Shown here in pieces: positions 1 to 64,000 of a stretch of DNA of 64,000 bases. The notes below the pieces were generated by a model, which had not been told where the DNA came from, did not search any database, and saw nothing but the letters and a program-made list of their open reading frames with translations. The position numbers and the translations under genes were made by a program. The stretch is from positions 1-64,000 of the forward strand of contig NZ_LT855393.1 in assembly GCF_900184735.1 (NCBI RefSeq), written 5' to 3'. This stretch comes from Paucisalibacillus globulus (GTDB lineage: Bacteria; Bacillota; Bacilli; Bacillales; Amphibacillaceae). Each line of letters begins with the position of its first letter. Position 1 is the first letter of the stretch.

Positions 1-118
1 CTCCCGCAGGACAATGGTTTTCGGTGGGGCGAGTAATCGCAGTCCCAAGGAACGCTACGAAAGCGATACATCGCACGCAGAAAAAGTGATTTTCTTTTTC
101 AAGGAGTCTCCGTGTATT
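1..118. repeat. Partial copy of a dispersed intergenic repeat
   Basis: The stretch containing TCGCACGCAGAAAAAG and then TTTTTCAAGGAGTCTCCGTG is shared almost base for base with the element at 12627-12803. The left part is cut by the window edge, and the right terminal repeat (GTGTATT followed by unrelated bases) has decayed. A 73-codon open frame running through it from 14 is not credible as a gene. Similar elements with GGAGTCTCCGTGTATT ends are common between genes in Bacillaceae (from memory, not checked). Confidence 0.6.
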
Positions 119-273
119 TCCTTCGCTAGTGTCGAGTATTCTGCCGGAGCGGTAGCATCATGCTTCACCAAATCAAATAAAATTACCGCACTGCTATCTT
201 TAAATCTAGAAAAAAATGCAGCAACAATTAAATAAGTCTAAATTCCTAATTCACTCAGATTCCGCGAATATAG

Positions 274-301
274 TAGACAACTTTCAAAATCGTGATAAAA
301 T
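274..301 (+). promoter_or_regulatory. Possible promoter of ypjP
   Basis: TAGACA (274-279) and TAAAAT (296-301) are separated by 16 bp and lie about 30 bp upstream of the ypjP start. Both hexamers depart from the sigma-A consensus, so this is a weak call. Confidence 0.3.
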
Positions 302-332
302 TTATATAAGAGATTTAAAAGGGGAAATTGCT

Positions 333-899
333 ATGAACTTGTGGATGAGAAAAATAGCCGTTGCTTTAATTGCTGTATTAACTTTTGGTCTATACACACC
401 AACCTACTTAATTGCAGATGAAGAAAATAATGAGGTTGTTTCTCCAAAAGGTCATGATCATAGTGAAATCGACGTTGAAGTTGTATCAAACGAAGATGAT
501 GAAGACATCGATGTCATTAGTACCTTTACAGAAAAAGCAAAACAACAAAGCTTAACCAAGTTTGGCCCTAAGATTTCTGAAAAAGTAGAAGTGGAATTCA
601 ATCAAATTATTTTACCTAAAATCGAACAAGCATTAGTAACTATTTTGGAAAATGAAGATACTTCTTATGTTTCCATTACCGAACAACCATCTAATGGATA
701 TGGAGAACGGATTTTTAATATCTATAATGAATTAACAAAAGAAGATATTGCAAAGTTTCATGTTAGACGTGACAACCGTCCTTTAGAAGGATATTGGTTT
801 AACTTCCATTATCATGTAAAGGAAGATAATTTCGAAACTCATTATACATTAGGCGAGATTTACTGGGATAAGAACACACCACCAAAATGGATGGCATAA
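333..899 (+). CDS. ypjP: YpjP family protein
   Basis: Homologue of the Bacillus subtilis YpjP family, a Bacillaceae protein of unknown function. The 188-residue product begins NLWMRK, then has a hydrophobic stretch (about residues 5-27) that reads as a signal peptide or membrane anchor, followed by an acidic linker. The family signature is intact in the C-terminal half: FHVRRD, GYWFNFHYH and YWDKNTPP. I chose the ATG at 333, not an in-frame codon at 216, because AAAAGGGGA precedes it at normal spacing and homologues start with the same LWMRK block. It is transcribed alone, convergent with the sspH pair, and shares a terminator with it. Confidence 0.85.
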   Translation: MNLWMRKIAVALIAVLTFGLYTPTYLIADEENNEVVSPKGHDHSEIDVEVVSNEDDEDIDVISTFTEKAKQQSLTKFGPKISEKVEVEFNQIILPKIEQALVTILENEDTSYVSITEQPSNGYGERIFNIYNELTKEDIAKFHVRRDNRPLEGYWFNFHYHVKEDNFETHYTLGEIYWDKNTPPKWMA

Positions 900-915
900 C
901 AATATATCTACAAGA

Positions 916-942
916 AAACCTCCAGCGATGGAGGTTTTTTTA
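916..942. terminator. Bidirectional terminator between ypjP and sspH
   Basis: AACCTCCA-GCGA-TGGAGGTT forms an 8-bp stem with a GCGA tetraloop followed by T6. The left side carries AAAA, so it can also end the convergent sspH transcript, whose last codons overlap it. Confidence 0.8.
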
Positions 943-1119
943 TTGTTGTTCATATAAATTGGTAAGTTGAACATCAAATTCATTTTGAGGATCATCCAGC
1001 GGGAAAATTCTTGCTGTATTATTTTCATTTACTTGTTGAATATACACCTGTCTCCCGTTATAAGTGACTTGCTTCATATCCGGTGATTGTGAAATTTCTT
1101 CAGCTCTCATACGATGCAT
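940..1119 (-). CDS. sspH: H-type small acid-soluble spore protein (second of tandem pair)
   Basis: A 59-residue protein of the SspH family: small spore-core proteins made late in sporulation in the forespore. The family pattern RAEEI-x4-PDMKQVTYNG-x-VYIQ-V-x5-TARI-PLDDP is visible along the whole length. I take ATG at 1119 (MHRMRAEEI) as the start because GGAGG lies 10 bp upstream, directly after the stop of the preceding paralogue; a longer frame reaching 1164 would overlap that gene and lacks a better ribosome site. Only 16 bp separate it from the upstream sspH copy, so the two should be cotranscribed. Confidence 0.88.
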   Translation of the reverse strand: MHRMRAEEISQSPDMKQVTYNGRQVYIQQVNENNTARIFPLDDPQNEFDVQLTNLYEQQ

Positions 1120-1135
1120 GTTTGATAAGCCTCCA

Positions 1136-1327
1136 TTATGATAACGATATTGGTCCAGATTCATTTAGTCCTTCTAAATCAACTTCTTGTTCATGATGAA
1201 TCGCATCCAGAGGAAATACTTTAGCTGTCTCCCCGCTAACTTCTTGAATATAAACTGGGATACCATGATAATGAACATTTACAAAAACATCCGACTGGAC
1301 AATCTTTTCTGCACGTTGTATATCCAC
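1136..1327 (-). CDS. sspH: H-type small acid-soluble spore protein (first of tandem pair)
   Basis: A 63-residue SspH-type protein beginning MDIQRAEKIVQSD and containing GIPVYIQEV and AKVFPLDA, the family's conserved core. AAGGAGAG precedes the ATG. It is clearly diverged from its downstream neighbour (roughly 40 percent similar by eye), so the tandem arrangement is an old duplication. Upstream, GTATA (1388-1392 on the reverse strand) and CAAAAATA (1364-1371), 16 bp apart, weakly resemble a sigma-G promoter, which would fit forespore expression. Confidence 0.88.
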   Translation of the reverse strand: MDIQRAEKIVQSDVFVNVHYHGIPVYIQEVSGETAKVFPLDAIHHEQEVDLEGLNESGPISLS

Positions 1328-1643
1328 GTTTTTCTCTCTCCTTCTGTTTCCTCATGGTACCATTATTTTTGGCAAATACTATTGTCCTATACAAGGTTAA
1401 AACTGGGATGAATTGAAACAAATTTCCATTTTTAAAAGGTGTCTAGGAAGGCTCTTTCTAATGATTTTTTGTTACATACTAAAAAGTAAAATAAATTAAA
1501 ACCGCCGTCAGACAGACACAGATTTTAAGAAGAAATTTCATTCTCTCACCCCACCATAAAGGTAACGTTACCTTAAGTATAAGGAAGAAAGATTAAGCAA
1601 TTGGTGAGCCAAAGTAAATCCTCTGTAAATTCGAACAAAATAA
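1328..1643. other. Intergenic region with a 16-bp palindrome
   Basis: No credible coding sequence is seen here on either strand. It contains the possible sigma-G promoter for the sspH pair and a perfect palindrome, AAGGTAACGTTACCTT, at 1559-1574. The palindrome could be an operator, but no flanking gene has its promoter immediately next to it; the gene at 1685-2089 points into this region and ends at the terminator just to the right. Confidence 0.5.
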
Positions 1644-1676
1644 AAAACTAGTTGGATTATAAACCAACTAGTTTCA
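1643..1676 (-). terminator. Terminator of the 1685-2089 gene
   Basis: On the minus strand an 11-bp perfect inverted repeat (AAACTAGTTGG ... CCAACTAGTTT) is followed by a T-rich run (TTTTTTA). It ends 9 bp after the stop codon of the upstream minus-strand gene. Confidence 0.8.
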
Positions 1677-1684
1677 TCTATTAT

Positions 1685-2089
1685 TTATTCCATAGTTGAA
1701 AAAGTTTCTTTGACAATTATGGATTGCGTTACTCTTACTTTTTTATGTTCTTTAAAATCCTCTTCTTCTACAAGACCTAGCTTTAATGCGGACTCTAGTT
1801 TTTCTGTGTCTGGAATTTTCGTTTCGATTATAAACTCTTTTAAATTGAGCTGTTCCAATTGTTCCACCGTTCCTGCATCATCATAGCTAACTGCGGAACG
1901 GATCTGACGTTGTAACTTATAATTCCCTTGTCTGATTTCTCCCTTGCTTTGTTTCCCGAATGACGAATCCAATGCTTCATGAAATTTCTTTTTTAAATCA
2001 TTCATCTCTATTTCTATTTCTTTTTTTCGCTTATTTAAGTCAACATACCGCTTCATCTCTTCTTCCGTTATGGCTAAGACTTTATCCAT
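1685..2089 (-). CDS. Hypothetical protein with N-terminal coiled coil
   Basis: I do not recognise this 134-residue protein. Residues about 5-45 are strongly charged and heptad-like (EEEMKRYVDLNKRKKEIEIE then NDLKKKFHEAL), predicting a coiled coil, and the rest is mixed charged with no signal peptide or membrane segment, so it should be cytosolic. The ATG at 2089 is preceded by GGAGGGGAG; a TTG five codons upstream would sit on top of that site and is rejected. It is a single-gene unit with its own terminator. A phage recombination-mediator-like fold was considered but nothing around it is phage-like. Confidence 0.65.
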   Translation of the reverse strand: MDKVLAITEEEMKRYVDLNKRKKEIEIEMNDLKKKFHEALDSSFGKQSKGEIRQGNYKLQRQIRSAVSYDDAGTVEQLEQLNLKEFIIETKIPDTEKLESALKLGLVEEEDFKEHKKVRVTQSIIVKETFSTME

Positions 2090-2243
2090 GGTTCTCCCCT
2101 CCAAATAGTACGTATATTCATTCCTATGTAAGAGGAGTGAACTTCATTCCAAAAAATATGGACGAGCCTTACTGTGATCAAGAAGCATTTTTTAGAAAAA
2201 CTTGAATATATATGGTGGATAAAATCATGGAGGTGTATTTAGT

Positions 2244-2717
2244 TTGGAACCAAAGATAATAAAGAAAAGTTCATTTAAACTAATCGGATTCCGCCTCACG
2301 CCAAATCATGACCAAAACGAAGAACAACATCATATCAACAGAACGGTTTCCCATTTAAGATCTATTTCTGAGCAAATACCAAATAAAGTAAGGGAAGATA
2401 TTCTAGTCATTCAAATTTATCCAACCATGGAACAGTTTAATCCTTTTCAAGATAAAGACAGCTTACTCATTGGGTATGAAGTAGAAAATGAAGAAGGAGG
2501 TACGGAAAAAACTAATCTTTACACAATTGAAGAAAATATGTATGTTAATTGTAAACACAACGGATCCCGCTCTGATATTTATAAGACCTATGATTATCTT
2601 TATAATAATTGGATTCAAAAAAATCGCTGTATCCCATTAGGTTTTAATATGGAGATTTGGAAAGATGATGGTGAATCCACTGTAGACATATGTGTGCCTG
2701 TAAATAAATTACCTTAA
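2244..2717 (+). CDS. GyrI/AraC-type effector-binding domain protein
   Basis: A 157-residue protein resembling stand-alone small-molecule-binding domains of the GyrI/SOUL-like superfamily, as found at the C-terminus of AraC and MerR regulators. The features seen are FKLIGFRLT near the N-terminus, a central acidic segment (SLLIGYEVENEE) and C-terminal CIPLGFNMEIW...VDICVPV, which fits that domain's order. No DNA-binding domain is attached. The start is TTG, supported by ATGGAGGTG about 8 bp upstream. A ligand cannot be deduced. It is monocistronic. Confidence 0.55.
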   Translation: MEPKIIKKSSFKLIGFRLTPNHDQNEEQHHINRTVSHLRSISEQIPNKVREDILVIQIYPTMEQFNPFQDKDSLLIGYEVENEEGGTEKTNLYTIEENMYVNCKHNGSRSDIYKTYDYLYNNWIQKNRCIPLGFNMEIWKDDGESTVDICVPVNKLP

Positions 2718-2835
2718 CTAGGTATTGGGGTTTAGTCCTTTTCTTCTAATGGCAATACTGACAAAGTGTACTATCGACCTAGGATAAGTACAATTCATTA
2801 TCATATACTTGTAAAAAATGGATAGGAGTGGCAAT

Positions 2836-4350
2836 ATGACTACGAACAAGCTATGGAAGAGGGGGCTTTTGGCCTTCTTATTTGTACTATTGTTGTCTGT
2901 ACCTCTAGTTTTACATAATAAATCACAGCCAGTAAACGCCTCAGATGAAACCACCCAAGACGAATCATTAGCGGATAAACTAAACCAGATTCTTTCAAAC
3001 AGTGCCCTCGATGGAACGACTACAGGTGTAAGCATACGAAACGCAGATTCAGGAGAACTATTATATTCATATTATGGCGACCATCGCTTACATCCCGCTT
3101 CAAATATGAAGATACTGACGTCTATTGCAGCACTAGAAACTTTAGGGAAAGACTATCAGTTTACAACAGAAGTATTAACAGATGGAACGATTAAAGGAGA
3201 AGTACTTCAAGGTAATCTGTACTTAAAAGGAAAAGGTGACCCAACTTTATTAAAAACGGATTTGGATCAATTCGCAGCGGATTTAAAAGCAAAGGGTATC
3301 TCCAAAATAAAAGGGAACTTAATTGGCGATGATACCTGGTATGATGATGTACGACTTTCTCAAGACCTCAACTGGTCTGATGAGCCTTTCTACACTGGTG
3401 CCCAAGTTTCAGCACTAACACTATCACCAAATGAAGATTATGATGCAGGAACTATCATAGTAGAGGTATACCCGGGTAAAGAAGTTGGCGATAAACCTAT
3501 TGTCAAACTTACACCACATACGGATTATGTACACATCGTAAATAACGCTTCAACTGACAGTACCGATCATAGTCGCTCCATTTCAATCGAAAGAGAACAC
3601 GGATCCAATAACATTGTAATTGATGGGGTCATTCCTCTCGAAGGTTCGAATGCTAGATCCTGGGTCTCTATCTGGGAACCAACTGGATACGCAGTTGATG
3701 TATTTAAAAAGTCTTTAGAAGAAAAAGGAATTACACTAATAGGGAATTCCAAAGCAACAGTAGGAACAACTCCAACAGATGCAACATTACTTACTTCTAA
3801 GAAATCCATGAGGTTAGAAGAATTACTCATCCCATTTATGAAACTAAGTAACAATGGTCATGGGGAAACACTTGCAAAAGAAATGGGTAAGGTCCGGCAT
3901 GATGATGGTAGCTGGGCAAAAGGGCTAGATGTGATGGAAGAAGTTATTACGCAATTTGGGGTAAACAACGAAACCATTCTCCTTCGTGATGGTTCTGGGA
4001 TGTCCCATAAAAACATGATCCCTGCAAATGAACTCTCCCAACTACTTTTTGAAGTACAGGATGAAGAGTGGTATCCTGCTTTTGAGAACTCGTTACCTGT
4101 GGCTGGAAATGCTGAGCGTCTGGTTGGTGGAACGTTACGATACCGAATGTCTGATGGACCGGCAGCTAATAATGTTATGGCAAAGACAGGATCATTAACT
4201 GGAGTATCTTCATTATCAGGTTATGTCACATCTAAAGATGGGCAAAAATTAATCTTCTCAGTTGTCGTGAATAACTTTTTAAGTTCTTCCACTGCTATAC
4301 GAAATATTGAAGATGCTATTGCAATTGAATTAGCAAATTACGAATTTTAA
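2836..4350 (+). CDS. dacC: D-alanyl-D-alanine carboxypeptidase/endopeptidase, PBP4a type (S13 family)
   Basis: A penicillin-binding protein that trims D-Ala from peptidoglycan stem peptides and may cut cross-links outside the membrane. The 504-residue product has a signal peptide (about 1-35), the active-site tetrad SNMK at 89-92, the SxN motif SNN in KLSNNGHGE, and the KTG box in MAKTGSLTGVSS. The length and the large insertion between SxxK and SxN fit family S13 (PBP4a of B. subtilis). I start at the ATG at 2836, preceded by AGGAGTGGCAAT, rather than 2818, whose region forms that ribosome site. It is monocistronic with its own terminator. Confidence 0.9.
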   Translation: MTTNKLWKRGLLAFLFVLLLSVPLVLHNKSQPVNASDETTQDESLADKLNQILSNSALDGTTTGVSIRNADSGELLYSYYGDHRLHPASNMKILTSIAALETLGKDYQFTTEVLTDGTIKGEVLQGNLYLKGKGDPTLLKTDLDQFAADLKAKGISKIKGNLIGDDTWYDDVRLSQDLNWSDEPFYTGAQVSALTLSPNEDYDAGTIIVEVYPGKEVGDKPIVKLTPHTDYVHIVNNASTDSTDHSRSISIEREHGSNNIVIDGVIPLEGSNARSWVSIWEPTGYAVDVFKKSLEEKGITLIGNSKATVGTTPTDATLLTSKKSMRLEELLIPFMKLSNNGHGETLAKEMGKVRHDDGSWAKGLDVMEEVITQFGVNNETILLRDGSGMSHKNMIPANELSQLLFEVQDEEWYPAFENSLPVAGNAERLVGGTLRYRMSDGPAANNVMAKTGSLTGVSSLSGYVTSKDGQKLIFSVVVNNFLSSSTAIRNIEDAIAIELANYEF

Positions 4351-4355
4351 TAGTA

Positions 4356-4399
4356 GGCTACCTGTTATTGTATCTCATCAATAATAGGTAGCCCTTTTT
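4356..4399 (+). terminator. Terminator of dacC
   Basis: GGCTACCT pairs with AGGTAGCC, extended by TTATTG/CAATAA with slight imperfection, and is followed by TTTTT. Confidence 0.8.
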
Positions 4400-4500
4400 A
4401 TATTGGTTTTCTGCATAGGACTTTTTACTTAACTTTTCGGAAAATTAACCGATAATATATCTAACATGTCTTGCCATAACATCAAAGAGGAGTTCAGAAA

Positions 4501-6201
4501 ATGAGAAAAGGAATTACTAGACAGCTGGGAATCATTATTATTGCCGTATTTTTAATTTCACTTATTATTACTTCAATATCTAATTATTGGGTCACCTACC
4601 AAAACACATATGAAGCCGCTGGGATTGAAGCCGTAGGGTGCGCCAATATTACTACTGGCTTAATTGATCCTAATGAATTAGAAGAGTTGGTTAACGGCGA
4701 TTCTAATAAAGAAATGGATCTACAACATGCAATCAATTGGACGGTAGACCATAAGCATATTTTTGAAAATCAATATATTATTGCTTTAGACGGGACTATT
4801 CTGGTTGCAGACGATAACTTTGAAAAACAGGGGATATCTGCTGGGGATAGTTTCTATCTCGATCAAGATTTAGTTAAGACCATTATCGATACCAAGGCAC
4901 CCGCTTACTCTGAAATTTATGAGGCTGGTGGAATGAAGCGATTAACAGGATATGCACCAATCTTCAAGGACCATGATCCAACAAAGGAAATTATCGCGCT
5001 TAACGCTATTGATTTTAATGCCGATATCGTTACCGAACGGACCATTAACTCGGTAAAAGATAGTGTTTTACTAGGACTTATTCCTTTAATTATTGCTTGT
5101 ATTATTACCATTATCATCATTGGAAGAAAGACAAAGCCACTTAAATCACTAAATGATTATGCGAAACAAATTGCGAATGGAGACCTAACCGTTCCAAAGT
5201 TAGAAGTTAAAAACAAAGATGAAATTGGTCAGTTAGCAGAGACATTTAACCAAATGGCAGAAAATCTAAGACACGTCATTAAAGAATTCAATTCAAGTGC
5301 TGACCATGTTGCTGTTTCTACTAAGGAACTTGTAACTAGGGTGAAACAGACAAACGCGGCATCTGAAGAGATAGCGGCAACGATGGAAGAGTTATCAGCA
5401 GGTGTTGATACGCAAGTTCGAACGATCGAAGAGACATCCAGCACGATTAATGTGATGTCAGATGGTATCCAACAGATAGCTACTAGTGCTCACGAAGTCT
5501 CGAATACCGCCGTCGAAGCTAATGACAATGCTAATAGAGGGAAAGAATCAAGTACGTTAGCAATTCAACAGATGAATGAAATCAAGAACACGGTAAACGA
5601 GTTATCTACTGTAATAAAAGGACTTGGGGAACGGTCCAAGGAAATTACTCATATTATTGAAATCATTACGGATATAGCTGACCAAACGAATCTATTATCT
5701 TTAAATGCATCGATTGAGGCTGCTAGAGCTGGCGAGTACGGCAGAGGATTTGCAGTTGTAGCGAATGAAGTTAAAAAGTTAGCCGAGCAATCTTCCAACT
5801 CTGCTTTACAAATCTCCCAGTTAATTAACGCTACTCAAAACGACGTGGGAGAAGCAGAAGTGTCTATGGATGTAGCGAAGAACGAAGTAAGTAACGGTAT
5901 TGGTATAGTAGAAGAAGTAGGACATTCATTTGAACAATTAACTAGTTATATTCAGAACGTAAGTATGCAAATACAAGACGTTTCTGCTGCTGCTCAACAA
6001 ATGACGGTAGGATCTCAGGAGATTGTTAACTCCATGGACCACGTAACTAGTATTTCAGAAACAGCTTCCACTAACACTCAAGAAGTTACTGCCAGAACAG
6101 AACAACAAGTTGAATTAATGAATCAAGTTAATGAAGCCATTACCATTCTTTCCACAACAGCCGAAAAATCTCGTGCACTCATTTTGAAATTTAAGATATA
6201 A
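4501..6201 (+). CDS. Methyl-accepting chemotaxis protein
   Basis: A transmembrane chemoreceptor of 566 residues. The order is: transmembrane segment 1 (about 8-30), extracellular sensor of about 150 residues that looks like a single Cache domain, transmembrane segment 2 (about 184-207), HAMP (208-262) and a long cytoplasmic signalling coiled coil. The kinase-contacting tip is intact at about 390-430 ([19 protein letters not shown], then [18 protein letters not shown]). It would control CheA through CheW, with methylation sites in the EE/QQ-rich flanking helices. RBS GAGGAG precedes the ATG. Its ligand is unknown; no che genes are nearby, so it is a scattered receptor. Confidence 0.92.
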
Positions 6202-6211
6202 TCTTTTGCAC

Positions 6212-6257
6212 AACTATCTTATATTGCTGTTCATTCAGTAATATAAGATAGTTTTTT
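6212..6257 (+). terminator. Terminator of the chemoreceptor gene
   Basis: AACTATCTTATATTGCTG and its nearly perfect complement CAGTAATATAAGATAGTT enclose a 6-nt loop and are followed by TTTTT. Confidence 0.85.
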
Positions 6258-6295
6258 ATAACTATAATTACTTTTTGTAAGTTGATAATAAATAG

Positions 6296-6324
6296 TTGCA
6301 ATTGGTTAATAACCATGTTAAGAT
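6296..6324 (+). promoter_or_regulatory. Promoter of the FMN reductase pair
   Basis: TTGCAA (6296-6301) and TAAGAT (6319-6324) are separated by exactly 17 bp. The predicted start point is about 6331, giving a leader of roughly 105 nt. Confidence 0.5.
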
Positions 6325-6354
6325 TACTAATGTTGAATTCAAATATATTGAATT
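6304..6354. promoter_or_regulatory. Two candidate operator palindromes at the FMN reductase promoter
   Basis: GGTTAATAACC (6304-6314) lies between the -35 and -10 hexamers, and AATTCAA-ATATA-TTGAATT (6336-6354) lies just after the predicted start point. These positions are classic for repression. Quinone- and azo-reductase genes in Bacillus are often controlled by MarR/DUF24 repressors binding such sites; the actual regulator is not in this window. Confidence 0.4.
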
Positions 6355-6435
6355 AAAGATAAACTATTTCGGATTATTTTGAATTATCTTATCTTTACTT
6401 CAGCTAATAAACACATCTCAGAGGAGGAAATGATT

Positions 6436-6990
6436 ATGGTAAGAATTGGTATTGTTCAAGGTAGTGTACGTGAAGGACGTAACGGTGCTGCTGTTGCAGA
6501 TTGGATGTTAAACTTCGCTAACAACCGTAATGATGAAGGTGTTGAATATGAACTAGTAGATCTTGCTGATTACGATCTTGCTTTCTTAGGATCTAAAGCA
6601 TCTCAAACGGAAGAAGCTCAAGCTGCTGCTAAAGCTTGGTCTGAAAAAATCGCTTCATTTGATGGTTATGTTTTCGTAACTCCTGAATACAACCACACAG
6701 TAGGTGGCGCATTGAAAAATGCTCTAGATTACTTAAACCCTGAAGTGAATAACAAAGCTGCAGGCTTTGTAGGATATGGAAGTCTTGGCGGTACTCGTGC
6801 ACATGAAAACCTTCGTTTAATCTTAGGTGAACTTCAAGTTGCTGACGTTCGTACTGCTGTTACATTCTCACTAATGGCTGACTTTGAAAACATGAGCGTA
6901 TTCAAACCAGCTGACTACCATGCTGATAATGCTAACGGAATGTTAGACCAAGTTATCTCATGGAGCCGCGCTCTAAAAACAGTTCGATAA
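6436..6990 (+). CDS. NADPH-dependent FMN reductase (first copy)
   Basis: A 184-residue flavodoxin-fold oxidoreductase of the NADPH-dependent FMN reductase/azoreductase family. It has the N-terminal flavin-phosphate loop GSVREGRNG (residues 8-16), PEYNHTVGGALKNALDYL (the family's central motif) and GYGSLGGTRAHE. Likely work is reducing FMN, quinones or azo compounds in the cytosol. The start is ATG at 6436, spaced 8 bp from GAGGAGG; two earlier in-frame ATGs, at 6430 and 6379, are worse placed. It is followed 20 bp later by a second copy about 95 percent identical in protein. Confidence 0.85.
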   Translation: MVRIGIVQGSVREGRNGAAVADWMLNFANNRNDEGVEYELVDLADYDLAFLGSKASQTEEAQAAAKAWSEKIASFDGYVFVTPEYNHTVGGALKNALDYLNPEVNNKAAGFVGYGSLGGTRAHENLRLILGELQVADVRTAVTFSLMADFENMSVFKPADYHADNANGMLDQVISWSRALKTVR

Positions 6991-7010
6991 AAAGGATAGA
7001 GGGAAATAAA

Positions 7011-7628
7011 ATGGGATTATTTGATAAATTATTTGGAAAATCAAAACAGGAAGAGGTAACGACTATGGCTGAAACATTAAGAATTGCAATTGTTCAAGGT
7101 AGTGTACGTGAAGGACGTAACGGTGCTGCTGTTGCAGACTGGACAGTAAACTTCGCCAACAACCGTAATGATGAAGGTGTTGAATATGAGTTAGTAGATC
7201 TTGCTAATTATGACCTTGCTTTCTTAGGTTCTAAGCAATCTCAAACGGAAGAAGCTCAAGCTGCTGCTAAAGCTTGGTCTGAAAAAATGGCTTCATTCGA
7301 TGGCTATGTATTCATCACTCCAGAATACAACCACACAGTAGGTGGCGCATTGAAAAATGCTCTAGACTACCTAAACCCTGAATTAAACAACAAAGCTGCT
7401 GGTTTTGTAGGATATGGAAGTCTTGGTGGTACTCGTGCTCACGAAAACCTACGTCTAATCCTTGGTGAACTTCAAGTTGCTGACGTTCGTACTGCTGTTA
7501 CATTCTCACTAATGGCTGACTTTGAAAACATGAGTGTATTCAAACCAGCTGATTACCATGCTGACAATGCTAACGGAATGTTAGACCAAGTTATCTCTTG
7601 GAGCCGTGCTCTTAAAACAGTACGTTAA
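7011..7628 (+). CDS. NADPH-dependent FMN reductase (second copy, with N-terminal extension)
   Basis: Nearly identical to the upstream gene through residues 25-205; the last 75 or so residues are the same, and only about nine substitutions are seen in total. It differs by an N-terminal extension, MGLFDKLFGKSKQEEVTT, which is amphipathic and basic like known membrane-touching helices. AGAGGGA precedes the ATG at 7011. An internal ATG at 7065 with a weaker GGAAGAGG site would give a product without the extension, so two forms are possible. Cotranscribed with the first copy; both end at the terminator at 7640. Confidence 0.82.
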   Translation: MGLFDKLFGKSKQEEVTTMAETLRIAIVQGSVREGRNGAAVADWTVNFANNRNDEGVEYELVDLANYDLAFLGSKQSQTEEAQAAAKAWSEKMASFDGYVFITPEYNHTVGGALKNALDYLNPELNNKAAGFVGYGSLGGTRAHENLRLILGELQVADVRTAVTFSLMADFENMSVFKPADYHADNANGMLDQVISWSRALKTVR

Positions 7629-7639
7629 TCATGTTTAAA

Positions 7640-7674
7640 AGCACCAGCCACATATTGTGGCTGGTGCTTTTTGT
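7640..7674 (+). terminator. Terminator of the FMN reductase operon
   Basis: AGCACCAGCCACA and TGTGGCTGGTGCT form a long GC-rich stem with a very short loop, followed by TTTTTG. Confidence 0.9.
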
Positions 7675-7738
7675 TATGGATATCGTTATTTATGTTGGTT
7701 TGGGAGGCATTCATCATTTTAACCGTGAATTTGGAGTA

Positions 7739-8710
7739 AAATGATGTGCGAATTCCTGTCATACATCATCACTACTATGATTTTGGTCTAAAATGATGTG
7801 CGAACTTCTGTCATTCTTCTTTTCAATCATAATTCTGAAGACAAATGATGCATGAACCACTCTCATTCTTCTTTTCACTCATGATTCTAAAGCTATATGA
7901 TGCATGCACTACTCTCATTCTTCTTTTCACTCATGATTCTGATGCTAAATGATGCAAGAACCACTCGCATTCTTCTTTTCAGTCATAATTCTGATGCTAA
8001 TTGATGCATGAACTACTCGCATTCTTCTTTTCAGTCATAATTCTGATGCTAATTGATGCAAGAACCACTCGCATTCTTCTTTTCAAGCATGATTCTAAAG
8101 CTAAATGATGCATGCACTACTCTCATTCTTCTTTTCACTCATGATTCTGATGCTAAATGATGCAAGAACCACTCGCATTCTTCTTTTCAAACATAATTCT
8201 GATGCTAATTGATGCATGAACTACTCTCATTCTTCACTTCAATCATAATTCTGAAGCTAAATGATGCATGAACCACTCTCATTCTTCTTTTCAACCATGA
8301 TTCTAAAGCTAAATGATGCATGCACTACTCTCATTCTTCTTTTCACTCATGATTCTGATGCTAAATGATGCATGAACCACTCGCATTCTTCTTTTCAAAC
8401 ATAATTCTGATGCTAATTGATGCATGAACTACTCGCATTCTTCTTTTCAGTCATATTTCTGATGCTAATTGATGCAAGAACCACTCGCATTCTTCTTTTC
8501 AACCATGATTCTAAAGCTAAATGATGCATGAACTACTTGCATTCTTCTTTTCAAACATGATTCTGATGCTAATTGATGCATGAACCATTCTCATTCTTAT
8601 TTTCAATCATGATTATAAAGCTAAATGATGCATGAATCACTCTCATTCTTCACTTCAATCATGATTCTGAAGCTAAATGATCCAAGAACCACTCTCATTC
8701 TTCTTTTCAA
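7739..8710. repeat. Tandem array A: 19 units of a 52-bp repeat
   Basis: The GATG that opens each unit recurs at 7743, 7795, 7847 and so on to 8679: 18 intervals of exactly 52 bp, with no insertion or deletion. The typical unit is AAATGATGCATGAACCACTC followed by TCATTCTTCTTTTCA, then a linker like ATCATGATTCTGAAGCT. The ATGA/TCAT arms form a small dyad around ACCACTC. The first two units carry the variant ATGATGTGCGA. A CATGCACTACTC variant recurs at 7899, 8107 and 8315, every 208 bp (four units), so blocks of four have been duplicated. The array fills the gap between convergent transcription units and has no open frame, since 52 is not a multiple of three. Confidence 0.97.
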
Positions 8711-8756
8711 CTACTTCCCAGTGTCCAAATGACACATAGCAACCCCACGTGCAATC

Positions 8757-8873
8757 CTAATGACGTTTACTTGGCAGATTGGCTTTATTCCCTCCACCTT
8801 GTCTCTTTCTATTATGTTCATCTTTTCTTTTTCGCTCGTTAAACTTGGCTACAAAGGTAGACGTATCTTCCAC
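8757..8873 (-). CDS. 38-residue basic protein, DUF4023-like
   Basis: A very short gene. AAAGGAGGA lies at ideal distance from a GTG start at 8873, and the frame runs 38 codons to TAG at 8757. The product begins VEDTSTFVAKFNERKRKDEH and ends LPSKRH: hydrophilic, strongly basic, without cysteine or membrane segment. The layout FVxKxxE...N-x-QGxGxxxxxLPxKxH recalls the tiny DUF4023 proteins of Bacillus and Paenibacillus, of unknown function (family match from memory). It abuts the end of array A and points towards it. Confidence 0.6.
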   Translation of the reverse strand: MEDTSTFVAKFNERKRKDEHNRKRQGGGNKANLPSKRH

Positions 8874-8942
8874 AGTCTATTCCTCCTTTATCATTTTTCA
8901 TTTAGTATTTCCCTAAACGAAAGAAATATGCTAGTAGCACAA

Positions 8943-8974
8943 CAAAAAAAAGCCCTCTGTTTTCACAGAAAGCT
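8943..8974 (-). terminator. Terminator of the transporter/zinc-ribbon operon
   Basis: On the minus strand AGCTTTCTGT-GAAA-ACAGAGGGCT forms a 10-bp stem with a GNRA tetraloop, followed by eight T. Confidence 0.88.
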
Positions 8975-8983
8975 TTGTATGGA

Positions 8984-9286
8984 TTAAAATAAATCAAGTA
9001 AGTCAAGTACCGTTTTTTTCTTCTTTTTCTTATATCCATACGGGCCATACTTTGGATCATATCCCTTATGGTAATCCTTTTTATAATCTGGTCGCTCTCG
9101 AAATTCGCGTTCGTAGGAATCAAAGGTTTCTTCATAATACTTTTGTTCTTCTTTTAAACCAGCAGTTATTTTTTCTAATTCACCACGGTCCAACCAAACA
9201 CCTTTACAGTTCGGGCAAATATCAATTAAGACATTTTCCTTTTGAACTTCCCTCATCCTAACGCCGTCACACACTGGACAATTCAT
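8984..9286 (-). CDS. Zinc-ribbon protein (zf-TFIIB type)
   Basis: A 100-residue protein with two CxxC pairs, CPVC at 3-6 and CPNC at 24-27, followed by KGVWLDRGELEKI, the signature of the zf-TFIIB zinc-ribbon family. The C-terminal half is rich in Y, K and G (KYGPYGYKKKKKK) and ends in a short hydrophobic tail, LDLLDLF. Its function is not known; a metal- or nucleic-acid-binding role is inference. It starts immediately after the CNNM transporter gene (1-bp gap), so the two are cotranscribed and it may act with that protein. Confidence 0.75.
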   Translation of the reverse strand: MNCPVCDGVRMREVQKENVLIDICPNCKGVWLDRGELEKITAGLKEEQKYYEETFDSYEREFRERPDYKKDYHKGYDPKYGPYGYKKKKKKTVLDLLDLF

Positions 9287-9287
9287 A

Positions 9288-10535
9288 TTATCCTTCCTCC
9301 ACTTCGACTAGATCTTCTTTTACGATTTGAATTTGTTTTAATGTTCTTCCGTCTACTTCCAATACTCTAAAATGAAGATTATCCTTTTCCAGTATATCCC
9401 CTTGCTGTGGGAATTGATTAAATTCTGTTAAAAGGTATCCCGAAAGGACGTCTTCTTCCTCTGGTATATCGGTATTAAATATGGAGTTCAAGCGATGGAG
9501 TGTGATTTTTCCATCACAGATAATTTCTGTATCAGTTAATTTTTCAACTAGCTTTTCACTCTCTAAATCCATCTCATCTTCAATTTCCAGACCAATCATA
9601 GCCTCAATGATATCCTCATGTGTAAGAATTCCTTCTGTTCCACCATATTCATCCAGTACAATGGCAAGGTGTTTACGGTCTCTGGTCATTTGTCGGAATA
9701 CCATTTCAATCGAATGAAATTCAAAGAACACCATTGGGTCTAGGTCACAATATTCTTCTAGTTTCTTCTCCGGTTCAATGGACCAAGTTAATAGGTATTT
9801 GGAATGGAATACTCCAATTATATTATCAATATCTCCGTCATAAACTGGATATCTCGTATATTGATTTTGAATAACTATATCTCGAACTTCTTCATACGTA
9901 GCATCATGTGGTACAGCCACTATATCAATTCGTGGTGTTTTCAAAACATCCTTTACATTTAAATCTTGGAAGTCTAGAACACCTTTAATACGGAAAGACT
10001 CCTCACGTTTAAAGGTACCCTCTGTACCCGCAATATCTACCATCGTTCTCAAATCTTCCTTAGATATAGATACGTTGTCTTCATCATTCTTTGATAACAC
10101 TTTAATAATCAAACCAGTCATGCCATTTAATAGCATGGTTAATGGCTTAAATAAAATGGTAAAAAATCGAATCACTGGATAGACGATATAGGCGATTTTA
10201 TCCGGAAAAGCTGCTGCGACAGATTTAGGTAATACCTCTGAAAAAACAATAATCGTTATCGTCAATACAGCAGAAGCTATAGCAACATTTACTCCGTACT
10301 CTAGCGCTACCATTGTCACAAGGGTAGGCAAGAGAATGTTTGCAATGTTATTCCCAATTAAAATTGCTGTAATAAACTCGCTTGGTTTTGAAACTAAATC
10401 CAATAATTTTTCTGACTTTTTATCATTATTACTTGCTTTTGTTTGTAACTTCATCTTATTCGCTGCTGTAAGAGCAGTCTCACTACCTGAAAAGAAAAAT
10501 GAAACAAACAACAATATGATGATCGCAATGATCAC
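9288..10535 (-). CDS. CNNM/CorC-type transporter (DUF21-CBS-CorC)
   Basis: A 415-residue membrane protein of the hemolysin C/CNNM group. Seen in order: DUF21 with about four membrane segments (1-180, opening with FSGSETALTAANK), a CBS-domain pair (about 195-320, including YTRYPVYDGD and AIVLDEYGGTEG) and a C-terminal CorC_HlyC domain (about 335-410). Relatives include B. subtilis MpfA (YhdP), which exports magnesium; others move cobalt or have unknown cargo. The start is GTG at 10535 with AAGGGGGAAC upstream. It is the first gene of a two-gene unit with the zinc-ribbon protein. Confidence 0.88.
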   Translation of the reverse strand: MIIAIIILLFVSFFFSGSETALTAANKMKLQTKASNNDKKSEKLLDLVSKPSEFITAILIGNNIANILLPTLVTMVALEYGVNVAIASAVLTITIIVFSEVLPKSVAAAFPDKIAYIVYPVIRFFTILFKPLTMLLNGMTGLIIKVLSKNDEDNVSISKEDLRTMVDIAGTEGTFKREESFRIKGVLDFQDLNVKDVLKTPRIDIVAVPHDATYEEVRDIVIQNQYTRYPVYDGDIDNIIGVFHSKYLLTWSIEPEKKLEEYCDLDPMVFFEFHSIEMVFRQMTRDRKHLAIVLDEYGGTEGILTHEDIIEAMIGLEIEDEMDLESEKLVEKLTDTEIICDGKITLHRLNSIFNTDIPEEEDVLSGYLLTEFNQFPQQGDILEKDNLHFRVLEVDGRTLKQIQIVKEDLVEVEEG

Positions 10536-10634
10536 TAGATAGTTCCCCCTTAAAAATCTACAATCCTTTATATTAAATGGTTACTTTAACTTTAAAATAT
10601 TTAGAACATGGAATAAAGAAAAATGTATTTCGCT

Positions 10635-11276
10635 TTATTCCATTGCTACTTCCAACCAACTTCTAAAATCATGAAAGTTTTGTTGTGACACTTGATGTCC
10701 AACAGGATAGCTAGAAAATTCAACTTGTGCTCCTAGTTGTTCATATAGATTTTTTGCTTCCTCTGCCCAATCAAATGGTAGAACTGGATCTATCTCCCCG
10801 TGTGAACAGAATAGTTTTAAGCCTTTTAGGTTTTGACCACTATACTCGTGTTTCATAAAATCCGGTATATAACCACTTAATGCCGCTATACCTTTTATTT
10901 TATGTCCTAATTTGAGACCGATGCTCATCGATAGTATGGCACCTTGGCTAAATCCCATTAAAAAGATTTTAGAAGAATCGATTGGGTGCTTTTCACACAT
11001 CTCTTCTATGAACATAACAACGCTTTCTATTGCCTGGTCAAATTCAGTACGATGTGGTTTACCAAATCCTTCAATGGTGAAAAATGCATAACCTGGTGGC
11101 TGTTCGATTGGCCCTCGCATACTAAAAATATACGCGGAATCCGCTAAATCCTGAACTAGTGGCACTAAGTCTTCTTCATTACTACCCATTCCATGCATAA
11201 GGAATATTGCCGAGTATACTTTCCCGGACTCTATCTTGTTTGGCTTAAGTAGCTTATAGTACAGGGGTGGTTCCAA
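10635..11276 (-). CDS. Phospholipase/carboxylesterase family hydrolase
   Basis: A 213-residue alpha/beta hydrolase of the carboxylesterase/thioesterase group. The oxyanion segment is FLMHGMGSNEEDL, the nucleophile elbow is GFSQG (Ser110), the acid is likely the Asp in HGEIDPVLP and the histidine lies in PVGHQVS. No signal peptide is present, so it is cytosolic; its natural ester is unknown. The start is TTG at 11276 with AAGGATG upstream. It lies between two other minus-strand genes but with gaps of about 60-100 bp, so cotranscription is uncertain. Confidence 0.83.
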   Translation of the reverse strand: MEPPLYYKLLKPNKIESGKVYSAIFLMHGMGSNEEDLVPLVQDLADSAYIFSMRGPIEQPPGYAFFTIEGFGKPHRTEFDQAIESVVMFIEEMCEKHPIDSSKIFLMGFSQGAILSMSIGLKLGHKIKGIAALSGYIPDFMKHEYSGQNLKGLKLFCSHGEIDPVLPFDWAEEAKNLYEQLGAQVEFSSYPVGHQVSQQNFHDFRSWLEVAME

Positions 11277-11334
11277 TATAAGTTCATCCTTATTATAGTT
11301 AATTTGTATTGCCTATTGATTAGAAATTCTTATT

Positions 11335-12501
11335 TTACAGGTTTTCGATAAATAATCGGATAACATCTGCTCCACCAATAAAGGTTCCAATAGAGCTTCC
11401 GATATTAGCAAAAATTACAACGAGTAGAACCCGTGTTACTTTGTTATTCCAAAAGCCTTTTAAACTATGAACATCATCTGATAATCTTTCAAAATCATTC
11501 ACATTTGGCCTTCTAAAATACGCTTGAACAAAACCAGCAAACCAACCAGCCGCAAGAAATGGTTCAAGGGATGTTATTGGTGCTGCAATAAATGCTGTGA
11601 GTACAGCTAATGGGTGTCCAAATGCTATTAGTGTACCTAGAGCAGACAGTGAGCCATTCCATAGAACCCAGCTCAATATTTGTGCCATACCCGCTTCTGC
11701 ATTCGTCATGAATGTATAAACGATTAACGCAATAATAAAGATTGGTATAGACCAACCGATAATCTTGGGAATTTTTGATTTTGGTGGGAGCTTCGCTAAG
11801 TGCTCTAGATTATGATCCTGTTTAATTTGCTCCTTAATTCCAGGTACGTGAGCTGCTCCTAATACCGCAACTACCTTATCACCTGGCGCTTCTTTAATCT
11901 TTTGCGCAAGATACTGATCGCGCTCATCGATAAGAGGCTTTTTTAGTTTTGGAAAATTATCCGTAAACTCCTGTAGCATGGAATCAATCATATCTTGAGA
12001 CTTCATCTTCTCGAGCTCTTCTTCGGAAATGGTTTCCTTTGTAAAAATACTAGCAATGACTTGTGCTAGTAACATGGCTTTTCCTTTTAGGCCAATTCCG
12101 CGCCAAATACGAGAAAATGTGGTTTGAATATCACGGTCTGCCAAAACTAGCTTAGCATCGATCTCCTTTGCTGATTCAATTCCTTGAATCATTTCTTGCC
12201 CCGGATTAATACCAAACTGATTTGCCATCCGTTTTTGGAATGAGGATATAGCAAGATTCATTAGTAATAGTGTTGCTTTACGATCTTTTATAACTTGGAA
12301 GATATCTGTTTCTTTCCATTTTTTACCTTCTGTGATAGATTTATACCTTTGTTCATCAAGTTCTATACATACGGAATCAGGTTGTTCTCTATTGATTACT
12401 TCTTTTACTTGTTCAGCGCTGTTTTTGGAGACGTGTGCTGTACCGATTAAAATGATTTCTTTACCATTTATATCTAAACGGGATATGTTTTCTTCCGACA
12501 T
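11335..12501 (-). CDS. TraB family membrane protein
   Basis: A 388-residue protein of the TraB/PrgY group. The N-terminal domain carries LIGTAHVSKNS (about 17-27), CIELDEQRY, and later GAAHVPGI: the paired GxxH motifs of the TIKI/TraB fold, which in relatives is a putative metalloprotease. About four hydrophobic segments follow from residue 250 to the end. Enterococcal TraB/PrgY blocks self-produced pheromone; the role in Bacillaceae is not known. A good AAGGAAGG site precedes the ATG. It seems to be monocistronic. Confidence 0.82.
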   Translation of the reverse strand: MSEENISRLDINGKEIILIGTAHVSKNSAEQVKEVINREQPDSVCIELDEQRYKSITEGKKWKETDIFQVIKDRKATLLLMNLAISSFQKRMANQFGINPGQEMIQGIESAKEIDAKLVLADRDIQTTFSRIWRGIGLKGKAMLLAQVIASIFTKETISEEELEKMKSQDMIDSMLQEFTDNFPKLKKPLIDERDQYLAQKIKEAPGDKVVAVLGAAHVPGIKEQIKQDHNLEHLAKLPPKSKIPKIIGWSIPIFIIALIVYTFMTNAEAGMAQILSWVLWNGSLSALGTLIAFGHPLAVLTAFIAAPITSLEPFLAAGWFAGFVQAYFRRPNVNDFERLSDDVHSLKGFWNNKVTRVLLVVIFANIGSSIGTFIGGADVIRLFIENL

Positions 12502-12626
12502 ATGGTACCTTCCTTTTATATATCTGTTTAGATATAATAATAAACTAGTTTGGTATAAATTTGAATAATTTTAATAAAAACATACTTTTGTTAACTAATA
12601 TTTTATATGGCTTACTTATCATGTCC

Positions 12627-12803
12627 GCGGCCCGAATACACTTCGCTTTCCATGGGCGGCTGCTGAGCCTCCTCAGAGCTACGCTCTTCCGGGGTCTCAC
12701 CTAAGCCTATCCTCCCATAGGACAAGAAGCGCTTCGTCAGCGTAACATCGCACGCAGAAAAAGCGCTCTTCTTTTTCAAGGAGTCTCCGTGTATTCGGGC
12801 CGC
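12627..12803. repeat. MITE-like element with 15-bp terminal inverted repeats
   Basis: A 177-bp, GC-richer island in AT-rich DNA. Its ends are perfect inverted repeats: GCGGCCCGAATACAC (12627-12641) and GTGTATTCGGGCCGC (12789-12803). The interior holds further internal complementarity (CTGAGCCTCCTCAG, GAAGCGCTTCG) and no coding frame. A decayed copy opens the window at 1-118. I see no clear target-site duplication. It resembles the nonautonomous dispersed repeats frequent in Bacillaceae genomes; mobility is inferred only from its copies and inverted ends. Confidence 0.75.
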
Positions 12804-12879
12804 TCAGTGCTATAATGTTTATTGATTATCTTTACCCTATAAGCTATTTAAAAAACTATTTTAAAAAACTACTAACAGA

Positions 12880-13296
12880 CTACTTCACTATCTCGGTCAT
12901 TGGTAGGTAGTTCATGCGCCACCTGCGCCATTGTATTTCTCGGGTTTGTCTTGGTAGGAATTGTCTTATGTCGTCGATGTGAAATCCTACTTGTAGTCTT
13001 TTTTCGTCTAGCATGATTGGGCTTCTTAAGAGTCTTGGGTGTTTATGAATTAATTCTAGTAATTCTTGAAGTGGAAGGGAGTCGATATCCACATTAAGTT
13101 CCTTGTACACTTTTGATCTAGTAGAAATTATTTCTTCCGTTCCTTCTACTGTTCTACTTAGGATTTGTTGTAATTCTGGGACCGTTAATGGTTCCTTTAG
13201 TATATTTCGTTCTACAAAGTTTATATTATTCTTTCTAAACCATTCTTTAGCTTTTCTAGTTGATGAGCATGCTGCACCATAAATCATAACAGACAT
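12880..13296 (-). CDS. Spx-like regulator lacking the second redox cysteine
   Basis: A 138-residue ArsC-fold protein closely following Spx: IISTRSKVYKELNVDIDSLP, LRSPIMLDEKRLQVGF and IRQFLPR are typical. Spx binds the RNA polymerase alpha C-terminal domain and switches on thiol-stress genes through a Cys10-Cys13 disulfide. Here the site reads CSST (Cys10, Thr13), so that intramolecular switch cannot form. The ATG at 13296 fits GGGGA at 7 bp better than the ATG at 13302. It is last in a four-gene minus-strand run starting with yugP. It could be a redox-insensitive Spx paralogue. Confidence 0.82.
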   Translation of the reverse strand: MSVMIYGAACSSTRKAKEWFRKNNINFVERNILKEPLTVPELQQILSRTVEGTEEIISTRSKVYKELNVDIDSLPLQELLELIHKHPRLLRSPIMLDEKRLQVGFHIDDIRQFLPRQTREIQWRRWRMNYLPMTEIVK

Positions 13297-13336
13297 TACC
13301 ATTCCCCATTTCTATCTAAATTCGAAATTTAGTAAG

Positions 13337-13624
13337 TTACTTTTTAACATACTGCTTGAATACATTTACGAATTGCATCGGATTGGATTTCACAGTATAT
13401 GAATAAACGCCACGAGTCGTATGTAGGTAAAGAAGGCCTGCTCCTTCACCACCTATTTGACGATAGGACATATCGAGCACTTCTTGGATGGGAAATTCAC
13501 GATGGTAACTCGTGATTTTATCGGTGTAAAGGCTTAGAAACCGTTTATGCTCGATATCAACTTGCTCAAGGCTATTAACTTTACGTTCTATCTTTATATA
13601 TTCCTGCTCTGCTAATATTTCCAC
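13337..13624 (-). CDS. Hypothetical protein, possible PH-like fold
   Basis: A 95-residue cytosolic protein that I cannot assign firmly. The C-terminal part (GLLYLHTTRGVYSYTVKS then PMQFVNVFKQYVKK: strand, strand, helix) resembles bacterial pleckstrin-homology-like domains that end in a single helix. The GTG start at 13624 has GGAGGGATTTC just upstream. The gap to the upstream membrane-protein gene is 21 bp, and the Spx-like gene follows 40 bp later, so it is part of that operon. Confidence 0.6.
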   Translation of the reverse strand: MEILAEQEYIKIERKVNSLEQVDIEHKRFLSLYTDKITSYHREFPIQEVLDMSYRQIGGEGAGLLYLHTTRGVYSYTVKSNPMQFVNVFKQYVKK

Positions 13625-13645
13625 GAAATCCCTCCAAGACTAACA

Positions 13646-14074
13646 CTATTGATCCATCAAGCGATTTTCTTCTTCTAGGAATCTAATAAAGTGGTTCATT
13701 GCAAATCCAGGTTGTTCTTTCACATTCTTGATATAGCGCTCTTTAACAGTATCTGTAATCACATTACTTTTCTTGATGCGCTTGACGATAAAAGCTTCAC
13801 TCATTTTGAGAATTTCTTTACGTTGATGCTTTGCCTCTTTTGATAGAGCAAATCCAAAAGCTCCCATAATCGCATAGAATATTAGAGCTACAATTGTTCT
13901 GTTATCCGGCATCACAACCAGCATAAAGAATAGATTAATTAAAGAAAAAGTAATCAACGGAAATGCCCAAAAAGAATATTTGGAAACTTTCTTGATGAAC
14001 GGGTGAATTGTATCATTCAATTTATCTACTTCTTTTTTTATAAAGCTCGGCATATCAGTCATTGGTAGATTCAT
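13646..14074 (-). CDS. Two-segment membrane protein, possibly DUF5392
   Basis: A 142-residue protein with an N-terminal amphipathic part (MPSFIKKEVDKLND), two adjacent membrane segments (about 32-55 and 60-78) and a cytosolic basic tail (KRIKKSNVITDTVKERYIK then FIRFLEEENRLMDQ). The layout matches a Bacillus family I recall as DUF5392; no function is known. AAAGGTGGT precedes the ATG. It lies 17 bp after yugP and so belongs to its operon. Confidence 0.6.
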   Translation of the reverse strand: MNLPMTDMPSFIKKEVDKLNDTIHPFIKKVSKYSFWAFPLITFSLINLFFMLVVMPDNRTIVALIFYAIMGAFGFALSKEAKHQRKEILKMSEAFIVKRIKKSNVITDTVKERYIKNVKEQPGFAMNHFIRFLEEENRLMDQ

Positions 14075-14091
14075 GTTAATACCACCTTTTA

Positions 14092-14775
14092 TTAATTTTC
14101 TCTTTCTCGGAAAATCATTATATATTTAACTAGCTCAAGTACCGCAATTAATGTACTAGCTACATAGGTTAGGGCTGCTGCATTTAGAACCTTTTTAACG
14201 CCTCTCTCTTCATGATTGGTAATCAAACCGAGTTCTAGCAGCTTGTTTCTTGCACGATTGGAAGCATCAAATTCTACTGGTAATGTAATCAGTTGAAATA
14301 TCACAGCTGCCGAAAAGAGAATGATACCAATTCCAATTAAATTCAGCATATCTAGTAGAAAGCCTGCAATTAATAAGAATGGTGCTAGCTGCGAACCAAT
14401 ATTAGCAAATGGAACAAGCTTATGCCTGAGAACTAACATGGAATAATGATTCGCATGTTGGATGGCGTGCCCAACCTCGTGAGCCGCAACGGACAGTGAG
14501 GAAATAGAATTCCCTCGATAAACTGGTTCAGATAAACGAATTACTTTAGCAGTCGGGTCATAGTGATCTGATAATGCTCCTCTTCTAGAAAGCTCTATCT
14601 TGACATCCGAAAGCCCCTCACTATCTAAGATTCGCCTTGCTACCTCTACTCCGGTCATTCCAGAAGAAGCTTTATTCTTGGAACCCTTGCGGAAATTACT
14701 CTTCACTCTTGTCTGTGCCAACATGGCGAGTCCAAAAGCAATAAGTATTATAAAATCCATTGGATGAAAGAACAT
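14092..14775 (-). CDS. yugP: YugP-type zinc metallopeptidase
   Basis: A 227-residue membrane metallopeptidase of the YugP family. The zinc-binding helix HEVGHAIQ is at 99-106, with the extended third-ligand region FDASNRARNKLLELGL further on. One membrane segment precedes it (6-22) and two to three follow (about 118-165 and 205-222). The substrate is unknown. AGGGGGAT precedes the ATG at 14775. It heads the run yugP, two-segment membrane protein, PH-like protein, Spx-like protein, whose spacing suggests one operon. Confidence 0.87.
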   Translation of the reverse strand: MFFHPMDFIILIAFGLAMLAQTRVKSNFRKGSKNKASSGMTGVEVARRILDSEGLSDVKIELSRRGALSDHYDPTAKVIRLSEPVYRGNSISSLSVAAHEVGHAIQHANHYSMLVLRHKLVPFANIGSQLAPFLLIAGFLLDMLNLIGIGIILFSAAVIFQLITLPVEFDASNRARNKLLELGLITNHEERGVKKVLNAAALTYVASTLIAVLELVKYIMIFREREN

Positions 14776-15030
14776 GTCAGATCCCCCTGGTGTCTCTTAT
14801 TTCTATATCTAAGGCTTGACAATATCCTCCCAGATTTATACATTAAATTATCTCCTTACTGTTATATACGAAATAACTTTGTATTTTGTTGCACAAATAT
14901 AAAAATAATTGTACTTTTCTGGGTGTAACATTATTATAAAAAAATAATATGAACTGAATATGAACTATAAAAAATAATTAAAAAAATTTTTCATATCATG
15001 AAGCATAGTTGGATATTTAAAGAAAGAGTC

Positions 15031-15059
15031 TTGTCTGGAAATTCCCATAATGCTATAAT
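15031..15059 (+). promoter_or_regulatory. Promoter of the T-box/MFS transcript
   Basis: TTGTCT (15031-15036) and a perfect TATAAT (15054-15059) are 17 bp apart, directly before the T-box leader. The start point would be about 15066. The DNA between yugP and this promoter (14776-15030) is AT-rich with nothing else recognisable. Confidence 0.75.
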
Positions 15060-15065
15060 GTATGA

Positions 15066-15372
15066 AATTTTATAGGAACATGCAATGAAGAGAAGAGTAA
15101 ATGAAATGTCGTCATAACAGAGAGCTCCAGATTGCTGAGAAGGAGTATGAAGTATTTCATTGAAACAAGCCTCCGAGCATCGCGCAGGATTCTAATTGAT
15201 GATGGCGTGACAGGAGCTCCTGTTAACGAGCTAGAGTATAAGCAGTCTTTGTGCTGCCGTACTTAAAGAGGTTAATATGGCGACATATTAACAAACTGGG
15301 GTGGCACCGCGAATATCGTTTATTCAGAATCTCGCCCCCAAGATGAATGTCTTGGGGGTGGGATTTTTTTGT
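15066..15372 (+). promoter_or_regulatory. T-box riboswitch (tRNA-sensing leader)
   Basis: Classic T-box elements appear in order: AGTA of the specifier-loop 5' strand (about 15099), AGAGAG followed by CTCC...GGAG enclosing TTGCTGAGAA (stem I distal loop), the 3' strand ATTTCAT pairing ATGAAAT, then CAAGCCTCCGAGC, and the T-box sequence GGGTGGCACCGCG at 15299-15311. The antiterminator bulge reads UGGC, so the sensed tRNA should have discriminator base G73. The specifier codon is unclear: CAA (Gln) fits the spacing to CCTCCGAG best, and ACA, AAC or GAA are alternatives. It controls an MFS transporter, not a synthetase. Confidence 0.9.
15328..15372 (+). terminator. T-box terminator hairpin
   Basis: ATCTCGCCCCCAAGAT and its complement ending GTCTTGGGGGTGGGAT form a strong stem, followed by seven T. 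Its 5' arm comes just after the T-box sequence, as expected for mutually exclusive antiterminator and terminator. Confidence 0.9.
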
Positions 15373-15410
15373 TTAATGGACTCTACTTTGTTCAATGAGG
15401 AGGTTTATAT

Positions 15411-16646
15411 GTGATGATTAGAAAGGTCGTAGAATATTGGAGATACCCTGCCATTTTATTAGTTAGAATTGGAATAGCAAGTATTGGTTCATGGATATAT
15501 TTTCTTGCCTTAAATGTCATTGTATTTAATATGACCGGTTCTCCACTTGCAGTAGCCATACTCTATATCATAAAGCCTTTAGCTACTTTATTCACCAATC
15601 TATGGGGCGGCAGTGTCATTGATCGAGTAAACAAAAAGCATCTCATGATAATCTTGGACATCATTCAAGCAACATTAATCGCTTGTTTAGCAATGTCAAT
15701 CCATGCACTATGGGTAATTTATTTGCTGGTATTCTTGATTAATATTGCAACTTCTATTTTTGAACCTACTTCTGTTAGCTATGTTACAAGACTAATTCCA
15801 AGGGAACAGAGGCAACGATTTAATTCTTTGAGAAGTCTGCTTGATTCTGGAGCTTTTTTATTAGGTCCTGCAATTGGGGCGCTATTATTTTTGGTAGAGT
15901 CACCACTCTATGCCATTATGATGAATGCATTTGCTTTATACCTTTCAGCATTCATTACCCTATTCATGCCTAACGTCGAAAAGCATATTTCACCTAATGC
16001 AACTACGCCAAGATTAACGCTAAACTTAATTAAGGAAGATTTAAAAGTAGTCATCCAGTTTAGTCGTCGGTTTGCCTATGTCATGATTATCTATTTCCTA
16101 TTTAGTGTCTTCATTGTGATGCAGACAGCAGTTGATTCACTGGAAGTATCCTTTGCAAAAGAAGTAATCTCTCTTTCAGATAGTGATTATCTTATCCTCG
16201 TAAGTATTGCCGGTTTAGGCATTTTGATTGGGTCTTTCATCAATGCCATATTTACAAAGAAACTTACGATAGTTTTCCTTATTAGCATGGGATCACTCAT
16301 GGTTTCGATTGGATATCTCATTTTTGCTTTTTCTAGTCAGTTTATGATGGCATCTGTCGGGGTATTTTTGCTGGGGTTTTCACTTGCTTTTGCCAATACT
16401 GGCTTTTATACCTTTTACCAAAATAATATTCCTGTAGAGGTGATTGGACGGATTGGGAGTATATACGGTTTTCTGGAAGCATTATTAGTCATTATCGCTA
16501 CTTCTTTATTTGCTGCTTTAACCATGATATTCCCCATTAAATTCGTAGTTGTGCTGGGGGCCATCATAATGTTTGTGCTAACTAGCATATTACTACTTAT
16601 CACGTTACAACCAACTAAGCGACATTACTTTAGTACTTCCGCTTAA
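15411..16646 (+). CDS. MFS transporter under T-box control
   Basis: A 411-residue protein with about twelve membrane segments of the major facilitator superfamily. The loop-2 motif is seen as WGGSVIDRVNKKHLMI (about 65-80). The start is GTG at 15411 or ATG at 15414; GAGGAGG suits both. Because a T-box senses an uncharged tRNA, the transported compound should relate to an amino acid or peptide supply, or the gene should export something when a tRNA is undercharged. The family itself resembles EntS-like exporters and gives no direct substrate. Monocistronic. Confidence 0.85.
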   Translation: MMIRKVVEYWRYPAILLVRIGIASIGSWIYFLALNVIVFNMTGSPLAVAILYIIKPLATLFTNLWGGSVIDRVNKKHLMIILDIIQATLIACLAMSIHALWVIYLLVFLINIATSIFEPTSVSYVTRLIPREQRQRFNSLRSLLDSGAFLLGPAIGALLFLVESPLYAIMMNAFALYLSAFITLFMPNVEKHISPNATTPRLTLNLIKEDLKVVIQFSRRFAYVMIIYFLFSVFIVMQTAVDSLEVSFAKEVISLSDSDYLILVSIAGLGILIGSFINAIFTKKLTIVFLISMGSLMVSIGYLIFAFSSQFMMASVGVFLLGFSLAFANTGFYTFYQNNIPVEVIGRIGSIYGFLEALLVIIATSLFAALTMIFPIKFVVVLGAIIMFVLTSILLLITLQPTKRHYFSTSA

Positions 16647-16665
16647 AAAAAGTTACCGAAATTAA

Positions 16666-16699
16666 GAAACGCACCAATAACTGGAGCGTTTCATATTTT
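16666..16699. terminator. Hairpin between convergent MFS and histidine kinase genes
   Basis: GAAACGC and GCGTTTC enclose a 13-nt loop, followed by ATATTTT. It could serve both strands; the short stem makes this a moderate call. Confidence 0.5.
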
Positions 16700-16717
16700 A
16701 AAACATTCATCCTTCAC

Positions 16718-18079
16718 TTACTGACTCAATGGAATATTTACTGTAAAAGTAGAGCCTTTTCCTTCTTCACTATCCACTTTAATAGTAAATTTGTGGATGT
16801 TTAAGATTTTCTTAACAATGGACAACCCTAATCCATTTCCATCAATCGATCGGTTTCTGGAACGATCTACTTTATAAAAACGACCAAAAAGGTTAGGTAG
16901 TGCATCCTTAGGTATTCCAATACCATAATCCCTAACACTGACCTTAATTTGGCTAGAGGTAATTCGTATGTTTATATCTATACTACCTTCCTTGTCTGTA
17001 TACTTAATAGCATTTGTAATTAAATTTAGCCATACCTGCTCCATTAAATCCTTATCGGCGTAAATCTCAACAGGTTCTATGGTTAGTTGCATATCAATTT
17101 TCTTTTTACTCCACAAAGGCTCCGTTGTAAGGACAGAATTTCGAATCTGCTCATCTAATCGGTAAGACCTTGGATTATATGGATGATGTTCCGAATCCAG
17201 TGAGGCTATTCGTAGTAGATTATCACTCAACCGGGACATACGTTCAATTTCTTGATAGATAATGTTTAAGTATTCCTTTTGGTTGTCTTTAGGTACCACA
17301 TCATCCATAATCGCTTTCGTAAACCCTTTTATGGAGGTTAGCGGTGATTGAATCTCATGCGAAACATTACTTACAAAATCAGCACGCATCGCATCAATCT
17401 TTTCTAATTCTGCTGTCATATGATTAAAACTATCAATTAATTCCCCAACCTCATCTTGATTCTGCCGGTTCGTTTTCTCTACGCGAACAGAGAAATCACC
17501 TTTGGCTATTTTACGTGCGGCAAGGGTTAACCTTCGAATGGGATTAACCAAATAAGTGGAGGCGAGTACAATTAACATACTTCCGATTAATAACACGATA
17601 ACCAAGGAAATGAATATACCTTGTTGAATATCCTCAAACTCATCTTCATAATCAATCCGAGTTATTAATGCAAATTTGCCACTCGCTAATTGGATAGGCA
17701 CCCCAATTATTCTGGCAGAACTATTATGCTCATCTACCAATACCACTGGATCATCGAACGAGTGTCTTAGAATCTCCTCAACATCCTCTATTCGAATAGG
17801 AATGGAAGTATTTCCTTGTTTTTCATAAATGACATCTCTCCCATTGGTGATGAGTACATCAAAATCCATATCATCAAAGTCATCCAATAATTTCGGAATA
17901 CTCTCTGGTCCAGTTATTTGAATAACCTCTGCTAACCCAATTGATATTTTCGATAATTCTTCACGGAAAATCTTCTCTTGGTTTAGGGAGAATGGTGTTA
18001 AATAGTAAGAAAGACAAATACTGATAATCACAACACCAATAAAAGTCCCAACAATTTTCAGGTAGAGACTTTTAACCAT
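16718..18079 (-). CDS. Membrane sensor histidine kinase
   Basis: A 453-residue sensor kinase. Membrane segments are at about 7-27 and 155-178, with an extracellular sensor of about 125 residues between them, then HAMP (178-232, LVNPIRRLTLAARKIAKGDF), the phosphoacceptor motif VSHEIQSPLTSIKGF (His near 239) and an HATPase domain with N box NLITNAIKYT, DYGIGIP and GNGLGLSIVK. The ATG at 18079 follows GGAGGAG and overlaps the regulator's stop by 8 nt, so translation is coupled. The signal is unknown; an envelope stress or peptide is plausible for this type. Confidence 0.92.
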   Translation of the reverse strand: MVKSLYLKIVGTFIGVVIISICLSYYLTPFSLNQEKIFREELSKISIGLAEVIQITGPESIPKLLDDFDDMDFDVLITNGRDVIYEKQGNTSIPIRIEDVEEILRHSFDDPVVLVDEHNSSARIIGVPIQLASGKFALITRIDYEDEFEDIQQGIFISLVIVLLIGSMLIVLASTYLVNPIRRLTLAARKIAKGDFSVRVEKTNRQNQDEVGELIDSFNHMTAELEKIDAMRADFVSNVSHEIQSPLTSIKGFTKAIMDDVVPKDNQKEYLNIIYQEIERMSRLSDNLLRIASLDSEHHPYNPRSYRLDEQIRNSVLTTEPLWSKKKIDMQLTIEPVEIYADKDLMEQVWLNLITNAIKYTDKEGSIDINIRITSSQIKVSVRDYGIGIPKDALPNLFGRFYKVDRSRNRSIDGNGLGLSIVKKILNIHKFTIKVDSEEGKGSTFTVNIPLSQ

Positions 18080-18749
18080 GGCTCTCCTCCAACCGATACC
18101 CTAATCCTCTTACCGTTGTTATCGTAATATCCTCAAAACCCTCTAGCTGCTCCCGTAACCGTTTAATATGTACATCTACCGTACGCTCATCGCCCTCATA
18201 GTCATATCCCCAAATTTTTTCAATTAATTGATTCCGTGTGAATATTTTCCCTGGGGAGCTAGCGAGTACAAATAATAGCTCACATTCCTTCTTTTTTAGG
18301 GTAATCACGTTCTCACCTGATTGAACAGTAAGTCTATCCTTATCAATGACCACAGATCCGACTTTCACCTTTTCTTCCACACTAATATTGTATCGCTTAA
18401 GAAGGACTTCAACTCGCAGAATTAACTCAACCGGATCAAATGGTTTCACTAGATAATCATCTGTCCCAGCCCGAAATCCTTTGACTTTGTCTTGTGATTC
18501 TCCTTTAGCTGTTACCATCAATATAGGAATATCTAAAAAGGATCGTATATCCTCCGTTAACTCATACCCATCCATATTCGGCATCATGACATCTACAATT
18601 GCCAGATCAATACTATGTTTACCAAGTAGTTCTAGCGCTTCTTGACCGTCCTCTGCTTCCACCACTTGATAATGACTATTTTCTAGGTAGAGTCTAATTA
18701 ACTTTCGAATATGTGCATCATCATCCACAACAAGTACTGTATTCATCAT
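18072..18749 (-). CDS. OmpR-family response regulator
   Basis: A 225-residue regulator with a receiver domain (phosphoacceptor Asp53 in IVDVMMPNMDG, acidic pocket VVDDD, Lys in KPFDPVEL) and a C-terminal winged helix (LTVQSGENVITLKKKE then WGYDYEGDERTVDVHIKRLR). It should bind direct repeats at target promoters once phosphorylated by the overlapping kinase gene. RBS AGGAAGTGAT. No obvious target gene is adjacent; the divergent CAP-domain lipoprotein is a candidate by position only. Confidence 0.93.
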   Translation of the reverse strand: MMNTVLVVDDDAHIRKLIRLYLENSHYQVVEAEDGQEALELLGKHSIDLAIVDVMMPNMDGYELTEDIRSFLDIPILMVTAKGESQDKVKGFRAGTDDYLVKPFDPVELILRVEVLLKRYNISVEEKVKVGSVVIDKDRLTVQSGENVITLKKKECELLFVLASSPGKIFTRNQLIEKIWGYDYEGDERTVDVHIKRLREQLEGFEDITITTVRGLGYRLEESHG

Positions 18750-18898
18750 CCATCACTTCCTACTAGTTTCTAGTTTCAGTTTAGCTCAGGTAATAGAATG
18801 CGTAAAACTAGAAAGCCTCATTTTTAAAAAATAATTATCAATATTTTTCCAGAAGAAACAAATACTATGAACAAACCATTTTAAAGGAGTGATTTTTT

Positions 18899-19618
18899 AT
18901 GTTCAAAGGTACATTAATAAAGCTGTTTTTCGCAATCTGCTTGGTTATTGTTCTCGCTGCTTGTAACGATAATGCGGGTGATAATAATAACAATAATGAC
19001 AACGGCAACAATGATAACATATCTAGTATGAGTACGGATCAATCTAGTAATGATTATCCTGAAACACAACCAATTAAAACTCAAGATGCTAAATATGATT
19101 TCCGTACGACACCACGCCAGGGACAAAACGCTAATCAAAATGGGGAAAATGTTCCGAATGCAGATAATACAGGAAACAATAATCAACAACAAGCTCCACA
19201 ACAGCAACAACAAGCACCACAGCAAACAGAGAATCATGGACTTAGTCAATTTGAAAGTGATGTTGTTACCTTAACCAATAAGGAAAGACGACAAGCAGGT
19301 TTATCTGCATTACAGATTGATACAAAATTAAGCCAGGTTGCTCGTGAAAAATCAAATGACATGCAACGAAATAATTACTTCTCTCACACGAGTCCAACCT
19401 ATGGTTCGCCTTTTGATATGATGCGCGATAATGGCATTACGTATCGCTCAGCAGGAGAAAATATTGCCCAAGGACAAACATCTCCTGCAGAAGTGGTACA
19501 AGCATGGATGAATAGTCAAGGACATCGTGAGAATATCTTAAATGCAAACTTTACCCATATTGGTGTTGGGTATGAATCACAAGGACAACACTGGACACAG
19601 ATGTTTATAACTAAGTAA
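18899..19618 (+). CDS. CAP/SCP-domain lipoprotein (YkwD-like)
   Basis: A 239-residue exported lipoprotein: lipobox LAAC with Cys22 after a hydrophobic signal, a long N/D/Q-rich disordered stretch (23-115, with poly-Asn and QQQQQ runs), then a CAP domain (118-239). CAP motifs seen are HTSPTYGSPFDMM, AGENIAQGQ and GHRENILNANFTHIGVGY. B. subtilis YkwD is the same kind of protein; its function is not settled. AAAGGAGTGATTTTTT precedes the ATG. It is divergent from the two-component genes and ends at a good terminator. Confidence 0.88.
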   Translation: MFKGTLIKLFFAICLVIVLAACNDNAGDNNNNNDNGNNDNISSMSTDQSSNDYPETQPIKTQDAKYDFRTTPRQGQNANQNGENVPNADNTGNNNQQQAPQQQQQAPQQTENHGLSQFESDVVTLTNKERRQAGLSALQIDTKLSQVAREKSNDMQRNNYFSHTSPTYGSPFDMMRDNGITYRSAGENIAQGQTSPAEVVQAWMNSQGHRENILNANFTHIGVGYESQGQHWTQMFITK

Positions 19619-19622
19619 ACAG

Positions 19623-19656
19623 AAAACGCAGAGATGTTTATATCTCTGCGTTTTTT
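19623..19656. terminator. Terminator between the CAP lipoprotein and the convergent lipoprotein
   Basis: AAAACGCAGAGAT and ATCTCTGCGTTTT pair almost perfectly around a short loop, with T6 on the plus side and AAAA on the other, so it may act in both directions. Confidence 0.85.
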
Positions 19657-19661
19657 CATAT

Positions 19662-20084
19662 TTATTTTTCTATAAATTCAACTTGATAACTTGGTAAATT
19701 AAAGTAGAATCCTTTATATTTGCTTACTTGCTCAGAATCTTTCATCTGGAAACTTGAATCACTAATAACTGCTGAATACTCGCTAAAGTCTTTATCACTT
19801 TCCTCAAGTGTAAACTCCATTTCTAAAGTCTCATGTTCATTTTCAAACTGAATCACAAGTTCTTTATCTTCCAGCACATATGTCCCTTCTTCACCAGCAA
19901 TAGAATTAGTGATTACTTTTCCATCTATAAATTCTAATGTCATCATAGGGTAAAATTTATCAGGATTATCAGGTGACGACACACCGCTAACATCGAACGT
20001 TTTCCCCGATAATTCATCGTTATTGCTACAAGCTGATAATAAAAGTACAGATAAGAATGATAGAAAAACAAGTCGTTTAATCAT
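19662..20084 (-). CDS. Hypothetical lipoprotein
   Basis: A 140-residue exported lipoprotein with a short signal sequence and lipobox LSAC (Cys19), then SNNDELSGKTFDVSG. The rest is acidic and strand-rich (YVLEDKELVIQFENEHETLE). Its layout resembles small Bacillus lipoproteins that fold as lipocalin-like or META-type barrels, but I cannot name a family. AAGGTTCCCCC-type sequence upstream includes AGGGGGAACC as RBS. Monocistronic. Confidence 0.7.
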   Translation of the reverse strand: MIKRLVFLSFLSVLLLSACSNNDELSGKTFDVSGVSSPDNPDKFYPMMTLEFIDGKVITNSIAGEEGTYVLEDKELVIQFENEHETLEMEFTLEESDKDFSEYSAVISDSSFQMKDSEQVSKYKGFYFNLPSYQVEFIEK

Positions 20085-20288
20085 AAGGTTCCCCCTGTTA
20101 GAAGTCCTTGTTTATTTATACTAAATATAACACAAAACGATGTTTGTACAAAATATTCTGAAATGTTATAGTTATAAACTTACCATGTCTGTTGTTTTTT
20201 AGTATGCTGTTCTCTAAAAGGGTACTGTTATTTTATCCAATATAAATCCCCAATCCCCCAGTCTTCTTAACCTCAATTGAATTCGAAT

Positions 20289-21080
20289 TTATTTCTTACT
20301 TTCCCTTGCCTCGGCTTCAAAATCTCTAATTTTTTCTGGTACTACAGCGCCGCCCTCTGTCGTTATATCATCTATAAATGGATTCATATTGTAGTATTCA
20401 TCTAATTGATGAAGAATGTCATGTATCTCATCATAAATTGGATCGTCAAGATTTGCTTTCCTTTCTATTGCATGATTCGTTAACTCAATCACTTCTTTAA
20501 TCCTCTCTTCGCTTTCTTCTTCGTAGACAATCATGTTCAAATGTTCTAGTATGCTTTCTAAATATAATTGAATTTCTTCTATTGTATTAGGAGGGCCTTC
20601 GAACGCGGAATGATAAAAGTAATTTCCAGTCATGACAGCCGAATCTAAATGAGCCATATACAAGCTATAATTATATGGATTATAAGTTGAATCTTGTCTG
20701 TCAACATACGCATCCACTTTCAACTGGTCTTTAGAGAATTCGTCTATTATACCATTGATTATTTCATCGGGGTCTTTATTGTTATCAACATCTAAACTGT
20801 AATGGGAACCATCCTCAGAATTAGACTCGTTAATAGATTCAGAAGCGTGACTCCCGGTATTTGTTTCACGAGGACTATTATATTCATTTGAAATGAGTAC
20901 AATCCCCAAAAACAGAACTCCTGTTACGACGAGAGTGGACACGAACTTAGGAATATAGAGCTTTAATCTAGGCTTTTTTTCTAACTTTTTTATTCGCTTC
21001 ACCACGTTCTGTCTGCCTTCGTCTGAAAAGACTGTTTGAATTTTGTCATCAAAGTTCAAATTCCTTAATTGTTTATCCAT
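20289..21080 (-). CDS. Membrane anti-sigma factor of the first ECF pair
   Basis: A 263-residue protein with a cytosolic N-terminus of about 40 residues rich in lysine (VVKRIKKLEKKPRLKLYIPK), one membrane segment (about 43-65) and an acidic extracellular domain of about 190 residues. It starts inside the sigma gene (16-nt overlap) after AAGGAGGGG, the usual arrangement for a cognate anti-sigma factor. The extracellular domain is not one I recognise. The release mechanism is unknown. Confidence 0.72.
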   Translation of the reverse strand: MDKQLRNLNFDDKIQTVFSDEGRQNVVKRIKKLEKKPRLKLYIPKFVSTLVVTGVLFLGIVLISNEYNSPRETNTGSHASESINESNSEDGSHYSLDVDNNKDPDEIINGIIDEFSKDQLKVDAYVDRQDSTYNPYNYSLYMAHLDSAVMTGNYFYHSAFEGPPNTIEEIQLYLESILEHLNMIVYEEESEERIKEVIELTNHAIERKANLDDPIYDEIHDILHQLDEYYNMNPFIDDITTEGGAVVPEKIRDFEAEARESKK

Positions 21081-21652
21081 GTGTACCCCTCCTTCTCATC
21101 TAATAAAAGGTCTTTTAATTTTTTTCTGGCACGAAACAACCTTGTTTGAATAGTCGGTAGTCTTTGTCCTAGAATGTTGCTAATTTCTTTAAGCGAAAGT
21201 TCTTTATAATAATATAGAACGATGACTTCACGATATTTAATAGGTAAATCCATAATTTTTTCAAAAAGATTATCTGATTCATCTTGTTTGATGGTTTCCT
21301 TCTCTGGTGTTTCTTTTGATACAACAAGCAGGTTGCCTGAGTTCTTGATTTTGTTAAGTAACTTCTGATTTCTAGAATGCCAACTTCTCAAGTAATCTTT
21401 ACTTTTATTAATGGCAATGGAATATATCCAGCTTTTTAGCGAAGAATCCCCTTGATAGGTATGTAGCTTTTGATAAACCGTCACAAACACCTCTTGTGTT
21501 ACGTCTTCTGCATCCACTTCATTATTGACGTAAGAAAACACCAGCCTTTTGATTTCATCCCCATAGATATTCATGATCTCGACAATAGATTCACTTGGTT
21601 TGTGATGTAAGTAATCTAATGATTGTTGAGATTTTTCTTCTATTGCACCCAT
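21065..21652 (-). CDS. ECF RNA polymerase sigma factor (first of three)
   Basis: A 195-residue sigma-70 of ECF type. Region 2 is visible at about 28-95 (DAEDVTQEVFVTVYQ, SLKSWIYSIAINKSKDYLR) and region 4 at about 130-185 (LPIKYREVIVLYYYKELS, EISNILGQRLPTIQTRLFRARKKLK). AAGGTGGTG precedes the ATG. It is the first gene of a two-gene unit with the overlapping membrane anti-sigma gene and has a matching promoter (CGTCTT box) 24 bp upstream of the start, which suggests that it drives its own transcription. Confidence 0.9.
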   Translation of the reverse strand: MGAIEEKSQQSLDYLHHKPSESIVEIMNIYGDEIKRLVFSYVNNEVDAEDVTQEVFVTVYQKLHTYQGDSSLKSWIYSIAINKSKDYLRSWHSRNQKLLNKIKNSGNLLVVSKETPEKETIKQDESDNLFEKIMDLPIKYREVIVLYYYKELSLKEISNILGQRLPTIQTRLFRARKKLKDLLLDEKEGYTWINN

Positions 21653-21674
21653 TAAAAAACACCACCTTATGTAT

Positions 21675-21704
21675 AAGACGTTATGAAGTTATAAAAACTT
21701 ACAA
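21675..21704 (-). promoter_or_regulatory. Candidate autoregulated ECF promoter
   Basis: On the minus strand TGTAAGTTTTT is followed, 17 bp after GTAAG, by CGTCTTATA. The TGTAAC/TTTTT and CGTC pattern is typical of ECF promoters in Firmicutes, and a near match precedes the second ECF gene at 23077-23103. Upstream of this to 21951 the DNA is AT-rich and shows only a weak GTTAACAG...CTGTTTAAAC dyad before the XRE gene. Confidence 0.5.
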
Positions 21705-21951
21705 AATCTACTAATTTATTTAAAAAATATATTATGAATTTACCTATTAAACCTCTTTTCATATCTGCAATTCTGCCACGTTAGCCTAGTAACTTCTATC
21801 TAGAATACTAACATAATGAAACTCTACCGCTAGTAGAATCCCCAAAAAACACCCATTCAACTAACGGTTGATAGGCATATTGAACACCCCTATGCTATTC
21901 TCTAGTTAACAGAGCGCACTGTTTAAACCAACTAACCCGGAGGTTCATATT

Positions 21952-23025
21952 ATGTTAAACAGCCAATTAATCGGTTCATTCATTTCTAAATTGAGAAAAG
22001 AGAAAGATTTAACCCAAGTAGAATTAGCGGATAAATTAAATGTTAGTCACCAAGCGGTATCGAAATGGGAAAGAGGAGATTCTGTACCAGATATCGGTAC
22101 ATTAGTGTTACTTGCAGATGAATTTAATCTATCAGTTGACGACCTCTTAAACGGTGGTAAAAAAGATGAAAAGTCATTCAAGAATGTTGGACCAATCGTA
22201 TATAATATCGCGAAAAAGGATACCCATAAAGCGGCCGACTTAGTGAATAATGGGGAATCTGAATTAGAGGATCTTATATCCATTGCCCCAGTACTTAAAA
22301 CAAGTTCAATAGATAGTGTAACGAAAAATCTTGATGATAAAAAACTATCCATTCATCATATTGGTCAATTGGCACCCTTCTTAAGTGAGGAGTCACTTGA
22401 AGAATTATTTAATAGGATTAGTGATGATGATTCCTATTCCATCAAAGACATTGTCCAATTAGCACCATTTTTGAGAAGTGAGCTATTAACTAAACTCTTA
22501 ATGAGTAAAAGAAACTCATTAAGCATCGGTGATATTGCCCATCTCGGTCCTTTTCTCGGTGGAGAGATCGATAATCTGATTAATGATATTCCTTTAGAAG
22601 GTGTCCCTTGGAAATTCATTACGGGGCTTGCACCATTCGTATCACTCGACGTACTAAAAACTCTTGTAGAAAAGGCGATAAATGATGAAATTTCCTTTAA
22701 TAAAGTGGTGGCTATTGCTCCTTTTCTAGATCAAGAAACAACCGACAAACTTGCATTACGCATTAGTGGCCAAAAAGCCGAGAGCCATCACTTATCAGCA
22801 TTAGCACCATTCGTAAGTAAACAAACTCTAGGAAAAATAGCTATGTCTGTTGAACTGGATGACCATTCCTTTATCGCCATAGCTCCATTTCTCGGTGAAG
22901 GAGAACTTGGTAAACTTGTAGAGGAAGCTGATTTAAATAGTATAAGTCCTAGCGCTTTAGCAAATCTAGCACCTTTTCTAAGTCAGGAATCGTTAGTCAA
23001 ATTAATTACAAAGATGAAGAGTTGA
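21952..23025 (+). CDS. XRE-type regulator with nine APFL-type repeats
   Basis: A 357-residue protein. Residues 8-65 form a Cro/CI helix-turn-helix (LTQVELADKLNVSHQAVSKW then PDIGTLVLLADEFNLSVDDLL). After a short linker come nine short helical repeats centred on APFL, APFV, APVL or GPFL at about 112, 141, 171, 199, 227, 256, 285, 311 and 340, each followed by a variation of S-x-E-x-L-x-x-L. The period is 26-30 residues, which suggests a solenoid used for protein or ligand binding. CCGGAGGTT precedes the ATG. Its targets are unknown; the second ECF sigma operon follows downstream. Confidence 0.82.
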   Translation: MLNSQLIGSFISKLRKEKDLTQVELADKLNVSHQAVSKWERGDSVPDIGTLVLLADEFNLSVDDLLNGGKKDEKSFKNVGPIVYNIAKKDTHKAADLVNNGESELEDLISIAPVLKTSSIDSVTKNLDDKKLSIHHIGQLAPFLSEESLEELFNRISDDDSYSIKDIVQLAPFLRSELLTKLLMSKRNSLSIGDIAHLGPFLGGEIDNLINDIPLEGVPWKFITGLAPFVSLDVLKTLVEKAINDEISFNKVVAIAPFLDQETTDKLALRISGQKAESHHLSALAPFVSKQTLGKIAMSVELDDHSFIAIAPFLGEGELGKLVEEADLNSISPSALANLAPFLSQESLVKLITKMKS

Positions 23026-23029
23026 TTGT

Positions 23030-23058
23030 GCAGCCAGTTCATTCTGGCTGCTTTTTTA
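23030..23058 (+). terminator. Terminator of the XRE/APFL gene
   Basis: GCAGCCAG-TTCATT-CTGGCTGC followed by TTTTTTA: perfect 8-bp stem and U tract. Confidence 0.9.
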
Positions 23059-23076
23059 TATCACAAGAAGATTTTG

Positions 23077-23103
23077 GGACTTTTTTGTACACCATCCGTC
23101 TTT
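23077..23103 (+). promoter_or_regulatory. Candidate autoregulated ECF promoter
   Basis: GGGACTTTTTT and CGTCTT with 16 bp between GAC and CGTC. Compare the similar pattern at 21675-21704 in front of the first ECF gene. Spacing and the T run after the -35 core are shared, so the two sigma factors may recognise related promoters. Confidence 0.5.
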
Positions 23104-23144
23104 ATTAGTACAATCGATTGTAGAACAAAAGAGAGGTGAGAACC

Positions 23145-23693
23145 TTGAACGGGAATATGGAGTATCCCCTCTATATCCACACCCTGAGTCGCGACGAAGC
23201 TATGGAGTGGATTATGGATGAGTACGGAGAAAGTCTCAAACGTTTTATCTATACCTATGTGAAAAACAAAGCCCAAACCGATGATATCTTTCAAGAAGTT
23301 CTGTTTACGGTTTATCAAAAAATAGATACCTTTCAAGGGCGATCATCCTTGAAAAATTGGTTATATCGAATTACTGCAAATAAATGTAAGGATTATCTGC
23401 GTTCTCCCTTTCATCGAATCTTTATATGGAAGGAAGAGATATCTGGAGAAGTTACTAATTCAACACCGGAGAACACGTATCTTCTCGATGAGCAGAAACG
23501 GACTGTAATAGAAGCTATTCTTAAGCTCCCAATAAAATATCGCGAAGTTCTTATTTTGCAGTACTATAAAGAGTTCACCATTCAAGAGATTAGCGATTTA
23601 TTAAAGGTAAACCCATCAACAATTAAGACTAGAATTATGCGGGCCAAGGAAAAGCTGAAAGATTTGTTAAAGGAGGATTTTCTCAATGAGTAA
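23145..23693 (+). CDS. ECF RNA polymerase sigma factor (second of three)
   Basis: A 182-residue ECF sigma factor related to the first one: region 2 shows QTDDIFQEVLFTVYQKIDTF and LKNWLYRITANKCKDYLR, and region 4 shows LPIKYREVLILQYYKEFT and NPSTIKTRIMRAKEKLKDLL. I take TTG at 23145 as the start, because GAGAGGTGAG lies just before it; a GTG at 23136 would be inside that site. The 3' end overlaps the anti-sigma gene by 8 nt. Confidence 0.9.
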   Translation: MNGNMEYPLYIHTLSRDEAMEWIMDEYGESLKRFIYTYVKNKAQTDDIFQEVLFTVYQKIDTFQGRSSLKNWLYRITANKCKDYLRSPFHRIFIWKEEISGEVTNSTPENTYLLDEQKRTVIEAILKLPIKYREVLILQYYKEFTIQEISDLLKVNPSTIKTRIMRAKEKLKDLLKEDFLNE

Positions 23694-24696
23694 TCTTTCA
23701 AAAAAAGACTTTGATGCCTATTTTGGTAAAAATTCGCTTTACTCGGAAGATGATAAAGAAAAGTTCTTTAATCGTGTTCACAAGGTTCGTCGTAAAAGAC
23801 ATGTTATACCACAACTGTTAACAGTTGCATTCGTAATAGGGTTCCTAGCAATTGGAATTACCTTGGTTAAGGATGGATCCTTATTTCTTACACCAGGAGA
23901 TTCACCTTCCGAGTTAGATCAAGTTCAAATCCCAAATAAATACGATCAAGAAAATGAAAGTACTGTTTCCACAGCAATAGACGAAACTATCACCTTCCCC
24001 GGTGGGACTATTCATCTTCATACTTTTGAAATGGGTGTCTCGAAGAATCGAATGTATGGAACGGTTGAGCTAGAAGACGGTATTAAATTACTAAATGGAG
24101 ATGGAACCATTGATATTGGTGGGGACCATCCTTTAATCTCACTTTATTTTCATAATGAAGAACCAGAAAGTAATAACATTGTGATAGAATCAGAAGCATT
24201 TAATCAGGTTCCAGATGATATTACGATTACCATCCATAATATCCACTTATATGGAAATGACTCCTATGAGTTTACCATTGATACTTCAGAACTTGAGGAT
24301 TCAGATAGCCTACCTAGAAGGGATATGAGTCAAAAGATTGCCGAAATTAAAGATACGAGTATCTTCTTAGACCGAGTATCCTACACAAATGATGGATTGC
24401 AATTTACAATCGTTTACAAGGCTAAGAAAGAAAATCAACAAATTGAATTAGCCAGCTACTCCATTAATGAGTATTTTGGGGAAGAAAGTGCGGGTTCTCC
24501 AAATTTAATAACCGCTAGAAATAATAACGGGGACATTGGAAAAGTACATGGAGGAAGCATGGCGGAGGGAATCTTTTCTCAAACTTATTATAAGAGTTTT
24601 GCCGAATCCTCGGAGTATATTGATGTGACCGTGGAGAATCTATTATACCTTGTCCGAGTGAATAAATCGGTTCATTTCGAACTAGAAAAGAAGTAG
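23686..24696 (+). CDS. Membrane anti-sigma factor of the second ECF pair (DUF4179-like)
   Basis: A 336-residue protein with a cytosolic N-terminal segment (1-43: KKDFDAYFGKNSLYSEDDKE), one membrane segment (about 45-66) and an extracellular region of about 260 residues built of beta strands (TFPGGTIHLHTFEMG, ITIHNIHLYGNDSYEFTI). This is the layout of DUF4179/DUF5643-type anti-sigma proteins. It overlaps the sigma gene, so partnership is likely; the signal is unknown. AAAGGAGG lies within the sigma gene's 3' end as RBS. Confidence 0.75.
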   Translation: MSNLSKKDFDAYFGKNSLYSEDDKEKFFNRVHKVRRKRHVIPQLLTVAFVIGFLAIGITLVKDGSLFLTPGDSPSELDQVQIPNKYDQENESTVSTAIDETITFPGGTIHLHTFEMGVSKNRMYGTVELEDGIKLLNGDGTIDIGGDHPLISLYFHNEEPESNNIVIESEAFNQVPDDITITIHNIHLYGNDSYEFTIDTSELEDSDSLPRRDMSQKIAEIKDTSIFLDRVSYTNDGLQFTIVYKAKKENQQIELASYSINEYFGEESAGSPNLITARNNNGDIGKVHGGSMAEGIFSQTYYKSFAESSEYIDVTVENLLYLVRVNKSVHFELEKK

Positions 24697-24700
24697 TAGA

Positions 24701-24726
24701 AAGCCCTCTAAATGAGGGTTTTTTTG
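24701..24726 (+). terminator. Terminator of the second ECF operon
   Basis: AAGCCCTC-TAAAT-GAGGGTTT followed by T5G: compact stem with U tract. Confidence 0.85.
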
Positions 24727-24795
24727 TTGTTTCCACACCGCCAGCCGCCCAATATATGGTAAAATTATAATAGTTTTATGAAGGGATGGATCCAA

Positions 24796-25497
24796 ATGAA
24801 TGAAGCAATTTACAATTACGATGACCTGTTAAACATGCTAGATTCACTCTTACGTGAGCCAACAGAATTCTGGGATGACTTCTATTCAGATCGTACAAAA
24901 CCAATCCCCTTCTTTGCGAATAAACCTGATGAAAACTTAGATTCCTATTTTCAGAAAGGATTATTGAATTCTGGTAAAGCTTTAGAGTTTGGCTGTGGGC
25001 CCGGGAGAAATGCCATTTATCTTGTCCAAAACGGATTTTCAGTTGATGCGGTTGACTTATCTAAGGAATCCTTAGCATGGGCCAGTGAACGTTCGAAGGA
25101 ATTAAATCTAGATATTAACTTTATCAAAAGCAATATTTTCAATTTAGAAATAGAAGAGAATTCTTATGAACTAGTCTATGATTCTGGCTGTTTTCACCAC
25201 ATTGCACCCCATCGTAGAATGCAATACATAGAATTAGTTATGGCAGCATTGAAACCTGGGGGACACTTCGCCATTACTTGTTTTGAGGAAGGTGGAAAGT
25301 ACGGTGGTTCTGATATCTCAGATTGGGAAGTGTACCGCAGAAGGAATCTGCAGGGAGGACTTGGCTTTACAGAAGAGAAACTTCGACAAATCTTTAAAGA
25401 CTTTGAGGAAATTGAGATACGGAAGATGAATGATGTAGAGGATGAAAACAATTTATTTGGAACATCCGCATTTTGGGCTTGCCTATTTAGAAAATAA
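24796..25497 (+). CDS. Class I SAM-dependent methyltransferase
   Basis: A 233-residue Rossmann methyltransferase. Motif I is ALEFGCGPGRNAIYL (about 61-75), motif II ends in VDAVDLSKESLAWA, and YDSGCFHHIAPHRRMQYI corresponds to motifs IV-V. The substrate is unknown; the sequence around the motifs resembles TehB/thiopurine-type and small-molecule methyltransferases. The ATG at 24796 is preceded by AAGGGATGG; the earlier ATG at 24778 is part of that ribosome-site region. Monocistronic, ending at a large inverted repeat. Confidence 0.82.
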   Translation: MNEAIYNYDDLLNMLDSLLREPTEFWDDFYSDRTKPIPFFANKPDENLDSYFQKGLLNSGKALEFGCGPGRNAIYLVQNGFSVDAVDLSKESLAWASERSKELNLDINFIKSNIFNLEIEENSYELVYDSGCFHHIAPHRRMQYIELVMAALKPGGHFAITCFEEGGKYGGSDISDWEVYRRRNLQGGLGFTEEKLRQIFKDFEEIEIRKMNDVEDENNLFGTSAFWACLFRK

Positions 25498-25499
25498 AT

Positions 25500-25544
25500 C
25501 CAAATGTTAATCCCACCATTTAGAACGGTGGGATTAACATTTGG
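25500..25544. terminator. Long perfect inverted repeat between convergent genes
   Basis: CCAAATGTTAATCCCACC and its exact reverse complement GGTGGGATTAACATTTGG (18 bp each) flank a 9-nt loop. It sits between two convergent genes and should stop both transcripts, although no clean T run follows on either side. Confidence 0.7.
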
Positions 25545-25552
25545 TATCTTTA

Positions 25553-26347
25553 CTAAGAATTACTCTTTTCCTTTGTAATTGTATGTAAGCAAATAGCCGT
25601 AAACAAAATACCACTGATTAAATTACCAAAGGTCACCGGGATTTGGTTCCACACCCACCAATCTCCAAAACTTATATCTGCCCCCAGCATCATTGCTGCT
25701 GGAATGACAAACATATTAACAACCGCGTGTTCAAATCCTTGAGCAAAAAATATAAAAACCGGAATCCACATCGCAGCAATTTTCCCAATGGTTGCCTGTG
25801 AGGTAAAAGCCATCACGGCACCCATCGTCACCATCCAGTTACATAATAGAGCCTTTACAAAAACAACCACATACCCGTTACTACCATATCCCTTATAATC
25901 GAGCGTTTTACTTTCCGCAACCGCGATAATCTTATCGATAACAGTTGCATCAAATGAATGACCAAACTTAGTAATCGCGATATAGAAAAGAAATGCATAA
26001 AACACACTACCAATTAAATTCCCGGTAAAAGCCCATGTGAAATTACGTAATATCTTCGGTGTTGTGGTGAGTCCTCTTAATCTCGCAATAGGCAGCATCG
26101 CAAATGATCCTGTAACAAGTTCTAGATTTAACAAAAGAATTAACACGAAACCAGTTGGAAAAACTATTGCCCCAACGATGTCTAGTCCTGTCTGAGTGGA
26201 AGCTTGGTAAGCTAAAGTAGTGGCATACCCCAAAAATGCACCTGACAAAAATCCTTTTATTAAGATATGTAGGATAGATAGGTTTGCTTTTTTCTGTCCA
26301 GCAACTGCAATGGTTTGAATAACTTCATTTGGTCTTACGTAATCCAT
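25553..26347 (-). CDS. Formate/nitrite transporter family channel
   Basis: A 264-residue membrane channel of the FNT family (FocA/NirC), which passes formate, nitrite or hydrosulfide. Six membrane segments are seen, with the family's conserved parts FLSGAFLGYATTLAYQ, NLELVTGSFAMLP, ALLCNWMVTMGAVMAF and FEHAVVNMFVIPAAMMLGAD (pore-lining His in EHxVxNM). GGGAGG places the start at ATG 26347, not the ATG five codons earlier. An Fnr-like palindrome lies about 60 bp upstream, which suggests expression without oxygen. Cargo cannot be assigned from sequence alone. Confidence 0.9.
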   Translation of the reverse strand: MDYVRPNEVIQTIAVAGQKKANLSILHILIKGFLSGAFLGYATTLAYQASTQTGLDIVGAIVFPTGFVLILLLNLELVTGSFAMLPIARLRGLTTTPKILRNFTWAFTGNLIGSVFYAFLFYIAITKFGHSFDATVIDKIIAVAESKTLDYKGYGSNGYVVVFVKALLCNWMVTMGAVMAFTSQATIGKIAAMWIPVFIFFAQGFEHAVVNMFVIPAAMMLGADISFGDWWVWNQIPVTFGNLISGILFTAICLHTITKEKSNS

Positions 26348-26405
26348 CAATATTCCTCCCATAAGGAATTTTTCATTTATTTTATCTAGGGAGGAAGTAA
26401 TAACC

Positions 26406-26421
26406 TGTGTATTATGTCACA
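26406..26421. promoter_or_regulatory. Fnr/Crp-like palindrome upstream of the FNT channel
   Basis: TGTGT-ATTATG-TCACA matches TGTGA-N6-TCACA at nine of ten positions. The centre is about 66 bp upstream of the start codon of the FNT gene, a suitable place for anaerobic activation. Fnr itself is not in the window. Confidence 0.5.
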
Positions 26422-26481
26422 ATTACAAAATGAAAACATAATTCAGGTGAAAGTGTTCAAAATAAAGTCAAAAACATAACC

Positions 26482-27234
26482 TTACTTTTTCTTTTTAGCT
26501 TTTATGATAAACGTAGCCGGAACTAACTTTGCCTTTTCTACTGAGTACCACCTAAGATCATTACCTTCTGGAACAATATCCGGCAAAACAACATCATCTA
26601 TAACTTTCTCAATCTCAAAACCAACTTTTATCAACGTATTAATATAGGTAGTTAACTTTCTATGATAAATAATGACAGAGTGATTCCATGCTTCATTATA
26701 TTCCGGTCCTTCTTCTAGATAGGACTTTTCAAAAGTAAACTTAGGACCATCCCGTTTCACACGGTCATGAATCGGGTGCTCCCAGCTAAATATAAATGTT
26801 CCACCAGGAATCAAATAGCTATGTATGTTTTCCAGTGTTTTCTCCAGATCCACCGTCCAACCTAATGCATAAATGGAATAGGCAATATCAAAGTAATTGG
26901 TTGGAAGACCTGGGTTCTCTTCCATTGGCGATTCGAACAACTTCACCAATGCTTGTTGTCCCACAAGCAATTCAGTAGCTGTCTCAATTTGCTTGGTTGT
27001 CAGGTCGATTCCCCAAAGTTCCAGAGCACCTTTACTTCCCATATACTCTAGGGAATGACCGCTCCCACAGCCAATATCAAGTACCTTTTTCCCTTGTATG
27101 TCCCCAAAAAGATTTAGATCGTCCTCTGTAGGTGCAAGTGGTCCTAGCTCCGGAAGGGCTGTTCTTCCGAAGAAACGTTTCGCAGACTTCTCCCATCCTT
27201 GTTTATTGATTTGAATCATTTCACTCGTTTTCAC
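26482..27234 (-). CDS. Class I SAM-dependent methyltransferase
   Basis: A 250-residue methyltransferase of the UbiE/type-11 group. Motif I is KKVLDIGCGSGHSLEYM (about 49-65), followed by LWGIDLTTKQIETA and FDIAYSIYALGWTVDLEKTL. The N-terminus (NKQGWEKSAKRFFGRTALPE) is typical of Bacillus small-molecule methyltransferases. The start is GTG at 27234 with AAGGGGGTAAA upstream. The substrate is unknown. It is not closely similar to the other methyltransferase at 24796. Confidence 0.82.
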   Translation of the reverse strand: MKTSEMIQINKQGWEKSAKRFFGRTALPELGPLAPTEDDLNLFGDIQGKKVLDIGCGSGHSLEYMGSKGALELWGIDLTTKQIETATELLVGQQALVKLFESPMEENPGLPTNYFDIAYSIYALGWTVDLEKTLENIHSYLIPGGTFIFSWEHPIHDRVKRDGPKFTFEKSYLEEGPEYNEAWNHSVIIYHRKLTTYINTLIKVGFEIEKVIDDVVLPDIVPEGNDLRWYSVEKAKLVPATFIIKAKKKK

Positions 27235-27341
27235 TCAATTTACCCCCTTATTTGTTTCTAATATTCTAACAAACATTTAAAATAATGATATAGCAATTAA
27301 ATGACAACTAAAATCTGCTGATTTTATAGGAGGACTACAAA

Positions 27342-27743
27342 ATGAAAAAGGGTTGGCTCATATTTATCCTACTAACCTTAGTAATCATAACCGGCTGTAG
27401 CAGTAAAGAAAGTTTGATTAACAGAATAGACATTGATTTTCCTGAAGGGGAAGACAAAATGATTGTGGAGGAAGAAACTATTCATCAGTTTTCAACTATT
27501 TGGGAGACAATAGAGAAAAAACAGGGTGAAGAAAAGCCAGATGATAATGAATCGGTAAAGTTAACTCTATTTATTTCAACCGATTCTAATAAGCCAGAAA
27601 GACTGTACGAGTTTTCTATTTGGTTTACTGACGTCGGAGCTTCGATTTGGGATCATGAAAATGAAGGACTCGGAACACTAGAAATCGATGAATCAAAAGA
27701 ACTTCAGAATATTTTGGAAAACAACTCGAAACCTGGAATATAG
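27342..27743 (+). CDS. Hypothetical lipoprotein
   Basis: A 133-residue exported lipoprotein with lipobox ITGC (Cys19) followed by SSKES. The mature part is acidic and strand-rich (DKMIVEEETIHQFSTIWETI, YEFSIWFTDVGASIWDHE) with no family I can name. TAGGAGGACTACAAA is a strong ribosome site. It is probably monocistronic. Confidence 0.7.
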   Translation: MKKGWLIFILLTLVIITGCSSKESLINRIDIDFPEGEDKMIVEEETIHQFSTIWETIEKKQGEEKPDDNESVKLTLFISTDSNKPERLYEFSIWFTDVGASIWDHENEGLGTLEIDESKELQNILENNSKPGI

Positions 27744-27813
27744 AGTGATACACTTATAGTAAGAAATAGCTGTCTAGAGAACAGCATAAGAATATTAAAA
27801 GGGGGTAATATCG

Positions 27814-28008
27814 GTGACACTTACATTAGCAGCATCTATCAGTGAGTTCCACGTTGGGGATATGTTAATTCAATTGCTATTCTTCGCTATCCCTATATTG
27901 TTGATTATTCTCGTAGTATTCGTACTTCTGAATGCCAAAAAGCGAAAAGACCGACTAGATAGACTGGAAGAAAAGATGGATGAACTTCAAGCTAAAATAG
28001 ACGACTAG
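27814..28008 (+). CDS. Small membrane protein with coiled-coil tail (DUF4083-like)
   Basis: A 64-residue protein with a short extracellular N-terminus, one membrane segment (about 19-40) and a charged tail with heptads (RLDRLEEKMDELQAKIDD). This fits the small Bacillus DUF4083-type proteins of unknown function (family from memory). The start is GTG with AAAAGGGGGT upstream. The tail may allow dimerisation. Confidence 0.65.
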   Translation: MTLTLAASISEFHVGDMLIQLLFFAIPILLIILVVFVLLNAKKRKDRLDRLEEKMDELQAKIDD

Positions 28009-28111
28009 ATATATTTTACCATTTTGACACCCATGACTATTGAATGATTACCAACTACTTGTTTTAGGCTACAATGAAGATAAGCATGGTGAGTCGTTAG
28101 GGTGGGATTTT

Positions 28112-28150
28112 CACTCCCCTCTGGAACCAATTGATTGGTGAAAGGAGGGG
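28112..28150 (+). promoter_or_regulatory. Hairpin that hides the toxin ribosome site
   Basis: CCCCTC (28116-28121) can pair with GAGGGG (28145-28150), part of the AAAGGAGGGG ribosome site. Between them lies a second perfect hairpin, ACCAAT-TG-ATTGGT (28126-28139), bringing the arms together. Such sequestration is typical of type I toxin mRNAs. Confidence 0.5.
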
Positions 28151-28155
28151 TGCCT

Positions 28156-28269
28156 TTGGAGAATTTAGTAATATCAATTTTGATGTTACTAGTGGCAGCG
28201 GGTTCATTTTTGATATCATTGCTGGAGTTCGTAAGGCAGTTAATTGACGACAAGATTAACAAAAAGTGA
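28156..28269 (+). CDS. Putative type I toxin, holin-like small membrane peptide
   Basis: A 37-residue peptide starting at TTG with a very strong AAAGGAGGGG site 6 bp upstream. It has one hydrophobic helix (MENLVISILMLLVAAGSFL through LLEFV) and a charged tail ending DDKINKK. This is the usual form of the 'putative holin-like toxin' peptides of Firmicutes (TxpA/BsrG type), which damage the membrane unless an antisense RNA holds them off. The stop codon lies next to a large terminator, which would be part of the overlap with an antisense RNA. The antisense promoter is not identified. Confidence 0.62.
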   Translation: MENLVISILMLLVAAGSFLISLLEFVRQLIDDKINKK

Positions 28270-28316
28270 ACCCCCACCCGTGACGGCTAAATCACTATAA
28301 GGTGAGGGTTCTTTTG
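28268..28316 (+). terminator. Terminator of the toxin mRNA
   Basis: GAACCC-CCACC and GGTG-AGGGTTC form the outer stem, with an inner GTGA/TCAC pairing, followed by TTTT. It begins at the toxin stop codon. Confidence 0.75.
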
Positions 28317-28380
28317 TTCATTTTTACAGTTGTAAGATGTTCAGAGGGGATCCCACACCTGAACTACAAACCATGCGGAG

Positions 28381-28411
28381 CCGGGGATGTTCGGTAGCAT
28401 CCTCGGTTCAT
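28381..28411 (+). terminator. GC-rich hairpin downstream of the toxin
   Basis: CCGGGGATG and CATCCTCGG form a 9-position stem with one mismatch around TTCGGTAG, followed by TTCATTTT. It may be a second terminator or part of a small RNA between the toxin and the next gene. Confidence 0.4.
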
Positions 28412-28492
28412 TTTATGCTGATTTTAGTCATATTATACCCACTGCTACCTCTATTGTCTACACCTTTGTAAATTCACTACTCATACATATAA

Positions 28493-28520
28493 TTAACTTT
28501 CAAAATATTTATGCTATAAT
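28493..28520 (+). promoter_or_regulatory. Promoter of the 28552 gene
   Basis: TTAACT (28493-28498) and TATAAT (28515-28520) with 16 bp between them, just upstream of the ribosome site. Confidence 0.55.
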
Positions 28521-28551
28521 TTCCAAAAAGGTGTATGGGGGGAAATTGTTT

Positions 28552-28932
28552 ATGAAAAATATAGAAGAAGTGTTAACAGAGTATTACAATAGCTGGACCG
28601 ATGGTTTTAAGACGAAGACTGATGTTGAGATAAAATACTTTATGTCAAAAAAATTCACCGGATACTGGGCCTTCTCAGGTATTGAAAAACCGGAAGAATA
28701 TGATTATGACTATGATATTGTATCAGTCTTAGAACAGTATGATGAATTCACTCATAAGGAATTTGAGGTACTCTCCACAACGATACGGAAGAACGGGAAG
28801 AATTACTTAATCTTTGGTACGGAGTCCAGTACCATTCAAGGACAAACACACCGTGCTAAATGTTTGTATACATGGGAATTGGAAAGCGGCGAATGGAAAC
28901 TAGTTAGGGAATATATCGAAATGGAAAGTTAA
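28552..28932 (+). CDS. NTF2/SnoaL-like protein
   Basis: A 126-residue cytosolic protein that reads as a cystatin-like NTF2/SnoaL fold: N-terminal helix (IEEVLTEYYNSWTDGF), a mid-part on tracking size (YFMSKKFTGYWAFSGIEKPE), then strands TIRKNGKNYLIFGTESSTI and YTWELESGEWKLVREYIE. Function unknown; such folds bind small ligands or act as enzymes. The ATG at 28552 has TATGGGGGGAAA upstream; the open frame extends back to 28387, but that part crosses the promoter and is not coding. A TPR gene follows 24 bp later. Confidence 0.65.
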   Translation: MKNIEEVLTEYYNSWTDGFKTKTDVEIKYFMSKKFTGYWAFSGIEKPEEYDYDYDIVSVLEQYDEFTHKEFEVLSTTIRKNGKNYLIFGTESSTIQGQTHRAKCLYTWELESGEWKLVREYIEMES

Positions 28933-28956
28933 CAGAGGGAAGGGCAGTCAACGTAA

Positions 28957-29436
28957 ATGGAAAAAATAGATAAAGCAATATCACTAAGAAAACAAGAAAA
29001 GCTAACCGAATCTAATATACTATTGTTAGAACTTGTGAAAGAATATCCCAATCATCCAGAGATAAATTATCAGTGTGCTTGGAGTTTCGATGTATTAGGA
29101 GAGGAAACAAAAGCAGTACCTTATTATGTGCGAGCAATTGAACTAGGCTTATCAGGCGAAACATTAGAGGGAGCCATGTTAGGGCTAGGCAGCACCTATC
29201 GCACACTAGGTGACTACGAAAGCTCAAATAGAACATTCGAAAAGGGCATAGAATTATTTCCTAACAATCATACATTTAAAGTCTTTTATGCGATGACTTT
29301 ATATAACTTGAAGGAACACGACAAGGCAATGGAATTATTGTTAACTTCCTTAATCGATACGACTTCTGACAAAGATATTTTAAGCTATGAAAAAGCAATT
29401 CGGTTTTATGCAAATAAACTGGATCAGGTGTGGTAG
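28957..29436 (+). CDS. Tetratricopeptide-repeat protein
   Basis: A 159-residue soluble protein of stacked helix pairs. TPR-like units start at about 2 (AISLRKQEKLTESNILLLEL), 36 (YQCAWSFDVLGEETKAVPYY), 71 (MLGLGSTYRTLGDYESSNRT) and 105 (KVFYAMTLYNLKEHDKAMEL). It probably binds another protein. It lies directly after the NTF2-like gene and is likely cotranscribed. Similar TPR proteins in Bacillus are uncharacterised. Confidence 0.82.
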   Translation: MEKIDKAISLRKQEKLTESNILLLELVKEYPNHPEINYQCAWSFDVLGEETKAVPYYVRAIELGLSGETLEGAMLGLGSTYRTLGDYESSNRTFEKGIELFPNNHTFKVFYAMTLYNLKEHDKAMELLLTSLIDTTSDKDILSYEKAIRFYANKLDQVW

Positions 29437-29446
29437 TAGAGTTCAA

Positions 29447-29489
29447 ACATCGTAAAGAGCAAATGTCCCTAGCATGCCCCTTACGATGT
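29447..29489. terminator. Hairpin between convergent TPR and hydrolase genes
   Basis: ACATCGTAA and TTACGATGT flank a 25-nt loop between two converging genes. No T run follows, so function as a terminator is doubtful. Confidence 0.35.
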
Positions 29490-29497
29490 AATAAGCT

Positions 29498-30904
29498 CTA
29501 AAAAGCAAAAATATGATTCCCGATTGTAGTAGAAACATCTCGACTTCTTAGATAGCTACTGGATGTTTTGTCTGGATTATAGAAGAACAATGCACCATTT
29601 GTTGGGGCTTCTCCATTTATTGCCCGTTCTGCTGCTTCATAGTTTTGGGCATTTGGTTTAGCAGTATGAATGACACCTGTTTCTGCTGGTGTAAATTGAT
29701 AATAGCCATAGCTTTTTTCAAATAGGACTGATTTAACATCATTAGGAAAAAGAGGGCTATTAACCCGGTTCATAATGACAGCACCAATAGCAATCTGTCC
29801 CTCTAATGATTCTCCTCGACCTTCACTGTATATCATCTTTGCAAGCCATTCCACTTCTTCTTGGTTCACCGCTATCTCTTGTTCTGATTGGACCGATGAA
29901 TTCGTCGTTGGCGTTGTTACTGTAACCCCAGTAGGGATAATCAACTTCTGGCCAATATTCAGGATATCGGAGGACAGATTATTAGCTTGCTTGATTGCAT
30001 CCACTGTTGTTCCGTTTCCCTTAGCAAGTAGAAATAATGTATCCCCTGAAACAACTGTATGAGTAGTTGTAGTTGTTTGCAACGGTGCAGGGCTGCCACT
30101 AGAAGGAATCGTCAATGCTTGCCCAATGCTTAAAGTATTAGTGGATAAGTTATTAGCTTGTTTAATCGCATCCACCGTGGTTCCATTTTGTTGGGCAACA
30201 CTGTATAACGTATCTCCAGATACAACCTTATAGGAGGTTGTTGGGGCTGGAGATGGGGTTTCTATAGGTGTTGGGGCAGTCTGAGAAGTATTTCCAGAAG
30301 GAATCCTCAGCGTCTGCCCAATACTTAAGATATTCGATGATAGATTATTAGCTTGCTTAATGGCATCCACCGTGGTCCCATTTTGTTTGGCAATACTATA
30401 TAATGTATCTCCAGATACAATCTTATACGAAGTCGTTTCCGCCTGGAATGGGGCTGATGTCGTACCAGTTGGAATGGTTAACTTCTGTCCGATGCTTAGT
30501 AAATCCGAAGACAAATGATTGGTCTGTTTAATCGCATCGACTGTTGTCCCCTTTTGCTTGGCAATACTGTACAATGTATCACCTGGTGAGACAATGTATG
30601 AGGACGGATCTGTCCGTGACTGCGTGACGGTAGCTTCTGCTGCAGATGCTTTCGTCATAGGAAGTGCACCTATTCCAATAGATGTCAGTAACATAGCCCC
30701 TGCCATAACCTTAACACTCTTTACTTTTAACGAAGGAAACCGCTTTTTAACAAAACTTACCGCTTCCTTCTCTATATTAGTTTCTTGATCCTTGGAGGCA
30801 ATTCCTAACTCACTTGAAAATTCCGTTAGATTCTCATCCATATATAGAATAACTTCAATTCCATCTTCTGTTTCATTTATTTTGTATCGAGTAAAAGGCC
30901 CCAA
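29498..30904 (-). CDS. Cell-wall hydrolase: four LysM domains plus SleB-type catalytic domain
   Basis: A 468-residue protein. Residues 1-60 are a cytosolic-looking domain (YKINETEDGIEVILYMDE), then one hydrophobic stretch (about 68-90) ending in KASAAE, four LysM repeats (about 102-146, 158-202, 222-267, 281-326; each SYKIVSGDTLYSIAKQ-like) and a C-terminal hydrolase_2 (SleB/CwlJ) domain (about 348-468: EVEWLAKMIYSEGRGESLEG, GYYQFTP, GALFFYN). It should bind peptidoglycan and cleave it. The start is TTG with AAAAGGGGTG upstream. The N-terminal domain before the export signal is unusual and makes it a likely membrane-anchored or sporulation-linked enzyme. Confidence 0.88.
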   Translation of the reverse strand: MGPFTRYKINETEDGIEVILYMDENLTEFSSELGIASKDQETNIEKEAVSFVKKRFPSLKVKSVKVMAGAMLLTSIGIGALPMTKASAAEATVTQSRTDPSSYIVSPGDTLYSIAKQKGTTVDAIKQTNHLSSDLLSIGQKLTIPTGTTSAPFQAETTSYKIVSGDTLYSIAKQNGTTVDAIKQANNLSSNILSIGQTLRIPSGNTSQTAPTPIETPSPAPTTSYKVVSGDTLYSVAQQNGTTVDAIKQANNLSTNTLSIGQALTIPSSGSPAPLQTTTTTHTVVSGDTLFLLAKGNGTTVDAIKQANNLSSDILNIGQKLIIPTGVTVTTPTTNSSVQSEQEIAVNQEEVEWLAKMIYSEGRGESLEGQIAIGAVIMNRVNSPLFPNDVKSVLFEKSYGYYQFTPAETGVIHTAKPNAQNYEAAERAINGEAPTNGALFFYNPDKTSSSYLRSRDVSTTIGNHIFAF

Positions 30905-30958
30905 TAGTTACACCCCTTTTACTCTTTACTATCTCCATTCTTGTAACTTTTACTTCTA

Positions 30959-31156
30959 TTAATTTGTTAACGAGTCAATGGCAAGTAAAAACCTTTCATA
31001 ACTCTCTAAACCTAAGGTATTTCGATTACCACGAAAAAGCCTTTGAAACGCAATCTCTTTTGCCTCCACTATAGGACATTCCTTCGTATTCATAATTAAT
31101 TTCAGATATGCCACAAAGTAATCCTTAGTCAAAGCTCCACCGCGATTTAATACCAT
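30959..31156 (-). CDS. Small hypothetical protein
   Basis: A 65-residue protein (DYFVAYLKLIMNTKECPIVE, FQRLFRGNRNTLGLESYERF) that I do not recognise. It looks helical and soluble. AGAGGTGAT is well placed before the ATG, and the gene begins 18 bp after the GNAT gene, so it is likely the last gene of the arsR-flavoprotein-GNAT operon. Confidence 0.55.
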   Translation of the reverse strand: MVLNRGGALTKDYFVAYLKLIMNTKECPIVEAKEIAFQRLFRGNRNTLGLESYERFLLAIDSLTN

Positions 31157-31174
31157 CCTATATCACCTCTGAAA

Positions 31175-31702
31175 TTAGAACCTTTTCTCAAGAAGAATAA
31201 CATCACGCCATACTCCGTCTAATTGCGCAATTCGTTCCCGGTATCCAACTTCACGAAAACCAAACTTCTTGTGTAAAGAAATACTTGCTTGATTCTCCGG
31301 AAAGATACTTGCTTGTAACATCCAAGAGCCATTATCTCTTGCAGACTTTACAATAGTATTCATGAGTTTCGAACCAATACCCTTTCCAGCATAATCTGGA
31401 TTAATATAAATACTTAGTTCATGGACACCTTGATATACCGCACGCCTTGAATAAGGTGTTAGCGCACTCCAACCAACCACAATTCCATTAAAAGTAGCAA
31501 CGAAACGACTATGCGATATGTGGTTCGCATCCCAAACTTCCCAAGTTGGGGTTTGGGTTTCAAAGGTAGCATTTTTAGTTTCGATACCTTTTGTATAAAT
31601 TTGCAATACTGCCTCATTATCTTCATTTCTCATTGGACGAATAGTAATAGGATGATCATGTAAGGTTTTATTAGGAGAAGAATTATCAGCCACTGCTTCC
31701 AT
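31175..31702 (-). CDS. GNAT acetyltransferase, phosphinothricin/arsinothricin-acetyltransferase-like (ArsN1 candidate)
   Basis: A GNAT enzyme of about 175 residues resembling phosphinothricin acetyltransferase: TIRPMRNEDNEAVLQIYTKG, the acetyl-CoA loop NPDYAGKGIGSKLMNTIV, and HELSIYI plus LHKKFGFREVGYRERI. Relatives in arsenic operons (ArsN1) acetylate the arsenic antibiotic arsinothricin; others act on phosphinothricin or methionine sulfone. It overlaps the flavoprotein gene. The start is uncertain: ATG at 31702 or GTG at 31693, both without a strong ribosome site, so coupling to the upstream gene is likely. The arsR context supports the arsenic role, but it is not proven. Confidence 0.75.
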   Translation of the reverse strand: MEAVADNSSPNKTLHDHPITIRPMRNEDNEAVLQIYTKGIETKNATFETQTPTWEVWDANHISHSRFVATFNGIVVGWSALTPYSRRAVYQGVHELSIYINPDYAGKGIGSKLMNTIVKSARDNGSWMLQASIFPENQASISLHKKFGFREVGYRERIAQLDGVWRDVILLEKRF

Positions 31703-32975
31703 CCCCACAGTCCGAAACACCAATAATTTGTAGTTGTTTTGGTGCTGGATTTACTTTACATACACCAGTTTCCGTTAGTTTTAACTCCACCTTCTTAGCC
31801 GCTTCTACGTCCCCAGAAATATACGCAACGATGGAGCGGACTTGTTCATACCCGGTTGTCATTAAAAAGGTAGGTGCGCGCCCATAGCTCTTGACTCCTG
31901 CAATGTAGAAGTTATGTTCCGGATGTCGCAATTCTTCCTCACCATGTGGTCTTACTGTCCCGCAGCTATGCAGATTCGGATCAATTAAAGGTGCCAGTTG
32001 TGGTGTGCTTTCCACTGCAGGATCCACCTTCAATCGTAGTTCCGATAAGAATGAGAAATCTGGTCTTGCCCCAGTATTTACGATTATTTCATCTACTTCA
32101 TGAACTACCGCGCCATTTGTAGAAGAAACAGTAAAACCTTTGACCCCTTGTTCAATCTCCTCCACATGAAAACCTGTAAATACATTCACTACCCCATTGT
32201 CTACGATTTTATGTGTTTTCGTACCAAGTGCCCCTCTCGCTTCTAAGGCATCACTTTCTTCCCCACCAAAAGCTTCTTGCACCTGTTGTTTCCGTACAAT
32301 CCATGAAATTGTTGTTTCCGGATAAAGTTCCTTAACCTGTGCTAAATCGTTCAGTGTATTTAATGCAGAATGACCACTTCCAATTACTGCGATGTGTTTG
32401 TTTTTATACTTCTCTATTTCTGCTTGAATGTTAGGAATGGTTGTGATGTTACGGTGCTTTAAATCCTCGTCTTGCCATACACCATCCGCAAAAGGAGGAT
32501 TTGGATTATTCCATGTTCCACTTGCATCAATAACAGCTTTTGCTTCTAGCTTCTTTGTCTGCCCCTTTGACTTCACATAAATAACAAACGGACTTTCATC
32601 ACGGTCAGTAGATTTCATTTTATCTTTATTTTTTCTCGTAATCGCAGTAACTTCTGTATGATATAATATTTTCCCGTTGAACAGAGGTAGTTTTGATAAT
32701 GGTTCAAGATATTCTTCTACGATTTCCTTCCCTGTTGGAAGTTTATCTGCTTCTGGTTCTATCCAATCGGTGTTATGTAGTATTTTCTTAGCTGCGGAAT
32801 TCATATTAAATTGCCATGGTGAGAATAGTTGCACATGCCCCCATTCCAGAAGGTTACTCCCTGCTCTTTCTCCTTTTTCAACGACTAAGAAGTCCTCATT
32901 CCGTTCATATAAATGCGCTGCTGCAGCTAACCCAATAGGCCCTGCCCCAATGACTAATGTAGGTAAGTTTTTCAC
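31686..32975 (-). CDS. FAD-dependent NAD(P)H oxidoreductase in an ars operon (ArsO-like)
   Basis: A 429-residue two-dinucleotide-fold flavoprotein. FAD motif GAGPIGLAAAAHLYERNED is near the N-terminus, the NAD(P) motif GSGHSALNTLNDLA is at mid-length, and INTGARPDF-like and HNFYIAGVKSYGRAPTFLM segments complete the FAD fold. Flavin monooxygenase-like proteins next to arsR (ArsO and similar) are frequent, but their reaction is not well settled. I start at GTG 32975, preceded by AAAGGGGG, 19 bp after arsR. It ends inside the GNAT gene. Confidence 0.75.
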   Translation of the reverse strand: MKNLPTLVIGAGPIGLAAAAHLYERNEDFLVVEKGERAGSNLLEWGHVQLFSPWQFNMNSAAKKILHNTDWIEPEADKLPTGKEIVEEYLEPLSKLPLFNGKILYHTEVTAITRKNKDKMKSTDRDESPFVIYVKSKGQTKKLEAKAVIDASGTWNNPNPPFADGVWQDEDLKHRNITTIPNIQAEIEKYKNKHIAVIGSGHSALNTLNDLAQVKELYPETTISWIVRKQQVQEAFGGEESDALEARGALGTKTHKIVDNGVVNVFTGFHVEEIEQGVKGFTVSSTNGAVVHEVDEIIVNTGARPDFSFLSELRLKVDPAVESTPQLAPLIDPNLHSCGTVRPHGEEELRHPEHNFYIAGVKSYGRAPTFLMTTGYEQVRSIVAYISGDVEAAKKVELKLTETGVCKVNPAPKQLQIIGVSDCGDGSSG

Positions 32976-32994
32976 GGTCCCATCCCCCTTTAAT

Positions 32995-33345
32995 TTAACA
33001 ACCACAAGTTAAATCAGATGTATCCTCGTTACTTGCTCTTCGGAATAAACAACATAACTCTTCTGAAAGTATTTGGTTCATGACTTCATTATTAATAGAA
33101 TAGTAGTGCCAAGTGCCTTTCTTTTCTCGTTCGATTAGATCTGCTTGCATAAGGATTTTTAGATGATAGGATAGCTTGGATTGTGCCATTTCCATTTCTT
33201 CTTCCAAATCACATACACAGATAGATTCTTCTTTGGAATCTGCTAACAAATTAAGCAGCTTTAACCTTTTTTCATCTGCAAGTGCCTTGAATGTCTTTTC
33301 ATATTGTTTAAAAGTAGCTTGTAACTCCTGTGCCTTGGTTCCCAT
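32995..33345 (-). CDS. arsR: ArsR-family repressor (first ars operon)
   Basis: A 116-residue winged-helix repressor. The metal site in the recognition-helix region reads ICVCDLEEE (the typical CVC of As(III)-sensing ArsR), followed by the helix MAQSKLSYHLKILMQADLIE, and the C-terminus carries a CC pair and a final CGC. It should release its operator when arsenite or antimonite binds. ATG at 33345 suits AAGGGGG better than the ATG at 33351. It is the first gene of arsR-flavoprotein-GNAT-small gene, and three palindromic operators lie just upstream. Confidence 0.88.
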   Translation of the reverse strand: MGTKAQELQATFKQYEKTFKALADEKRLKLLNLLADSKEESICVCDLEEEMEMAQSKLSYHLKILMQADLIEREKKGTWHYYSINNEVMNQILSEELCCLFRRASNEDTSDLTCGC

Positions 33346-33364
33346 TGCCATCCCCCTTCCATTA

Positions 33365-33442
33365 CATCAACTATTTTTGATGTTTAAAGTATATATCAAA
33401 TTATTTTGATGTTCAAGTGATATATCAAATTATTTTGATATA
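33365..33442. promoter_or_regulatory. Three ArsR-type operator palindromes
   Basis: ATCAA...TTGAT dyads occur at 33366-33381 (ATCAACTATTTTTGAT), 33395-33410 and 33424-33439 (both ATCAAATTATTTTGAT). The latter form is very near the published B. subtilis ArsR operator. Centres are 29 bp apart. The sites lie between the divergent arsR and the secreted-protein gene at 33512, so both may respond. Confidence 0.75.
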
Positions 33443-33511
33443 TTAGTTCATTACATAATTTTCCTATTTAATGTAGAAACTAATAGGTATGAATTAGGAA
33501 GGAGATTTTAT

Positions 33512-34681
33512 ATGAAACTATTCCTATCTGCCGTTAGTATGGTACTTCTTTCGTTTACCATATACCCAAACAGCATTTCATTTGAAAGTACAGAGCCTCC
33601 TGAGGAATCCATCTTTGAGATGGTTGGTGATATTGGTCAACAACACGCAAGCAAAAAAGGGCTCGCCATTCCTGTAAATAAAACATTAGAATTAAAAAAT
33701 GAAACGATTCTTATAACAGAAAGTCTCTATGATGGTTCCAGTATACATCTGGCTTACATGATAACCAGATCCAAATCAAAGAAAGGTGCTATGACAAATC
33801 AATTCTTAGAAGACATTGCATTCACTCTTAATGGAAAACCACTAACCTTTAATCATATGAGTGCCGGTGGGAAGTTATTAGATAACGGGTACTATGCAGG
33901 GACAATAACCATTGATTTTCACGAAAACATCCCTGATTCCTTTATGTTAGGAATGTCGTCACCTGGTATGGATTCCAACATGGTCGAAATTCCCATTACA
34001 CTAAAAGGTGTGGCCAAATCCTTCCCTATCAGGGAAACTAAAAAGATGGACACCAAGGTGATTACCTTTGACAACATTATCTTTTACCCAACCGGAACTG
34101 AAATACAGGTACAAAATTTTATTCAGGAAGAACAGAAACATCTTCCTATGGATTTAAATTTAAAAGTAACGGATGAAAAGGGGCATATCCTTCAACCGAT
34201 AAGGGGCGGAAGTTCATCGGAGCCATTAGAAAACGGGAAAATTTTGGTCCGCTCTAGCTACTTATTTGAGCCTTTAGATCCCATTCCAGAGTCTTTACTC
34301 ATTCAACCCTATCAAGTTGACCTGCATACTTATGAACCTGAGAATGTACGAAAGAAATGGGAAGGAAAACCATTCACACTTTCCCAAGGTGATGTCGGTA
34401 GCCTAACCGTAATAGATGTTCAAGTAGAAAAAGACCTTCACACCGTTACCTATGAAATAAGTGGCAAGCAAGATTTTCAACAGGCAGCTACTATTTGGCT
34501 GGAAAATGAAGACGGAAAACTAGTCACAGGAATTTATCCACCAAAGCAGTTACGTAAAAATACATTCCAACTTACTTTTCCAGCTACAGGTACGATAAGT
34601 GATCTCTATATTGCCACATCGAAGTTACTTCCTTTGAAGTATGTGAAGGAATTAGAAACTAGTTTAAAGTTTAAGAATTAA
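33512..34681 (+). CDS. Secreted DUF4179/DUF5643-type protein
   Basis: A 389-residue exported protein with a signal peptide (about 1-20) and no membrane anchor after it. The middle part (IFEMVGDIGQQHASKKGLAI, NETILITESLYDGSSIHLAY) and the strand-rich C-terminus (SLTVIDVQVEKDLHTVTYEI) resemble the extracellular domains of anti-sigma proteins with DUF4179 and DUF5643. No sigma gene is adjacent. It may be an orphan sensor domain or an extracellular protein of unknown role. AAGGAGATTTTAT precedes the ATG. Divergent from arsR. Confidence 0.6.
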   Translation: MKLFLSAVSMVLLSFTIYPNSISFESTEPPEESIFEMVGDIGQQHASKKGLAIPVNKTLELKNETILITESLYDGSSIHLAYMITRSKSKKGAMTNQFLEDIAFTLNGKPLTFNHMSAGGKLLDNGYYAGTITIDFHENIPDSFMLGMSSPGMDSNMVEIPITLKGVAKSFPIRETKKMDTKVITFDNIIFYPTGTEIQVQNFIQEEQKHLPMDLNLKVTDEKGHILQPIRGGSSSEPLENGKILVRSSYLFEPLDPIPESLLIQPYQVDLHTYEPENVRKKWEGKPFTLSQGDVGSLTVIDVQVEKDLHTVTYEISGKQDFQQAATIWLENEDGKLVTGIYPPKQLRKNTFQLTFPATGTISDLYIATSKLLPLKYVKELETSLKFKN

Positions 34682-34708
34682 GCTATTTCAATTACCAATA
34701 AGTTGATG

Positions 34709-34745
34709 AGCACCTAAAATAGGAATGTATTTTAGGTGTTTTTTC
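34709..34745 (+). terminator. Terminator of the secreted-protein gene
   Basis: AGCACCTAAAATA and TATTTTAGGTGTT pair around GGAATG and are followed by T6. Confidence 0.88.
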
Positions 34746-34818
34746 CTATTCTAAATTTATTGAATATTAAATTCTAATAATATAGAATGTTAGACAAGAT
34801 GGTAATGAGGTGATACAA

Positions 34819-35862
34819 ATGGATGTTTTGCATTTTACTAGCAGGAAAAGAACTACCTACCAAATCAAACTAGAATACTCCCTCCTTTGGGAATGTGCCT
34901 TAGGAATAGCTGCTATTACCAACACCCCCATAATCAACACACTAGAGAAGCCGCTAGATTATTGGACTACTATCAAAGGGAATATGTCCAAAGAGTTCAT
35001 AAAAGAACTGGACTATGTAGAGAAGCATAACACCTGGAAGGCATTACTTCAGTTGCTTCACATGAGACGTTTTAACGATTTACAGGATTTTACATCCCAT
35101 ATACAAGAACTTACAGAGGATCAATTGAAATTTGTCTGTCTACCATTCATTGGACACCCGTTCCAGGATTTGCGAAAGGAAGCAGCTTCAGGGAATGGTT
35201 CCGCTACTTCCGAAATGAAAAAGCTAACAAAAGACAATCCATTTTTTCCTCAGTATATAGATTATATCTGCACGGTAGATTCTACTTTTCTGAAAGAACA
35301 CCTCATCACGATCATGCTGGGATGGTATGAAGCTGTGATTAAGAAAGATATAGAAGAATTACATAACATGTTACAAACCGATTATGAAATGAAAAGAGAT
35401 ATGCTAAACAAATTAGAACCCGAAGCAATGGTCGAATGGGCAACTGGTGGAGTTAGTTATAAACCCGAACCAAGTGTAAATCAAGTGTTACTAATCCCCC
35501 AGTATGTTTACCGGCCATGGAATATTGAAGCTGATTTAGAAGATACAAAAGTGTTCTACTATCCGATTTCAAATGAAAGCATCTCCCCAAATGATCGCTA
35601 CATGCCTGATGATTTTATGGTTCTAAAGTACAAGGCTTTAGGAGATGAGGCTCGAATGAAGATAGTGAAGTTGTTGTTTGATAAAGAACGTACACTACAA
35701 GAAATTACTGATCATCTAGATCTTGGAAAGTCTACCGTCCACCATCACCTGAAGATTCTTCGCTCTGCAAAGCTCGTGGAAATAGTAGATTCAAAGTACT
35801 CCCTAAAGACACAAGCACTTAAGTTCTTAGGAGAGGAACTACATCTCTATTTAAAAAAGTAA
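34819..35862 (+). CDS. ArsR-like winged-helix regulator with large N-terminal domain
   Basis: A 347-residue protein. The C-terminal 90 residues are an ArsR/SmtB winged helix (ALGDEARMKIVKLLFDKERT, LDLGKSTVHHHLKILRSAKL). The first 250 residues form a separate mostly helical domain (YQIKLEYSLLWECALGIAAI at the start), the layout of DUF5937-type regulators, with no metal-binding CVC motif. It is followed after 12 bp by an MFS transporter gene, so it probably controls that pump. The ATG at 34819 has TGAGGTGAT upstream. Confidence 0.75.
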   Translation: MDVLHFTSRKRTTYQIKLEYSLLWECALGIAAITNTPIINTLEKPLDYWTTIKGNMSKEFIKELDYVEKHNTWKALLQLLHMRRFNDLQDFTSHIQELTEDQLKFVCLPFIGHPFQDLRKEAASGNGSATSEMKKLTKDNPFFPQYIDYICTVDSTFLKEHLITIMLGWYEAVIKKDIEELHNMLQTDYEMKRDMLNKLEPEAMVEWATGGVSYKPEPSVNQVLLIPQYVYRPWNIEADLEDTKVFYYPISNESISPNDRYMPDDFMVLKYKALGDEARMKIVKLLFDKERTLQEITDHLDLGKSTVHHHLKILRSAKLVEIVDSKYSLKTQALKFLGEELHLYLKK

Positions 35863-35874
35863 GGAGAAGATAAG

Positions 35875-37068
35875 GTGAAGAATCGTTCTAGCTATCAGTC
35901 TATTTGGCTTGGCAATGCCACTTCTGAGTTGGGAGGTGCTCTGTTTATAGCCTGTAACTCTATCTTAGTGTTTCAACTTACAGGGTCCACCACGGCACTT
36001 GGATCGGTCTGGCTTGTCTATTACATCCCTTCATTTTTCATGCAGCTCTTTATTGGCCCGTATGTCGACCGCTGGAGTCGTAAATGGATTATGATTAGCT
36101 GTCAATTAGTACGGATGATATTAGCTTCCATGTTACTCGTTGCCTCATGGTTTGATATCTTCACCATTACGTTTATCTTTATCGTACAAGTCATCGTTGG
36201 GCTGATGATGCCTATTTTTGCTCCGGCTAACCAGGCTATCTTACCGACAATTATGGAAAAAGAATATCTTTCTAAAGCGAATGCTTCCCTAGATAGCACT
36301 CGCCAAGTGATGGTCATTATGGGGCCGGTAATTGCTGCTGTTTTTGTTGATTATTTAGTCGTGGAATGGGTTCTGCTCATCATTACAGCTGCCTTTTTAT
36401 TAAGCTCTATAATGATACTAACAGTAAACGAAGACTATCAGCCAACCAAAGTAAGAAAACCCTGGATACAGGAATTTCGTGAAGGATTTAGCATGTACTT
36501 TCATCATAGATTACTAGTTTGGCTTGGGGTGTTTTTTGGCTTTGTCCAGTTTGGGGTTGGAGTAACCGTTGTAACGACTCTCCCTTTTGTCACTACCGTT
36601 CTTGATCAATCCGTTATTGCTTATGGAATATTTATGGCTGGCTTTCCTATTGGTTATGTAATTGGCGCCTTCATCAAGCAAAAGATAGGTAACCTAGATA
36701 AGGTCGGAATACTTTTCTCTGCCCTATTCGTTGGTGGGTGTACTTACCTTTTCTTAGGTGTTACACCGTGGTATGTACTGGCTGTTGTTACGGAGATCAT
36801 TGCAGGTATCGTTATCGCGATTTTCAACATTTATAACATCACACTGATCCAACAAGTCATCCCGAATCACTTAATGGGAAAAGTGATATCGGTAAGATTA
36901 TTAATTATGAGAACCATGTTGCCACTTGGTATTTTGTTTGCTATGGTTACGGTTCCCTTTGTAGCCATCCGCTTTTTATACGTATTGATTGGTAGTGTAA
37001 TTTGCATTACAGCTTTTATAGGTTATTGGTTATTACGGGAAAAAAATCTCATGGCGAATAAAGTTTAA
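35875..37068 (+). CDS. MFS transporter
   Basis: A 397-residue protein with about twelve membrane segments, opening with SIWLGNATSELGGALFIACN and carrying the MFS loop signature FIGPYVDRWSRKWIMI. It resembles multidrug or macrolide-type efflux pumps of this superfamily. The start is GTG with AAGGAGAAGATAAG upstream. It forms an operon with the winged-helix regulator 12 bp upstream, which suggests ligand-induced efflux; the cargo is unknown. Confidence 0.85.
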   Translation: MKNRSSYQSIWLGNATSELGGALFIACNSILVFQLTGSTTALGSVWLVYYIPSFFMQLFIGPYVDRWSRKWIMISCQLVRMILASMLLVASWFDIFTITFIFIVQVIVGLMMPIFAPANQAILPTIMEKEYLSKANASLDSTRQVMVIMGPVIAAVFVDYLVVEWVLLIITAAFLLSSIMILTVNEDYQPTKVRKPWIQEFREGFSMYFHHRLLVWLGVFFGFVQFGVGVTVVTTLPFVTTVLDQSVIAYGIFMAGFPIGYVIGAFIKQKIGNLDKVGILFSALFVGGCTYLFLGVTPWYVLAVVTEIIAGIVIAIFNIYNITLIQQVIPNHLMGKVISVRLLIMRTMLPLGILFAMVTVPFVAIRFLYVLIGSVICITAFIGYWLLREKNLMANKV

Positions 37069-37142
37069 TCATTTTATGTGCGATAACAATACCGGTATGT
37101 CGTCTAAATAGATAGATAGAAAAACAGAGGGGTCGTTTTGTT

Positions 37143-37655
37143 ATGGACCAAGAAAAAATAATCACCGATTGGTTCTACCAATATAGTGATGAAATCTATA
37201 ACTTCTTCATCTACCGGCTCGGGGAAGCCGATGTTGATGATTTAGTACAAGAGGTATTTATCCGGGCGATGAATGGATTATCTAGCTTCCAGGAAAACGC
37301 TAGTCCCAAAACATGGCTATATAGTATTGCGAAAAACTTAGCCATAGATGAGATTCGAAGAAGAAATCGTAAAAAGTGGAAATCTATCATTCCATTTTCC
37401 TCATACCATGAACCAAGTACTGAGGTAACACCAGATTTATTACTACATCTAAATGAGGAAAAAAAAGAACTCTACCATGCAATCCTTTCTTTGAAGTCTG
37501 GATATAAGGAAGTGCTCTTATTAAGAGGGATACACCAATTTTCTGTTACGGAGACTGCTGAGATTTTGGGCTGGAGTGAAAATAAAGTGCGCTCCACCTA
37601 TCATCGTTCGAAAAAGGCATTAAAAACAAGATTAGGAGGGACCTTCCATGAGTAA
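37143..37655 (+). CDS. ECF RNA polymerase sigma factor (third of three)
   Basis: A 170-residue ECF sigma factor, nearer to the SigW/SigV type than the other two. Region 2 shows DVDDLVQEVFIRAMNG and KTWLYSIAKNLAIDEIRRR, and region 4 shows LKSGYKEVLLLRGIHQFSVT and WSENKVRSTYHRSKKALK. GAGGGGTCG lies upstream of the ATG. CGTCTA at 37101, with TAAC at 37084, may be its own promoter, although the spacing is short. The 3' end overlaps the next gene by 8 nt. Confidence 0.9.
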   Translation: MDQEKIITDWFYQYSDEIYNFFIYRLGEADVDDLVQEVFIRAMNGLSSFQENASPKTWLYSIAKNLAIDEIRRRNRKKWKSIIPFSSYHEPSTEVTPDLLLHLNEEKKELYHAILSLKSGYKEVLLLRGIHQFSVTETAEILGWSENKVRSTYHRSKKALKTRLGGTFHE

Positions 37656-38385
37656 AGATAAATTGGAAAAGATGCTAGAGACGATGCCACAAACTAATCT
37701 TGCTCCGGAAAAGAAAAAGGAAATGCTAGATTCCATCATGCAACATAGAGAGAAGAGTAAAGGATTGTATGTGATATTTTTCATCCTCCTATTAATGGTA
37801 AATTCTTATCTTTACTACCTGCTTTATAGGAACTTAGCACATTTCGCACCTTGGCACCCTCATTATATAGTGGACATTATTTATGTATTACTGTTCTTTA
37901 TAATTGTTATTCCAGTATCAGCATTTTTATCGGAGAAACTTGCTATCTACTCCGTAAAGAAGGGACTTGGAAAGGATAGATACTTTAAGATTTTTACTAC
38001 GGTAATGATTATGGTTCCGATTCTATTATTCGCTTTTATGGTATTCCATGATTATAAGGAGAAAGACTTGGATGATGTCATTCGTTTTAATACAGCAGAA
38101 GTGGATTATTATATGATTAATGATGAAAAGGTAACAGGTGAAACGTTGCATGGAAAAGTGTTAAAGGACTTTCTTAGTCAATACCGGGTGAAGAAGATGA
38201 AAGATCGTGAGTGGGATAGTGATGTTTCAAAAGAAAAGGGTTTTCGTATCACAATCTATTCTAACGGGAAACCGATATCTGCTAACATTTATGAGAATCG
38301 GCTACAATTTAAAAATAGTGGTGAGTATTATACAGTGTTGAATGGGCCGATTGATGTAGAGTGGGTTGAGGAATATCTAGAATAA
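37648..38385 (+). CDS. Membrane anti-sigma factor of the third ECF pair
   Basis: A 245-residue protein. The N-terminal 38 residues are cytosolic and charged, then come three hydrophobic segments (about 40-60, 75-95 and 113-133), and a C-terminal domain of about 110 residues (DDVIRFNTAEVDYYMINDEK, FRITIYSNGKPISANIYENR) that is probably outside. AGGAGGGACC lies within the sigma gene. The overlap supports partnership. It does not resemble the other two anti-sigma proteins in sequence, and more than one membrane segment sets it apart. Confidence 0.7.
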   Translation: MSKDKLEKMLETMPQTNLAPEKKKEMLDSIMQHREKSKGLYVIFFILLLMVNSYLYYLLYRNLAHFAPWHPHYIVDIIYVLLFFIIVIPVSAFLSEKLAIYSVKKGLGKDRYFKIFTTVMIMVPILLFAFMVFHDYKEKDLDDVIRFNTAEVDYYMINDEKVTGETLHGKVLKDFLSQYRVKKMKDREWDSDVSKEKGFRITIYSNGKPISANIYENRLQFKNSGEYYTVLNGPIDVEWVEEYLE

Positions 38386-38420
38386 GATATTTTGGAGTTG
38401 TTTTATAGCTAAATAGCATG

Positions 38421-38472
38421 AATAACCAGCAAAGGTTCCGTCTAATTAATGGACGGAACCTTTGCTGGTTAT
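38421..38472 (+). terminator. Strong hairpin after the third ECF operon
   Basis: ATAACCAGCAAAGGTTCCGTC and its nearly perfect complement ending in TTTGCTGGTTAT form a stem of about 20 bp with an 8-nt loop. No T run follows, so it may be an RNA-end protector or bidirectional element rather than a simple terminator. Confidence 0.6.
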
Positions 38473-38606
38473 CTTCCAATAGCTATTCAGAATATTACCT
38501 ATCGTGTGGTAAGATAAGAAAAGATTGTGAAGTAATGTTGTTAAACTAGCGGGGCAAAAGAGTTGAATAAAATAATATACAATGAATTAGTCTTAAGGGG
38601 ATTACA

Positions 38607-38831
38607 ATGAAAAAAATAATAATTATTTTAGTATTAGCGGTTAGTGTTCTTTCCTTATGTATCTACATAGATATAGCTGATACATATATCGTATTACCTT
38701 TTGCAGTGTTTATAGTGGGGATAATGTTTATATTTATTGGAATGTCTGAATTAGGTGACAAAAGAAAGAAGAATGCGTTTTTACATTTTATCTTTTCTGC
38801 TATTGCTTTTATTACTTTTATCATTTTATAA
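38607..38831 (+). CDS. Small three-segment membrane protein
   Basis: A 74-residue, very hydrophobic protein with membrane segments at about 2-20, 28-46 and 56-73, separated by short polar loops (GDKRKKNAF). AAGGGGATTACA precedes the ATG. I do not recognise the family. It stands alone. Confidence 0.55.
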   Translation: MKKIIIILVLAVSVLSLCIYIDIADTYIVLPFAVFIVGIMFIFIGMSELGDKRKKNAFLHFIFSAIAFITFIIL

Positions 38832-39000
38832 ACTCATAGAATTAATATCACTTTTTTACCATTAACGGGTGCTTTACTTCAATAGTGATTGCACCCTCAT
38901 TCAATTAACGCAGCAGGTTAATTCAATAAGCTCATGATTTTTTGTATTATTACTTTTAAATATTTTCTTTAATTTATGATTAGAAAGTAGGGGTGTTATT

Positions 39001-39993
39001 ATGGTTCTACACTTAGAACAAGGAGATAAAATCGGGATATTTAGTCCATCTAGTCCAGCAACAGTTACAGCTAAACAGCGTTATCAGCGTGCTAAAACTT
39101 TTATGGAAGAGAAAGGTTTTGTTATTGTAGAAGGAAAATTGACTGGACAATCGGATGTATATCGTTCAAGTACACCCAAAGCACGTGCAGATGAACTAAA
39201 TGAATTATTACGAAACCCAGATATTAAAATGATTATGTCTACTATAGGCGGCACAAATGCAAATAGTATGTTGCCATATATTGATTATGAAGCATTTATG
39301 AATAACCCGAAGTTAGTTGTTGGATATTCTGATGCCACTGCTATTTTACTCGCACTTTTTGCAAAAACAGGCATCACAACATATTATGGTCCTGCTCTGA
39401 TTCCTTCTTTTGGTGAATTCGAACCCCTCGTAGATTATACATATAGCTATTTTAAGCAATATTTTATGGAGGAGACTAGTCTTCCATACGAAGTACCAAT
39501 GCCACCATTTTGGTCCGATGAAGCAGTAAATTGGCTTGAAAAAACAACGGAGAAAAAACTCTATAGTAATGAGTGGATAACCAGGAAAGGAGGGGTAACA
39601 GATGGGAGATTAATCGGTGGTAATTTAAATTCAATGTACGGTTTTATTGGTTCGCCGTATTTTCCACAGATAGAGCATGGCGATATATTATTAATTGAGG
39701 ATTGCACGAAGGATGCTTCAATTGTTGAGAAAAACTTCGCAATGCTTAGAGTTCATGGTGTTTTTGAAAAAGTTGCCGGCATAATACTAGGAAAACATGA
39801 ACGTTACAATGACCTGGGTACAGGAAAACAACCCTTAGATTTATTGATCGAACAGTTAGACGGAATAGACATCCCTATATTAGCTGAATTTGATACATCT
39901 CATACCCATCCGATGCATCCATTGGCTATCGGTAAAAAAGTGAAATTAGATGCAGATGCCAAAAAGGTAGTTTGTATTGAGAGCTGGTTATAA
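39001..39993 (+). CDS. S66 family peptidase (LD-carboxypeptidase/MccF-like)
   Basis: A 330-residue serine peptidase of family S66. The nucleophile lies in VVGYSDATAILLALF (Ser110), the acid in LLIEDCTKDAS and the histidine in FDTSHTHPM. The family holds L,D-carboxypeptidases of murein recycling and MccF, which destroys microcin C-type compounds; the length and the loop YTYSYFKQYFMEET suit the MccF-like branch, but I cannot decide. No signal peptide, so cytosolic. RBS AGTAGGGGTGTT. It is monocistronic, some 620 bp upstream of an orphan SagB-type gene. Confidence 0.85.
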   Translation: MVLHLEQGDKIGIFSPSSPATVTAKQRYQRAKTFMEEKGFVIVEGKLTGQSDVYRSSTPKARADELNELLRNPDIKMIMSTIGGTNANSMLPYIDYEAFMNNPKLVVGYSDATAILLALFAKTGITTYYGPALIPSFGEFEPLVDYTYSYFKQYFMEETSLPYEVPMPPFWSDEAVNWLEKTTEKKLYSNEWITRKGGVTDGRLIGGNLNSMYGFIGSPYFPQIEHGDILLIEDCTKDASIVEKNFAMLRVHGVFEKVAGIILGKHERYNDLGTGKQPLDLLIEQLDGIDIPILAEFDTSHTHPMHPLAIGKKVKLDADAKKVVCIESWL

Positions 39994-40199
39994 GGTTGTA
40001 ATATAAAATAGAACATTAGTTCTTATACAACAAACAGGTGTATTAGAGAAACAAGGCTGATCCAATTATGATTACCATATTCTATGCTAAAATACTAATT
40101 TTATTTTCGGAATATTATGCTAGTATCTAATTAGTTGTTATTATGCGAACGGGGCAGAAATATGAGAGAAGTGATTAGTGACTTAAGGAGAGCGAATTT

Positions 40200-40568
40200 A
40201 TGAAGAAAATTATCTTTTCTTGTGTTCTAATAATATTTGTTGTTTTTATTTTAGTTAATTCGGATGCAATATACTTAAAATCACAAGAAAATAATTGGAA
40301 TGATGCAGATTACTATATCAGTGAAATAAATGCTGAAAGGGATAGAAAGGGTCAAGATTTGTTAGAAATATCAGATCTTGACATTTATACAAAATACGCA
40401 GGAAACCATATTTATTTAACACAAGTTTATGCGGAAGACAAATTTGAGATGATATTTCTAACTAAAGGAATGAAAAACGGTTTCTTCGATTGGGAGTATC
40501 ACACGCTCCCATTTACCACGACAGAGAACATTAATGAAGAATCATTGAATGAATGGGTCTTTGACTAA
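40200..40568 (+). CDS. Hypothetical exported or membrane-anchored protein
   Basis: A 122-residue protein with an N-terminal hydrophobic stretch (about 4-22) and then a soluble acidic domain (SQENNWNDADYYISEINAER, YAGNHIYLTQVYAEDKFEM). No lipobox is seen. TTAAGGAGAGC precedes the ATG. I do not recognise it. It is followed 48 bp later by the SagB-type gene and could be cotranscribed with it. Confidence 0.55.
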   Translation: MKKIIFSCVLIIFVVFILVNSDAIYLKSQENNWNDADYYISEINAERDRKGQDLLEISDLDIYTKYAGNHIYLTQVYAEDKFEMIFLTKGMKNGFFDWEYHTLPFTTTENINEESLNEWVFD

Positions 40569-40616
40569 CAGAGGCAATAGTTGTAGTTAAATTCGCTAAG
40601 AGAGGGGGGTATAAAA

Positions 40617-41297
40617 ATGAAAGAGATTCATAAATTTCATGAAATGTCGTCGTGGGATACTCTAAAAAAACCTCCTAATACATTAGATGGCAATGCAACA
40701 AGTAAGATGCACTTTAAAGAATTACCAAAGATTAAATTAAATTATAATAATATACCTGAAAAAAACTTCTCTAAAATCATTCAGGAAAGATATACAACAA
40801 AAGAGATCAGCCCTTTGGAAAATGTGAGTATAGAGGAATTGGGAACTTTTCTCAAATGGTCTGTTGGTACTAGATTTAATGATAAATCAAAGAGAGTTTA
40901 TCCATCAGCAGGAGGAAGTTATCCGAATCATATATTTATATTTATTAGAAATAACTTAAACATAGATGATGGCTTATATTGGTATGATGAAAAGGATCAC
41001 TCCATAGTAAAAATATCTAGCAATTATATATATGAAGGTGCCTTACTACAAGACGGAATCGATGCAAACCTTTGTTTTGTAATTGCATCGGACCTTAACA
41101 AATCACAAGAAAAATATGGCTTAAGAGGATATCGATTCTGCCTACTGGAGGCGGGACACATTTCCCAAAACATGTTACATGTAGCTAGTGTCATGGGATG
41201 GAAATCAGCACCGATTGGTGGTTTTCGAGATGAAGTAATAAACGATAGATTACCTAATGAGTTTAAGGTTTTATTATTAATTCCAGTTGGAAAATAA
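40617..41297 (+). CDS. SagB-type nitroreductase-like dehydrogenase
   Basis: A 226-residue FMN-dependent oxidase of the SagB/ThcOx group: N-terminal MSSWDTLKKPPN, then IQERYTTKEI, VYPSAGGSYPNHIFIFIRNN (the SagB hallmark), and LRGYRFCLLEAGHISQNMLH with the final GGFRDEVINDRLP. In TOMM and related peptide pathways this enzyme oxidises azolines to azoles with a YcaO cyclodehydratase. No YcaO, precursor or exporter gene is next to it, so it is an orphan here. RBS GAGAGGGGGGT. Base composition is a little more AT-rich than its neighbours. Confidence 0.8.
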   Translation: MKEIHKFHEMSSWDTLKKPPNTLDGNATSKMHFKELPKIKLNYNNIPEKNFSKIIQERYTTKEISPLENVSIEELGTFLKWSVGTRFNDKSKRVYPSAGGSYPNHIFIFIRNNLNIDDGLYWYDEKDHSIVKISSNYIYEGALLQDGIDANLCFVIASDLNKSQEKYGLRGYRFCLLEAGHISQNMLHVASVMGWKSAPIGGFRDEVINDRLPNEFKVLLLIPVGK

Positions 41298-41372
41298 CAC
41301 TCTAATAATAAACATTTAAGGGAGATAATATAAAGGTCCTGTTTTCAAAGAAATAAACAATGAAATTAAAGT

Positions 41373-41412
41373 AAAAAAACAGCAAGTGAATCTTGTTATT
41401 AATCCACTTGCT
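41373..41412 (-). terminator. Terminator of the arsR-arsB-arsC operon
   Basis: On the minus strand AGCAAGTG and CACTTGCT form an 8-bp stem, followed by a run of seven T. It lies 50 bp after the arsC stop. Confidence 0.85.
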
Positions 41413-41462
41413 AAATATGATAATGTTTTTACTTTAATATCTCAAAACGTAATTAGAAGTAC

Positions 41463-41882
41463 TTATTCTCCCGTCTCCGCAAAACGCTTAATACGCTCCC
41501 CAATCTCATCACGAACTCGCTGGAACACTTGCCACTTTTCTTCTTCTGTTCCTTCCGCCTTGGCAGGATCATCAAATCCCCAGTGTTCTCTTCTCACATG
41601 TGGTGGTGTCATTGGGCAACGGTCAGCTGCATCCCCACAAAGCGTTACTGCCATTGTTGCATTGTTTAAATATTCATTATCTATCATTTCGGATTCTTGG
41701 TCAGAAATATCAATTCCCACTTCTGCCATTGCTTTTACTGCATTAGGGTTTAATCCATGTGCTTCAATCCCGGCACTTCTCACTTCCCATTCGTCATCTA
41801 GAAGTTTTTTAGCCCATCCTTCTGCCATTTGGCTTCTACAAGAATTACCCGTACATAAGAAATAGATTGTCTTTTTAGCCAT
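41463..41882 (-). CDS. arsC: Arsenate reductase, thioredoxin-coupled
   Basis: A 139-residue arsenate reductase of the low-molecular-weight phosphatase fold, reducing As(V) to As(III) with electrons from thioredoxin. The P-loop is [10 protein letters not shown] (Cys10, Cys15) and the redox pair lies in [10 protein letters not shown] (Cys82, Cys89), all as in S. aureus/B. subtilis ArsC. AAAGGAGAATCATC precedes the ATG. It is the last gene of arsR-arsB-arsC, 15 bp after arsB. Confidence 0.95.
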
Positions 41883-41897
41883 GATGATTCTCCTTTA

Positions 41898-43196
41898 TTA
41901 AAATATAGTTAATGTTACATATAGACCTAATAAGGTGATAAACAGGATTGGAATGGTTAAAATAATCCCTGTTTTGAAATACGTCCCCCAAGAGATTTTG
42001 ACTCCCTTTTGCGATAAAACATGAAGCCATAATAGCGTTGCTAGTGAACCGATTGGAGTAATCTTCGGACCTAAGTCAGAGCCAATTACATTCGCGTACA
42101 CTAATGCTTCTCGGATAACACCTGTTGTATCTGTCTCAGCAATTGCTATCGCATCAATCATAACTGTTGGCATGTTATTCATAATGGAGGATAGTATTGC
42201 CGCAATGAATCCCATAGAAACTGTTGCAACAAATAATCCCTGTTCTGCTGCTAGCTGTATGACATCAGCTAACAAGTCTGTTAATCCTGCATTTCGTAAG
42301 CCAAATACAACTACATACATTCCTATGGAGAAGAACACAATATTCCATGGAGCGCCTTTTATAACTGCCATTGTATTGACCACTTCACTTCTTCTAGCAA
42401 CTAATAAGAAGAAAATGGCGATAACCCCAGCAACAATAGAAACAGGGAGATTAATAAATTCACTGGTAAAATAACCAATTAATAGGATGGCAAGGACATA
42501 CCAAGACATGTTAAACATCTTTTTATCTCGAATTGCTTCTGATGGCTCTTTTAATTGTGAAATATCATAATTCCTTGGAATACTTTTTCTAAAGTAAATC
42601 AATAGAACGGTAATCGTGGCAATAAGTGAGAAAATGTTTGGTAGAAACATTCTCGTTGCATACTCAACAAATCCAATATCAAAGAAGTCTGCAGATACAA
42701 TGTTTACCAAGTTACTAACCACAAGTGGCAAGGAAGTGGTATCCGCGATAAAGCCACTGGCCATAATAAACGGAAAGACCATTTTTTCTTGAAAGTTCAA
42801 GTTCCGAACCATAGCAAGAACAATTGGAGTAAGGATGAGTGCTGCACCATCATTGGCGAAAAATGCCGCTACTATTGCTCCAAGGATACTGACATAAACA
42901 AACATTCTAATTCCATTACCTTTAGCAGCTCTTGCCATATGCAAGGATGCCCATTCGAAAAATCCGATCTCATCTAAAATCAGTGAAATAAGGATAATAG
43001 CAACAAACGCTAAGGTAGCATTCCATACAATTCCAGTCACTTCCATCACATCATGATAATCGACTACACCTACAAGTAGTGCCAGGATAGCTCCGCCACA
43101 AGCAGACCATCCTATATTTAATCCTTTTGGCTGCCAAATGACTAATACAAGTGTTGCCAAAAAGATAAGTATTGCTAGTATAACCATAGCTGACAA
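41898..43196 (-). CDS. arsB: Arsenite efflux protein ArsB
   Basis: A 432-residue membrane pump of the ArsB family with about eleven hydrophobic segments, exporting arsenite or antimonite using the proton gradient. Family features seen: [39 protein letters not shown] and [20 protein letters not shown]. The start is TTG with AGGGGGAACT upstream. It lies between arsR and arsC with gaps of 15-16 bp, so it is cotranscribed. Confidence 0.95.
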
Positions 43197-43212
43197 AGTA
43201 GTTCCCCCTAAA

Positions 43213-43557
43213 TTAACAACAAGAAATTCGAGTCCCTTGTTCTTCTAATTTCTGTAATTTATCATCTTGACTAGGTAGATGCTCGAGAATCTGTTGAATA
43301 AATGGGTAATACATATTCTTTTTGTTCATCGAGTAAAATATCCATTGTCCCCTACGTTCTTCCTTTACTAAGCCTAGGTCCCTTAATTTACGTAGATGTT
43401 GGCTGATGGATGGTTGACTCATATTAAATATCTCTACAAATTCACACACACAACAATCATGTTTGTCCATAATCTTCATCATCGTTAAACGTGTTTTGTC
43501 CCCCATTAACTTCAAAACAGATGCCGCATTTTCCATTTCAATGGAAGTTTTTAGCAT
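43213..43557 (-). CDS. arsR: ArsR-family arsenic repressor (second ars operon)
   Basis: A 114-residue winged-helix repressor with the sensing motif CCVCEF (about 35-40), the recognition helix [20 protein letters not shown] and a C-terminal CC. It controls arsB and arsC downstream. AGGTGGTG precedes the ATG. It is not a close copy of the ArsR at 32995: the DNA-recognition helix differs, and its operator (see 43583-43612) is different too. Confidence 0.92.
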
Positions 43558-43582
43558 AACTTTTCACCACCTAATATATTCG

Positions 43583-43612
43583 TATATAAGTATATAGTTA
43601 TTTGCTTATATA
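43583..43612. promoter_or_regulatory. Candidate operator of the arsR-arsB-arsC operon
   Basis: TATATAAG-N14-CTTATATA lies 25 bp upstream of the arsR start. It is AT-rich and dyad-symmetric, as expected for ArsR, and unlike the ATCAA-type operators of the other ars locus. Confidence 0.5.
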
Positions 43613-43653
43613 TTCAATAGATAATACTTAAGAATATTGCAAGACTAAATAGT

Positions 43654-43679
43654 AAAAGAGCTTACACGAAGTAAGCCCT
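43654..43679 (-). terminator. Terminator of spoVR
   Basis: On the minus strand GGGCTTAC-TTCGT-GTAAGCTC forms a stem followed by TTTTAC. It lies 9 bp after the spoVR stop. Confidence 0.75.
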
Positions 43680-43687
43680 TTAGTTAT

Positions 43688-45088
43688 CTATCTCTTAAAA
43701 ACCCGGTCCCCATCATAAGAATAAACCGTCAACTTTTCATCCACATACGTCTCCATATAAACCTTCCGACCCCATAGTTGATAAAGATAAGGCAACACAT
43801 TTTCCAAATAGTGAAGATCCAGTTCTGTTCCTTCATATCCGTGTACTAAATACAACTCTCCATTACGCATATAATCCCCATCCACCACTGTGATGTATGG
43901 AAAACCGCCATTCACCCGCATAGATACTAATTGGTCCCGAATATTTTCATAATCCTTATCCGAAATTCGATAATACATGCCTTGCTTTTCAAATAAATAC
44001 ATATCCTCTTGTTCTACTAGTTCTTTTGTGAGGTAGTTTCGGATGAACGAGATATCCGATTCGATTTCTCTTACTTCAAACATCTTTTCTCGCCCTGAAC
44101 CAGGTTTGACACCTCTGGCTTTCATTTCTTCAGTAGGATTATTGTATCGTTCCTCTATATCCTCAAAAATCTTTAAGCCTAAATAATATGGATTAATTCG
44201 TTGTTTAGAAGGCTGCACGACATTTGCATTTAGCTTTGCAAATTCAACTGTCTCACTAGACGTTAAGTCCAACTCACGCATAATGCGTTGGTGCCAATAG
44301 GAAGCCCAGCCTTCGTTCATGATTTTCGTCTCTAGTTGAGGCCAGAAGTATAACATTTCCTCTCGCATCATGGTTAGAATATCTCGTTGCCAGTCTTCCA
44401 GCTCCGTGCTGTATTGCTCAATAAATAGAAGAATATCTTTTTCAGGTTTCGGTGGAAATTTTTTTCGGCGTTTTACCCTTGGCTTTGTCTCTTTTGGTTT
44501 ATCATCTAACCCCCATAGATCATCATAAGGAGATTTCGCCTTCTTTATCGGTGATTCCTCATCTTCCCAAGCATACGCTGGCAACTTAGGACGAACGATT
44601 GATGGGTCTATATGTTCTTGCACGGCTAGCACTGCATCTAAAAATGTTTCTACTTCTTCTTTTCCATGTATGATTTCATATTCCGCAATCCTTTCCGCTG
44701 TTGCCGTCATGCTTTCTACCATATCTCTTCTCGTATTAGAGAAACGGACATTGTTTTTGAAGAAATCACAGTGCGCTAAGACGTGTGCAATTATGAGTTT
44801 ATTTTGTATCAAGCTATTGGTGTTTAACAAAAATGCATAACAAGGATCCGAGTTTATCACTAATTCATATATTTGACTTAAGCCTAAATCATATTGTAGC
44901 TTCATTCGATGAAATTGTTTTCCAAAGCTCCAATGGGAGAAACGCGTCGGCATTCCGTATGCACCAAATGTATAAATGATTTCAGCAGGACAAATTTCAT
45001 ACCGCATCGGGTAAAAATCCAAGCCAAAACCTTCTGCAATTTCCGTGATTTCCGCAATGGCTTTATGAAGCTCTTTTGATTCCGTCAA
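43688..45088 (-). CDS. spoVR: Stage V sporulation protein R
   Basis: A 466-residue SpoVR protein, made in the mother cell and needed for normal spore cortex. Very conserved segments are [62 protein letters not shown] and [16 protein letters not shown]. The His/Glu-rich patches suggest a metal site, but its activity is not known. I start at TTG 45088 because GGAGGGAT sits 8 bp upstream and homologues begin near [14 protein letters not shown]; the frame reaches further to 45148 without support. It is divergent from znuA. Confidence 0.93.
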
Positions 45089-45164
45089 TGATGATCCCTC
45101 CATGTGTGCTTTATACAGTTTATGAACAAAAATAGGAATGATGAACAAGATATGGAATAAACAT

Positions 45165-45208
45165 AAATCGTAATGATTACTATTTACAAATCGGAATCAT
45201 TACGATAT
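45165..45208. promoter_or_regulatory. Two Zur boxes upstream of znuA
   Basis: Box 1 (45165-45185) has half-sites AAATCGTAAT and ATTACTATTT around G; box 2 (45188-45208) has AAATCGGAAT and ATTACGATAT around C. Each departs from the Bacillus Zur consensus in only one or two bases. Box 2 covers the spacer and -10 region of the znuA promoter, so zinc-bound Zur would block it. Confidence 0.88.
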
Positions 45209-45211
45209 AAT
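45183..45211 (+). promoter_or_regulatory. Promoter of znuA
   Basis: TTTACA (45183-45188) and TATAAT (45206-45211) with exactly 17 bp between them, overlapped by the second Zur box. Confidence 0.8.
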
Positions 45212-45246
45212 CTGATTTGACTTTAAAAAAAGGGAGAGTTTACGTA

Positions 45247-46239
45247 TTGAAAAGAAACTTGTATTTGATTGGTCTCTTCGTTTTAATCATCATTTTAGGG
45301 GCATGTAGTGACAAGGTGAATTCTGATAAATCGGCAGAGGAAGGTACATTGTCCATCTTTACGTCGATTTATCCATTAGAGGATTTCACTAAAAAAATTG
45401 GCGGTTCTCATGTAACAGTTCAAACCCTTATTCCTCCGGGTGCAGATAGCCATACATATGAGCCGACCTCAAGAGAAGTATTGGACATTGCTAAAGCTGA
45501 TGCATTTATTTATAACGGACTTGGGATGGAATCTTATGCAGAATCCATTCATGACACGCTAATAAATGAGGATGTATTAATGGTTATCGCATCCGATGGG
45601 GTGGAAGCATTAGCTCATGAGCATGACCATGATCACGAGGATGAGGAACATGACCATGACCATGAAGAAACCACTGAACATGATCATAGCGAGGAAGAGG
45701 ACAGCCATCACCATGGAGATGAGGATCCACATATTTGGCTAGACCCGCACCGAGCTATCCTGCTTGCTGAGAATATTAAGGATTCTCTAGTAAACTTGAA
45801 GCCAGATGCAAAAGAAGATTTTGAGAAAAACTTTGAAGCGTTAAAGAGTAATTTAGAGGATTTAGATGAGCAATTTCATCATGTAGTAGAAACAAAAGAA
45901 AACCCTGAAATGCTTGTTTCCCACGCTGCCTACGGTTATTGGGAAGAAAGCTATGGCATTAAACAAATACCCATTGCAGGGTTATCCTCAAGCCAAGAGC
46001 CTTCTCAAAGCGAACTGGCACAGCTTATTAAATTAGCCAAAGATAAAGGCTTTAAGTATATTATCTTTGAACAAAACGTCACACCAAAAGTAGCCGAAGT
46101 GATTCAGAATGAAATCAATGCAGAGCCACTATACTTGCATAATCTATCGACTTTAACAGCGGATGACCTGGAGAATGAGGAAGACTATTTTAGTTTAATG
46201 AAGAAGAACCTAGAGACTTTAGATAGAGCATTAAAATAA
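45247..46239 (+). CDS. znuA: Zinc ABC transporter substrate-binding lipoprotein
   Basis: A 330-residue lipoprotein (lipobox LGAC) of the cluster A-I metal receptors. A His/Asp/Glu-rich loop at about 118-160 (HEHDHDHEDEEHDHDHEE and SHHHGDEDPH) and the metal ligands in GADSHTYEPT, DPHIWLDPH, VSHAAYGY and the late FEQNV region identify it as a zinc binder. I use TTG at 45247 with AAAGGGAGAG upstream, which gives a standard signal peptide. It is alone: the permease and ATPase genes are not next to it, so it must work with a znuBC encoded elsewhere. Confidence 0.92.
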   Translation: MKRNLYLIGLFVLIIILGACSDKVNSDKSAEEGTLSIFTSIYPLEDFTKKIGGSHVTVQTLIPPGADSHTYEPTSREVLDIAKADAFIYNGLGMESYAESIHDTLINEDVLMVIASDGVEALAHEHDHDHEDEEHDHDHEETTEHDHSEEEDSHHHGDEDPHIWLDPHRAILLAENIKDSLVNLKPDAKEDFEKNFEALKSNLEDLDEQFHHVVETKENPEMLVSHAAYGYWEESYGIKQIPIAGLSSSQEPSQSELAQLIKLAKDKGFKYIIFEQNVTPKVAEVIQNEINAEPLYLHNLSTLTADDLENEEDYFSLMKKNLETLDRALK

Positions 46240-46260
46240 ATAGCGCAAGCGACTATTTGA

Positions 46261-46303
46261 AAAACCCAATGTTGGAATCATCATTCCAACATTGGGTTTT
46301 CTC
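46261..46303. terminator. Bidirectional terminator between znuA and htpG
   Basis: AAAACCCAATGTTGGAAT and ATTCCAACATTGGGTTTT are an 18-bp perfect inverted repeat around CATC; the end sequence gives T runs on both strands. Confidence 0.92.
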
Positions 46304-46307
46304 TTTA

Positions 46308-48188
46308 TTATTGCGCAACCATTACTTTACACATATTATTAGTAAATTCAACTGGATCCTCAACTGGTAATCCTTCGATTAGTAAAGCTTGGTTAAACAG
46401 GATATTCGTATACAGGTCTAATTTTTCCTTATCATTCTCAAATGCATCCTTTAATGTTTGGAAGACTTCATGATTCGGATTAATTTCGAGTACCTTTTCC
46501 GCTTTTACTTGTTGATTATCAGGCATGGCACTAATGACTTTCTCCATTTCAATGGAAATTTCACCATCAGCTGTTAAACAAACTGGATGTGACTTTAGGC
46601 GTTTAGATACACGAACCTCTTTCACTTTTCCTGATAATTTGTCCTTCATATAACCGAATAGCTCTTTGTTTTCTTCTGTCTCTTGTTCAGATGCCTTTTC
46701 TTCTTCGGAATCAATACCAAGGTCATGACTAGATACCGATTTAAATTCTTTTTCCTCATAGTTCATTAAGACACGAATAGCAAATTCATCGATTTCTTCG
46801 GTGAAATAAAGGATTTCGTATCCTTTATCCGCTACAAGCTCTGTTTGTGGAAGCTTGTCAATACGGTCAATGGACTCACCTGTTGCATAGTAAATATACT
46901 TTTGATCTTCTGGCATTCTAGATACATATTCTGCTAATGTAACGAGTTTCTTCTCTTTGGAAGAGTAGAATAACAAGAGATCCTTCAAGGTATCCTTATT
47001 AACACCAAACTCATTATAAACTCCGAACTTCAATTGACGACCAAATGCTTGGAAGAACTTCTCATAGCTCTCTCTATCATCTCTTTGCAGACTAAGTAAT
47101 TGTTGCTTGATTTTCTTATTAATATTTTTCTCAATAAGCTTAAGTTGTCTATCATGTTGAAGCATTTCTCTAGAGATATTTAGAGATAAATCTTCTGAAT
47201 CTACTAGCCCTTTTACAAAGCTAAAATGGTCTGGGATTAAATCGGCACATTTTTCCATAATCAGTACACCATTTGAATATAGCTCAAGCCCCTTTTGGTA
47301 ATCTTGAGAGTAGTAATCAAACGGACGGTTTTCTGGAATGAAAAGAATCGCATTATAGCGAATGGTTCCATCCACACTTAAGTGAATATGCTTCAGTGGC
47401 TTATCAAAGCCATATCGTTTTTCTTGATAGAAGTTTTCATAATCTTCATCTGTCAGCTCACTCTTATTCTTTTTCCAAATTGGAACCATGCTGTTGATGA
47501 TTTCTTCTTCTTTATACTCCACATATTCATCGCTATCATCTTCTTTTTTACTCTTGGTAACTTCCATTTTGATTGGATAGCGAATAAAATCAGAATATTT
47601 TTTAATGATCTCTTTTAGTCGGTATTCTTCTAAGTACTCATCATAATTCTCATCTTCTGAGTTATCTTTTAGTTTCAGGGTAATTTCTGTACCTACTGTA
47701 TCTTTTTCAGCAGGCTCAATCGTATACCCGTCCGTACCTTTCGATTCCCATTTGAAAGCTTCATCACTTCCAAGTGCTTTACTTACCACGGTTACAACAT
47801 CGGCAACCATAAATGCCGCATAGAATCCAACACCAAACTGACCAATAATATCATGGCCATCTTTAATTTCATTTTCCGATTTAAAGCTGAAGGATCCACT
47901 TTTCGCAATCGTACCTAGGTTCTTTTCAAGCTCTTCCTGTGTCATCCCAATACCTGTATCTACAATCTTTAAAGTACGAGATTCCTTGTCCGCTTCAAGC
48001 TTTATATAATAATCACTTTGATTAAACGTTAAATTATCATCCGTCAACGCCTTATAGTAAATCTTATCAATCGCATCACTTGAGTTAGAGATTAATTCTC
48101 GAAGAAAAACCTCTCGTTGTGAATAGATGGAGTTAATCATTAATTCAAGTAATCGTTTCGATTCTGCTTTAAATTTCCTTTTTCCCAT
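46308..48188 (-). CDS. htpG: Molecular chaperone HtpG (Hsp90)
   Basis: A 626-residue Hsp90 with intact GHKL ATPase domain ([40 protein letters not shown]), middle domain ([31 protein letters not shown]) and a C-terminal dimerisation domain. GAAGGAG about 9 bp upstream supports the ATG at 48188; a TTG at 48206 would overlap it. A perfect CIRCE element lies 60 bp upstream. That places htpG under HrcA here, unlike B. subtilis where htpG is a class III heat-shock gene. Confidence 0.97.
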
Positions 48189-48248
48189 TTCCAACAACTC
48201 CTTCAATACGTTATTTTTGTTTGGTGTTATGAGATGGACATTTTTATT

Positions 48249-48275
48249 TTAGCACTCTCAAGGTTAGAGTGCTAA
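48249..48275. promoter_or_regulatory. CIRCE element (HrcA operator) of htpG
   Basis: TTAGCACTC-N9-GAGTGCTAA is a perfect match to the CIRCE consensus. It lies between the promoter and the htpG start codon, so HrcA would block transcription start or early elongation. Confidence 0.97.
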
Positions 48276-48291
48276 TTTTTTCACTACCAAA

Positions 48292-48321
48292 TAAATATCA
48301 TATTCATCCTGAACATGTCAA
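48292..48321 (-). promoter_or_regulatory. Promoter of htpG
   Basis: On the minus strand TTGACA (48316-48321) and TATTTA (48292-48297) with an 18-bp spacer. Transcription would begin close to the CIRCE element. Confidence 0.65.
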
Positions 48322-48404
48322 TTGGTTTATTCTCTAAGATACGGAAATAACGAAACCGCATATTTCCAATGGAATTAGGAAAATTTAAAGGCAGGAGGGA
48401 TAGC

Positions 48405-48755
48405 ATGAATCATCAATTTTTATCAATCGAGGAGTTTAATGCATTAATACAACAATGGAATGGCAGATCCATAAAAATAACCAAACACGAAATGGATGAT
48501 GTGGACCAAACGGTAATGAATCTAAGTGACGTATCCTACGAACAGAACACACGACGAATAGACGATTATGTACCCATGCATAATTTACTTCTAAACGGGG
48601 ATGGACATATTGAAACACTGGCAGCCATGAGTACCCAGCCGCTTCCATCATCTGTATATGAAATTCCGCTTCAGAATAATTCGCTGTACGAATATGATGG
48701 GGAGAAATTTTTCATCACGACAGAGCGTGGGGTTTATAAGATTGAGTTAGCTTGA
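48405..48755 (+). CDS. Hypothetical cytosolic protein
   Basis: A 116-residue protein beginning NHQFLSIEEFNALIQQWNGR, followed by IKITKHEMDDVDQTVMNL and ending EYDGEKFFITTERGVYKIEL, a strand-rich C-terminus. I recall similar short Bacillaceae proteins but no function. GCAGGAGGGATAGC places the ATG at 48405. It is followed directly by array B with no clear terminator between. Confidence 0.65.
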   Translation: MNHQFLSIEEFNALIQQWNGRSIKITKHEMDDVDQTVMNLSDVSYEQNTRRIDDYVPMHNLLLNGDGHIETLAAMSTQPLPSSVYEIPLQNNSLYEYDGEKFFITTERGVYKIELA

Positions 48756-48800
48756 GTAAGTGAGCTTTAAACATCTTTATGAACGGGGTTTTTGATTGAA

Positions 48801-49508
48801 ATGAATCATGTGAGTACTTTGTACATCATTTTGGAAAGGCTTTGTGAATGAAATGATGTATGGAAGTAACCTATGCATCATTTTGAATAGGCTGTGTAAA
48901 TGAAATGATGTATAGAAGCAACCTATGCATCATTTTGAATAGGCCATGTAAATGAAATGATGTTTGGGAGCACTCTATACTTCATTTTGATTAGGCTGTG
49001 TAAATGAAATGATGTTTGGGAGCACCCTATACTTCATTTTGAATAGGCCATGTAAATGAAATGATGTTTGGGAGCACCCTATACTTCATTTTGATTAGGC
49101 CATGTAAATGAAATGATGTTTGGGAGCACTCTATACTTCATTTTGATTAGGCTATGTAAATGAAATGATGTTTGGGAGCACCCTATACTTCATTTTGAAT
49201 AGGCCACGTAAATGAAATGATGTTTGGGAGCACCCTATACTTCATTTTGAATAGGCCATGTAAATGAAATGATGTTTGGGAGCACCCTATGCATCATTTT
49301 GAATAGGTTGTGTAAATGAAATGACGTTTGGGAGCACCCTATACTTCATTTTGGACAAGCACTGTGAATGAAATGATATACGAGAGTGCCCTATGCATCA
49401 TTTTGAACAGGCAAAGTAAATGAAATGAAGTATGAAAGAACCTTGTACATCATTTTGATCAGCTAATACAGATAAGATGATAAATAACAATGCTCAATGC
49501 TCTCTATC
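48801..49508. repeat. Tandem array B: 14 units of a 52-bp repeat
   Basis: ATGA starts recur at 48801, 48853, 48905 and on to 49477: 13 intervals of exactly 52 bp with no insertion or deletion. The core unit reads AAATGATGTTTGGGAGCACC then CTATACTTCATTTTGA plus a linker like ATAGGCCATGTAAATG. In the early units TATAG-AAGCAAC-CTATG can form a stem inside AAATGATG...CATCATTT; in the middle ones GGG-AGCA-CCC replaces it. The middle units are nearly identical, the end units more diverged. The array fills the gap between the convergent 48405 gene and yhbH. Confidence 0.97.
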
Positions 49509-49573
49509 ATTTCGAACTAAAATAAGTACTGAACTAATGTAAGAACATTAATTTCCCCCTATTACAAGCCCAG

Positions 49574-49602
49574 AAAAACCCCTAGGAATGTTCTCCTAGG
49601 GA
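49574..49602 (-). terminator. Terminator of yhbH
   Basis: On the minus strand CCCTAGGA-GAACAT-TCCTAGGG is followed by GTTTTT. It lies 11 bp after the yhbH stop. Confidence 0.88.
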
Positions 49603-49612
49603 TTTTCATATA

Positions 49613-50782
49613 TTACACCGTCATGGCTTCACGCTGGAAGAAGCTCTTCATCGCATGATAGACATCTCGTTTTTCTTTTAAAATAAAGTGGCGAAACTTT
49701 TCATTTTCAATGGTGCTATAGGCACGCATCAGGGTGGAATGACGGTTATAGATATTTACTTCGGCATAGCCAAACATATTGGAAACATCCATAATTTCAT
49801 TTACGAGACGGATACATTTTGGGTTGTCAGAGGTGATATTCTCACCATCTGAAAAGTGAAAAGGATAAATATTATAGCGTGAAGGGTTATAGCGACTATC
49901 AATTAATTCGATTGCTTTTGCATAGGCGGAGGAACAAATGGTACCGCCACTTTCTCCTTTATTAAAAAATTGCTCTTCCGTCACTTCTTTTGCTTCGGTA
50001 TGGTGAGCTATAAAGGCAATATCTACATGTTCGTATTTGGTTTTTAAGAATCGTGTCATCCAGAAAAAGAAGCTTCTTGCCATATACTTTTCAAATGATC
50101 CCATGGAAGCACTGGTATCCATCATGGCAAGCACCACTGCCTTTGATTCTGGTCTGATTACTTCATTCCATGTTTTGAAACGTAAATCATCATTATAAAT
50201 TGGAGTAATTCCAGGGTTCCCTTCTCTTGCATTCCGTTTTAAGGCAGTTAATATCGTTCGTTTCTTATCAATATTTCCCATTAAGCCTTTCTTCCGCACA
50301 TCATTAAACTCAATCTTTTCTGTTATAATCTCTGACTTCTCTTTTTCCTTTAGATTGGGTAATTCTAATTCCTTAAATAGGGCTTCCTCTAACTTCTCTA
50401 ACGATACCTCAGCTTCATAGTAGTCGTTGCCAGGCTGATCGCCTGCCTTCTTTCCATCGCCAGGACCTGGTCTTCCTTGACCTTTTGCGTTCGGATCTTT
50501 TCCTACTACATCTCCTACTTTACTGTCTCCATTACCTTGCCCTACATGCTTTGACTTGTTGTAGTTGTATCGGATTTTGTATTCATCTAGTGAACGGATT
50601 GGAATTTTGATTACATCTCGCCCGTTAGACATCACGATACTTTCTTCACTTATTAAATCAGGTAAATTATTTTTAATGGCTTCCTTTACTTTATCCATGT
50701 GTCGCTGTTGGTCTTGAAAGCCTTTGCGATGGAGGGACCAGTTTTCCTCGGAGATGACAAAGTTCTGTTTACCTTCCTGCAC
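49613..50782 (-). CDS. yhbH: Sporulation protein YhbH (DUF444)
   Basis: A 389-residue DUF444 protein with a von Willebrand A-type domain in its second half ([17 protein letters not shown] holds the DxSxS metal site; FHFSDGENI further on) and a glycine-rich linker at about 85-115 ([19 protein letters not shown]). In B. subtilis it belongs to the mother-cell regulon together with prkA; its precise job is unknown. The start is GTG with AGGAGGGGATGTT. It lies 175 bp after prkA but a terminator and a possible sigma-E promoter separate the two. Confidence 0.92.
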
Positions 50783-50848
50783 AACATCCCCTCCTATTCA
50801 TTGTTGATAAAAGTACCGACATCTAAGAAGATTTCGATACTTTTCTCT

Positions 50849-50875
50849 ATAATATGCAGTTAGGCGCATATTATT
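50849..50875 (-). promoter_or_regulatory. Possible sigma-E promoter of yhbH
   Basis: On the minus strand AATAATA (50869-50875) and CATATTAT (50849-50856) are 12 bp apart. The -10 matches the CATA...T pattern of mother-cell sigma-E; spacing is slightly short. Confidence 0.35.
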
Positions 50876-50899
50876 GCAATTTATTAATAATAATAGATT

Positions 50900-50941
50900 A
50901 AAAAAAGGTAACAAGACTAGCTTTCGGCCACTCTTGTTACC
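50900..50941 (-). terminator. Terminator between prkA and yhbH
   Basis: On the minus strand GGTAACAAGA and TCTTGTTACC enclose a 15-nt loop, followed by TTTTTTT. It lies 16 bp after the prkA stop, so yhbH needs readthrough or its own promoter. Confidence 0.88.
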
Positions 50942-50957
50942 ATATCATCATGCATAA

Positions 50958-52853
50958 TTATCGATTCAACAAACTTCCCACATATCGTAAGAGCTCATTC
51001 GCTGATACCGAATTATATCCATATTCATCTATCAATCTAGCAATTACCTCATTAATCTTCTTCAGTTGTGACTCATCTGGTGTCTTAGACGAGGTGGTTA
51101 TTTTCACCACATCTTTTAAATCTGCGAATAACTTCTTCTGGATAGCCTCCCGTAGCCTATCATGTGAATTATAATCAAATCGTTTCCCTTTTCTTGCATA
51201 AGCAGAGATTCGAATGAGAATTTCTTCACGGAAAGAACGTTTGGCATTTTCAGAAATACCGATTTGCTCTTCAATTGAACGCATTAACTTTTCATCTGGA
51301 TTCATTTCCTCACCGGTTAATGGATCCCGTAGCTTATTTTTATTACAAAATGCCTCTACATTATCAAGATAGTTATCCATTAACGACTTTGCCGATTCTT
51401 CGTAAGAGTAAACGAATGCTTTCTGAACTTCTTTCTTAGCAATTTCGTCATACTCTTTCCTAGCTATGGAGATATAGTTCATATAAGTTTCTCTGTCTTC
51501 GTCTGAAATCGATGCATGTTGGTCAAGACCTTCTTTCAAGGAGCGTAATACATCTAGAGCATTGATTGATGGCACTTCTTTACGGATAATAGCAGAGGAG
51601 ATTCGGTTGATGACATAACGAGGATCAATTCCATCCATTCCTTCTGTTGGGAACTCACGCTTCAAATCCTCCACATCAACTTGGTTATATCCTTCTACAT
51701 TCTCCCCGTCATACAAGCGCATTTTCTTCAATAAATCCATTCCCTGTTTCTTCGAGTCTTCTAATCTCGTTAAGACAGAGAAGATAGCTGCAACGCGTAA
51801 TGCATGTGGGGCAATATGAACATGGGACATATCACTCTGATTGATCATCTTTTCATAAATTCTTTCTTCTTCACTTACCCTTAGGTTATATGGAATTGGC
51901 ATCACAATGATTCTAGAATGCAGTGCTTCATTCTTCTTATTGGAAATAAAGGAGCGATATTCCGATTCGTTCGTATGTGCAACAATCAGCTCGTCGGCTG
52001 AGATTAGTGCGAACCTACCTGCTTTGAAATTACCTTCCTGTGTTAAAGATAGTAAATGCCATAAGAACTTCTCATCACATTTCAACATTTCCTGAAACTC
52101 CATCATTCCACGGTTAGCCTTATTTAATTCTCCATCAAACCGGTAAGCTCTCGGGTCTGATTCCGATCCATATTCCGCTATCGTTGAAAAATCAATACTC
52201 CCAGTTAGGTCTGCTATATCCTGGGACTTCGGGTCAGACGGACTAAAGGTTCCAATTCCAACACGTTTATCCTCCGATAGAAAAATACGCTCCACCATTA
52301 CATCTTCCACACGTCCGCCATAGTCTTTCTCCAGACGCATCGTGTTTAACGGGGATAGACTACCTTCAATTCGAATACCATATTCATGGAAAAAGTCTTC
52401 CCGTAAATGATGTGGGATTAAATGGAGTGGATCCTCGTGCATTGGACAGCCTTTAATGGCATAAACTGCACCTTCATCTGTTCGTGAATATTTTTCTAAA
52501 CCTCGTTTTAACATGGTTACAATAGTAGATTTACCACCACTAACCGGGCCCATTAATAATAGAATACGTTTTCTTACATCTAGCCGCTTTGCAGCAGGAT
52601 GAAAGTATTCCTCAACAAGTCGTTCAATAGCATCTTCTAAACCAAATATCTCTTCTCCAAAGAACTCAAACATCTTCCGACCATTTCGTTCCTTTACCCC
52701 AGCTGCTTTGATCATATTATAAACTCGCGAATGAGCAGTCTGGGCAACTTCAGGTCTTTCTTTTATTAACCCTAAGTACTCCGCGAATGTACCTTCCCAC
52801 TTTAAACGATTCTCCTCTTCACGAAAGCTCTTTACCTTGTTAAGAATATCCAT
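50958..52853 (-). CDS. prkA: PrkA AAA+ protein/serine kinase-protease
   Basis: A 631-residue PrkA: N-terminal AAA+ domain with Walker A GPVSGGKS (102-109) and a C-terminal PrkA domain. In B. subtilis it is made in the mother cell and supports sigma-K-dependent sporulation; both kinase and protease activities have been reported for the family. The start is ATG 52853 (MDILNKVKSFREEENRLKWE), preceded by GGAGGGAAGAT and matching homologues; the frame extends to 52943 without support. Upstream, tandem array C occupies the divergent gap to yeeI. Confidence 0.95.
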   Translation of the reverse strand: MDILNKVKSFREEENRLKWEGTFAEYLGLIKERPEVAQTAHSRVYNMIKAAGVKERNGRKMFEFFGEEIFGLEDAIERLVEEYFHPAAKRLDVRKRILLLMGPVSGGKSTIVTMLKRGLEKYSRTDEGAVYAIKGCPMHEDPLHLIPHHLREDFFHEYGIRIEGSLSPLNTMRLEKDYGGRVEDVMVERIFLSEDKRVGIGTFSPSDPKSQDIADLTGSIDFSTIAEYGSESDPRAYRFDGELNKANRGMMEFQEMLKCDEKFLWHLLSLTQEGNFKAGRFALISADELIVAHTNESEYRSFISNKKNEALHSRIIVMPIPYNLRVSEEERIYEKMINQSDMSHVHIAPHALRVAAIFSVLTRLEDSKKQGMDLLKKMRLYDGENVEGYNQVDVEDLKREFPTEGMDGIDPRYVINRISSAIIRKEVPSINALDVLRSLKEGLDQHASISDEDRETYMNYISIARKEYDEIAKKEVQKAFVYSYEESAKSLMDNYLDNVEAFCNKNKLRDPLTGEEMNPDEKLMRSIEEQIGISENAKRSFREEILIRISAYARKGKRFDYNSHDRLREAIQKKLFADLKDVVKITTSSKTPDESQLKKINEVIARLIDEYGYNSVSANELLRYVGSLLNR

Positions 52854-53042
52854 ATTATCTTCCCTCCATCTTGGACGCGGTTTATATAGCTTATGCAAGA
52901 CTTCCTGTCGAGATGCCGAGAATTTAGGCGAAAGGTTGTCCAAGTGGCAGTTTGATTAATACTTTTATAGGTACTTACCGGATTGGATAATGACTGGCCC
53001 TCTTTAGCATTACTTCTTCTCCAGGTAAATCTCTTAGAACAT

Positions 53043-53394
53043 CATGAGGGACATTGTCATCATTTTTTCACTCTAAATTATCTCTCTAAATCGTTATGAG
53101 AGGTTTCCTCATCATCTTTTCTCTCCAATTTTTCTCTCTAAAATGTCATGAGAGCACTTCTCATCATCTTTTCTCCCCAAATTACCTCTCCAAATCATCA
53201 TGAGAGCTCTCCTCATCATCTTTTCAAACCAAATTACCTCTCCAAATCGTCATGAGAGCACCTCTCATCACCTTTTCAAACCAAATATCTCTCAAAATCA
53301 TCACGAGAACTCTCCTCATCATCTTTTCACTCAATTATCTCTCCAGAAACATCATGAGGCGCTTTAACAACCGGTTTCCAACACAAACATTCTT
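53043..53394. repeat. Tandem array C: about seven units of a 52-bp repeat
   Basis: CATGAG (or TATGAG/CACGAG) starts at 53043, 53095, 53147, 53199, 53251, 53302 and 53353: four steps of 52 bp and two of 51. The unit reads AAATCATCATGAGAGCTCTC then CTCATCATCTTTTCA plus a linker like AACCAAATTACCTCTCC. ATGAG-N7-CTCAT forms a small hairpin in most units. The array lies between the start regions of divergent prkA and yeeI. The remaining stretch 52854-53042 looks like ordinary prkA leader. Confidence 0.95.
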
Positions 53395-53524
53395 ATAAAT
53401 AATCCACCCTCCAACTAAATTTCCCCGAGAAAATCTGATTAAGATGTTGTATAATAGGATAGTCAATCAGTTGATACTCCATTATTTTAGTAAGACAAAA
53501 GACAAGAAAGTGAGATGTTCTTCT

Positions 53525-54244
53525 ATGGGACGTAAATGGAATAATATTAAGGATAAGAAAGCAGAAAAGGACAAAAATACTAGTCGCATTTATGCTAAGT
53601 TCGGCCGTGAGATCTATGTTGCTGCTAAGCAAGGGGAACCAGATCCTGAAGCTAACCAGGCTTTGAAGGTTGTTTTAGAACGTGCGAAAACATACAGTGT
53701 TCCAAAACATATTATCGAAAAAGCAATCGATAAAGCTAAAGGTGGAGACGACGAAAACTATGATGAGCTTCGTTATGAAGGGTTCGGACCAAATGGGTCT
53801 ATGCTTATCGTGGACACCTTAACTAATAACGTAAACAGAACGGCATCTGAAGTACGTGCTGCCTTCGGTAAAAATGGCGGTAATATGGGTGTAAGTGGTT
53901 CTGTTGCTTATATGTTCGATGCAACGGCAGTATTTGGAATTGAAGGCAAAACTGCTGATGATGTTCTGGAGCTATTAATGGAAGCTGATATAGATGTTCG
54001 TGATGTATTAGAAGAAGATGAAATCGTGGTTGTATATGCAGAGCCAGACCAATACCATGCTGTACAAGAAGCATTCAAAAACGTTGGCATTACAGAGTTT
54101 ACTGTTGCTGAATTAACAATGCTTCCACAAAACGAGGTTGAATTAGACGAAGAGTCTAAGGCCCAATTTGAGAAGTTGATTGATGTGTTAGAAGACCTTG
54201 AGGATGTTCAACAGGTTTACCATAATGTTGATTTAGGTGAATAA
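53525..54244 (+). CDS. yeeI: YebC/TACO1 family protein (YeeI type)
   Basis: A 239-residue member of the YebC family, very close to the YeeI branch in Bacillus: [57 protein letters not shown] and VYHNVDLGE at the end. Classically called a transcriptional regulator, the family is now linked to translation of proline-rich stretches. I start at ATG 53525, as in homologues; the frame runs 27 codons further back without support. A TATAAT at 53450 is a probable -10 element. Monocistronic. Confidence 0.95.
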
Positions 54245-54267
54245 ACCTAACGGAACAATGAAGACCA

Positions 54268-54299
54268 AACGGTCACTCTACTTGAGTGACCGTTTTATT
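54268..54299. terminator. Terminator of yeeI
   Basis: AACGGTCACTC-TACT-TGAGTGACCGTT followed by TTATTATT; could also serve the convergent DUF1761 gene. Confidence 0.88.
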
Positions 54300-54313
54300 A
54301 TTAAAAGTATCTA

Positions 54314-54715
54314 TCAAGAAAAGCTCCCAATAATGACCCCTGCAAGTATCATACTAACAACATGAAAACCAGCAGTAATGAAATATAGTTTCCACTTCAT
54401 CCCTTCATAAAGCGCATTCGTTGCAGAAGTACCAGCAATAACAAGACCTACTACCAACCCGAGCCATAATCCGTCTACCCAACTATCGATATTTGCCCAT
54501 TCTGCAATTATTGCTAACAAAAAGGAATTAATAATAGCCATCAAAATCGAGCCTGTCATCACTTTTCCCACGCTAGGAAGATCTTCATCCTTCAATCCCT
54601 TTAACGTTTGCCATGTATTCCAGAAAACCTTAGGCGAATACCAGATGGAACCAAGAATACAGATTGCTACCGCACTTATTATTACTGCTAAAAAATTGAT
54701 TGCGTCAAAATCCAC
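54314..54715 (-). CDS. DUF1761 family membrane protein
   Basis: A 133-residue protein with four membrane segments (about 5-25, 51-70, 78-97, 108-130). The N-terminal part (AVAICILGSIWYSPKVFWNT) and the ATNALYEGMKWKLYFITAGF segment are typical of DUF1761, a family of unknown function. It is one of a set of small membrane-protein genes on this strand, but gaps of 75 bp or more suggest separate units. Confidence 0.75.
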   Translation of the reverse strand: MDFDAINFLAVIISAVAICILGSIWYSPKVFWNTWQTLKGLKDEDLPSVGKVMTGSILMAIINSFLLAIIAEWANIDSWVDGLWLGLVVGLVIAGTSATNALYEGMKWKLYFITAGFHVVSMILAGVIIGSFS

Positions 54716-54789
54716 TTTATTACCTCCAACGTATTAGTTCTTACAAGCTTTTCCATTATTAAAAAAAATATTATGAAAAGCAATATCAG

Positions 54790-55128
54790 CTACTTCTGAA
54801 TGGTTTCTTCTCTCTGTATACTTTCTTTCTTATTAAAGGTAATAAAATATAGAAACAAGACAAAAGTATATGCCATTGTGATAAGAATAAAATTAGGAAC
54901 CTCAAAAAATGTGAGTAATGCACATAAAACCAATATGCTCAATAAAATTGGAATATGTGTTACACCTCGGTCTTTATAAGCTTCGTACATACACCAAAGA
55001 AATAAGATGATGCAGAAGAATAATGATATCCAAATATAAGGGGTAAAGCTCTTTTCAAAATTAACGGAGAAGAAAACACTTAATCCATTTATAGTTAAAG
55101 CTAAAAGAAAACCTATATAGCGTTTCAT
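54790..55128 (-). CDS. Hypothetical four-segment membrane protein
   Basis: A 112-residue, very hydrophobic protein with four membrane segments and a short charged tail (NKKESIQREETIQK). GGGAGGGGATTGTC precedes the ATG at 55128; earlier in-frame codons lie within that region. The family is not recognised. It begins about 50 bp after amj and could be cotranscribed with it. Confidence 0.6.
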   Translation of the reverse strand: MKRYIGFLLALTINGLSVFFSVNFEKSFTPYIWISLFFCIILFLWCMYEAYKDRGVTHIPILLSILVLCALLTFFEVPNFILITMAYTFVLFLYFITFNKKESIQREETIQK

Positions 55129-55176
55129 GACAATCCCCTCCCTACTAAACAAAACCTTATTTATGCTTGTTAGTCG

Positions 55177-55992
55177 TTATACGATAAATTTCGTAAACCA
55201 TGCTATATATTTAGCTCCCCAAACGAAAAGGAATTGGGCAAGTATCGTTCCAAACAACCTTGACGTTACCATCATTAACGACATACTCTTCAGCTTATTA
55301 TAGCTTCCTCTTTGGTTAACAACATCGTCTGCTATTACAGAGATTTTCGGATCAATAAAAACAACCAAAAGTATTGTTGCTATCCCATTTATCAAACCTG
55401 ATGCCATAATTGCCGTAGAAGCCCTTTCAGGAGCTAATAGTGCTGCATATAGTGCAGATAATACACCGATTGTATATATGGATGTAATTATCATATTTAC
55501 AAAAAATAATTTAATTGGTATATCTTTCGCTCTAGTGTCCCGTAAATAGGAGAATTTAGGTAGACTAAAATGGGTAATGCCTCGTTTTATATAATGTAAT
55601 GAGAAAATCTTTTTCATTAGGGAAGGAACAGACCCTTTTTCCTCTGATAAATGAATAATCGCCCGTGAAAATAAAGCTATAAAAGTAGGAAGTAGAATTA
55701 TTCCAAACACAGTTCCCACCGTTGATGCACCAATCAGTATTCGAAATTGGGTTTCTACAAACTCTAGTGCATTTTCTTTCGGAGCAGTATCAATTAGGCT
55801 CCCAGTAAAAGGTTGTTGCATCATATTTGCTAGTCTTGATACGATGACCATTATATTAAAGAGCGATAAAGCGGAAGCTATCATTTTGACTCTTGCACCT
55901 GATAACCTTACAGCATAAGCTAGGGTTTCTATTGAATGGATGATAAAAATAAACAAAGCTATATATAATAATTTTTCATTGAAGAATTCCAT
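55177..55992 (-). CDS. amj: Lipid II flippase Amj
   Basis: A 271-residue membrane protein of the Amj (YdaH, DUF2837) family, with about six segments. Characteristic stretches are HSIETLAYAVRLSGARVKMI, ALSLFNIMVIVSRLANMMQQ and PFTGSLIDTAP. Amj moves the peptidoglycan precursor lipid II across the membrane and can replace MurJ; in B. subtilis it is switched on by ECF sigma-M under wall stress. AGAGAGGTTACC precedes the ATG. No clear ECF promoter is seen upstream here. Confidence 0.92.
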   Translation of the reverse strand: MEFFNEKLLYIALFIFIIHSIETLAYAVRLSGARVKMIASALSLFNIMVIVSRLANMMQQPFTGSLIDTAPKENALEFVETQFRILIGASTVGTVFGIILLPTFIALFSRAIIHLSEEKGSVPSLMKKIFSLHYIKRGITHFSLPKFSYLRDTRAKDIPIKLFFVNMIITSIYTIGVLSALYAALLAPERASTAIMASGLINGIATILLVVFIDPKISVIADDVVNQRGSYNKLKSMSLMMVTSRLFGTILAQFLFVWGAKYIAWFTKFIV

Positions 55993-56081
55993 TTAGGTAA
56001 CCTCTCTCACGAAAATTGAATACCCAAATTGTACCATAGTGATCATTTTTCTTCCCAATTTCCTGGTATGGTTTCACATAA

Positions 56082-56109
56082 TAAAAAGCCTTCCTAATCG
56101 GAAGACTTT
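56082..56109 (-). terminator. Terminator of the LysE-type exporter gene
   Basis: On the minus strand GTCTTCC-GATTA-GGAAGGC is followed by TTTTTAT. Confidence 0.82.
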
Positions 56110-56112
56110 AGC

Positions 56113-56736
56113 TCACCAAAGTAGTTCACTATCTATGAATCGATATCCCATATACAAGGCCATAATCCAAATAATAATTGCAGATACCTGATTAAGCCTT
56201 TTCAGTAACGCACCAGATTTCCCTAATTGCCCTACTCGGCTCCCAACAATTGCCAGTCCGAAAAACCAAATCCAAGATACGATAATACAAGATAAAGCAA
56301 ACACCAGCTTGTCATACCCCTCATAAACAATCGAACTCGTCCCTATAACACCAATCGTATCTAAGATAGCATGAGGATTGAGTAATGAGACAGATGCTGC
56401 AAATGTAATCTGACGCTTAGCTGAATACCGACTACGATCTGCTTGACCTCCACCTTGATTACTCCTCCACATAACCCAACCCATATAGAGCAAAAAGAGA
56501 AAACCAATCAACGACAATACCAGACCAATACCATCAAAACGAAGAACCATTACAGACACTCCAGCTACAGCCAATGTAATCAGTATGGTATCACAAATAG
56601 ATGCAGTAACGACCGCCGGCAAAGCCTTTCTCAGCTTAGTATGTATAGCACCTTGGTTAAAAATAAATACATTTTGTATCCCTAAAGGAAGGATTAGACC
56701 AAAAGCTAAAATAACTCCATGTAAAAATGCTTCCAC
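56113..56736 (-). CDS. LysE/ArgO family amino-acid exporter
   Basis: A 207-residue membrane protein of the LysE/ArgO family with about six segments: AFGLILPLGIQNVFIFNQGA at the N-terminus, VTASICDTILITLAVAGVS and VSLLNPHAILDTIGVIG in the middle. These fit basic-amino-acid exporters (lysine, arginine) such as ArgO; B. subtilis YisU is similar. The start is GTG with GGGGAAGTA. A GNAT gene ends 23 bp upstream on the same strand, so cotranscription is possible. Confidence 0.88.
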   Translation of the reverse strand: MEAFLHGVILAFGLILPLGIQNVFIFNQGAIHTKLRKALPAVVTASICDTILITLAVAGVSVMVLRFDGIGLVLSLIGFLFLLYMGWVMWRSNQGGGQADRSRYSAKRQITFAASVSLLNPHAILDTIGVIGTSSIVYEGYDKLVFALSCIIVSWIWFFGLAIVGSRVGQLGKSGALLKRLNQVSAIIIWIMALYMGYRFIDSELLW

Positions 56737-56759
56737 TACTTCCCCATCCTTCTATGAAT

Positions 56760-57431
56760 CTATGAAATCTTAAATGGATTCTTCCATTCCATTAAACTAG
56801 CATAATTCAAGGATTCCTCATCCTCCAGATAATTAGGGATTACACCAATCGGCCTTCTTCCCGTATTTAATAAAAAGGTAATCACTGGATCCGTTAATTT
56901 ACCACTGACCACGTTTTCCAAATATTCTTCAGCCGATAATCTATCCGCATGTTTATGATAACCAGGCATTCGTCCACCACCAAGCAACCTTTCTAACCCT
57001 TGATGAATCACAACTCCATACATGGAATGCATCAGTAATTTACCTAATGCTAATTTGCGATAAGATGGTCGAATGCAAATATCAACGACATACAACGTAT
57101 TGCCATTGGGATTATGATTTCGAATATAGCCATCATCTGTGATTTCTTCCCATGTATGAAAAGGGTTGGTAGGGTCAAAGTCTACCAATAACCCTGTCAT
57201 AGAACCAGCTAACACACCATTTACTTCTACACATAATGCACCCTCTGGAAACAGGCTCACATGATTACGCAATTGTTCTTTGTTCCACCACAATTCGGAT
57301 GGAAAAGGCGGAGGGAAACTTTCCGCCTGAATGTTAATTAATTCATCAAAATCTACCTGCCCGTAATTTCTAACTAGTGCATCTACATAACCCTGATCAT
57401 CTTTAAGATAAACATGCTTTTTGTATCGCAT
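56760..57431 (-). CDS. GNAT acetyltransferase paired with a nitrilase
   Basis: A 223-residue GNAT protein: VVDICIRPSYRKLALGKLLM is the acetyl-CoA loop and VDFDELINIQAESFPPPFPS the N-terminal part. It matches the acetyltransferase half of B. subtilis YhcX, in which a GNAT domain is fused ahead of a nitrilase. Here the two halves are separate genes in the opposite order, 16 bp apart. The substrate is unknown. RBS AGAAGGGAC. Confidence 0.82.
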   Translation of the reverse strand: MRYKKHVYLKDDQGYVDALVRNYGQVDFDELINIQAESFPPPFPSELWWNKEQLRNHVSLFPEGALCVEVNGVLAGSMTGLLVDFDPTNPFHTWEEITDDGYIRNHNPNGNTLYVVDICIRPSYRKLALGKLLMHSMYGVVIHQGLERLLGGGRMPGYHKHADRLSAEEYLENVVSGKLTDPVITFLLNTGRRPIGVIPNYLEDEESLNYASLMEWKNPFKIS

Positions 57432-57447
57432 CTTTTTTAGTCCCTTC

Positions 57448-58302
57448 TTATTTACTTAGGTCGGGATATAGATCTAGGCGTCTGTCGGTCCAAGTTGTAA
57501 CCGATCCTTCTTCTCTTACCTTGTATAATAGTGACAAATCTAAATCAGCAGTAATGATCATATCATGGTTAAATTCGCCTTCCATTAATATTCCATTCTT
57601 CGGAAATGGAATATCATTTGGCGTAATCACTGCTGCTTGTCCGTAATTCGCACGCATAAAGTCAACATTACGAAGTGCTCCAACCGTACCAGTGGTTACA
57701 ACATATACTTGATTTTCAATTGTTCGAGCATGGCATGTATAACGAACACGGTTAAATCCATGAAGGTCATCTGTACAAGATGGAGCAAAGATCACATCCG
57801 CTCCCATTCCACGGACCATCCTTACGATTTCTGGAAACTCCATGTCATAACAAGTTAATAAGGCAATTTTTCCTTTATCTGTCTCAAAGATTTGGATGGA
57901 CTCACCAGGGGTAATATTCCAATCTTTCTTCTCTGTTGGTGTCATATGGAGTTTTGCTTGTTCTGCCACACGACCATCTGGATAAAAGAGATGGGCCGTA
58001 TTATATAATTTTCCTTCTTTTTTGGTTACATGAGTACCACCAATAATATGCATCCCTGTTTCCTGTGCTAATCCTCGAAACAATTCAATATATTGATCTG
58101 TGTAGTTAGGTAACTCATCTACAAGTCCAACCGTATTCCCTGTAATAGAAAGTAACTGTGTCGTAAAAAATTCTGGAAAAAGAACGAATTCCGAATCATA
58201 TTCATTAGCTGTCCGAACATAATGAGTTACTTGAGCTGCAAAGTCTTCAAAGCTATTTATTTTTTCTAAGTGGTATTGTACCGCAGATACACGTAATTTC
58301 AT
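57448..58302 (-). CDS. Carbon-nitrogen hydrolase (nitrilase superfamily)
   Basis: A 284-residue nitrilase-superfamily amidase with the catalytic triad Glu44 (LFPEFF), Lys117 (KLHMTPTEK) and Cys151 (LLTCYDMEFPE). It resembles the hydrolase half of YhcX and should cut an amide or nitrile in the cytosol; the true substrate is not known. AAAAGGAGTTACC precedes the ATG. It heads a unit with the GNAT gene and perhaps the LysE exporter, which may together handle a nitrogen compound. Confidence 0.88.
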   Translation of the reverse strand: MKLRVSAVQYHLEKINSFEDFAAQVTHYVRTANEYDSEFVLFPEFFTTQLLSITGNTVGLVDELPNYTDQYIELFRGLAQETGMHIIGGTHVTKKEGKLYNTAHLFYPDGRVAEQAKLHMTPTEKKDWNITPGESIQIFETDKGKIALLTCYDMEFPEIVRMVRGMGADVIFAPSCTDDLHGFNRVRYTCHARTIENQVYVVTTGTVGALRNVDFMRANYGQAAVITPNDIPFPKNGILMEGEFNHDMIITADLDLSLLYKVREEGSVTTWTDRRLDLYPDLSK

Positions 58303-58417
58303 TTTGAGGTAACTCCTTTTCGTTAGTTATACCTGTACTATATTTCATTGTTTCCATTTGCACAATAATAATTTTACAAGTTTACCAAAATTCCATAGAG
58401 ACCTCATTTCTACGGCT

Positions 58418-59068
58418 TTAGCGATACCTCCGTTGTATTCCACCAATGGATAAAACAAGGACAATCAGCCCAATTAGCAGGACTATTTCCATAGACGTGT
58501 TAGATGAGAGACTACGTTGTATGAATGGTTCTTTCACTAGCATTTCCCCAGCTGTCCAGGCCAGTAGTGCTGAACCAATATAGACAACAAAGGAGTACGT
58601 TTCCATGATACGTAATATAAATTGGCTTGCAAATAGCATGATAGGAATACTTAGAATAATCCCTAGGATAACTAACATCATATTGTTATTAGATACCGCT
58701 ACAATCCCTAATACATTATCTAGACTCATCAGCATATCTGCGAAAATAATAATTACGATTGCTTCCTTTAAGGAATTACCGACTTTAATTTGACTTTCGT
58801 CCGCTTCTTCATCTACCAAAAGTTTATATGCCACCACTAACAGGAGAATGCCCCCAATTAAATGGATATAAGGTAGCTTCAATAGATACATGACAATCAC
58901 CGTAAATAGGATACGAAATACCACTGCCCCAACCGTTCCCCAGACAATCGCCTTGTTCTTTAAGTTGGATGGCAAATTACGACTTGCCATAGCTATAACA
59001 ACTGCATTATCACCACTCAAGATTAGATTTATCAGTAATATTTTTACAAAAGGCTCCACAAATTCCAA
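58418..59068 (-). CDS. TerC family membrane protein (YjbE-like)
   Basis: A 216-residue protein with seven or so membrane segments of the TerC family. The metal-site motifs are LILSGDNAVVIAMASRNLP (near the start) and DMLMSLDNVLGIVAVSNN. Bacillus relatives YceF and YkoY export manganese; this protein is nearer in length to YjbE. The start is TTG with GTGAGGA upstream. I looked for a yybP-ykoY (Mn) riboswitch in the leader 59069-59296 and did not find its motifs. Confidence 0.85.
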   Translation of the reverse strand: MEFVEPFVKILLINLILSGDNAVVIAMASRNLPSNLKNKAIVWGTVGAVVFRILFTVIVMYLLKLPYIHLIGGILLLVVAYKLLVDEEADESQIKVGNSLKEAIVIIIFADMLMSLDNVLGIVAVSNNNMMLVILGIILSIPIMLFASQFILRIMETYSFVVYIGSALLAWTAGEMLVKEPFIQRSLSSNTSMEIVLLIGLIVLVLSIGGIQRRYR

Positions 59069-59296
59069 TAAAATTCCTCACCCCACTCTTTTTCGTCGTA
59101 AAAAATGCTTGTCCTAAAAAAACTATGAGCTTAAAAGCTATTACATTACTTTTTTATAAAAAAACTGGACGATTTTATTTAAGTTCTACTAGGGTAAGGA
59201 TCAGGGAGCGCTGACTTTTCTTTCCAAGAAATAGGCTAATATCACTCCCACTTCATTCCTCTCCGCATATTCTAGTTAAAAAGCGGAGGAATGTAG

Positions 59297-60511
59297 ATGT
59301 TTTATTACCAGTATTATTTTCCACAGTTTGTACCAGTGCAGTATTACGGGCAACCGTTATATTTAGATAGGCAGCAACCAAATGTTCAAGAACTACTACA
59401 AACGATTAGTTCTGAACATAGGAATTTATATCGGGACCTTGAAAATGCAGGAATGAATAGGCAAGTAATTGATTATGTCTTTTTCTTTATGGTGAATTAT
59501 GTAGTAAACCAAGCTAATACCAACCAAAATGCAAACCAAATCTATTCACAATTCCAAAGACAGGTTCCATGGTTTAACTTGATCTTTAGACAGTTAAATG
59601 TTTCTCAAAGTGTTGCGGATCGTGTGCTAAAAAGGCTTATTCAAATCGTACTAGATTTAATCAAAGGTGGAGGCGACCAGCCTGGACCTGGACCAGGGCA
59701 AGGTTGGTCCAATTGGGAAGACTTAGGTGGCGTGCTTACATCCGCTCCAACCGTTGCTTCTTGGCAGCCTAATCGTCTAGATGTGTTTGTAAGGGGGACA
59801 GATAATGCACTATATCATAAATGGTGGGATGGCTCTCGTTGGCTAGATTGGGAAAGCCTTGGCGGTGTTTTAACAAGCCCTCCAGGCGCTGTTTCTTGGG
59901 GACCGAATCGAATTGATGTGTTTGCTCGAGGTACTGATAATACCCTATTTCACAAGTGGTGGGATGGCTCCCGTTGGAATGATTGGGAAAGTCTTGGTGG
60001 GGTATTAACCAGTGGCCCTGCAGTTTCTTCTCGTCGGACCAACCAATTAGATGTGTTTGTACGTGGTACCGGAAACAGATTATATATGCGATCTTGGAAT
60101 GGGTCTCGTTGGCTAGATTGGGAAGATCTTGGAGGAAATCTAAATTCTGAGCCTGCAGCAGTATCTTGGGGGCCAAATCGAATCGATGTCTTCGCCAGAG
60201 GCCAGAACAATAATTTAATTCACAAGTGGTGGAACGGTAATCGTTGGAGTGATTGGGAAAGCCTTGGAGGCACATTAACTAGTGCACCAACAGTTTCATC
60301 TCGCCGTCCAAATCAACTAGATGTGTTTGCACGCGGTACTGGAAATCGCCTTTACAAACGCACCTGGAACGGAACTCGTTGGGAAAGCTGGGAGAACCTT
60401 GGCGGCACACTAACATCCGCACCAGCAGCTGTATCTTGGGGGCCAAACCGAATTGATGTCTTCGCTAGAGGGCAAAATCAATCCCTGATCCACTCATGGA
60501 TGGGTAGGTAA
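59297..60511 (+). CDS. Lectin-like repeat protein (six PLL/DUF346-type repeats)
   Basis: A 404-residue protein without a signal peptide. Residues 1-137 are a helical domain rich in Y, Q and N (YYQYYFPQFVPVQYYGQPLY at the start), then a GPGPGQG linker, then six repeats of about 45 residues built on WESLGGVLTSAP, SWGPNRIDVFARGTDN and HKWWDGSRW. Odd repeats have RRxNQLDVF and even ones WGPNRIDVF, so a two-repeat block was duplicated. Such repeats form beta-propeller lectins that bind sugars. The N-terminus recalls spore-coat and surface proteins. GCGGAGGAATG precedes the ATG. Confidence 0.8.
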   Translation: MFYYQYYFPQFVPVQYYGQPLYLDRQQPNVQELLQTISSEHRNLYRDLENAGMNRQVIDYVFFFMVNYVVNQANTNQNANQIYSQFQRQVPWFNLIFRQLNVSQSVADRVLKRLIQIVLDLIKGGGDQPGPGPGQGWSNWEDLGGVLTSAPTVASWQPNRLDVFVRGTDNALYHKWWDGSRWLDWESLGGVLTSPPGAVSWGPNRIDVFARGTDNTLFHKWWDGSRWNDWESLGGVLTSGPAVSSRRTNQLDVFVRGTGNRLYMRSWNGSRWLDWEDLGGNLNSEPAAVSWGPNRIDVFARGQNNNLIHKWWNGNRWSDWESLGGTLTSAPTVSSRRPNQLDVFARGTGNRLYKRTWNGTRWESWENLGGTLTSAPAAVSWGPNRIDVFARGQNQSLIHSWMGR

Positions 60512-60528
60512 TGCAAAAGTACTAAATT

Positions 60529-60567
60529 AATGGGGTACAATTTCACCTTGTACCCCATTTTCTTTTT
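60529..60567 (+). terminator. Terminator of the lectin-like gene
   Basis: AATGGGGTACAA-N7-TTGTACCCCATT followed by TTCTTTTT; perfect 12-bp stem. Confidence 0.9.
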
Positions 60568-60683
60568 GGTATAATGAGAAGATGTTTTTCTGTAAAGCTT
60601 CTGGTGAGAGAAATCAGTATTTTTACATAAACTACACTTACATAAAATTAAAGGCTGTTTTTATTTTGAGAATGGAACTGCGG

Positions 60684-60717
60684 TGAAAAGATGAGTGATT
60701 GCGTGTCGCACATCATC
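60684..60717 (-). repeat. Solo copy of the array-A type repeat unit, inverted
   Basis: On the minus strand the 31 bases from GATG to TTTTCA read GATGTGCGACAC...TCATCTTTTCA. Length and ends equal those of the array A units, and GATGTGCGA is identical to the first two units of array A (7743, 7795). It is a single unit in the gap before the amino-acid permease. Confidence 0.75.
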
Positions 60718-60767
60718 TAAGAAACCAATAACTCAATGAAAACAGCCAAAACAAAAGAGGTTTTAGT

Positions 60768-62147
60768 GTGAACAAACTTAGAAAAAAAGGCATTCATGAC
60801 ATGCTAAACAAACATGACGGCTTACAACTCAAGCGAACATTGGGTGCATTTGACTTAGTTATGCTTGGGGTTGGAGCTATTATTGGTACCGGTATTTTCA
60901 TTCTTCCCGGAACGGTTGCTGCTTTGCATTCTGGTCCAGCTATTATCTTCTCCTTTATCATTGCTGCGATTGTTTGCTCCTTGGCTGCCATGTGTTACTC
61001 CGAATTTGCATCTTCCATTCCAATTACCGGAAGTGCGTATACGTATAGTTATTCTGTCTTTGGCGAAATCGTTGCATGGATTGTGGCATGGGCTTTAGTA
61101 CTGGAATATGGATTAGCCGCCGCTTCGGTTGCGACAGGGTGGTCTGCATATTTTGTTTCCTTATTAGAGGGATTCGACATTGTCATACCACATGCATTAA
61201 CGGGTCCGTTTAACCCAGCAGAGGGAACCTATTTCAATCTCCCTGCGATTGCAATTGTACTAATACTTGCTTTCTTCCTGTCGTTTGGATTACAAGAATC
61301 CAATCGGTTAAATAAGATCATGGTATTTATAAAAATTAGCGTTATATTGTTATTTATTATCGTCGGTGTTTTCTATGTAAAACCAACCAATTGGGAGCCC
61401 TTCTTACCGTTTGGATGGGATGGGGTGTTTACTGGAGCTGCACTTGTATTCTTTGCCTACCTTGGATTCGATGCTGTTTCTTCTGCTGCAGAGGAAGTGA
61501 AGAATCCTCAAAAAACGATGCCAATAGGAATCATTGGGTCCTTATTAATCTGTACTGCATTGTACGTAACTGTTTCACTTGTACTTACTGGTATGGTCCC
61601 GTACACCGACCTTAATGTGAGTGACCCTGTTAACTTTGCAATGGAAATGGTCAATCAGAATTGGGTGGCTGGATTTATTTCACTTGGGGCCATAGCAGGA
61701 ATGATGACCGTCATTCTTGTACTTCTTTATGGGGGAACAAGACTACTATTTGCGCTTGGTCGTGACCAGTTATTGCCAAAAAGCATGAGTCGCCTAAATA
61801 AAAACAACTCACCCGTTATGAGTACATGGATCTTTGCTATTCTTATTGCCTTTTGTACTGGGTTACTCCCATTAGAAAAACTTGCGGAAATGACGAATAT
61901 GGGAACCTTGCTCGCATTTATGATCGTGTCCATTGGGGTGATATTTTTAAGAATGGATAAACAATTACCACCTGGAGGATTTAAAGTACCATTATTTCCT
62001 TTTATTCCGATATTATCGTTTTTATCCTGTGCCTTTTTAATTACTCAACTGTCGGTTGATACATGGATAGCATCTGGAATATGGTTCTTAGTTGGATTAA
62101 TGATTTATTTCTTTTATGGTAGGGGACATAGTTTGATGAATAAGTAA
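60768..62147 (+). CDS. APC-superfamily amino-acid permease (YfnA-like)
   Basis: A 459-residue transporter with twelve membrane segments. GVGAIIGTGIFILPG in segment 1, GSAYTYSYSVFGEIVAWIVA and FFAYLGFDAVSSAAEEVKNP are signatures of the cationic-amino-acid branch of the APC family (YfnA/YhdG type). The start is GTG with AAAAGAGGTTTTA upstream. It is monocistronic with its own terminator. The amino acid it carries is not certain. Confidence 0.9.
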   Translation: MNKLRKKGIHDMLNKHDGLQLKRTLGAFDLVMLGVGAIIGTGIFILPGTVAALHSGPAIIFSFIIAAIVCSLAAMCYSEFASSIPITGSAYTYSYSVFGEIVAWIVAWALVLEYGLAAASVATGWSAYFVSLLEGFDIVIPHALTGPFNPAEGTYFNLPAIAIVLILAFFLSFGLQESNRLNKIMVFIKISVILLFIIVGVFYVKPTNWEPFLPFGWDGVFTGAALVFFAYLGFDAVSSAAEEVKNPQKTMPIGIIGSLLICTALYVTVSLVLTGMVPYTDLNVSDPVNFAMEMVNQNWVAGFISLGAIAGMMTVILVLLYGGTRLLFALGRDQLLPKSMSRLNKNNSPVMSTWIFAILIAFCTGLLPLEKLAEMTNMGTLLAFMIVSIGVIFLRMDKQLPPGGFKVPLFPFIPILSFLSCAFLITQLSVDTWIASGIWFLVGLMIYFFYGRGHSLMNK

Positions 62148-62178
62148 TAACTATATAAGGAGAACCTCTAGACTGTTA

Positions 62179-62225
62179 AGTAGTTTCATAAAGTGTAATG
62201 TATCCTTTATGGAACTACTTTTTTA
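62179..62225 (+). terminator. Terminator of the permease gene
   Basis: AAGTAGTTTCATAAAG and CTTTATGGAACTACTT pair with one mismatch around a short loop and are followed by TTTTTATAT. Confidence 0.82.
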
Positions 62226-62343
62226 TATAAAATTTTTCGTAGAACTAATGATGCAAATCATAGGATTGATATTTCTTTTGGTAAAATAGGTTAAAGAACG
62301 TCTTTTTCAAAAATCTGCAGGGTGAGAGTGGAGTGGATGAAGG

Positions 62344-63153
62344 GTGAAAAATGTTAGAATGAAAGGCATCATGATAAGAATTGTTGTAGTTTTAGTATTA
62401 AGTATTATCATTTGGAATCTTATTGCTTACCTTAATGATACTTTTATAGGGCAAGAATATAATCCGTTAAGTCACTTCATAATTGCTCTTATCACAGCTG
62501 TTTTAGCCATTATTCTTATACAAGTTCTACTTAGAACTGACAAAACTTCGTGGAAAATTGTCGGACAATCCACTTTAAAAACAAACACCTTTTCATTTCT
62601 TCTTGGTCTCCTTCTCTGGACAATACCTGCAATGATTGGTTTATTGATCTGTTTAATGTTTGGATGGGTTGAAATAACAGTTTATACAAATTTTAATACT
62701 CTTTTGTTGAGTATTTTGATATTATTCGTAACTGTATTTTTGATAGAAGCTTTACCAGAAGAACTTATTTTTAGGGGATATATATATCGTTACTTAAATG
62801 CTTTATTCCCCCATTGGAGCACTATCATTTTACAAGCATTATTGTTCACAGTATTTGCCTATTTGATAGGGGCGATTTATTCCGTTGAACAGCTTCAATT
62901 CATCCCTGGTTTTGCCATTATTTTAGGCGTGTTTAGAGCGATATCAGGAAATGTTTGGACATCTATTGGGTTTCACACTGCAATTATGACTGCCACTCAA
63001 ATTCTCGGTCCTATTCACGGACACTTTAATGTGAATGGATTTTTAACACTGCAATTTATTGCATTTATATTGCTTCCAAGTGCAATTGGAGCAACTCTTC
63101 TGTCCTTTATAAATCCAAAATACAATTGGAATAATAAGACACCCTTGAATTAA
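62344..63153 (+). CDS. CPBP family intramembrane metalloprotease
   Basis: A 269-residue membrane protein with about seven segments. The three CPBP (CAAX/Rce1-like) motifs are seen: EALPEELIFRGYIYR, FTVFAYLIGAIYS-type second helix, and GFHTAIMTATQI with the third ligand. Family members process small peptides or act in bacteriocin self-immunity. The start is GTG at 62344 or ATG at 62359; neither ribosome site is decisive. No peptide gene is nearby. Confidence 0.82.
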   Translation: MKNVRMKGIMIRIVVVLVLSIIIWNLIAYLNDTFIGQEYNPLSHFIIALITAVLAIILIQVLLRTDKTSWKIVGQSTLKTNTFSFLLGLLLWTIPAMIGLLICLMFGWVEITVYTNFNTLLLSILILFVTVFLIEALPEELIFRGYIYRYLNALFPHWSTIILQALLFTVFAYLIGAIYSVEQLQFIPGFAIILGVFRAISGNVWTSIGFHTAIMTATQILGPIHGHFNVNGFLTLQFIAFILLPSAIGATLLSFINPKYNWNNKTPLN

Positions 63154-63160
63154 ATGAAAA

Positions 63161-63196
63161 ATGAGCATTAAATTGTCATGCAAATTCAATGCTCAT
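63161..63196. terminator. Hairpin between CPBP and phosphatase genes
   Basis: ATGAGCATT and AATGCTCAT flank an 18-nt loop between converging genes. No T run; weak. Confidence 0.4.
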
Positions 63197-63234
63197 TCCA
63201 TACCACTCAAAAACTACTTTCCTGCCTTTTATTA

Positions 63235-64000
63235 TTAATCAAGCAAATAACTTCTAAGTTTCGTAATATCTTCTTTCTCCAGTCCAATTCCATTTAACAC
63301 ATAGGACTCCACACTTCCATATTCTCGTTCAATCTCATCAAAAAATGCATTAATATACTCCACTCGCGCTTCATACATGGCCTGGACAACCTCTTTATCT
63401 ATAAAATCTGGCATGGTATATCCAATGGCATTAAAATCTTCCTGCATGGCTTCTAATGTATTATTCGTATATAAATAATCTTCCTCAATCACATCACGAG
63501 CTACACCGATTACACTTAATAAAAGCGCAGCAACAGCACCGGTTCGGTCTTTACCAGCCATGCAATGGAAAAGCATCGGCTTACCAGGTTCGTCTAATAA
63601 CACCCTAAATATTTTTTCAAAAGCAGTGGTATTAGCTACTAAATCTCGGTTTAAATTGGTTAACATTTCGCCAGGCTTACTATTCATCAACTTGCTTTCA
63701 AATTGACTTAAATCACCAACTTGCCTTACCGCCTTTTCATCATTAACCAGGGAGATATGATTCCAAGTAGCACCTTCAATGACTGGATCCGGATGATTGC
63801 CAACCTCATCATCATCGCGCAAATCACAAATGTTCTTTATACCCAATTTGCTTATCGTTACAAAATCTTGTTCTGTTAATCTACTTAAATTTCCAGAACG
63901 GAAAAGAATTCCACTCTTAACCCGTCGTCCATCACTAGTCGGGTAACCTCCTAATTCACGGAAATTAAAAGTACCTTCCAGATGCACTTCTCGTAAAACT
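63235..64000 (-). CDS. Tyrosine/serine protein phosphatase (partial at window edge)
   Basis: A protein-tyrosine phosphatase-like enzyme of the Y_phosphatase3 group. Seen: LEGTFNFRELGGYPTSDGRR (about residues 3-22 from the GTG at 63987), the RSGNLSRLT segment and the P-loop HCMAGKDRTG with Cys142. The frame stays open from 63987 to the end of the window (reading VLREV), so the true start may lie outside. The length from 63987 is 250 residues, which is usual for the family. The substrate is not known; some relatives act on phosphoinositides or phosphotyrosine. Confidence 0.85.
   Translation of the reverse strand, partial: VLREVHLEGTFNFRELGGYPTSDGRRVKSGILFRSGNLSRLTEQDFVTISKLGIKNICDLRDDDEVGNHPDPVIEGATWNHISLVNDEKAVRQVGDLSQFESKLMNSKPGEMLTNLNRDLVANTTAFEKIFRVLLDEPGKPMLFHCMAGKDRTGAVAALLLSVIGVARDVIEEDYLYTNNTLEAMQEDFNAIGYTMPDFIDKEVVQAMYEARVEYINAFFDEIEREYGSVESYVLNGIGLEKEDITKLRSYLLD

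What the first reader, a model, noticed from the sequence alone, without database searches (positions are those of the whole stretch)
7739..53394. A family of intergenic 52-bp tandem repeats with one shared design and exact helical phasing
Three arrays (A 7743-8710, B 48801-49508, C 53043-53394) have different sequences but the same period, 52 bp, and the same layout: left arm AAATGATG or AAATCATC, an ATGA/TCAT-like dyad around about 7 nt, right arm ending CATTTTGA or CTTTTCA, then a 15-16 bp linker. All three read in the same orientation. Arrays A and B keep exact 52-bp phase over 18 and 13 intervals although units differ by many substitutions, and C departs by only one base twice. Since 52 bp is five turns of B-DNA at 10.4 bp per turn, each dyad would face the same side of the helix. 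Conservation of length over sequence suggests selection for phasing: a nucleoid or chromosome-organising protein array, a cooperative operator or a structural insulator. This is the best candidate for an undescribed system here; I cannot tell whether it has been described.
Basis: partly seen in the sequence, partly recalled or inferred. Interest (0 to 1): 0.88.

Follow-up and report, generated by a model that had tools for sequence, protein, structure and literature searches.

The report
DNA-repeat arrays paired with a nuclease
The evenly spaced 52-base repeats between genes look like docking-site arrays for a dedicated DNA-cutting-type protein whose own gene usually sits beside such an array, which may explain a large group of repeats that had no known maker.

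Summary
Arrays A and B keep a strict 52-bp period, C slips to 51 twice, all share one palindromic layout and one reading direction. About 25 places in this Bacillales genome look like such arrays, 11 of them known only by BLAST similarity.

The unexpected result is a partner gene. Array neighbours recurrently encode NERD-domain (PF08378) proteins. One NERD clade (class I, about 300 aa) has an adjacent 51-52-bp array in 53 of 59 genes; a second clade (class II) has 20-21-bp arrays in 54 of 60; other NERDs have no 51-52-bp array in 22 of 22. MarR control genes: 2 of 30, NERD genes 22 of 30 on the same measure. Genomes with class I carry the dispersed 52-bp pattern (25 of 32, against 0 of 29 without).

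Palindrome arms vary less between units than centre or linker. Arrays favour convergent gene gaps and one orientation to GC skew.

Best reading: the arrays are cognate sites of a vertically inherited NERD protein, REP/RAYT-like in logic. Binding, cutting and purpose are inferred, not shown.

The parts
7708..8738 (+). Array A, 52-bp units: 20 left arms (AAATGATG type), right arms CATTCTTCTTTTCA type, between two FMN-reductase-like genes on the left and a Zn-ribbon/CNNM operon on the right (convergent)
   Evidence: best match among NERD-side arrays is L249 in G001, the syntenic ortholog of own gene G000:C5:66113-67027
48797..49458 (+). Array B, 13 complete palindromes TGAAATGATGTNTGG..CCCTATACATCATTTTGA at exact 52-bp spacing, between a gene of unknown function and a DUF444 gene (convergent)
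   Evidence: best match among NERD-side arrays L160 in G005
53036..53360 (+). Array C, 7 left arms (AAATCGTCATGAGAG) with intervals 52,52,52,52,51,51, between prkA and yebC (divergent)
   Evidence: no clear own-genome cognate (best own 0.54, best overall 0.63 to L261 in G007)
48369..48755 (+). Gene of unknown function left of B; no Pfam match
49613..50782 (-). DUF444 gene right of B; the same gap holds different arrays in other species
50958..52943 (-). prkA, left of C; used as anchor for comparison with 80 named genomes
53444..54244 (+). yebC, right of C
6960..7628 (+). NADPH-dependent FMN reductase gene left of A

Best explanation
The arrays are rows of palindromic binding sites for a dedicated chromosomal protein, a class I NERD-domain protein of about 300 aa with a conserved PD-(D/E)XK-type nuclease core, a four-cysteine zinc-ribbon-like knot and a C-terminal stretch that I read as helix-turn-helix. 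A genome with the system has one to five matches to such genes, most with an array just 3' of the gene, and related arrays scattered between other genes. Most likely a dimer sits on each palindrome, contacts between neighbours fix the unit at 51 or 52 bp, and the protein propagates or maintains the arrays in a way tied to replication direction. In logic this resembles REP elements with their RAYT transposase. Shown here: strict period; palindrome arms less variable than centre and linker; NERD clade predicts array period; genome-level co-occurrence; many dispersed arrays resemble the NERD-side array of the same genome; arrays turn over fast beside syntenic, stable NERD genes; bias to convergent gaps and to one orientation. 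Inferred: that the protein binds the dyad, that it cuts or nicks, and that it, rather than plain recombination, spreads the arrays.
For: Class I NERD genes with adjacent 51-52-bp arrays: 43 of 47 plus 10 of 12 examined later. Class II with 20-21-bp arrays: 54 of 60; the remaining NERDs with 51-52-bp arrays: 0 of 22. Tree built without the labels: 42 of 45 in the class I clade carry 52, 55 of 59 in the class II clade carry 21, 9 label changes against 54 in shuffles. Control MarR genes 2 of 30 against NERD 22 of 30. Class I genomes with at least 3 pattern matches 25 of 32, others 0 of 29, p = 4e-11. Independent 398-genome sample: class I at E < 1e-100 in G000, G328, G417, G455; pattern counts 52, 31, 0, 67; at most 5 in each other genome. 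Within-array variation: centre 12.8%, arms 5.8% and 5.3%, linker 9.8% over 52 arrays. Best NERD-side match in the same genome for 28 of 59 dispersed arrays, shuffles mean 2.8 and at most 11. Protein and array similarity correlate, r = 0.365, 0 of 2000 permutations. Active-site residues E42, D74 and K89 in 45 of 45 and E87 in 42 of 45 class I proteins, four cysteines in 45 of 45. Orthologous genes syntenic, one locus in 8 of 11 genus genomes. No class I relative in plasmids, phages or viral contigs.
Against: No binding or cutting data. The helix-turn-helix is read by eye; Pfam, NCBIfam and solved-structure searches did not confirm it. Six of 59 class I genes have no array. G002, G004, G036, G052, G060 have class I but fewer than 2 pattern matches, and G417 has none, although arrays without the pattern word lie beside the gene in G004, G036, G052, G060 and, with two copies, G417. 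In G006 one class I gene carries a stop yet its side array and similar dispersed arrays persist, so arrays can outlive the gene for a time. All three window arrays match best a side array of another species; array C has no clear cognate in its own genome. Only 24 of 72 dyads pass a single-array shuffle test. The five seed NERDs of the profile were chosen because they lie beside arrays, and one search scored only the five best candidates per genome.
Confidence: 0.72

Rival explanations
1. Structural or regulatory array: the NERD protein is mainly architectural, and the polar arrays between convergent genes act as boundaries, transcription or replication blocks, or chromosome-polarity marks; nuclease activity is secondary.
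For: 26 of 53 arrays lie between convergent genes against 47 of 335 other gaps; orientation to GC skew in 37 of 45 arrays; the same gap is filled by unrelated arrays in several species.
Against: Fast loss and gain between species: no array in several orthologous gaps. Convergent gaps are also where insertions do least harm. Nuclease residues are strongly conserved.
Confidence: 0.25
2. Defence: the NERD protein is an anti-invader nuclease and the arrays are chromosomal decoys or a store that holds or tunes it.
For: NERD occurs in known defence proteins (table row in PMC10952713, passage seen); weak matches to MAD6 and PglW models.
Against: No PADLOC family matches at a convincing score; the genes are single and syntenic across species, unlike typical defence islands.
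Confidence: 0.15
3. Association without causation: arrays grow by replication slippage in permissive gaps; NERD genes merely sit in or tolerate such gaps, or use a nearby array to regulate themselves.
For: Arrays lie in permissive gaps; orthologous genes share flanks, so some array-gene links are inherited together.
Against: Does not explain why the clade predicts 21 or 52, why genomes without class I lack the pattern, or why dispersed arrays resemble the NERD-side array of the same genome.
Confidence: 0.08
4. RNA elements: each unit is a hairpin of a transcribed repeat.
For: Each unit holds an inverted repeat.
Against: No RNA-type covariation within 40 arrays: 3 double changes keep pairing and 9 do not; G-T against A-C changes 74 to 57. 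The only Rfam match in the window is a T-box elsewhere. The would-be loop is the most variable part.
Confidence: 0.04

Closest known systems
REP/BIME elements with RAYT (REP-associated tyrosine transposase)
   Same: Small palindromic intergenic repeats, several families per genome, and a chromosomal endonuclease-type gene beside its own repeats (RAYT details recalled; passages of PMC3733652 seen).
   Different: The partner is a NERD protein (PF08378), not a Y1 tyrosine transposase; the repeats form same-direction tandem arrays of fixed 51-52 or 20-21-bp period.
STAR elements of Staphylococcus
   Same: Intergenic direct-repeat arrays of roughly 50 bp, a core kept between loci and a spacer kept within a locus, unknown function, in a fellow member of Bacillales (passages of PMC3532100).
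   Different: GC-rich 14-bp core with 40-44-bp spacers (54-58-bp period by sum); the core is not enriched in the window (27 matches with up to 3 mismatches, 23.9 expected); no partner gene was named in the passages seen.
CRISPR arrays
   Same: Regular partly palindromic repeats linked to a nuclease gene.
   Different: The linker is part of the repeat and nearly alike in every unit; no unique spacers; the linked gene is NERD, not cas.
Canonical NERD proteins
   Same: Same domain and core residues.
   Different: No 51-52-bp array beside any of the 22 genes outside classes I and II; class I and II carry a different C-terminal part.

Membership tests
REP/BIME-RAYT | Repeats are intergenic palindromes dispersed in the genome | tested here: met
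   53 of 55 readable contexts intergenic; about 25 places in the own genome
REP/BIME-RAYT | Partner gene is a Y1 tyrosine transposase flanked by the repeats | tested here: not met
   The recurrent neighbour identified is NERD, PF08378; presence of Y1 transposases elsewhere in the genomes was not searched
STAR elements | 14-bp core T(G/A/T)TGTTG(G/T)GGCCC(C/A) | tested here: not met
   No enrichment in the window
STAR elements | Core plus 40-44-bp spacer | tested here: not met
   Period 52 or 51
CRISPR | Unique spacers between identical repeats | tested here: not met
   Linker nearly alike between units, 9.8% variation
NERD domain family (partner protein) | Match above the curated Pfam cut-off | tested here: met
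   53 to 66 bits in the five array-linked genes scanned, cut-off 22.1; 50 genes in 11 genus genomes over the cut-off
PD-(D/E)XK nuclease | Conserved E, D and (D/E)xK core | tested here: met
   45 of 45 for E42, D74, K89, 42 of 45 for E87; equating these with catalytic residues rests on recalled knowledge of the fold
PD-(D/E)XK nuclease | Cleaves DNA | not testable with these tools
   No bench data; structure prediction switched off
Nucleoid or insulator array | Evidence of chromosome-structuring function | not testable with these tools
   Only position and orientation bias are known

The most novel reading that the evidence does not exclude
A previously undescribed two-branch genome system: NERD nuclease clades that each write intergenic site arrays of a period set by the protein (51-52 bp for class I, 20-21 bp for class II), spread them in a replication-polar way, and so decide which repeat fills the same gene gaps from species to species; the arrays may then serve the cell as polar chromosome landmarks.
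Probability: 0.4. Interest if true: 0.95.

Novelty: categorically new. Interest (0 to 1): 0.86.

Why it matters
Many bacterial minisatellites have no known maker. Here a repeat class is tied to a particular protein clade, and the clade predicts the repeat period. If right, it gives NERD proteins, whose domain was called unstudied in any bacterial protein before 2022 (passage of PMC9040797), a testable substrate; it explains a large share of intergenic tandem repeats in Bacillales; and it offers a bacterial case of a protein that sets the unit length of tandem DNA.

Tried and rejected
RNA hairpins: paired changes inside arrays and Rfam gave no support. Coding repeats: two rows of 51-54 bp lie in genes and were dropped from later counts (L152:544 and L167:16859). 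Indel-to-substitution ratio as proof of phasing: 146 to 2,176, too ordinary; two arrays (L031, L035) give 43 of the 146 events. A family containing an ABC-transporter ATPase also recurs near arrays (9 proteins at 7 arrays); it belongs to a very large family and was not followed. STAR core not found. Defence libraries: no convincing family. Plasmids, phages, viral contigs: no class I relative. Orientation in two other genomes: G053 looks split into two arcs but has too few arrays to test; G328 is mixed. The coding background of the orientation word is 61.6% against 54.5% in intergenic DNA; against the former the orientation result would be weaker. Literature: nine searches of open-access full texts, of which listings and abstract starts were seen, and passages of four papers. 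None of what was seen links NERD with repeats; most subscription journals lie outside the library, so absence from print is not established.

Limits. TRF labels depend on thresholds; class limits are E-values against a profile of five array-linked NERDs. Not every NERD match was fetched: searches list more places than the 133 loci scanned. One search scored only the five best candidates per genome.
Full report
OBSERVATION. Arrays A, B and C are real. By TRF they have period 52 and 17.3, 13.2 and 5.8 copies. Direct counting of left arms gives 19 of 19 intervals of 52 in A, 12 of 12 in B, and 52,52,52,52,51,51 in C. All three read the same way on the + strand. The window is part of a 3.92-Mb genome in 23 contigs; the closest named relatives by prkA are Paucisalibacillus sp. 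EB02 and Ornithinibacillus.

HOW COMMON. The pattern of three TTTTSA words 51-53 bp apart matches 52 times in this genome and at least once in 38 of 61 genomes, own included. The 52 matches fall in 13 places; BLAST of the regions of A and of B and C adds 11 places known only by similarity, and a NERD-side array one more, about 25 in all. In the set chosen without regard to arrays (80 loci around prkA plus the window, 1.74 Mb) the non-overlapping TRF rows of period 20 or more cluster at 20-21 bp (43 rows) and 51-52 bp (8 rows, three of them in the window).

ANATOMY. Of 70 arrays 58 have a dyad by a loose score with a gap of at most 10; aligned on their centres, mostly a single base, the arms share preferences (T at position 5 in 70%, C at position 12 in 70%), dominated by the commonest family, roughly AAATGA-n-ATAGAAN-N-NTTCTAT-n-TCATTT. 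Variation between units is 12.8% in the 7-bp centre, 5.8% and 5.3% in inner and outer arms and 9.8% in the linker (52 arrays). Centres were chosen by complementarity, not by variation, so this is separate evidence that the arms are the kept part, as in a two-fold protein site. RNA-type covariation is absent. In single-array shuffles only 24 of 72 dyads reach P < 0.05.

PLACE AND TURNOVER. Of 53 arrays with clear neighbours 26 lie between convergent genes (25 by script; window A was misassigned through a spurious ORF and corrected by hand), against 47 of 335 array-free gaps of at least 100 bp, p = 4.6e-8. Orthologous gaps show quick turnover. At B: 13 units here and about two in G001, an unrelated 52-bp array in G005, 21-bp arrays in G002 and G008, none seen in G006 and G009. 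Ornithinibacillus halotolerans has a 51-bp array beside the same DUF444 gene, Lentibacillus L079 a 52-bp array in the orthologous gap. At C: a related array in G005, a different one in G009, a roughly 21-bp one in G010, none seen in G001, G003, G006 and G007. At A: a single unit in G007, which matches Paucisalibacillus sp. EB02 in sequence at C.

THE PARTNER. Clustering genes next to 53 arrays showed a recurrent family that Pfam names NERD, PF08378, in five of the six non-control proteins of that cluster scanned. All 11 genus genomes have NERD genes, 50 in all. Of 30 fetched NERD loci 22 have a 19-22, 40-43 or 50-53-bp array (or a multiple), of 30 MarR loci of the same genomes 2 (p = 1.4e-7). 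Over 129 distinct NERD-like ORFs (from flanks), class I has 51-52-bp arrays in 43 of 47 (39 downstream, 9 upstream, 4 of these on both sides), class II has 20-21-bp arrays in 54 of 60 (24 on both sides), and the remaining 22 have no 51-52-bp array, three a 21-bp one. A tree built without the labels shows the same split: 42 of 45 in the class I clade (support 100) carry 52, 55 of 59 in the class II clade (support 82) carry 21; 9 label changes suffice where shuffles need 54 on average. Twelve class I proteins met later have the array in 10 cases, one of them with only 2.2 copies, 53 of 59 in all.

GENOME-LEVEL TEST. Class I (E < 1e-60) is in 32 of 61 genomes. The pattern occurs at least three times in 25 of these and in 0 of the other 29, p = 4e-11. 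In a 398-genome phylum sample, with five candidates scored per genome, class I at E < 1e-100 occurs in G000, G328, G417 and G455, all of the same order. Pattern counts there are 52, 31, 0 and 67, and at most 5 in each of the other 394. G229 of the same class has a weak match (1.7e-31) with 21- and 49-bp TRF rows beside it. G002, whose class I match holds a stop, has no pattern match; in G006 one class I gene holds a stop yet its side array and similar arrays elsewhere persist.

COGNACY. The own genome has three class I genes and one class II gene. Side arrays are F1-like 52 bp (C5, C22), F2 51 bp (C10) and 21 bp (C12). Each kind has similar sequence elsewhere in the genome (for the 21-bp kind 14 other places by BLAST, not checked one by one). 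Of 59 dispersed arrays compared with 58 NERD-side arrays, 28 match best in the same genome (shuffles: mean 2.8, at most 11), 17 of 25 outside the densely sampled genus, and in those 28 the exact period agrees each time; my score slightly favours equal lengths. Of 34 in the genus, 23 match best in another genome, 22 of these in the same genus, including all three window arrays (A to L249, the syntenic ortholog of the own C5 gene; B to L160; C to L261). Protein and array similarity correlate (r = 0.365, 0 of 2000 permutations; 0.28 for pairs of different genera, not permuted). Orthologous class I genes keep their neighbours, one locus in 8 of 11 genus genomes, while the side arrays differ in sequence and once in period (52 beside L332, 51 beside the other seven): the gene stays, the array changes.

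PROTEIN. In 45 class I proteins E42, D74, K89 and four cysteines are invariant and E87 is in 42 (alignment). The C-terminal stretch LFPxxKxTTxxIxxWCxxxxSKxxIxRIL reads to me like a helix-turn-helix, not confirmed by searches; the cysteine knot has weak zinc-ribbon matches to RNA polymerase subunits, E 0.05 and up. No class I relative in plasmids, phages or viral contigs.

REPLICATION POLARITY. With TTTTSA as direction, 37 of 45 arrays with clear local GC skew have the motif on the negative-skew strand, 29 of 37 with one array per locus. The same word outside arrays does so in 180 of 330 intergenic (54.5%) and 1,102 of 1,789 coding sites (61.6%); p = 0.002 against the former. Direction is defined by a T-rich word and some arrays are related, so this is a moderate result.

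MECHANISM. The simplest account is a protein-and-site system: a NERD dimer on each palindrome, the distance between dimers fixed by protein contacts (about five helical turns for class I, two for class II), array growth or spread through breaks or nicks handled at the replication fork. The first half rests on the above; the second is inference by analogy with REP/RAYT (recalled). What it does for the cell is open: tolerated self-propagating repeats, chromosome landmarks, or a defence-related nuclease with decoys.

NOVELTY. In nine literature searches nothing seen links NERD genes with tandem repeats. Single aspects are familiar (REP/RAYT logic, STAR-like arrays), but membership tests fail on partner protein, core and period. 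I file it as categorically new as far as these searches reach.

Noticed in passing
L248 (G000:C12:163022), L259, L383, L388 and other class II loci: A second NERD clade is flanked, often on both sides, by 20-21-bp tandem arrays, some with a conserved half and a variable half of the unit; a parallel system to the 52-bp one.
   Followed up: partly
window 7708-54244 and L140-L179: Arrays are oriented with respect to local GC skew (37 of 45), pointing to a replication-linked process.
   Followed up: partly
G053:C1: On this nearly complete chromosome arrays of one family read - at 0.08-0.50 and 3.02 Mb and + at 2.2-2.6 Mb, as expected if direction follows the replication arms; too few to test.
   Followed up: no
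window 59297-60511: 404-aa protein of DUF346 repeats (five stretches, Pfam) with weak fungal-lectin similarity; its gene gives the 135/270-bp tandem repeat.
   Followed up: partly
window 6379-7628: Two adjacent FMN-reductase genes; in several genus relatives the gap comparison matched only part of this pair.
   Followed up: no
window 15076-15342: T-box leader, the only Rfam match in the window.
   Followed up: no
L116 (Psychrobacillus insolitus DSM 5): A class II NERD match falls in two pieces of one reading frame, so the gene looks broken; a 175-bp tandem repeat lies on the same locus.
   Followed up: no
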